Virus record (IMG/VR): IMGVR_UViG_3300042448_000298
Location: 1 to 20,310 of that record
Direction: 5' to 3' (one strand)
From: a virus
Length of the DNA stretch: 20,310 nucleotides
Positions 1-20,310 of the stretch are shown piece by piece. Below the pieces are notes generated by a model. That model was not told where the DNA came from. It made no database searches and saw only the letters and a list, made by a program, of their open reading frames with translations. How positions within the stretch are numbered: the first letter of the stretch is position 1; the number at the start of each line of letters is the position of its first letter. The position numbers were made by a program, and so were the translations under genes.

Positions 1-1588
1 CTCTTGCTTCATTAAGGCCAGTCACATCTCTAATCATACTTAGATAGTGATTGTAGCTTCCTATTAATGCCGCAATTTTAGACTGACCTGAGTTAGTGGA
101 TAGCTCTTGAATTGGAACTCTAGCGTTGTTAAACTCTCCTTCTCCCGTATAAGATCTACCTATGACAGATCCCGTTTGGAAGTATAACCTCAATGCATCC
201 TCTGGATTATATGCAGCCCCATTTCCAAGGTCAACCTCATTTAATCCATCCGCATCTATAAACACCCCATCAGGAACAACTCTCGACTGTACCTGCTGTA
301 ACTTCAAATGTATAAGCTGTATCTGGTCAGCAAAAGGAATCATCCTTTTAACCAATGAATCTATCTGCCCCTTGTACATTCTAGGTGCAAACAATACATA
401 GTTAGGAAGAGCTTTGTTTGTTGCAGATTTAGGACGAACCATATTCTTGCACATCTCCCACTTAAGAAGAATATTACTTCCTGCAACAAGTACTCCTTCG
501 TACCAAACTTCTTTAGATATATCTACTCGCTCGTAATACTCGCTGTCTTCCGGATTGAAAGTATCATCCTTTCTGATTACTCTCTCTCCACCATTGTCCA
601 ACTTCTTCTTCTTATATACAAACTTCTTGTCTGTCTTGTAGTTGAAGTACAACAATGTAACAAGCTCATCAGAGAACAAGTCATCTTGATACTTATAAAT
701 AACAGGGAAAGCACTATACCATGCAGATCCTTGGTCTTTTATTTCTTTAAGCTCTTCGTCAGTGATGTCTGGCTTTATTTTTCGAAGCTCAGTATAGTGT
801 ACTTGCTTTATCTCACCAAAATAATAACAGTCAGAGAAGTCAGGCTTTTCAGTATAACTCCATATAAGGTATGCAGGGTCAACGTACTCAACGCTAACTC
901 CCTTACCTTTAACGAACTCATGCTTAACTGCGCCAATTCCAATCTCAGTCTGATCCTTGTCAATCATCTTCTTGATGACAGGAAAGTCATTCATGTTTAA
1001 AATGGTGTCGATAGCTACCTCTTCAGCAATCTCTATGGACGGCTTATACTTGAGATTCATATAAAGAGAAAGCTCCTCATCGTTCTCTGGTATCTCAGAA
1101 GGTTCTACATTGAATGCATTAACGCCTAATTGAGTCTTTGCCTTTAGTAGCAAGTCCTTAGAAACCATGTCTGCCTCAACCATATCCTGGAAGAGATTCT
1201 TCTTTTCTGCCGATATTACGTCCTGTGCTTCTGCCTTTATCTTATAAAGTCTGTCAGACATTCCGTTGACAACGATATCTACAAACTTTGGTATAATAGG
1301 AACAATCTCCCAGTTAAGATTCAAGTAAGACAAGTCGCCATCTACAGACAACTCATTTTTATATTTAGCAATTGGCTGCTCACCTCTTGCGTAAAGTCTT
1401 AATCTATGAAAGTTTCCGAATTGATCATAGTATCTACAGCTGCCTCCTTTACGTTTAAACCATTCGGATTCAACAGCGCGGGCTACTTTCAAGCCATAAT
1501 CCATTGTAGATTTTTCAGCATCACTTGCCAATTGATTTGGAAATGATGCATTGATTATATTTACTTTAGCTGAATCTGATTTATACAT
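1..1588 (-). CDS. Phage portal protein, C-terminus cut off by window edge
   Basis: Portal proteins form the dodecameric ring at the capsid vertex through which DNA is packaged and the tail attaches. The frame is open from an ATG at 1588 to the window edge, giving about 529 residues. The translation begins MYKSDSAKVNIINASFPNQL and contains LRLYARGEQPIAKYK, then NWEIVPIIPKFVDIVVNGM, and RDVTGLNEAR close to the edge. I recognise these as features of a portal family in crAss-like and related Bacteroidota phages, where RDVTGLNEA lies in the later part of the protein. The gene comes directly after TerL and an intruding homing endonuclease, the usual packaging order. Its ATG overlaps the endonuclease stop in the eight bases ATGTATAA. 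The family assignment is from recall, not a search. Confidence 0.85.
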   Translation of the reverse strand, partial: MYKSDSAKVNIINASFPNQLASDAEKSTMDYGLKVARAVESEWFKRKGGSCRYYDQFGNFHRLRLYARGEQPIAKYKNELSVDGDLSYLNLNWEIVPIIPKFVDIVVNGMSDRLYKIKAEAQDVISAEKKNLFQDMVEADMVSKDLLLKAKTQLGVNAFNVEPSEIPENDEELSLYMNLKYKPSIEIAEEVAIDTILNMNDFPVIKKMIDKDQTEIGIGAVKHEFVKGKGVSVEYVDPAYLIWSYTEKPDFSDCYYFGEIKQVHYTELRKIKPDITDEELKEIKDQGSAWYSAFPVIYKYQDDLFSDELVTLLYFNYKTDKKFVYKKKKLDNGGERVIRKDDTFNPEDSEYYERVDISKEVWYEGVLVAGSNILLKWEMCKNMVRPKSATNKALPNYVLFAPRMYKGQIDSLVKRMIPFADQIQLIHLKLQQVQSRVVPDGVFIDADGLNEVDLGNGAAYNPEDALRLYFQTGSVIGRSYTGEGEFNNARVPIQELSTNSGQSKIAALIGSYNHYLSMIRDVTGLNEAR

Positions 1589-2309
1589 ATTTTAATGATG
1601 TTTTTCTTTTACATTTTCCAGCCATATATTTATACATTGTTCTTGGATTCAAACAATGAGAAAAAGCCGCTTCAGTAGATGAATTGTAATATATTCCAGT
1701 CTCAGTATTTAATACTAATTTAGATAAATGACAATTCTCTTTCATTTTAATTTTTGATTCTTCAGAATGCTTTCTTCCCTTTTGAGCTTGAGACATTTTT
1801 AATTTTACGCTATCAGGAATTTTCTTTCCTAAATGAGATAATGACATTTTTAATTTTGATTCATCTGAAAGTATCCTTCCGATATTAGATTGTCTTAATT
1901 TTTCTTTATGCTCAGCTGTTCTATTTTTAGCATAAATAGATTTTTTCAATCTATTTTCTTCACTAATATTTTCTTTTCTATTTGATTCAGCAATTTTCCT
2001 TTTAGTTTCTTCTGAATGTTTATACCCTTTAGTCCCTTCTCCTCCATCAGTCATATTTACTAATATTCCCCCATCCTTATTCTTTCTTCCATATAAAGCT
2101 ATAAACTCTATTTCTTTTAATTTAACTTCATCATTATTTAAGTCATCCAAAATTATTTCAACTTTGTATTCAGTTAAATTCACAACATTTTTCCAGTATT
2201 TATTTCTACTATCCGTTTCATTTGCCCTAGAATAATTCTTATCATATCCAATGCCTATATAAAATGGCTCATTTTTATCAAGCCTTATATGTCTATATAC
2301 GTATGCCAT
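1581..2309 (-). CDS. Free-standing GIY-YIG homing endonuclease with NUMOD3 repeats
   Basis: Predicted site-specific DNA endonuclease of 242 aa that spreads by cutting alleles lacking it. The N-terminal nuclease has a GIY-like VYRH at residues 4-7, FYIGIG at 16-21, a likely catalytic Arg near 28 and Glu at 66/68, followed by VNMTDGGEG, typical of phage members. Residues 95-191 hold several NUMOD3-type DNA-binding repeats of the form HSEETKxKI / GKKxxxSxKxKM. The last 45 residues look like a NUMOD1 helix-turn-helix (VLNTETGIYYNSSTEAA). It sits exactly between TerL and portal: its ATG shares one base with the TerL stop (TAATG) and its stop overlaps the portal start (ATGTATAA). The gene is visibly more AT-rich than its neighbours, consistent with recent arrival. 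Confidence 0.92.
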   Translation of the reverse strand: MAYVYRHIRLDKNEPFYIGIGYDKNYSRANETDSRNKYWKNVVNLTEYKVEIILDDLNNDEVKLKEIEFIALYGRKNKDGGILVNMTDGGEGTKGYKHSEETKRKIAESNRKENISEENRLKKSIYAKNRTAEHKEKLRQSNIGRILSDESKLKMSLSHLGKKIPDSVKLKMSQAQKGRKHSEESKIKMKENCHLSKLVLNTETGIYYNSSTEAAFSHCLNPRTMYKYMAGKCKRKTSLKYV

Positions 2310-4516
2310 TATCGAATTATCTGACTACTAGAACCTCTATTGTCATATCTCGCAAAGTTAAGCATAATTTTCGATTTCTTAGGCTCTGTCTTGAACATAT
2401 GTCTCCTTGTTGCCATTATTGCGAGTCCAGAACTAATAGAGGCATCAAATTTAGTTCTGTTGTTAATATCATATCTTGCCCAATCCTCAAGCGTTCTTGT
2501 AAAGTACATGCTTCCAATCTCCTCAGGATCTCTATAAGTCCCCTCTGTATCAAACCCCACATATTGCTCTACATAAGACTCTATACATGACGCATGAGTC
2601 TGCTTTATATCTTCAGATGTATTCGGTATACCTCCTATCTCAATCTCAGTTTTACTTAGTTGAGCTACGTGCTTATCAGGTCTGTTCATCGAGTATCCCC
2701 TGTACCCTCTGTTCTTGAAATGATACAGCATCCTAGCCTTGTTATTCTCCGCTAAGACTGGCATTCCATAAAAAACACATGCCATCAATACTTCTTCGAA
2801 AAATATATCAGCTGTCTGTGGTCTTGCTACATATTCAAGGAAGAACATATTTGATGGAACATCAGGATCTAATGTAGTTCCCGTAAGACCATGCAATGCT
2901 CCGTTAGAACCACCTCCACCAACTACACCTGATATGTCGTACGGGTCACATCCGAATGCGCCAAGCTCATCGTTAGCCGGGCATTTTTTGCCATTTTTGA
3001 TTGTGAACTTATTTCTAAGTCTTTCAGGTGGTAGCCATGAAACAACAAAGCGTCCGTTAGGGTCTGGAGTCCAAACAACCTCAGAGTCTTTTACGCCATT
3101 CTTCCAATGGAAATAGCCTCTAGTCAGAACTCTATCTCTCATCAAAGAGTCATTGTAGTCTATCTGTTGGTATATCTTTGTTAGATTAAATAGTGACTGC
3201 TTTGATTCATCCCTGAATGCGTGAGATTCAGTTCTTGGATACTGACGATAAAATTCGTTCAATGCATCAGAGTCGCTCTTAAGAGCAGATACCTCATTCT
3301 CCCAATATGTGACAGCACCTACTCGTATCTCCCTTCCATCTATACCCATTATTGGTTTTTCAGGATCATCTATAACAGCATGCCCATATTCATCAATAAA
3401 TCCTTCCATATTGTATTCCATCGGAATAAACAAAGAATATAGTCCACTCTTTGTCTGACCGTTAGCATTACGCTTCTTAGGATCTGAATCATAATATAAA
3501 TCTTTGAAGTTCTGTCCACCTTTAGCTAGTGCATTAACAGTAGAACCCATCATACATTTTCCGACGATACGACTACCCAAACGAAGACATGTCTTTGTTA
3601 CACGCCAATTGTTTAAGATGTTGTTTGGGACCAACCATTTTCCACTCTCATCATGCACAAGATTCAATAGCTTCTGTCCATCATATGAGTTGTCCGCAGT
3701 ATTAAGCCAGTCAATTGTTGTATCAAGACCCAAGATTTCGTCAGCATCAGTCTCCGACATGTTCTTCTTGGTAATCTTCTTTGCAGGAACCCTAAACGAT
3801 AACTCTGTCTTAGGATTGTCCATACCATCCTGAATAGGCTTGAAGAAGAATGGATAGTTCCTTACAATAGGAACAACCTTATTGATGAACATCTCCTTGG
3901 CATCGGCTCCTGTCTTTGACAATATACCTAACTTAGCATCCTTAGATATAGTTCCAATATTTGCCGTTTCAGATGACGACATGAACGAGAAACCTGAACG
4001 TCTGTTCTTTAGGTAGCACATACCGAAAGCTCTGTCGTCAGCCTTGCATGCCTCCCAAAATATAAAGAATATCCTATTTGACTCACGGAAGTCAGGAAGA
4101 CCTACATCTATCTTAGACCACTGCAGATACATATAATGACTACCTGTGATATAAGTAGCCACTCCTTTATTAATAAACCAATGGCCGTTTTCTCTGTTCT
4201 CAAACTCTGACTGTATGTAGTCAACCCACTTTACCTTAAACTCATTAGATTTAGCATTCCATTCGAATATGCTCTTTATCCTTGACAGCTCCTGTGGATA
4301 TTCTTTTGGAACCCACCTATCCTCTCCTTTTGGAATACCAATTTTTGGTACTCTAGGAAGGCCAACCTTTAGTCCGTTGATATCGTATACATCACCTAAT
4401 GTTCCGTCCTTAGATATGACTACTACATCATATTTTTCATCATAGCCGTACTTCCACTCCTTACTATGTTTTACAGAGTTAGATATGTAGTCAGGAAGTA
4501 TGCTATATAAACTCAT
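2309..4516 (-). CDS. Terminase large subunit (TerL), ATPase-nuclease
   Basis: The packaging motor of 735 aa, which pumps DNA into the prohead through the portal and cuts the concatemer. An ATPase domain comes first: a divergent Walker A (LKNRRSGFS, residues 169-177, lacking the usual GKT/S), a Walker B ending in LVHDE (286-290) and a likely coupling motif GKCMMGST (319-326). The RNase H-like nuclease follows, with plausible acidic residues at D524 (GCDPYD), E590 (VLAENNK) and D691 (KFDASISSG). The arginine-rich Walker A variant and the length fit what I recall of crAss-like terminases. Its start overlaps the upstream gene by four bases (ATGA), and its stop overlaps the homing endonuclease start. 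Confidence 0.93.
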   Translation of the reverse strand: MSLYSILPDYISNSVKHSKEWKYGYDEKYDVVVISKDGTLGDVYDINGLKVGLPRVPKIGIPKGEDRWVPKEYPQELSRIKSIFEWNAKSNEFKVKWVDYIQSEFENRENGHWFINKGVATYITGSHYMYLQWSKIDVGLPDFRESNRIFFIFWEACKADDRAFGMCYLKNRRSGFSFMSSSETANIGTISKDAKLGILSKTGADAKEMFINKVVPIVRNYPFFFKPIQDGMDNPKTELSFRVPAKKITKKNMSETDADEILGLDTTIDWLNTADNSYDGQKLLNLVHDESGKWLVPNNILNNWRVTKTCLRLGSRIVGKCMMGSTVNALAKGGQNFKDLYYDSDPKKRNANGQTKSGLYSLFIPMEYNMEGFIDEYGHAVIDDPEKPIMGIDGREIRVGAVTYWENEVSALKSDSDALNEFYRQYPRTESHAFRDESKQSLFNLTKIYQQIDYNDSLMRDRVLTRGYFHWKNGVKDSEVVWTPDPNGRFVVSWLPPERLRNKFTIKNGKKCPANDELGAFGCDPYDISGVVGGGGSNGALHGLTGTTLDPDVPSNMFFLEYVARPQTADIFFEEVLMACVFYGMPVLAENNKARMLYHFKNRGYRGYSMNRPDKHVAQLSKTEIEIGGIPNTSEDIKQTHASCIESYVEQYVGFDTEGTYRDPEEIGSMYFTRTLEDWARYDINNRTKFDASISSGLAIMATRRHMFKTEPKKSKIMLNFARYDNRGSSSQIIR

Positions 4517-4797
4517 TTCTTCTTCTCTTTAGCCATTGATTCAACAAAGCTAACTGGTATTTCAGCAGCCTTAGCCTGTACAGCTGACATGTCTTCAGCA
4601 TTGCTTAACTGTTCAACTCGCTCAAGCATATATAAAGCGTCATCAAACGCCAATCGCTTTGCAGCTGCAGCATTCTTCATCTTGTCAGCAGATAACGCAT
4701 CTTCAGGATTAGATACGATAGGATCCTTAAGTACACCTATCAACTCATCTATAGCCTTCATTGCGGCTTCTAATATTTCTTGTCGTTTACCAGACAT
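4513..4797 (-). CDS. Small helical protein upstream of TerL, possible small terminase subunit
   Basis: A 94-aa protein predicted to be mainly alpha-helical (MSGKRQEILEAAMKAIDELI, then an Ala/Lys-rich helix and DDALYMLERVEQL) with a basic KEKKK tail. I do not recognise a specific domain. Position immediately upstream of TerL, ATGA coupling to it, size and helical character would suit a small terminase subunit, but this is inference from context. Its 5' end overlaps the stop of the tandem GroES-like gene by 28 bases; starting at Met13 instead would remove the overlap. Confidence 0.7.
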   Translation of the reverse strand: MSGKRQEILEAAMKAIDELIGVLKDPIVSNPEDALSADKMKNAAAAKRLAFDDALYMLERVEQLSNAEDMSAVQAKAAEIPVSFVESMAKEKKK

Positions 4798-5342
4798 ATA
4801 TTTTGAGTTCTCATTCTATATAAAATACGCCCATCTATTATGAACTCATATTCAGTCTCCGGACTAAAAACTACTTGGTCGCCTTCTTGGACGTTTTCTT
4901 GGTCGTCATTCTTATATACCATCGTTCCAAATAAAGCTTCATTTATCTCTGAAGATAGTATATCTTTTTCTTTTGCTTTTATTGGCTCAACAAAACAATA
5001 TGGTGCAATAGCGCACCACTTACTATTTTGCTTCCTGTATAAGAACATCTCTTCAGTAGTAACCATAAAGGTGTTATCTCTTAAAAAAGACCAAGAGCTT
5101 TTCTCTCTACCCTTCATGTCGTAATAAAGCCTAAAGACATTGTGATGAACTATCACAACATCTCCAGGCTCTATCGGTCCATTGTAGTAAAGTGGCACAG
5201 CCAATACGACTGCTTCTCTATTAGTAGTAGTATGATCTTCCTTTGAAGCAGACACAATTAATTCATGCCCGTCAAATTCCTTTGTGTTGCTATATCTTTT
5301 TTTGCCTACAGGCTCTATGATAAAGCAATATGGAGATTGCAT
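4770..5342 (-). CDS. Protein with two tandem GroES-like (Cpn10-like) halves
   Basis: A 190-aa protein whose two halves look alike. Residues 3-103 start SPYCFIIEPVGKK and contain PIEPGDVVIVHHNVFRLYYD and TEEMFLYR. Residues 113-185 start APYCFVEPIKAKE and contain VQEGDQVVFSPETEYEFIID and TQNICLV. Each follows the co-chaperonin pattern: an N-terminal strand with 'PxxxFxxxEP', a central exchangeable region, 'xxGDxVxF/V', 'Y/F-x-xDG', and a final strand. In the first half GHELIVSASKEDHTTT would lie where the GroES mobile loop lies. It may be a dedicated folding partner for a virion protein, or a structural protein that has reused the fold. It is encoded in the packaging operon, coupled by one base (TGATG) to the gene before it. 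The fold call is by eye. Confidence 0.62.
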   Translation of the reverse strand: MQSPYCFIIEPVGKKRYSNTKEFDGHELIVSASKEDHTTTNREAVVLAVPLYYNGPIEPGDVVIVHHNVFRLYYDMKGREKSSWSFLRDNTFMVTTEEMFLYRKQNSKWCAIAPYCFVEPIKAKEKDILSSEINEALFGTMVYKNDDQENVQEGDQVVFSPETEYEFIIDGRILYRMRTQNICLVNDKKY

Positions 5343-5554
5343 CAGAAATCTATTTTATATTCAATAGTAATTGGAACATTTGCATTTAAAGACTTCCATC
5401 TCAATATCTCGTCATTTCTTTTGATATAAATAACGACATGCAAATCCTCATATCTTATTGCCTCTATAGTATACGTCTTATCCAATACAGCCTGTCCAAC
5501 GACATAGTGCATTGCATTTAAAAGATCATTTCCTATAGATATCTTTCGGATCAT
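5342..5554 (-). CDS. Small hypothetical protein in packaging operon
   Basis: A 70-aa protein with an alternating strand pattern (YTIEAIRYEDLHVVIYIKRN, then NVPITIEYKIDF). No family recognised. It is real by context: its start overlaps the preceding gene by four bases (ATGA) and its stop overlaps the start of the tandem GroES-like gene by one base. No signal peptide or membrane segment is visible. Confidence 0.75.
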   Translation of the reverse strand: MIRKISIGNDLLNAMHYVVGQAVLDKTYTIEAIRYEDLHVVIYIKRNDEILRWKSLNANVPITIEYKIDF

Positions 5555-5781
5555 TTGAACGTTCCATTCGAAGCATCAATAGACACCTCTCCATATTTAG
5601 ATACTAGCTCCTGCTGTAATAACTGTAGATTGTTTTCTGTTACATCAAGAACGTCTACGCTTCTCTTGTAAAATAAAGCTGCATCACCAACGCGATTCTT
5701 TGCTGTAACGTAAGCCTCATTTAGACCTCTTAGTCTTTCGAACTCCTCTTCAGTAAGTCCTTTTGCTTTTCCCTTTGACAT
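5551..5781 (-). CDS. Small coiled-coil protein, first gene of packaging operon
   Basis: A 76-aa protein. After a basic N-terminus (MSKGKAKG), most of it is a predicted helix/coiled coil (LTEEEFERLRGLNEAYVTAK, then LDVTENNLQLLQQELVSKYG), ending in an IDASNGTF turn. Small proteins with a late KYG-x-(V/I)-x-(I/L) motif are common in Bacteroidota phages, but I know no function. It is the first gene after a Bacteroidota-type promoter box (5806-5813), with a 24-base leader, and overlaps the next gene by four bases. Confidence 0.78.
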   Translation of the reverse strand: MSKGKAKGLTEEEFERLRGLNEAYVTAKNRVGDAALFYKRSVDVLDVTENNLQLLQQELVSKYGEVSIDASNGTFK

Positions 5782-5805
5782 TTTTATTTAATTTAATTGT
5801 TGTCG

Positions 5806-5813
5806 CAAATATA
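5806..5813 (-). promoter_or_regulatory. Promoter -7 box TATATTTG for the packaging operon
   Basis: On the minus strand this reads TATATTTG followed by C, matching the Bacteroidota -7 consensus TAnnTTTG. No TTTG lies at the expected 19-21 bases upstream. It lies 24 bases before the ATG at 5781, downstream of the terminator of the preceding unit. Confidence 0.6.
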
Positions 5814-5828
5814 CACTTTTTCGTGACA

Positions 5829-5857
5829 AAATAAAAAACGGAGGCCATTGACCTCCG
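5829..5857 (-). terminator. Rho-independent terminator after the 143-aa gene
   Basis: On the minus strand a 6-bp perfect stem CGGAGG/CCTCCG (5857-5852 with 5844-5839), 7-base loop, is followed by TTTTTTATTTT. It lies 23 bases past the stop at 5881 and upstream of the packaging-operon promoter, so it separates two transcription units. Confidence 0.8.
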
Positions 5858-5880
5858 AATTATTTAAGTAATGAAATACT

Positions 5881-6312
5881 TTATACGTTGTATACTCTTA
5901 TCTCGATGAACTGATTTGATAATGCTCCGTCAGACAAAGATCCGCTGATATATGTAGCAATGCTAAACGTATTAGATGATGTGTTGTTTACCTTTACACT
6001 TCTTGTAACATCCGCTTCACCTGTTATTAATACAGGATATCCTTGGAATGCATTTGCAAGTGTTCCTACATAAATACCTGTAGTTGTTCTTGTCCAAACA
6101 ATATTACCTATTGTGTTTGGGCCTAAAACCACAGCTATTGGAGCGTTAGTTGATGTTTGAGTTAAAACAGCTCTATATATAGAAACTCCTCCATTCAGTT
6201 CTGCAACATCTTCAGGTGATACGTTTTTCGTAGCTCCGGTGTCTCCATCGGAAGCCAGTAACTTATCGTTAACCTTTAATGCAGATGTGCCGTAATTATT
6301 AATATTTGCCAT
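5881..6312 (-). CDS. Probable virion appendage protein
   Basis: A 143-aa protein with no signal peptide, rich in Ser/Thr/Asn/Val and apparently all beta. The N-terminus (ANINNYGTSALKVNDKLLAS, then DGDTGATKNVSPEDVAEL) resembles the short N-terminal attachment regions of phage fibre or decoration proteins; the rest is a possible beta-sandwich. No named family recognised. It forms its own transcription unit, with a TATCTTTG box ending four bases before the ATG and a terminator just after the stop. It lies between a fibre cluster and the packaging genes, which supports a structural role by context only. Confidence 0.72.
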   Translation of the reverse strand: MANINNYGTSALKVNDKLLASDGDTGATKNVSPEDVAELNGGVSIYRAVLTQTSTNAPIAVVLGPNTIGNIVWTRTTTGIYVGTLANAFQGYPVLITGEADVTRSVKVNNTSSNTFSIATYISGSLSDGALSNQFIEIRVYNV

Positions 6313-6316
6313 AGTG

Positions 6317-6324
6317 CAAAGATA
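6317..6324 (-). promoter_or_regulatory. Promoter box TATCTTTG, four bases before ATG
   Basis: Minus strand TATCTTTG, then CACT, then the ATG at 6312. It matches the Bacteroidota -7 consensus TAnnTTTG. At this spacing the transcript would be expected to begin at or next to the start codon. Confidence 0.7.
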
Positions 6325-6329
6325 GTAAA

Positions 6330-6575
6330 TTAGTTAATTGGTGGAAAAGGCGGAGTTTCAACATCGAATGTTTCAGGTGTACCCAAAACTACATTGAGAG
6401 AATCATCGTATCTTATATACCAAAAAATAGGTGTGTTTAAACTTGCCTCTTGATATTCTACCCAATTCTGTGTTACGTCATCATGTGAAACAGGAATTCC
6501 GTAATAAGTATCACATGATTCCCTTGCATCAATAGCTGCCTGTTCTGTCGTGTATTTATATCCTGTAACTTGCAT
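6330..6575 (-). CDS. Small fibre-associated protein with C-terminal PPFPP
   Basis: An 81-aa protein with an acidic and aromatic core (QNWVEYQEASL, FWYIRYDDSL) and the ending ETPPFPPIN. The 85-aa protein at 9952-10209 ends PAPPFPPLD, and each gene lies directly downstream of a fibre gene and overlaps its stop. The recurring pairing suggests a fibre-assembly helper or a small fibre-capping subunit; this is inference. The start overlaps the fibre stop by one base (TAATG). Confidence 0.72.
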   Translation of the reverse strand: MQVTGYKYTTEQAAIDARESCDTYYGIPVSHDDVTQNWVEYQEASLNTPIFWYIRYDDSLNVVLGTPETFDVETPPFPPIN

Positions 6576-7429
6576 TAGTAAATTGTATAGAATGTGTTGA
6601 TATTACCTTCAATGCCTGTCTTATCAGATGTTTTATCTGTAGAATAGATTATAGTTTCTTGGAAATTACCTTTTAAATAAAAACCTCCAGGATCAAATCC
6701 AAGTGCAAAATAAGTGCTATTCGTTCCTGCTAAACTTGCTTTAGTATCCTGTGCATCTAAAGAACCATTGATATAATATTTGATATTATTTGTTCCTGTT
6801 TGATTAAAGTTAGTAAATAACTTTTGAGAATTTAGCATAGCTGCTGTTCCAATGATATTAGTCCCTTGATCAATATATAACTGCATTTTGTTATCTGTTC
6901 CTAATTGACCAAAGAAATAACCTCCATCACCATTATATGATTTACTTGCTAATGGCGGATTACTATTTCCACTGATTATTTGAGCAGTATAAAAACAAGA
7001 AGTTAAACTCGATGCGTGTAAAATAGTATTGTCTGTTACCGCTAAGTATTGAGATGTACCATTAAAAGAAAGAGCAGGTTTAGAGTTGTCTTTTAATACT
7101 GTTCCAGATGTAACAATTCTCGGTTGATTAGAAGCTGTGGAATTCTCCATGTTTTTACCATTTCCACTTTGGTCATACCATTTAACTACAAATCCGTTGT
7201 TAGCACCTACGAATGTTGTCAATGCTGATTCGTCAAGAACATTGCTACCATCGTATCCTATATCTTGCTCTGTGTTATCCGAACTCCTACGCACACGAAT
7301 CAATGGCCCTGTATATGCAGTTGCCAATCTACGTGCAGCAGAATAAGCCACAGCGGCTCCTGTATATGTGTCAAGAATTCCTGTGAATGCAGGAACTCCT
7401 GGCTGCACTAAATATGGATTGATTATCAT
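6575..7429 (-). CDS. Fibre/receptor-binding protein with AbfB-like and LamG-like domains
   Basis: A 284-aa likely surface-binding virion protein. Residues ~15-115 match the pattern found in arabinofuranosidase-B (GH54)-like regions of many phage and secreted proteins: LDTYTGAAVAYSAARRL, then GPLIRVRRSSDNTEQDIGYD, then FVVKWYDQSGNG and NQPRIVTSG. Residues ~120-284 resemble a concanavalin/LamG-type jelly roll (PALSFNGTSQYLAV, YYINGSLDAQ, GNFQETIIYS). Whether it cuts sugars or only binds them cannot be seen; a full-length GH54 enzyme is longer. It overlaps the upstream fibre gene by four bases and the downstream PPFPP gene by one. Confidence 0.8.
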   Translation of the reverse strand: MIINPYLVQPGVPAFTGILDTYTGAAVAYSAARRLATAYTGPLIRVRRSSDNTEQDIGYDGSNVLDESALTTFVGANNGFVVKWYDQSGNGKNMENSTASNQPRIVTSGTVLKDNSKPALSFNGTSQYLAVTDNTILHASSLTSCFYTAQIISGNSNPPLASKSYNGDGGYFFGQLGTDNKMQLYIDQGTNIIGTAAMLNSQKLFTNFNQTGTNNIKYYINGSLDAQDTKASLAGTNSTYFALGFDPGGFYLKGNFQETIIYSTDKTSDKTGIEGNINTFYTIY

Positions 7430-8208
7430 GCTCTTGTTCCTATGATGGTAACTTTCAAACCTTTGGCTGTTCCATCACCTATCTGATCAATGTCAATAGT
7501 TATCTCAGCATCATCTGCCAGTGCAGTGTCAGATACAACCGCTGGTGTTGCCGCCGTTGTAGATGTCTTTTCAGTATTGTCAATTGTTAGCTTTGTTGAT
7601 AGTATAGTTGTACCACCTTCATTGATGTCAACAGTGAAGATACTACCTGATGCTTGAGCAGTTGAAAGAGATGCACGAACGGCAGTAACTGTCATTGCAT
7701 AAGGCATTCTGAAAGTAACCTTTGCAGTACCTGTAGTAAGTGCAGTAGTTTCATCTGATGCAGCCACCTGGATCTCAGTAGGTAACGATGCCCAATTAGT
7801 TACTCCAGATCCAGAGTTTGTTAAAAATTGACCAGCAGAACCTACAAATCCAGGGAAAACAAAAGATGTAGTTTGAGCCATAAATTGAGGAGCTCTTAGC
7901 TGAACATAATCTGAACCAGCATCAAAGTCTTCATAAAGTTTTATGGAACCAGAATTTGTAGTGCCTTGATTAAATACAACTTCACCTCCGCTAAATGTAA
8001 GTGATCTTCCAGACATTGTAACAATCCTGTTCGCGTCTAACGTACCGTCACTGTTATATATATTAGTATCAGCTGCTGAAGCCTCTGCTATAATATCGTC
8101 AATAGTATATGTTTCCTGATAGCTATTGCTTAGAGATGATCTATTCTCTGGAGTTGGAACATCTGGTGAAATACCAATAAACTTGGTTCCTGAAGGAATT
8201 GCTGGCAT
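7426..8208 (-). CDS. Fibre-type virion protein
   Basis: A 260-aa protein. The N-terminal part (IPSGTKFIGISPDVPTPENR) and the middle section GSAGQFLTNSGSGVTNWASL are typical of phage fibre linkers. The C-terminal ~115 residues, beginning EIQVAASDETTALTTGTAKV and ending LKVTIIGTRA, form a beta-rich domain widely seen in phage virion proteins. It is first in the fibre transcription unit, behind a TATCTTTG box and a 16-base leader, and overlaps the next fibre gene by four bases. The exact place in the virion is unknown. Confidence 0.8.
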   Translation of the reverse strand: MPAIPSGTKFIGISPDVPTPENRSSLSNSYQETYTIDDIIAEASAADTNIYNSDGTLDANRIVTMSGRSLTFSGGEVVFNQGTTNSGSIKLYEDFDAGSDYVQLRAPQFMAQTTSFVFPGFVGSAGQFLTNSGSGVTNWASLPTEIQVAASDETTALTTGTAKVTFRMPYAMTVTAVRASLSTAQASGSIFTVDINEGGTTILSTKLTIDNTEKTSTTAATPAVVSDTALADDAEITIDIDQIGDGTAKGLKVTIIGTRA

Positions 8209-8224
8209 AATTTATTATTTTACG

Positions 8225-8232
8225 CAAAGATA
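8225..8232 (-). promoter_or_regulatory. Promoter box TATCTTTG for the fibre unit
   Basis: Minus strand TATCTTTGC, identical to the boxes at 6317, 9933, 12517 and 15910. It starts eight bases after the stop of the 45-aa basic gene (8241) and leaves a 16-base leader before the ATG at 8208. Confidence 0.68.
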
Positions 8233-8240
8233 GCTAAAAA

Positions 8241-8378
8241 TTACCTACCCTGAGATCGGTATGCCTTCTTGTAGTTCTTACTAGATTTAATACTGCTAGT
8301 CTTGGTTTTGGAATGAACGCCAGGACGGCTGACCTTCTTTTTGGCTAATACCTTTGTTGTGCTGTCTTTCTTACTCAT
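8241..8378 (-). CDS. Very small, highly basic protein
   Basis: A 45-aa protein rich in Lys, Ser and Arg; it contains KKKVSRPGVHSKTKTSS, then SSKNYKKAYRSQGR. I recognise this RPGVHxKTKxS...NYKKAYRxQGR type as a recurrent tiny protein in Bacteroidota phage structural regions; its function is not known to me. The charge suggests binding to nucleic acid or to an acidic virion surface. It overlaps the endolysin stop by four bases (ATGA) and is last in the lysis unit. Confidence 0.78.
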   Translation of the reverse strand: MSKKDSTTKVLAKKKVSRPGVHSKTKTSSIKSSKNYKKAYRSQGR

Positions 8379-8944
8379 GGTCTGAATGTTTTAACATAGT
8401 CCGCTAGACGATTCGTCCAGCCTTTAAGAAATTTATTATTCTTAGTTCCAGGACGACCGATATATTCAAAGAATCTCTTTCTCTCTGCAACAAGAGCATC
8501 AAACATCTTACGTGGCTCAATACTATTTGCCGCTGCTATAGTCTTGTTTCCAAGTATGCCGTCCTTGTCTACAGCTACTCCGCAATTTATAATTGCCTGC
8601 TGCAAAGACTTAACGGCCTGACTCTTTCCACTTCCCCAAGCCATTCCTGTGACAAATATTGCAACATTCTGTGACTTGAACTCATCTCCTCTAACTGTAT
8701 TCCAATATAGCGTCTTGAATACATTCCACCAATCCTCAGAGTTCATAGCGAAAAAACGAGCGTCATTGTTCTTTCCATACATACTCTTCCATACAGCATA
8801 CGTAATACCTACGTTTGTATGCCATCCTGTAAGACCTTTGTGCGGTGTTGGACATGGAGTTTTTGAAGCACTATCTGCTTTGTCTCTTGATAGTCCACCT
8901 TCCCAGCGTTTTGTGAACTCTACGTATTTTTCTATTAAACTCAT
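8375..8944 (-). CDS. Endolysin, GH108-type N-acetylmuramidase
   Basis: A 189-aa peptidoglycan hydrolase that degrades the cell wall at the end of infection. The N-terminal GH108 domain carries the diagnostic WEGG at residues 14-17 with catalytic Glu15, then GWHTNVGITYAVW and the aromatic helix EDWWNVFKTLYWN. The C-terminal part (AIINCGVAVDKDGILGNKTI, then ALVAERKRFFEYI) matches the peptidoglycan-binding domain usually fused in this family. No signal peptide is present, so a holin is needed, and holin-like genes lie immediately upstream. It overlaps the upstream membrane-protein gene by four bases. Confidence 0.93.
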   Translation of the reverse strand: MSLIEKYVEFTKRWEGGLSRDKADSASKTPCPTPHKGLTGWHTNVGITYAVWKSMYGKNNDARFFAMNSEDWWNVFKTLYWNTVRGDEFKSQNVAIFVTGMAWGSGKSQAVKSLQQAIINCGVAVDKDGILGNKTIAAANSIEPRKMFDALVAERKRFFEYIGRPGTKNNKFLKGWTNRLADYVKTFRP

Positions 8945-9477
8945 AACTTAGGATACAATTTGATTACTACATAAATAAAAGCCAAAACAACTAACAGCCA
9001 AAGTAGATTCTTTACAAAACTTACTGGGCTATTTTTCCTCTTTGTCTTTTGCTCATGCTTTACCTGCTTTGTTTTATGCTTAAGTGCTTGCTTTAACCTT
9101 GCACTTTGTAGCTCATATAGATCTCTAATATGGCTCAATGAATCTCTATATTTAAGTCGCTCTTGTCTTGACATTGGTACATATATCTTCTCAGTGACAA
9201 GATAAGGAATGCTGTCAATAACGTGGCGCGTAACAGTGAGAGTATTTGTCTTTTCGTCGTATACAGTATCAGTCTCATATATATACTTGTATAAAGTATC
9301 TGGAGTTATAACAGCACCTTTTGCTATAGCTTTCTTTATATGCTTATCTGCCGACTTCAAATGATGAGCCGCAGTGCATCTTGACATAAAAAACATTACG
9401 GATGACAAAAATGACAGCCATACAATAGCTGTTATAAACATCCTAACAAAATTTATTTTATGATTTTCTTGCTCCAT
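8941..9477 (-). CDS. Two-membrane-segment lysis protein, possibly spanin-like
   Basis: I start at the ATG at 9477 (178 aa). A longer frame to 9525 adds only a Cys/Arg-rich stretch buried in the upstream gene. It has a membrane segment near the N-terminus (MFITAIVWLSFLSSVMFFM), a following Cys, then a ~120-residue charged, partly coiled-coil region (SRQERLKYRDSLSHIRDLYE) and a second membrane segment near the C-terminus (LLWLLVVLAFIYVVIKLY). Its place between a holin-like gene and the endolysin argues for a role in lysis, such as spanning the envelope. A true Rz-type inner spanin has only one membrane segment, so the name is uncertain. Confidence 0.72.
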   Translation of the reverse strand: MEQENHKINFVRMFITAIVWLSFLSSVMFFMSRCTAAHHLKSADKHIKKAIAKGAVITPDTLYKYIYETDTVYDEKTNTLTVTRHVIDSIPYLVTEKIYVPMSRQERLKYRDSLSHIRDLYELQSARLKQALKHKTKQVKHEQKTKRKNSPVSFVKNLLWLLVVLAFIYVVIKLYPKL

Positions 9478-9686
9478 GCATCTGTTATTTTTATTCCGGT
9501 AGCAACGACAACAAGCGTTACCCACACATCGAACTGAAGTCCTCTTCTGCAGAAATCAAATAATGCCATGAATATGACAACTATCCACGCAGAAAACATA
9601 GTAAGTGATGTCCTTGACCACTTACCATCTTTAGTTAATGTATCATGTAAAACGTCAGATATAAATGACGTTATTAAGACAAGCAT
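9453..9686 (-). CDS. Putative holin
   Basis: A 77-aa membrane protein with two hydrophobic segments (MFSAWIVVIFMALFDF and VWVTLVVVATGIKI) separated by a short charged turn, and a basic tail WSKKIIK. The DGKWSRTSLTMFSAW stretch matches a pattern I associate with small membrane proteins beside Bacteroidota phage endolysins. Size, topology and position support a holin that releases the endolysin. It overlaps the upstream gene by 13 bases and the downstream membrane gene by 25. Confidence 0.75.
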   Translation of the reverse strand: MLVLITSFISDVLHDTLTKDGKWSRTSLTMFSAWIVVIFMALFDFCRRGLQFDVWVTLVVVATGIKITDAWSKKIIK

Positions 9687-9928
9687 ATCTTTATTCTATC
9701 AGGTAGAACAGCAACAAGCTGCTCATTATAATCGTAATGCTTCTTACTTAATGGATGATTGAAAGCCAAATTTGACTTATCCTCAAGGCAGTCATATAGC
9801 TTGTCCTCTAGTCTTCCTATCTTTTCCTCAGATATAGTCAGTCTGTTATTTAGCCAAAAACAAGCAAAAATAACCAACACTGATATTCCGTGCTTCTTTG
9901 CTCCTTCAATTATTGTGATTGGATCCAT
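9674..9928 (-). CDS. Single-span membrane protein of the lysis unit, BhlA/UviB-like
   Basis: An 84-aa protein with one membrane segment (GISVLVIFACFWLNN), then a charged helix (ISEEKIGRLEDKLYDCLEDK) and a polar tail. The layout resembles the BhlA/UviB family (one membrane helix plus a short coiled coil), often annotated holin-like, but could also be a spanin component. It is the first gene of the lysis unit; a TATCTTTG box ends four bases before its ATG. Confidence 0.72.
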   Translation of the reverse strand: MDPITIIEGAKKHGISVLVIFACFWLNNRLTISEEKIGRLEDKLYDCLEDKSNLAFNHPLSKKHYDYNEQLVAVLPDRIKICLS

Positions 9929-9932
9929 GTGG

Positions 9933-9940
9933 CAAAGATA
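9933..9940 (-). promoter_or_regulatory. Promoter box TATCTTTG for the lysis unit
   Basis: Minus strand TATCTTTG, then CCAC, then the ATG at 9928. The same box and the same four-base gap occur at 6317, and both sit just past the stop of a PPFPP gene. Confidence 0.7.
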
Positions 9941-9951
9941 AGTATTTTTAC

Positions 9952-10209
9952 TTAATCAAGCGGTGGAAAAGGCGGAGCAGGTTTAGGATTATACGGAATC
10001 AAATCCAAGTCCTTTACCCATGCAAAAGTAGGATTAGTGCAGTATTCCATCTCTTCTACAGATATTACCCAGTTATCATCTGCATCTTGAATAGGATTAA
10101 AGTAAGAATCTGCTGTGTACTGCTGTCCTACTAATTCGTCTTTTTGTACCTCTGTCAATAGTCCTACGTATGTAGACCATTGTGATGATGTTATGTCTGT
10201 TAGTTTCAT
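9952..10209 (-). CDS. Small fibre-associated protein with C-terminal PPFPP
   Basis: An 85-aa acidic protein (DADDNWVISVEEMEYCTNPT) ending KPAPPFPPLD, like the protein at 6330-6575, although the rest of the two sequences has diverged. Both follow a fibre gene and overlap its stop, here by four bases (ATGA). A fibre-assembly or fibre-tip role is inferred. It is the last gene of its unit; the lysis promoter follows within 12 bases. Confidence 0.74.
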   Translation of the reverse strand: MKLTDITSSQWSTYVGLLTEVQKDELVGQQYTADSYFNPIQDADDNWVISVEEMEYCTNPTFAWVKDLDLIPYNPKPAPPFPPLD

Positions 10210-11798
10210 CGTCCTAATGTTGAATTAAATGTTAATACTCGTGATCTCAATGTTTGAGCCTGTGCTGTTGTAAGACCTTCTCCCATACAAGCGAATGAAT
10301 GTCTCCTCGCCGTGAAGAATGTAAAACTTGTACTATCAGTACAAACTGCAAGACCTCCGACATTTGAATTAGGATTAGCAAAAGAATCTGAATAGGAATA
10401 ACTATTTGCATCTTTTACTGCATAGAATGTAGTGGTATTACTTGGCTCTCTTGTACCACCGAAGAATCCTACTGTAGTTGTATTGGAAGCTGAATAAAGG
10501 TTAGTAGCTAACATTGATACATAGAAAGAACCTGCATAACTTGACATCACTTGGAACCTTGTATTTGTGCCTGATTGATTAGCTGCTAAATCCGAACCAT
10601 TATCTGCCGATGTGTTATTGCAATAAATAAACGCGGAACCACCCGTAGATGAAGTAAGCTGAACAGACGGATTAAATTTAGTATCATAGTAACCATTAGT
10701 TCCGTTTCCTTTAATTCCATTTGAATCATGCGTAAGTCCTCCGCTGAATACCAGTCTAAATGCCGCATCTGAATCTACAGGATTTTTAAGATTCCATTTA
10801 TGTGTAGTTGATGTTCCACCAACAAATGGATAGATAGCTTTCATCTTAGTCCAAAGACTATCTGCTTTAAGTCCTATAACAAGGTTATTGACAGCAGTTG
10901 CTTGAGTAGTATCCGTAATCACCGCAGCATTTAAGAATGCCTGTGCATCTGCATCTGAAACGATAGGAACACCTACCTGTCTTCCTAAAGTTGTTTGGAA
11001 TGTCTGTACTGCCGTGTAGAAGTTTGCTGCTTCGGTGTCAGTTAATCCATCTCCGATTGATGAAAATGCTATTTCTCTATTTGAATAATAATTAGGCATG
11101 GCTTGATTAGAATCATACCAAGCTCCTAAAAAAATTGAATTACCAGCAGATGCAGATGATGCAGATGATGTTGAAATTGAAGAACCATTTTTATATGCTT
11201 CCATATCTGAAGAACTGCGTCTCGAAATAATATAATGACCTCTTGAATCTGTATTGCTTGGATTCATTCTAGTGGCAAAAACAGTATTATGATTTAATAA
11301 TGTTCCATTACTCCATCTTGTCAATAGTATTGATTCTGCACTTGCAGTAACTTGACTTGTACCCATATCTACATAAAGACCATCTGTATTTGTTCTGTTA
11401 TATATAGATATATGAGAATTGTTTTGAGTTAAATTACTTGATGGAATTAATTTAGTGTCAGCATAACCATTGCTTCCATTTGGTAATGCTCCTGTACTTG
11501 AGTGTGTCCATCCACCATTAAATACTAAACGAAATGCAGCATCCAAATCACGCGCATCCATAAAGTTATATTTGTGCTTAGCTGCTGTACCACCTACAAA
11601 CGGATACAATGCCTTCATCTTTGAAGTAAGTCCGTAGGTAGTCAAATCACTTTCAAGAGTATTTAACGCACCTAAGATAGTAGTATCAGTTTCTCCCGTT
11701 GCTGTTATCCAAGATGTTGTTAATGGGCCATAAGAAGGTCCGCTTGGCCCGCTACTCCTCCTTACTAAAGATGAATATCCTAATCCGTATCCAGGCAT
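10206..11798 (-). CDS. Large fibre protein with two tandem repeat units
   Basis: A 530-aa protein. After a short Gly/Ser-rich start, two units of roughly 240 residues repeat the same landmarks. Unit one has KMKALYPFVGGT, DAAFRLVFNGG, NGSNGYADTKLIPSSNL and IGDGLTDTEAANF, ending TFQTTLGR. Unit two has KMKAIYPFVGGT, DAAFRLVFSGG, NGTNGYYDTKFNPSVQL and MGEGLTTAQAQTL, ending TFNSTLGR. The content (NGxNGY-DTK, then strands, then 'FFGGxRE') suggests LamG/ConA-like carbohydrate-binding folds, so it is likely a receptor-binding fibre with two lectin-like heads per chain. The start overlaps the upstream stop by one base (TAATG). Confidence 0.8.
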   Translation of the reverse strand: MPGYGLGYSSLVRRSSGPSGPSYGPLTTSWITATGETDTTILGALNTLESDLTTYGLTSKMKALYPFVGGTAAKHKYNFMDARDLDAAFRLVFNGGWTHSSTGALPNGSNGYADTKLIPSSNLTQNNSHISIYNRTNTDGLYVDMGTSQVTASAESILLTRWSNGTLLNHNTVFATRMNPSNTDSRGHYIISRRSSSDMEAYKNGSSISTSSASSASAGNSIFLGAWYDSNQAMPNYYSNREIAFSSIGDGLTDTEAANFYTAVQTFQTTLGRQVGVPIVSDADAQAFLNAAVITDTTQATAVNNLVIGLKADSLWTKMKAIYPFVGGTSTTHKWNLKNPVDSDAAFRLVFSGGLTHDSNGIKGNGTNGYYDTKFNPSVQLTSSTGGSAFIYCNNTSADNGSDLAANQSGTNTRFQVMSSYAGSFYVSMLATNLYSASNTTTVGFFGGTREPSNTTTFYAVKDANSYSYSDSFANPNSNVGGLAVCTDSTSFTFFTARRHSFACMGEGLTTAQAQTLRSRVLTFNSTLGR

Positions 11799-12070
11799 TA
11801 CTGAAGAACTATAGAAACAGATCCACTAACTAAATCAACAGCAGAGAATGGTTTGTTTATATCCAATGGAGTAATTATAGCTCCAGCCTTTACAGCTGTT
11901 GCAGTGTCCTGAATATATGAAGACTTAACGTCAACACCGTCAACCTTGATAGCGTTGAATATAGTGTCTTCCAATACAACAATCATCAAGTGATTTGCAA
12001 CTTTCTCCGTAGCTGTGTTTACGATAAACGTTCCTGCTTTCGGTACTAATATTTCATTCCAATGTGTCAT
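11798..12070 (-). CDS. Small probable virion protein upstream of the large fibre
   Basis: A 90-aa beta-rich protein (WNEILVPKAGTFIVNTATEK, then IFNAIKVDGVDVKSSYI, IITPLDINKPFSAVDLVSGS). No signal peptide. I have the impression of similar small proteins beside fibres in Bacteroidota phages, but know no function; a fibre-base or decoration role is possible. It is directly coupled to the 530-aa fibre (TAATG). Confidence 0.7.
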   Translation of the reverse strand: MTHWNEILVPKAGTFIVNTATEKVANHLMIVVLEDTIFNAIKVDGVDVKSSYIQDTATAVKAGAIITPLDINKPFSAVDLVSGSVSIVLQ

Positions 12071-12075
12071 CTTAT

Positions 12076-12321
12076 TTACCTTTTAAGTGCGCCTCCACGA
12101 GCGCGATTCTCTTTCCTATGTTCTTTAACTATCTTTCCGTTCTTGTGGCTCGCATCTATAGGACTTCCCTTAGGTATACCTAACTCTTTCCTAGCCTTAT
12201 TTGCCTCAGCCCTCTTTCTCTTGGCTTCAGGTTTTGCAGCAGCCTTCTTAGATGTCTCCTGGTGAACCTTTCGGGCGTCAGGATTATCACGGTAATACTT
12301 AGCTGTTCTCCCCAGTGCCAT
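12076..12321 (-). CDS. Small, very basic phage protein
   Basis: An 81-aa protein with strong positive charge and helical content: MALGRTAKYYRDNPDARKVH, then KPEAKRKRAEANKARKELG, PIDASHKNGKIVKEHRKENR and ARGGALKR. This GRTAKYYRxNP...DxSH...NRARGG pattern recurs in small proteins of many unrelated phages. I know no established function; DNA binding is plausible from the composition. It overlaps the upstream gene by 23 bases. Confidence 0.8.
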   Translation of the reverse strand: MALGRTAKYYRDNPDARKVHQETSKKAAAKPEAKRKRAEANKARKELGIPKGSPIDASHKNGKIVKEHRKENRARGGALKR

Positions 12322-12508
12322 AGAATACTTTGTTAATTAACAAATCAGGATTGTTCAAGTTCTCCTTTCTTTTCTGACAAGGAACACAAGGCTCTGCAGG
12401 ACTTCCATTCTTTATAGCGTTAGCTATATAGTGTACACCCGTAGTCTTTAATACTGATTCAATAGTATCTCCAACGCCCTTATGCCTCTTAATCAATCTG
12501 ATTTGCAT
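12299..12508 (-). CDS. Small protein with a CxxC motif
   Basis: A 69-aa protein starting at the ATG at 12508 (MQIRLIKRHKGVGDTIESVL). An in-frame upstream ATG at 12562 would run through the promoter, so I reject it. Residues ~40-55 hold CVPCQKRKENLN, similar to the Cys-rich xCxCxKRxxxLN motif of small Bacteroidota phage proteins that may bind a metal; only two cysteines are present here. Role unknown. It is the first gene of the unit that runs to the large fibre, and it diverges from the winged-helix gene. Confidence 0.75.
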   Translation of the reverse strand: MQIRLIKRHKGVGDTIESVLKTTGVHYIANAIKNGSPAEPCVPCQKRKENLNNPDLLINKVFYGTGENS

Positions 12509-12520
12509 ATCAGATGCAAA
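12502..12520. promoter_or_regulatory. Candidate operator: 7-bp perfect inverted repeat between divergent genes
   Basis: TTTGCAT (12502-12508) and ATGCAAA (12514-12520) form a perfect inverted repeat with a 5-base spacer. The left arm contains the -33-like TTTG of the plus-strand promoter and the ATG of the minus gene; the right arm contains the TTTG end of the minus-strand box. A dimeric regulator bound here would block both directions. The divergent winged-helix protein is an obvious candidate, but this is inference; part of the symmetry follows from the promoter boxes themselves. Confidence 0.45.
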
Positions 12521-12524
12521 GATA
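12517..12524 (-). promoter_or_regulatory. Promoter box TATCTTTG for the 12508-9952 unit
   Basis: Minus strand TATCTTTGC, with eight bases between the box and the ATG at 12508. It is identical to four other boxes in the window. Confidence 0.66.
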
Positions 12525-12538
12525 GTAATTTTACCTTT

Positions 12539-13024
12539 ATGAAAATAGTAAAACAACTCCAAAGAAATTATATACGAAGAGAGCCAAAGTCAGACTTCCT
12601 TAAATGGTGGAGAGTCATACGAAGATATACATGCATACGATACGATCTGACATCACCAGATCTTGACATAATACTATACCTATACTCAGAAGGGCTTTTC
12701 AACTATTGGGATTTTACTAAATATGCTAACTGCTTTGGATGGGATAAACACAGATTTACTCGACTAAAAGAAAATGGATGGATACACGTTTGGAGCAAAA
12801 AGAAAGATAGTGAATACAAACTATACGAACTAACGAGACACGGAAGACATGTATGCACCAATCTTTATAAGATGCTTAACTACCAAATGGAGATACCCGA
12901 ACATCCAACAAACAATCCAATAATGAAAAAAAGGACCTTCTCAGAGAAAGTCCTAGCACTAAGCATAAAGGAATTCAATCAAGAAGTCCGAAAACAAAAT
13001 CCTCAAAGAAGAATAGAGTATTAA
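12539..13024 (+). CDS. Winged helix-turn-helix protein, only plus-strand gene
   Basis: A 161-aa protein starting MKIVKQLQRNYIRREP. An in-frame ATG at 12482 is rejected because it would translate the promoter region. The middle part follows a MarR-like winged-helix plan: LTSPDLDIILYLYSEGLFNY (helices 1-2), FGWDKHRFTRLKENGWI (recognition helix leading into the wing), then KLYELTRHGRHVCTNLYKML. The tail is basic. It is likely a DNA-binding regulator, perhaps timing late genes. It is alone on the plus strand inside a minus-strand late region, divergent from the 12508 gene and convergent with the 54-aa gene, sharing TTAA at both stops. Confidence 0.82.
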   Translation: MKIVKQLQRNYIRREPKSDFLKWWRVIRRYTCIRYDLTSPDLDIILYLYSEGLFNYWDFTKYANCFGWDKHRFTRLKENGWIHVWSKKKDSEYKLYELTRHGRHVCTNLYKMLNYQMEIPEHPTNNPIMKKRTFSEKVLALSIKEFNQEVRKQNPQRRIEY

Positions 13025-13185
13025 CGCTTTCTTCCGAATTTCATTTTAGGCATGTCCTCAAATTGACGCTTGATCATCATCTCGTCAATCTCCTCCTTCA
13101 TATCCTTCATCTTATCCTGCTGTTTCTTCATTCGAACAAGCTTCTCGATTCCGGACTCTACTGTGTAAAATGGTTTATTTTTCAT
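13021..13185 (-). CDS. Small Met/Lys-rich helical protein
   Basis: A 54-aa protein (MKNKPFYTVESGIEKLVRMK, then DKMKDMKEEIDEMMIKRQ, ending MPKMKFGRKR), almost entirely a charged helix or coiled coil with a basic tail. Family and function not recognised. Support: a TAAATTTG box ends five bases before its ATG, the frame is intact, and it exactly fills the space between its neighbours. Its stop TAA overlaps the plus-strand gene's stop in the palindrome TTAA (13021-13024). Confidence 0.72.
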   Translation of the reverse strand: MKNKPFYTVESGIEKLVRMKKQQDKMKDMKEEIDEMMIKRQFEDMPKMKFGRKR

Positions 13186-13190
13186 AATTA

Positions 13191-13198
13191 CAAATTTA
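13191..13198 (-). promoter_or_regulatory. Promoter box TAAATTTG for the 54-aa gene
   Basis: Minus strand TAAATTTG, then TAATT, then the ATG at 13185 (five-base gap). The box overlaps the last bases and stop of the upstream T9SS-like gene. Confidence 0.58.
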
Positions 13199-14551
13199 CC
13201 AAAAATTCTTTACAATACTACCATCAGAGTAAACAACCATAACAATACCATGATAATCAAAACCAACTTCTCTTCCCGATAGATCATAAACCTTAACTAT
13301 ATATTTTGTTTTGTCGTCAATCAAAGCTATCGTTCCAAGAATTACATTCTTACCGTCAACATCATACTGCGTTAATCTATAGTATCCACTAAATCTATCG
13401 TCAAAGTAAACATATTTGTTTACCTCTATACTATTACCAACTGCATCTATATTAGATACCTGGTCCCAAATGTTCCCATCCTGGGAGCGTTCAAGCATAA
13501 AATAGTCATTGTTTGACTCGCTCGCTGTGCTCCATCTCAAAACATTCTTGTCGTTAGACTTGTATCCGTCAAATGATATCAAACCTACAGGTAGTGGAAT
13601 ATCAGATATAGCTAATTTTAAATTTGGTCTAAATCCATCCCTCGTTCCATCAGATGTAGGATATGATGCGTCCTGATACTTATATCCAACAGTTGCTGTC
13701 TTTGCAGTATAGTAAAACATCGGATAGTTAGCACTAAAACTACCTTCCCTGTTTTCATATTTTATTAAGAGATTGTCTGTATTGTTCCATGGAAAAGGAG
13801 TCTGCAATACAATCTCTACCCATCCTATATTCCAATTTATAGTTCCACTATATACCAACATATAGTTAGATGATGCATAGTTTGTTTGAGCGTCCTCCTT
13901 CACAACTACATTTGGAAGCGTTGAATATGTAGTGTGTGCCATATATATCTTCTGATTCTCGGCTACATAAGGAGGTGATGGTAAGCTTGGCTCAACCTGA
14001 AACCTTATCTTAGTAATACTTCCAGCAGTATTTATTTCTGATTTTAAATAAATCATCTCAGACCAACCATAATTGTAATAATGGTTTACTGGAACTTGAT
14101 AAACAATTCCCTCTCCAGATCCTATAGAAACAATAGTGCTCCCTGCTGTACTACCCATCTGATACTTTATCCTAGCATTAGCGTTAAGAGTATTACATGT
14201 TGTTGATGAAGACCATCTAGCTAAAAGAACTGAATATGTGCCTGAAGAAGTACAATACCATGTTATCTCAGATTGAGTATTATAGTAATCATCACTTCCA
14301 GCCAATAAAGATCCACCTGTTGCTGTGCTATATAACCTTAAATAAGTATCCATAGTTGTCTCACCAACAGTGGAGAATGTATACTCGTTTCCAGCAACTG
14401 CATTGAAATTAAACGCCCTGCGTCCGGAACTATAAGTTGATGAATATTGAACAGATGTAGTAGGAGTAATGGCCACATTAGTAGTAGCTGTGCCACAATA
14501 TTGAGCAAATACCCCGTAATTACAAAGTAATAACAATAATAGAAGTCTCAT
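13196..14551 (-). CDS. Secreted host-like protein with signal peptide and short T9SS-type C-terminal domain
   Basis: A 451-aa protein built like a Bacteroidota secreted protein. Residues 1-16 are a Sec signal peptide (MRLLLLLLLCNYGVFA, cut before QYCG). Residues ~40-130 look like a PPC-type domain (AFNFNAVAGNEYTFST, DTYLRLY, LAGSDDY, SGTYSVLLARW). Residues ~146-315 resemble a beta domain common in flavobacterial surface proteins (IYMAHTTYSTLP, PFPWNNTDNLLIKYENREG). Residues 320-410 are the Fn3-like module typical just before T9SS signals (LPVGLISF, LRWSTASESNNDYFMLERS, YYRLTQYDVDGK). Residues 416-451 resemble a shortened type A sorting domain (VYDLSGREVG, YSDGSIVKNFW). It could act on or at the host surface. 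It follows the fibre gene after one base. Confidence 0.82.
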   Translation of the reverse strand: MRLLLLLLLCNYGVFAQYCGTATTNVAITPTTSVQYSSTYSSGRRAFNFNAVAGNEYTFSTVGETTMDTYLRLYSTATGGSLLAGSDDYYNTQSEITWYCTSSGTYSVLLARWSSSTTCNTLNANARIKYQMGSTAGSTIVSIGSGEGIVYQVPVNHYYNYGWSEMIYLKSEINTAGSITKIRFQVEPSLPSPPYVAENQKIYMAHTTYSTLPNVVVKEDAQTNYASSNYMLVYSGTINWNIGWVEIVLQTPFPWNNTDNLLIKYENREGSFSANYPMFYYTAKTATVGYKYQDASYPTSDGTRDGFRPNLKLAISDIPLPVGLISFDGYKSNDKNVLRWSTASESNNDYFMLERSQDGNIWDQVSNIDAVGNSIEVNKYVYFDDRFSGYYRLTQYDVDGKNVILGTIALIDDKTKYIVKVYDLSGREVGFDYHGIVMVVYSDGSIVKNFW

Positions 14552-14552
14552 C

Positions 14553-15905
14553 TTATCTGCTTATTTCTTCCCAGTCCATAGACGCATATATTAACTCAGT
14601 AGCTGTGCTTGCGCTAGCAACTAAAGTTAATTCAAATGGAGTACTAGTAAATCTATTTCTTTCCAATTGAAATTTAAATAACGCCTCTTTTAATATGTCT
14701 ACATTAGATGAGCCTTGAGCTGTAGATGTTATAAATCCAGAAGCTAAGGTCCGTCCTCCTGAAAAACTAGTCCCTGTAATATTATAGTCTACACTAGAGT
14801 CAACTCCTGCTGATATCCATGATCCTCCTGCTGTAGTTCCACTAGCAATTACTTTCCAATTATATATACCAGTCCCTTCACCCATAATTGATAATGCTGT
14901 CAATATAACAACAGCATCTAAATAGCTTCCATTTAATCTTATGCTAACCACAGGATAGTAGGTCCCTGCTACTGCTAAATTTGCTGGAGCAGTTATTGGA
15001 GTACCGATAGCCTGCTGTAATCCTCTAAGTTCATATCCACCCTCAGATATAACAGTAGAACATACCTGCTTTAATGTACTAGCACTTGCTGTAACTCCTG
15101 TATTTGTAATCTCATGTCTCAAAGGTAGGGATGCAGTGGTAATATAAGTAGAGGTAATTAAGTTAGCATGATTGAATCTATGACACAATATAAAGTTACC
15201 ATCAATAATGAACCCAAGTCTTACGGTGCCCTCACCTAGCCACTCAATATCCATGAATAATATCTGAGCCTTAGTTATGTCTAAAGTGACACCTGATGGC
15301 CCAGATCCATCCATTTTGTCTACATTCCAAGAAGATTGATTTACAACAGTCTCTGTAACTGCACCTGTGACTAGGCTTCTTTCTACAAAACTTAATGTGC
15401 TGTTGTTAAGTTGAATATATATCCCATTGTCAACACCAAAGTACCCAACCCTCTGTCTAAGATTAGTTTTAGCAGGAGCCATTATAAAAGTATTAAATAC
15501 TAGCAATGACTTACCTGGCTGATAAGAAAACACCTTAGTTGTCTCTCTTAGAACCTGAGACCCGCTTGTAGTGTTTACATTTAGATTTACAAGCCCTTCG
15601 TTCGCACTAAATACAGCAGCTCCGCCACTAGCAGCTGAGGTATTCCATAGACCATTGTCTTTATACCTATGTGAAGAATCAAATAGTGTTAAAGGGTTTG
15701 AGACTCTTACCCTACCAAAAGCATCTGTAATCATGTTAGAATTATTAAATATGGAGTCATAGATAGATACCCACGTACCGTCACCTCTTAAAAAAGTCGT
15801 GTCGTCAGTAGTGCCGCTACCAAGTGTAGTAGGATCTAAGTAATTATTCTTAGGAAGCTTAATTATCTTTCCAAGAACATCTATTAGCGGACGAACTTTT
15901 ATCAT
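14553..15905 (-). CDS. Fibre or spike-type virion structural protein
   Basis: A 450-aa protein. Residues 1-50 form a fibre linker (RPLIDVLGKIIKLPKNNYLD, then DDTTFLRGDGTWV). From about residue 60 it carries a module widespread in phage virion proteins: DAFGRVRVSNPLTLFDSSHR, then NTTSGSQVLRETTKVFSYQP, GYFGVDNGIYIQ and LFMDIEWLGEGTVRLGFI. The C-terminal part is beta-rich and ends LIYASMDWEEISR. No enzyme motif is visible. A TATCTTTG box ends four bases before its ATG. It is probably co-transcribed with the T9SS-like gene, which begins one base after its stop. Confidence 0.83.
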   Translation of the reverse strand: MIKVRPLIDVLGKIIKLPKNNYLDPTTLGSGTTDDTTFLRGDGTWVSIYDSIFNNSNMITDAFGRVRVSNPLTLFDSSHRYKDNGLWNTSAASGGAAVFSANEGLVNLNVNTTSGSQVLRETTKVFSYQPGKSLLVFNTFIMAPAKTNLRQRVGYFGVDNGIYIQLNNSTLSFVERSLVTGAVTETVVNQSSWNVDKMDGSGPSGVTLDITKAQILFMDIEWLGEGTVRLGFIIDGNFILCHRFNHANLITSTYITTASLPLRHEITNTGVTASASTLKQVCSTVISEGGYELRGLQQAIGTPITAPANLAVAGTYYPVVSIRLNGSYLDAVVILTALSIMGEGTGIYNWKVIASGTTAGGSWISAGVDSSVDYNITGTSFSGGRTLASGFITSTAQGSSNVDILKEALFKFQLERNRFTSTPFELTLVASASTATELIYASMDWEEISR

Positions 15906-15909
15906 TTCG

Positions 15910-15917
15910 CAAAGATA
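15910..15917 (-). promoter_or_regulatory. Promoter box TATCTTTG, four bases before ATG
   Basis: Minus strand TATCTTTG, then CGAA, then the ATG at 15905. It lies just past the stop of the 98-aa gene (15922). Confidence 0.7.
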
Positions 15918-15921
15918 CTAA

Positions 15922-16218
15922 TTACTTAGGATAATCGCCTGTCCACCACTCGTACTCCGAGTTGCCTGTCTTAAACTTAATATAGTGAACGTCATCTGAG
16001 TTTATCTCTTCAAGTATGTCAGTAACAACAGTTGTAAGCCAATAGTCCTGATCAGAATAAGATCTTGCACTAACGGAACCAACAAGCATAGAATATCCTA
16101 CAGTTGGTTTATAGTCCACAACTTTCTTGAACGTACCATCTTCATTCCACTCGATAGCTTGACTTCTGCCTCCTGTTTCTCCGGCACCATCTCTTGTACG
16201 TCTTAAATGAAATGCCAT
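15922..16218 (-). CDS. Hypothetical protein at the end of the chaperonin unit
   Basis: A 98-aa soluble protein: a basic start (MAFHLRRTRDGAGETGGRSQ), then VGYSMLVGSVSARSYSDQDY, TDILEEI and a strand region YIKFKTGNSEYEWWTG. The VGSVSARSYSxQDYWLTT core reminds me of a recurrent small protein in Bacteroidota phages, function unknown. It begins two bases after the groES stop, so it is probably co-expressed with the chaperonins, which might point to a folding client or accessory factor; that is speculative. Confidence 0.75.
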   Translation of the reverse strand: MAFHLRRTRDGAGETGGRSQAIEWNEDGTFKKVVDYKPTVGYSMLVGSVSARSYSDQDYWLTTVVTDILEEINSDDVHYIKFKTGNSEYEWWTGDYPK

Positions 16219-16220
16219 GT

Positions 16221-16478
16221 CTATAGTACTGCTACAACGTCTCTTTCCTGAACAATGGTAAGCATCTCTCCGTCAATCTTTACGTCGAACGCATGCACCT
16301 TGTCAAAGAAAATACTATCTCCCTCCTTGATATGCTCGACAAGTGTACCAGGAGTCACAACGACTCCTATCTGGTACCTCATCTCTGACTCCTCAGCCTT
16401 AGACATAAGAAGACCACCGCTAGTCTTCACCTCCTCGTTAGATCTCTTGATCAGCAAATATTTATTTATTGCCCTCAT
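16221..16478 (-). CDS. groES: Phage co-chaperonin GroES (Cpn10)
   Basis: An 85-aa lid protein for the GroEL chamber, slightly short of the ~95 aa of bacterial GroES. It has the N-terminal strand INKYLLIKRS, a mobile loop at about residues 15-34 (EEVKTSGGLLMSKAEESEMR) with LLM where GroES has its GroEL-contacting hydrophobic triplet, then YQIGVVVTPG, the roof/hairpin region, KEGDSIFF and a final IVQERDVVAVL. All landmarks of a working co-chaperonin are present. Its start lies inside the end of groEL (17-base overlap), so the order is groEL then groES, the reverse of the usual bacterial operon. Confidence 0.93.
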   Translation of the reverse strand: MRAINKYLLIKRSNEEVKTSGGLLMSKAEESEMRYQIGVVVTPGTLVEHIKEGDSIFFDKVHAFDVKIDGEMLTIVQERDVVAVL

Positions 16479-18054
16479 CTTGTCTCATATTAGTTATAAC
16501 AACCTCTGTTGATAGTATAGTAGTGGCTACAGATACAGCGTTCTTAAGTGCACTCTTCGTTACCTTAGACGGATCTATCACTCCCATCTTCATCATGTCT
16601 CCATACTTGTCGTTCTTAACGTCATACCCAAACCCATCTGTATCCTTATCTATGATGGGCTGAGCCACACTAACCTTATCTAGCCCTGCATTCTCAACAA
16701 TGCGACTGAAAGGAGCCGTAAGTGCTGTCTTCATAATGTCAACAGCTGCCTGATAGTTGATATCCTCAGCGTTGTCTTTGATACGTTGCGACGCATTGAT
16801 AAGAGCGATACCACCTCCAGGAAGTATACCCTCCTCGATAGCTGCAGCTACAGCTCGCACCGCATCGTCAACCCTATCATACTTCTCCTTCTGCTCGATG
16901 TCTGAATTGGCTCCTACATAGATAACGCCAACCCCTCCGTCGATATTGGCAATACGCTCCTGCAAGAACTCTCGCTCATACTGTATCTTAGCCTCAGAAT
17001 GCTTGTTCTTAAGAGTCTCAAGATGGTCATTGATATCACTCTCCTCAATACTATCATGTCTCATGATGATAGTCCTGTCTTTAGATACTACAACCTTGGC
17101 AGCTCTTCCTAGCCCATCGAAGTCAATAAGTGACAAATCGTCACCTGTTGCATCTGAATACAACCTTGCTCCCAAAACGATAGACAGGTCTTTCAACAGA
17201 TCAGCCTTACGCCATCCCATGCTTGGAGGCTGTATATGGCATGCCTTAATATTTCTCTTAGCAACATTCAAATTTAACGCGTTTAACGCGTTCGCGCTCA
17301 AATTTCCAATAATAAGTATAGGCCGCCCCTGCTTAATGACTGGCATCAGAGCGTTCTCTATAGACTGCAAGTTGTTTATCTCTACATCAGATAGCAATAC
17401 ATACGGATTGTCCAACACGCACTCCTCAGTCTCCTCATTTGTGACAAAATACTTGCTCGACCAACCCCTGTCGATCTTCATCCCGTGAATAATGTCGATA
17501 TACGTCACCGGAGTAGCTGAGTTCTCCACAGTAACAACATTAACCTGCTTGAATGCATCAGCAATAAGGTCACCAAGCTCCTTGTCGTTGTTTGCCGAGA
17601 TAGCGGCAACGTCATTCAGCAACTTCTTGCTTACCTTCTTCGACAACTTCTTGTCCAAAAACTCAATAATGCTGTCAGTGATCTTGTTCATGTGACGAAT
17701 AACCTCCGTCCTGTTGTGCTCCTCCTCGATATACTCGTCCGCAGCATCTATCAACGCCTCCGTCAGTACAACGCTAGTTGTCGTTCCATCGCCAGCAACT
17801 GTAGATGTCCTGTCAGATGCCTGTCTTACCAGCTGAACAGCTAAGTTCTCCACCGGATCGAACAGATTTATAGTCCTTGCGACAGTTATTCCGTCCTTCG
17901 TGACAGTAATACCACCTACATGATGCTCTGACTCCAATAAAACTGTGTTTCCTCGCGGACCTAACGTACTTCCTACCGCCTTTGCAATCTTATGAATGCC
18001 ATTCCTTAACTTATTTTGACCTTGTTGATCAAAAAATAACTGTTTTACTATCAT
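16462..18054 (-). CDS. groEL: Phage chaperonin GroEL (Cpn60)
   Basis: A 530-aa ATP-dependent folding chamber, nearly full length compared with ~545 aa in bacteria. Nucleotide-site motifs are intact: GPRG (32-35), TKDG (52-55), GDGTTT (88-93), the catalytic Asp in RVDDA (D397, matching E. coli D398), GGG (413-415) and IDPSKVTKSAL with D494. The hinge HGMKIDRG and IDGGVGVIYVGA are kept. The apical domain has diverged most: DRGWSSKYF replaces the DRGYLSPYF of E. coli, while the hydrophobic helix NALNALNLNVAKRN is kept. The C-terminus ends TNMRQDEGNK without the Gly-Met tail. It probably folds phage capsid or fibre proteins with the co-encoded GroES. A weak promoter-like TAAATTCG lies 18 bases upstream. 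Confidence 0.97.
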   Translation of the reverse strand: MIVKQLFFDQQGQNKLRNGIHKIAKAVGSTLGPRGNTVLLESEHHVGGITVTKDGITVARTINLFDPVENLAVQLVRQASDRTSTVAGDGTTTSVVLTEALIDAADEYIEEEHNRTEVIRHMNKITDSIIEFLDKKLSKKVSKKLLNDVAAISANNDKELGDLIADAFKQVNVVTVENSATPVTYIDIIHGMKIDRGWSSKYFVTNEETEECVLDNPYVLLSDVEINNLQSIENALMPVIKQGRPILIIGNLSANALNALNLNVAKRNIKACHIQPPSMGWRKADLLKDLSIVLGARLYSDATGDDLSLIDFDGLGRAAKVVVSKDRTIIMRHDSIEESDINDHLETLKNKHSEAKIQYEREFLQERIANIDGGVGVIYVGANSDIEQKEKYDRVDDAVRAVAAAIEEGILPGGGIALINASQRIKDNAEDINYQAAVDIMKTALTAPFSRIVENAGLDKVSVAQPIIDKDTDGFGYDVKNDKYGDMMKMGVIDPSKVTKSALKNAVSVATTILSTEVVITNMRQDEGNK

Positions 18055-18072
18055 TTTAATTGAATTTAGGTG

Positions 18073-18080
18073 CGAATTTA
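18073..18080 (-). promoter_or_regulatory. Weak promoter-like box TAAATTCG before groEL
   Basis: Minus strand TAAATTCG followed by C, one mismatch from TAnnTTTG, 18 bases before the groEL ATG and just past the stop of the secreted gene. It may give groEL its own transcript; otherwise groEL would depend on read-through from 18502. Confidence 0.35.
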
Positions 18081-18084
18081 CTAA

Positions 18085-18468
18085 TTATTGTTCAGTTATC
18101 ACAATAATTTCTCCAGAAGTGTCCTGAATTGTTACAGTATACTCAATTCCATCTTTAAAATGGTGGAAGTATACGAATCCATTGTCGTCAATTATCTTGA
18201 ATAACTCCTCTATAGTGTATTTTCTGAACTTGATGCCATTCTCAGTTAATATTCTATGGTACTCAGACAACATCATCTCCATCTCTGTGTCGAAAATAAT
18301 AGCGTCCTCAACAAACTCTACATTATACACGTATGTCTTGAACGTCTCTACGTATACTTTTACGTCACCATCTGGCTTAAAGCCTACAGATGCGTAGTCA
18401 TTCATCCCTCTCTGTGCTACTGATGTCATCCCGATCATCAAACTTGCTGCTAAAAAAATTGTTCTCAT
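18085..18468 (-). CDS. Small secreted protein of unknown function
   Basis: A 127-aa protein with a clear Sec signal peptide (MRTIFLAASLMIGMTSVA, cut before QRGM; the A|Q site is typical of Bacteroidota). No lipobox is seen. The mature ~109 residues are mixed alpha/beta and acidic (EMEMMLSEYHRILTENGIKF, then YTIEELFKIIDDNGFVYFHH, ending in strands YTVTIQDTSGEIIVIT). I recognise no family. It has its own TACATTTG promoter box with a 26-base leader and lies directly upstream of groEL. An envelope or periplasm role such as superinfection exclusion is conceivable but unsupported. Confidence 0.75.
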   Translation of the reverse strand: MRTIFLAASLMIGMTSVAQRGMNDYASVGFKPDGDVKVYVETFKTYVYNVEFVEDAIIFDTEMEMMLSEYHRILTENGIKFRKYTIEELFKIIDDNGFVYFHHFKDGIEYTVTIQDTSGEIIVITEQ

Positions 18469-18494
18469 GGCGTTTAAATTTTAAAGTTATAAAG

Positions 18495-18502
18495 CAAATG
18501 TA
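18495..18502 (-). promoter_or_regulatory. Promoter box TACATTTG for the secreted gene and possibly groEL
   Basis: Minus strand TACATTTGC, matching TAnnTTTG, just downstream of the terminator of the preceding unit and 26 bases before the ATG at 18468. Confidence 0.6.
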
Positions 18503-18544
18503 TATAAAACAAAAACCGCCTGCCAACAAATTGTGACAAGCGGT
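18503..18544 (-). terminator. Rho-independent terminator after the 180-aa gene
   Basis: On the minus strand ACCGCTTG (18544-18537) pairs with CAGGCGGT (18522-18515), 8 bp with one G-T wobble and a 14-base loop, followed by TTTTTGTTTTATA. It lies 21 bases after the stop at 18566. Confidence 0.8.
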
Positions 18545-18565
18545 CGATATCAATGATGAACGGTA

Positions 18566-19108
18566 TTAAGGCTTTTTCCTCTTGTCAATAACAAGCGGAG
18601 TACCTGTCAATACCCACCCTTTACCTGGCTGGTATTTACTATATACAACGTTCTTGAAAGTCTTGTTGCCCTTCTCGTCAATAATAGTCTGCATTCTCAT
18701 TGCAGTCCTCTCTTTAGGCGCAGCCTCCTGCTTTTTAGCTGGAGCCTCTGTAGGCTTAGTTGTAGTAGTTGTAGGTTTAGTAGTTGTAGTGGTTGTAGCT
18801 TTAGTTCCACCAGTAATCTTCTTACCTGAATTAGGTGCAAGCTTTATATATTCAGGTTGATATACATCACTTCCTCCTTGAACAGCCTTCGTGCTTCTAT
18901 TTAGATCAACTCTATATCCTGGTTTACTGAAAGACGAAGTATCAGCTGGAGTCATCTTCTGAATACTACCTGGCTTTATTCCGCCTTGTAAATTAAAAGG
19001 TCTGTATGTAGACGGAACTGCTTTCTCACCCGGCTTAAGTCCATCACCTGGACCCTTCTTAGGAGTGATGTTACCGTTAGCTCTTTGTGTAATTGGTTTG
19101 TTTGGCAT
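18566..19108 (-). CDS. Thr/Lys/Pro-rich protein with a poly-threonine linker
   Basis: A 180-aa protein of low complexity in the middle: residues ~103-125 are Thr runs broken by Lys-Pro, followed by an Ala/Lys/Glu-Pro segment. The N-terminal ~95 residues are extended and rich in Gly, Pro and Lys (ITPKKGPGDGLKPGEKAVPS; PEYIKLAPNSGKK). A compact C-terminal module follows (RMQTIIDEKGNKTFKNVVYS, then YQPGKGWVLTG). No signal peptide. The layout suggests two short binding modules joined by a flexible tether, perhaps in the virion; no family recognised. It lies six bases after the 62-aa gene and is followed by a terminator. Confidence 0.75.
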   Translation of the reverse strand: MPNKPITQRANGNITPKKGPGDGLKPGEKAVPSTYRPFNLQGGIKPGSIQKMTPADTSSFSKPGYRVDLNRSTKAVQGGSDVYQPEYIKLAPNSGKKITGGTKATTTTTTKPTTTTTKPTEAPAKKQEAAPKERTAMRMQTIIDEKGNKTFKNVVYSKYQPGKGWVLTGTPLVIDKRKKP

Positions 19109-19114
19109 ATCTAT

Positions 19115-19303
19115 TTATTTATAACGCTTCACCTCTTTAGATCTTCCGATAACAGATCCAGGTGTGCCTTTAGTTTTTACTACAGTCTTCTTTACAAGTC
19201 CGCCCTTGCCATAAACAGTCTTCTTCTTCTGCATAGCTCCGTACTCCTTCCCGTCTACCTCCATGGTGACAGATTGCTTCTTAGTCTTAACTACTTTTCT
19301 CAT
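19115..19303 (-). CDS. Small basic protein
   Basis: A 62-aa Lys-rich protein (MRKVVKTKKQSVTMEVDGKE, then YGKGGLVKKTVVKTKGTPGS), probably beta-stranded. The 'YGKGGxVKK' stretch is common in small basic proteins of Bacteroidota phages; function unknown. It is the first gene of its unit, and a TACATTTG box ends four bases before the ATG. Confidence 0.74.
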   Translation of the reverse strand: MRKVVKTKKQSVTMEVDGKEYGAMQKKKTVYGKGGLVKKTVVKTKGTPGSVIGRSKEVKRYK

Positions 19304-19307
19304 GATG

Positions 19308-19315
19308 CAAATGTA
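19308..19315 (-). promoter_or_regulatory. Promoter box TACATTTG, four bases before ATG
   Basis: Minus strand TACATTTG, then CATC, then the ATG at 19303. It fits the Bacteroidota -7 consensus TAnnTTTG. Confidence 0.62.
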
Positions 19316-19352
19316 ATGATTTTTATGTTACATATACACGAAGTGTTGGCCC

Positions 19353-19468
19353 TGACGGATAAAATGCTCATTTCCAAGTACATTGACGGAACGCTGACGG
19401 ATTCCTGACGGTTTGAAAATTGTAACTCGCTCATTATGAGCAATCTTGACGGTTTGACGAATTGACCC
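19353..19468 (+). repeat. Left array of TGACGG repeats
   Basis: TGACGG occurs at 19353, 19384, 19395, 19406 and 19447, with degenerate copies TGACGA at 19455 and TGACCC at 19463. Neighbouring starts are 11 bases apart for 19384/19395/19406 and 8 bases apart for 19447/19455/19463. All point the same way, toward the AT-rich core on their right. The pattern suggests binding sites for a repeat-recognising protein. Confidence 0.75.
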
Positions 19469-19559
19469 CTACTTATTTTATATATTTATATATTTTGCCT
19501 ATTTACCTATTCTATTTAACATAATATTTCTTTTTTTCTACGATTTCAATAGAACTTTT
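19469..19559. other. AT-rich core between opposed repeat arrays
   Basis: About 90 bases made almost only of A and T (TTTTATATATTTATATATTT and a poly-T run near 19530), with no gene. It lies between inverted TGACGG and CCGTCA arrays, as a DNA-unwinding element would in a replication origin. No gene overlaps it. Confidence 0.5.
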
Positions 19560-19635
19560 CCGTCAAACCGTCAATGTTGTTGATTATCAGCACTTTAACC
19601 GTCAATAAACCGTCAGGATTTAAAAAGTTTCGTCA
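19560..19635 (-). repeat. Right array of CCGTCA repeats (TGACGG on the minus strand)
   Basis: CCGTCA occurs at 19560, 19568, 19599 and 19610, with TCGTCA at 19630. Spacings are 8 bases for the inner pair and 11 for the outer pair, mirroring the left array. Further single copies, GCGTCA at 19661 and TCGTCA at 19731, fall at the end of and inside the 45-aa gene. Confidence 0.75.
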
Positions 19636-19652
19636 AGATTGTTGATTATCAG
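19569..19652 (+). repeat. 22-bp direct repeat ending TTGTTGATTATCAG, two copies
   Basis: CGTCAA-NN-TTGTTGATTATCAG occurs at 19569-19590 and 19631-19652, 62 bases apart, differing only at two bases. Each contains the palindrome TGATTATCA. A shorter copy, TGATTATCAG, lies at 20300-20309, at the very end of the window. Confidence 0.8.
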
Positions 19653-19663
19653 TTAGTTATGCG

Positions 19664-19801
19664 TCAGCCAACTAAAAATATAATTTTAATAATTAGCAAG
19701 TTCAAATGAAACTCGTAATATGGATCCCAGTCGTCAGGATCGTAGTACTCAAAACCGACATTCAAACCTGTCGGTATCATGTTGTGTATCTCTATAGTCA
19801 T
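19664..19801 (-). CDS. Very small hypothetical protein
   Basis: A 45-aa protein: MTIEIHNMIPTGLNVGFEYY, then DPDDWDPYYEFHLNLLIIKI and IFLVG. Acidic and aromatic with a hydrophobic strand at the end; short proteins ending 'YxEFxxNLLxxxxxF' occur in Bacteroidota phages and their hosts, without known function. Support comes mainly from the TAACTTTG box that ends four bases before the ATG. The stop lies within a GCGTCA copy, so the gene abuts the repeat array. Confidence 0.62.
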   Translation of the reverse strand: MTIEIHNMIPTGLNVGFEYYDPDDWDPYYEFHLNLLIIKIIFLVG

Positions 19802-19805
19802 ACCA

Positions 19806-19813
19806 CAAAGTTA
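19806..19813 (-). promoter_or_regulatory. Promoter box TAACTTTG, four bases before ATG
   Basis: Minus strand TAACTTTG, then TGGT, then the ATG at 19801, the same layout as the promoters at 6317, 9933, 15910 and 19308. Confidence 0.58.
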
Positions 19814-19819
19814 GGAATT

Positions 19820-20310
19820 TTGGCTGCACGTGCGGAGGGTTTACATAATATACCCATATTGCGTCAACGACCGTCGAACCGAAACGACTTGAAATCGCGA
19901 CGGGGGGTATTGCTTTTCAGACTTTCGGTCGGACTTTTTAGCTTTTTTGTACGGGCATGTAGGTAGGTAGGCCTGTGGGTATGTTGCACGACCTACCGCT
20001 AGGTCTACATGTCGCGCGCTAGGTATGTGTGTATGCATGTGTATGTGAGCGCCTGTGTGTACGCACGTATGTACGCATGCACGCACGCTCGCCCAGTCGC
20101 ACGCACGTGAGATCCTATGCACTGCATAGCAATTGTTATGCACGCACAGTATGTAGTCCGTTCGGCCGAATTTCCGCCCGTTCGTTTGTCGCATTCGCAT
20201 ACCTTCAGACGAAGAATAACCCCACCCACCTTACGCCCTACCTCTAAACCCATTTAACGCACTCACATACGCGCACACGCGTAGGGAGGTCTAACTATCT
20301 GATTATCAGT
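19820..20310. other. GC-richer, purine/pyrimidine-alternating stretch without a credible gene
   Basis: About 490 bases to the window edge with composition unlike the AT-rich phage genes. 20020-20090 alternates purine and pyrimidine over long runs (TATGTGTGTATGCATGTGTA; TACGCACGTATGTACGCATG), the kind of sequence that can adopt Z-DNA. Short dyads are present: ACGCG/CGCGT at 20269-20282 and ACCTA/TAGGT near 20000. The frames open here give low-complexity Cys/His/Val or Arg-rich translations and lack the promoter box. I recognise no RNA gene. Confidence 0.5.
20123..20142. repeat. 20-base near-perfect palindrome
   Basis: TGCATAGCAATTGTTATGCA is symmetric around CAATTG, with one non-matching pair (G/T). 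It lies within the GC-richer non-coding stretch and may be a protein-binding site or hairpin. Confidence 0.55.

Follow-up and report, generated by a model that had tools for sequence, protein, structure and literature searches.

TAnnTTTG promoter boxes at a fixed distance from the start codon predict leaderless mRNAs in a phage and its near relatives

The TAnnTTTG box is the known −7 element of sigma-A in Bacteroidota. In F. johnsoniae, 4 or 5 nt separate the box from the start site at probable promoters, the −33 TTTG is hardly evident genome-wide and 87% of the leaders are longer than 10 nt (PMC6847099). The sigma-A box of F. psychrophilum spans −12 to −5 and leaderless mRNAs make up 5.5% (PMC9723704), while 5′ UTRs shorter than 10 nt account for 3.7% in B. 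theta (PMC7366714). Among Bacteroidota transcripts, leaderless mRNAs are known but in the minority, from 3.7% to at most 13%. Leaders are usual in these hosts, with a median of 32 nt in B. theta; in the phage locus described here, in contrast, six of ten boxes abut an ATG.

The window, i.e. the whole stretch of DNA analysed, is an entire IMG/VR record of 20,310 bases (labelled G000), and its minus strand carries nearly all genes (Table 1). The two GroES-like genes and the single GroEL gene (4770-5342; 16221-18054) belong to one phage. At the end of the record, positions 19841-20310 form a low-complexity stretch without a clear gene, with frames reading HVCVHTCVHTGAHIHMHTH...; oddly composed ORFs occur in two relatives (G019, G020) too. 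The relatives of the terminase comprise Flavobacterium elemo phages, Cellulophaga phages, the spring-water podovirus MW202828 (68%) and hundreds of IMG/VR contigs. The named hosts among them are Bacteroidota. The minus strand is presumably transcribed late, given that it carries structural and packaging genes.

Table 1. Boxes and genes of the window; distances run from the end of the box to the ATG.
Feature	Positions	Strand	Remarks
TATCTTTG box	6317..6324	minus	4 nt before ATG 6312; predicted +1 = 6312 (leaderless)
143-aa gene	5881..6312	minus	behind predicted leaderless promoter; 17 nt past upstream stop; N-terminus conserved (MANINNY/MGKINNY)
TATCTTTG box	9933..9940	minus	4 nt before ATG 9928 (84-aa gene heading endolysin cluster)
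TAAATTTG box	13191..13198	minus	5 nt before ATG 13185 (54-aa gene)
TATCTTTG box	15910..15917	minus	4 nt before ATG 15905 (450-aa virion structural protein)
TACATTTG box	19308..19315	minus	4 nt before ATG 19303 (62-aa ORF)
TAACTTTG box	19806..19813	minus	4 nt before ATG 19801 (45-aa ORF)
TATCTTTG box	12517..12524	minus	8 nt before ATG 12508; predicted leader ~2-4 nt
TAATTTTA box, one mismatch	12526..12533	plus	5 nt before ATG 12539; weak
TATATTTG box	5806..5813	minus	24 nt before ATG 5781; leadered, past terminator-like hairpin 5857-5839
TATCTTTG box	8225..8232	minus	16 nt before ATG 8208; leadered
TACATTTG box	18495..18502	minus	26 nt before ATG 18468; leadered, past terminator-like hairpin 18545-18514
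Portal	2-1588	minus	
Homing endonuclease-like gene	1581-2309	minus	phrog_314; between terminase and portal
Large terminase (TerL)	2309-4516	minus	
GroES-like gene 1	4770-5342	minus	just upstream of terminase
Endolysin	8375-8944	minus	
Virion structural protein	14553-15905	minus	450 aa; phrog_1645
GroES-like gene 2	16221-16478	minus	
GroEL	16462-18054	minus	

Ten perfect TAnnTTTG boxes lie where the original prediction had placed them, each with the spacing that it gave. C follows eight of the ten and five read TATCTTTGC. At 13191..13198, the TAA stop codon of the upstream gene sits inside the box. The motif itself is only mildly enriched in the window (31 occurrences versus 21 ± 4.4 expected). 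The abutment of boxes and ATGs is real and far from chance: when a pair was counted if the ATG opens a frame of at least 45 codons, six pairs at 4-5 nt were observed, whereas 300 dinucleotide shuffles of the window gave 0.05 on average and never more than 2. The placement of the boxes is therefore non-random.

Histograms of the box-to-ATG distance were made without gene annotation. In the window, a distance of 4 nt occurs five times, 5 nt and 8 nt once each, followed by 16, 24 and 26 nt, and the bins at 0-3, 6-7 and 9-11 nt are empty. With each family counted once, 14 near-clade records yield 12 families at 4 nt and 6 at 5 nt, versus 0-2 per distance at 0-3 and 6-11 nt. Across ~3.85 Mb of related phage loci (overlaps merged, families deduplicated), there are 44 families at 4 nt and 11 at 5 nt. 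The bins at 0-3 and 6-11 nt average ~3.6 families, a wide leadered mode extends from 12 to 32 nt, and no other single distance reaches the count at 4 nt, which forms a peak one base wide. The reversed motif, used as a control, gives 0-1 in each set. The sharp peak at 4-5 nt that was expected from the original prediction is thus present. An undeduplicated histogram of TerL relatives with a peak at 20 nt had seemed to refute this claim. It pointed the opposite way because one in-gene motif of the portal recurs in 31 loci, and deduplication abolished the peak.

Comparison of orthologues reveals how narrowly the spacing is kept. The box of the gene starting at 6312 ends 4 nt before the ATG in each of the five other near-clade records with an orthologue. 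Relative to G001, this promoter is identical at 6/6 fixed letters but at 0/2 free box letters, 0/4 spacer positions and 16/40 upstream positions. Its distant homologue in an elemo phage is without box. The orthologue of the 9928 gene in G016 carries TATTTTTG at 4 nt behind unrelated upstream DNA, and that of the 19801 gene in G017 carries TATCTTTG at 4 nt with differing upstream DNA. For the 13185 gene, the window and its orthologues show distances of 5, 5, 4, 4 and 4 nt, and 6 nt in L103. The 15905 gene retains distance 4 in L183, L184 and L103 despite upstream indels; its promoter is absent from G001-type relatives and has therefore been gained or lost. Overall, the six fixed letters and the 4-5 nt are kept across orthologues, while the two free letters, the spacer and the upstream 40 nt can fall to near-random identity. 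The start codons themselves are supported since the N-termini of orthologues align starting at the methionine. Two starts are less well grounded, as an orthologue of the 19303 ORF was sought in the relatives and none was found, and the 19801 ORF has only 45 aa. Leadered families, on the other hand, drift: the spacing of the 5781 gene varies from 16 to 24 nt among relatives and that of another family from 21 to 26 nt.

Two further arrangements deserve mention. The 12508 gene (12299-12524) shows exactly 8 nt in every near-clade record that has the gene, and TGAT or TAAT usually precedes its ATG. Furthermore, L248:3680-3700 shares a near-identical upstream region and box with L254:6791 and L257 (G020:39317), although the genes that follow differ and the junction lies precisely at the ATG; it looks as if genes had been swapped at the leaderless start.

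Since 4-5 nt separate box and start site in flavobacteria, a box ending 4 nt before the ATG would put +1 on the A of the ATG. The interval from box to +1 is thus taken from the literature; the boxes, their fixed spacing, the need for the whole box and for ATG, the conservation and the gap sizes are read directly from the DNA. The distance peak, the conservation among orthologues and the match to the flavobacterial spacing agree with the original prediction of leaderless transcripts, and together they strongly support leaderless mRNAs, with predicted 5′ ends, for six minus-strand genes.

The gaps between genes suggest why two arrangements coexist. Leaderless starts mostly lie 10-23 nt past the upstream stop and leadered ones, with one exception, at least 29 nt (Mann-Whitney p=4e-5). 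We consider it very probable that the boxes are host sigma-A −7 elements, that six genes have leaderless mRNAs and that the arrangement serves compaction, with probable read-through from upstream. The boxes would be recognised as −7 elements by the host primary sigma factor (sigma-ABfr type), and RNA polymerase would start on the A of the ATG, or within one base, yielding a leaderless mRNA at the six minus-strand genes. The Bacteroidota ribosome, without Shine-Dalgarno pairing, would then initiate on the 5′ AUG. With 8 nt of box and 4 nt of spacer, a promoter would fit the 10-23 nt gaps of the dense structural gene cluster, which would be too short for a leadered one; such compaction is the simplest reading of the gap sizes. 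In longer gaps, often past a terminator, the same promoter type would produce ordinary leaders (16-26 nt from box to ATG). As upstream transcripts probably read through, the leaderless promoters would act as internal boosters. That related viruses keep the spacing suggests selection for promoters that can be accommodated in ~10-23 bases between genes.

The same short gaps, and the lack of a reported terminator-like hairpin just upstream of most of these genes, make read-through possible. The promoters could then be real and the protein could nevertheless be made mostly from the upstream polycistronic mRNA, the leaderless transcript being minor or non-productive. We regard this as unlikely: the exact spacing is retained where upstream DNA has been replaced (the 9928 gene in the window versus G016), and ATG is used exclusively, both of which suggest selection on the leaderless product. 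A more far-reaching proposal, which we put forward as speculative, is that much of the clade's structural module has come to be expressed from leaderless mRNAs. Each ATG would be served by read-through as well as by a leaderless mRNA of its own, which might favour these genes when initiation-factor-dependent translation declines in infection, and the box-ATG unit would serve as a cassette joint for gene exchange at the ATG.

Alternatively, the box might be a translation-initiation element on a longer transcript, such as a site for the ribosome or S1, and no promoter at all. Ribosome-binding elements typically stand at a fixed spacing from the ATG, and many of the genes, being 10-23 nt past an upstream stop, could be co-transcribed. 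Which letters are needed at distance 4 argues for the promoter. In the seven nearest records, the full TA..TTTG gives 23 matches at this distance whereas every single-mismatch box gives 0-4, and TTTG shows no enrichment once TA is replaced by another dinucleotide. The start codon is equally constrained in these records, with 23 ATG and no GTG; candidate TTG starts at distance 4 were rejected as they look internal or antisense to conserved genes. Leaderless translation prefers AUG. The need for the whole box and for ATG therefore fits a sigma-A −7 element better than a ribosome-binding TTTG, and it fits this preference for AUG. The starts thus have the AUG, not GUG or UUG, that marks leaderless mRNAs, behind the TAnnTTTG −7 box that marks sigma-ABfr promoters. 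In addition, the identical box stands 16-26 nt from the ATG at other genes. None of the 4-5 nt spacers between box and ATG contains GGAG as a Shine-Dalgarno motif, and A occupies −1 at 1/15 leaderless versus 15/27 leadered sites, so that the leaderless spacer is without A-rich leader context. A purely translational role of the box is very improbable.

Taking the boxes as promoters, which polymerase reads them has to be considered. TTTG occurs in the −33 zone of 1/15 leaderless and 6/27 leadered sites; the −33 element expected of a sigma-ABfr promoter is thus largely missing. This had prompted the suggestion that the phage might have a sigma factor or polymerase specificity of its own, and the preference for the TATCTTTG variant at leaderless sites (10/15 versus 7/27, p=0.02) points in the same direction. 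On the other hand, the box is identical to the host sigma-A consensus and the −33 is weak at leadered sites as well. Its absence is not decisive, since an element that is hardly evident in F. johnsoniae too is auxiliary rather than defining (PMC6847099). A search for sigma-70 region 2 or 4 domains in nine records, mostly fragments (the window, seven near-clade records and MW202828), detected its controls and gave no match; a search for a T7-type single-subunit RNA polymerase gave none either, but its controls were silent as well. The suggestion was not borne out: phage-specific specificity is not needed, and we hold a phage-encoded factor that uses these boxes to be highly improbable. Finally, an AT-rich motif might meet start codons by chance, and the mild excess of boxes as such might lend colour to this; the placement statistics, the distance histograms and the conservation among orthologues refute it, and its probability is negligible.

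One item of the original prediction stood only in part. The one-mismatch box 5 nt before the plus-strand ATG 12539 is present, but as a leaderless promoter it is weak and we rejected it as an example. The TAnnTTTA class is not enriched at 4-5 nt (0 and 3 matches versus 2.2 per background distance), which leaves the item unsupported on its own. Moreover, relatives either lack a box at the orthologous gene or have a perfect, leadered one at 17-25 nt. In G021-G029, a perfect TAATTTTG lies 20 nt before the orthologous ATG, thus 12526-12533 may represent a promoter that has decayed or been shortened. The boxes at 12517-12524 and 12526-12533 are divergent, with a single base between them. In three distant relatives (L214, L210, L216), two opposed boxes at the plus-strand gene form a perfect palindrome, TATCTTTGCAAAGATA. 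The 12539 gene is the one clear plus-strand gene of the window, with weak, below cut-off likeness to PadR/HxlR winged-helix regulators.

How unusual is this use of leaderless starts? The ratio of starts at 4-5 nt to those at 12-32 nt is 2.0 in the window, 1.2 in the window plus its two nearest relatives and 0.5-0.6 in G001, G018 and G020; it drops to 0.04 in the next clade, and host-type genomes range from 0 to 0.33. The leaderless share is at background in phi13:2 and the GroEL-62% clade, hence the arrangement does not extend to the group in its entirety. The podovirus MW202828, Elemovirus and Cellulophaga phi13:2 resemble this phage in their homologous TerL and portal and in having GroEL and/or GroES, but they contain only 0-2 box-ATG pairs at 4-5 nt in 50-61 kb; the Flavobacterium elemo phage has 2 candidate sites in the 50 kb covered. 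A Sphingobacteriales MAG (800 kb) displays a clear excess at distance 4, as do most sampled genomes of this order. The window differs from the Sphingobacteriales sample only at the borderline (p=0.054), and from the other two host samples and distant phages with p = 0.0004-0.001; its share of 6/10 compares with 5.5% in F. psychrophilum (binomial 5e-6). As most sampled genomes of this order share the distance-4 excess, the feature is of host type; the phage clade makes heavier use of it and did not invent it.

No description of leaderless mRNAs in phages of Bacteroidota came up in our literature search, which had few subscription papers in its scope. The kind is already known, and what appears undescribed in the searchable papers is its heavy, conserved use in structural phage genes. 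Leaderless initiation by Bacteroidota ribosomes, which lack Shine-Dalgarno pairing, has hardly been studied, and these conserved phage genes with predicted leaderless mRNAs offer simple test substrates. They also provide a start-codon-precise annotation rule for Bacteroidota phages (box, 4 nt, ATG) and illustrate the space saved by merging a promoter with a start codon.

Compared with known systems, the sites resemble sigma-ABfr promoters of Bacteroidota in their −7 box, the 4-5 nt to the predicted start and the weak −33 as in F. johnsoniae. They share with chromosomal leaderless mRNAs of Bacteroidota a predicted 5′ end at the AUG, but here phage structural genes are concerned and the share lies above that of flavobacteria. 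Among phages, the lambda cI transcript is leaderless. Phage transcripts are indeed often leaderless (PMC5312081), and the likeness lies in a start codon at the 5′ end, predicted in the present case. In contrast to lambda cI, the candidate promoters described here are serial and internal, lie within a structural gene cluster and carry the host sigma-A box.

Follow-up and report, generated by a model that had tools for sequence, protein, structure and literature searches.

The array of short, oppositely oriented repeats at positions 19353–19666 probably is an iteron-type replication origin that is bound by the phage primase-helicase in the manner of P4 alpha, SaPI Rep and Cch2, with two such sites in each genome. 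At the sequence level this assignment is supported by the array itself, its symmetry, helical phasing and conservation, by a matched second array, and by a primase-helicase in relatives of at least 45 kb. The identity of the binding protein, melting of the core and origin activity are what we infer. A short-repeat origin in a primase-helicase replicon is of a kind already known, and a search of the open-licence literature found no description of the mirrored, two-site form with co-changing boxes.

The window, that is the whole stretch of DNA that was analyzed, corresponds to an entire IMG/VR record (20,310 bases) and constitutes a linear fragment. The source phage is a GroEL-encoding Bacteroidetes podovirus, represented here by 20.3 kb. 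Every gene that was recognized in family searches of the window lies on the minus strand: portal (2–1588), a NUMOD3 homing endonuclease (1581–2309) placed between the portal and terminase genes, terminase (2309–4516), GroEL (16462–18054), endolysin and GroES. Podoviridae sp. ctfjg026, a circular record of 60,850 bases (MW202828.1), encodes a terminase with 68% identity to that of the window, and the terminases of Flavobacterium and Cellulophaga phages showed lower identity. An Rfam search of the window and of the contigs L007, L004 and L010 returned no match, and a tRNA search of the window was empty. The array is located just upstream of the first open reading frame (ORF) of the leftward late (structural) operon, which specifies 62 amino acids (19115–19303, minus strand). 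For a 180-amino-acid protein that adjoins the array, a search of viral contigs yielded no relatives. A small ORF of 45 amino acids (MTIEIHNMIPTGLNVGFEYY...; 19664–19801, minus strand) is preceded by a −7 element and is conserved in L007, and its stop codon overlaps the final CGTCA box of the array.

Six rightward TGACGR boxes and six leftward CGTCA boxes flank an AT-rich core. Exact copies of TGACGG are positioned at 19353, 19384, 19395, 19406 and 19447 on the plus strand and at 19560, 19568, 19599 and 19610 on the minus strand. The orientation is split strictly, with all plus-strand copies to the left of the core and all minus-strand copies to the right, which confirms the arrangement of TGACGG and its complement described in the initial annotation. 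Degenerate boxes are TGACGA at 19455 and CGTCA at 19631 and 19662. The left arm comprises an outer group of four plus-strand TGACGG copies with spacings of 31, 11 and 11 bases (19353–19411), a spacer (19412–19446) that includes the imperfect palindrome GCTCATTATGAGC at 19429–19441, and the plus-strand inner pair TGACGGttTGACGA with boxes 8 bases apart (19447–19460). The core (19468–19557) is a candidate unwinding element and holds the most AT-rich 60-mer of the window (19470–19529; 87% AT). On its right follow the minus-strand inner pair CCGTCAaaCCGTCA, 8 bases apart (19560–19573), a spacer with the palindrome TTGATTATCAG (19574–19598), the minus-strand outer pair CCGTCAataaaCCGTCA, 11 bases apart (19599–19615), and a distal segment (19630–19666, minus strand) with TCGTCA at 19630, CGTCA at 19662 and a second TTGATTATCAG spacer; conservation here is strong in L007 (39 of 43 bases). 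The spacer element is inverted between the arms, appearing as GCTCATTATGAGC on the left and twice as TTGATTATCAG on the right. As in iteron-type origins, several short direct repeats are situated beside an AT-rich region.

The anatomy refines other elements of the earlier description. The mirrored spacings hold for the outer boxes (11 and 11 on the left, 11 on the right) and for the inner boxes (8 and 8), although the left inner pair combines TGACGG with TGACGA. The core that had been described as AT-only contains 24 bases of pure A/T (19473–19496), but as a whole is AT-rich. Moreover, the array does occupy the interval 19353–19635 that first was assigned to it, but the element runs on to about 19666. 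The exact consensus for IHF is absent from the window, and was found in eight of 21 arrays compared to 1.0 expected; IHF sites in the spacers are noted as a resemblance.

The window contains 18 copies of TGACGG, nine of which fall within 263 bases (whole-window shuffles: mean 4.1, maximum 10). The other nine are dispersed as isolated copies, each of them on the minus (coding) strand, so that the proposed check for clustering bore out a concentration of boxes at the array. When all hexamers were searched, the array locus ranked first in the window with 5 + 4 copies, the runner-up having 2 + 3. Short hexamers recur, as the nine scattered copies illustrate, and the array might on that account be viewed as a product of chance or of base composition. 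This explanation has almost no probability: none of 200 dinucleotide-preserving shuffles of the window produced three or more copies per arm, in agreement with the earlier judgment that the symmetry exceeds chance, and the architecture is conserved across many relatives. In a scan across the collection, three TGACGG copies at 11-base spacing were detected in 63 contigs that appear unrelated.

Relatives were gathered through GroEL matches in viral contigs, and then were oriented and read. In L007, whose GroEL is 86% identical, the array recurs together with the AT core, its boxes being TGACGA. Arrays with TATGTTG boxes were identified in L010/G003, and with ATGTCG boxes in L016/L017. The detector for all hexamers recovered, among others, ATGTTG in G003 at 35745 (4 + 5) and at 29670 (3 + 4), and GTGACG in L047 and L048 (5 + 3 and 5 + 4). 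Thus, the box varies among relatives in three classes, TGACGR, TGTCGR and TGTTGR, while the design is constant. Alignment by eye revealed a common plan in which outer boxes 10–12 bases apart are followed by a spacer that often includes TGATAATCA, an inner pair 7–9 bases apart, the AT core, and then the mirror-image arm in complete or reduced form. The anticipated conservation of spacing and symmetry therefore was found even where the box sequence differs. Spacings of at least 10 bases between boxes of the same orientation in 13 arrays, including that of the window, gave a best period of 10.5 bases with R = 0.79, a value reached by none of 2000 random sets, the arrays being from related phages and so not independent. 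When adjacent spacings were omitted, R was 0.70, still at 10.5. Helical phasing of this type is characteristic of iteron-type origins. No such array was present in the negative controls Elemovirus and Cellulophaga phi38:1, which have other replication proteins.

A second array with a matching box class was found in most of the near-complete relatives and in the closest fragment to the window. The window itself stops short of the early genes, so that its own initiator gene and second array would lie outside it. The second array immediately precedes the gene for the primase-helicase in six cases (G011, G012, G022, G023, G025 and MW202828), and occupies another part of the early region in G003 (29564–29766) and, as one arm, in G007 (577–700). 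In G001, the nearest relative of the window with early genes, a mirrored second array occupies 7829–8092 in the early region away from the primase-helicase gene. Weaker cases are G009, G010, G024 and G026, in which each of the two sites holds a few boxes of the matching class. Neither array was recognized in G006 or G008. MW202828.1 has arrays at both sites and resembles the window in a correspondingly placed tract of alternating purines and pyrimidines, but differs in its TGTCGR boxes and in a first array that is mostly single-armed.

Wherever both arrays were seen in one genome, they always shared the box class. Mapped on the primase tree, the box class requires about seven changes, with at least two separate appearances of TGACG. 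As two unlinked arrays change box together, a single trans-acting protein is indicated, and the second array of the same class in relatives suggests that the replicator probably has two cis sites. Satellite phage P4 also depends on a pair of cis regions, ori1 and crr, with several kb between them. In several of the relatives, two distant arrays built from one class of repeat were found, an arrangement like that of replicons of the P4 alpha type.

The array sits just upstream of the late operon, and regulation of that operon therefore is a natural alternative: a phage regulator would switch the leftward late operon by way of the array and the primase gene by way of the second array. The first late ORF lies immediately downstream of the array, the array ends 86–221 bases ahead of GroEL in several relatives, and the second array often is just before the primase-helicase ORF. 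Furthermore, the first late ORF is closely preceded by TACATTTG (19308–19315, minus strand), a match to the Bacteroidetes −7 element TAnnTTTG that is separated from the first box by 38 bases. This element lacks TTG at the −33 position, an arrangement to be expected where a promoter needs an activator. However, no complete TTG-N-TAnnTTTG promoter was found within the array or its core, or beside them, where only the −7 elements at 19308–19315 and 19806–19813 were detected. A simple operator would not need mirror symmetry about the AT maximum, inner pairs or such long phased arms, and no boxes were seen at other operons. In addition, the second array of G012, G022 and G023 stops ~20 bases or less from the primase start codon which leaves little space for a promoter. 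Control of transcription as the function of the array accordingly is considered unlikely, albeit the main competitor. Activation of the late promoter by the box-bound protein may be viewed as a rival or as a second role of the array, and it is possible that both roles apply.

In nearly all of 14 relatives, GC skew was negative on one side of the array and positive on the other; in MW202828 it was near zero on one side. The turning point was ~0.1–3.2 kb from the array in all 14. The turn in skew that was predicted for an origin therefore is present, but it is confounded by divergent transcription: the early and late blocks both are transcribed away from the array, and the skew is not decisive. 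The array alternatively might be a site for partition, segregation or packaging (pac) that is bound by a ParB-like protein or by terminase. Phased arrays with palindromic spacers can act as centromeres, and an unusual alternating purine-pyrimidine tract is 300–700 bases away. Nevertheless, the terminase genes (2309–4516) are about 15 kb from the array, the association that was observed is with the primase-helicase, and no partition gene was found among the proteins scanned, which together make this assignment very improbable. The origin assignment was strengthened by the tests that had been proposed for its refutation, in support of the iteron-like origin that the initial annotation had envisaged.

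The candidate initiator is a protein of family phrog_28855 that is encoded by all searched relative records of at least 45 kb. In the relatives it possesses BT4734-like_N, PriCT_1 and DUF5906 (P-loop) domains and the conserved Walker-type motifs GGTGKG, FDD and ITTN. The C-terminal domain is predicted to be a winged helix; the fold was modeled from an alignment without the MW202828 protein, and the full-length model was too poor in the helicase part. A VIA-align comparison matched the modeled domain with the origin-binding domain of P4 (1KA8; Z 4.6, rmsd 3.4, 73 residues), tied with many winged helices. As the fold is common and many matches are tied, this result supports the fold but is not specific to P4. 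A Foldseek search with the C-terminal domain gave nothing below E 0.1, and a profile search of the primase alignment against PDB sequences gave no real relative.

By an unbiased count of k-mers, the region upstream of the primase gene was enriched at the 5% level in 11 of 51 relatives, with ~2.5 expected, these relatives being kin and not independent samples. Adjacency of array and primase gene thus is common, but is not a rule. Distant relatives of the primase in bacterial assemblies, outside the phage group, also have upstream repeat arrays with other boxes: GTGTTG in L243 (a Tenacibaculum contig), TGACG in L228 and a mirrored TTGGAC in L230.

SCCmec Cch2, of the D5/Primase_Cterm kind, and SaPI Rep are self-loading helicases whose C-terminal domain binds short iterons beside their own gene, SaPI Rep apparently as two hexamers (PMC7581432). 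Similarly, the phage arrays of 5–6 base boxes adjoin the primase-helicase gene in several relatives. In contrast to the iterons of Cch2 and SaPI Rep, the phage boxes are disposed as a pair of mirror-image arms, with closely set inner boxes, about an AT core, the second array precedes the gene instead of following it, and a further matched array is present at the late operon. P4 alpha combines primase and helicase in one protein whose winged helix binds the origin repeats, after which it unwinds and primes (PMC4234260). In the phage protein, primase and P-loop helicase domains occur with a predicted C-terminal winged helix. The P4 alpha primase is Toprim-type (PMC4234260), whereas the phage protein is of the BT4734-like/PriCT_1 type. 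The box sequences of P4 also appear to differ from those of the phage array. SV40 large T antigen assembles two helicase hexamers head to head on short, oppositely oriented pentanucleotides (PMC3401641). The phage array shares short boxes in opposite orientations with the SV40 core origin, but comprises 11–12 sites compared to four in that unrelated virus, which uses an N-terminal origin-binding domain.

In the proposed mechanism, a phage-encoded initiator, most likely the primase-helicase, would occupy the TGACGR boxes of the opposed arms, which are in helical phase. Two helicase rings, positioned by the tight inner pairs, would face each other head to head at the AT-rich core, which then would melt, and replication forks would depart bidirectionally into the divergent blocks of early and late genes. 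The anatomy of the array fits with such head-to-head loading of two rings. A more elaborate proposal is a bipartite replicator in which two distant mirrored arrays each receive head-to-head rings, the box changes repeatedly with both arrays and the protein in step, and the array at the late operon also couples replication to late transcription. This version is advanced tentatively, as a possibility that falls well short of probable. The array provides a sequence-defined candidate origin for widespread uncultured Bacteroidetes phages, for which no described origin was found in the open-licence literature. The matched variants of protein and box form a natural series with which recognition and opening of origins by such primase-helicases can be studied, and the concerted change of two distant arrays per genome is a marker for initiator-origin pairs in metagenomes.

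Other features were noted in the vicinity. An alternating purine-pyrimidine, C+G-rich tract of the ACGCACGTATGTACGC type (19955–20150) adjoins the array and could favor Z-DNA. Tracts of this type also were found in G001, G003 (35246), G007 (57048) and MW202828 (43000), with the strongest alternation in each record, and have no counterpart in G009, G010 and G011. In L007 a different homing-type gene lies between the array and the tract. Just ahead of the tract, a conserved element GAAACGACTT...GGGGGGT...TTTTTGGCTTTTT (19885–19950) is recognizable in L007, L010, L016, L017 and L018, even without a visible array. A third copy of TGATTATCAGT occupies the very end of the record (20300–20310), which is not a genome end because L007 runs on past the same sequence. 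The reverse complement of L007 includes, ~3960–3990 upstream of GroEL, a hammerhead-like CTGATGAGTCCAAAAGGACGAAA that has no Rfam match at the gathering score and that probably is part of a structured leader downstream of an early promoter. In MW202828.1, the palindrome GTCGTTAACGAC recurs ~14 times across the early region (43747–55161), resembling a dispersed operator or early-promoter element.
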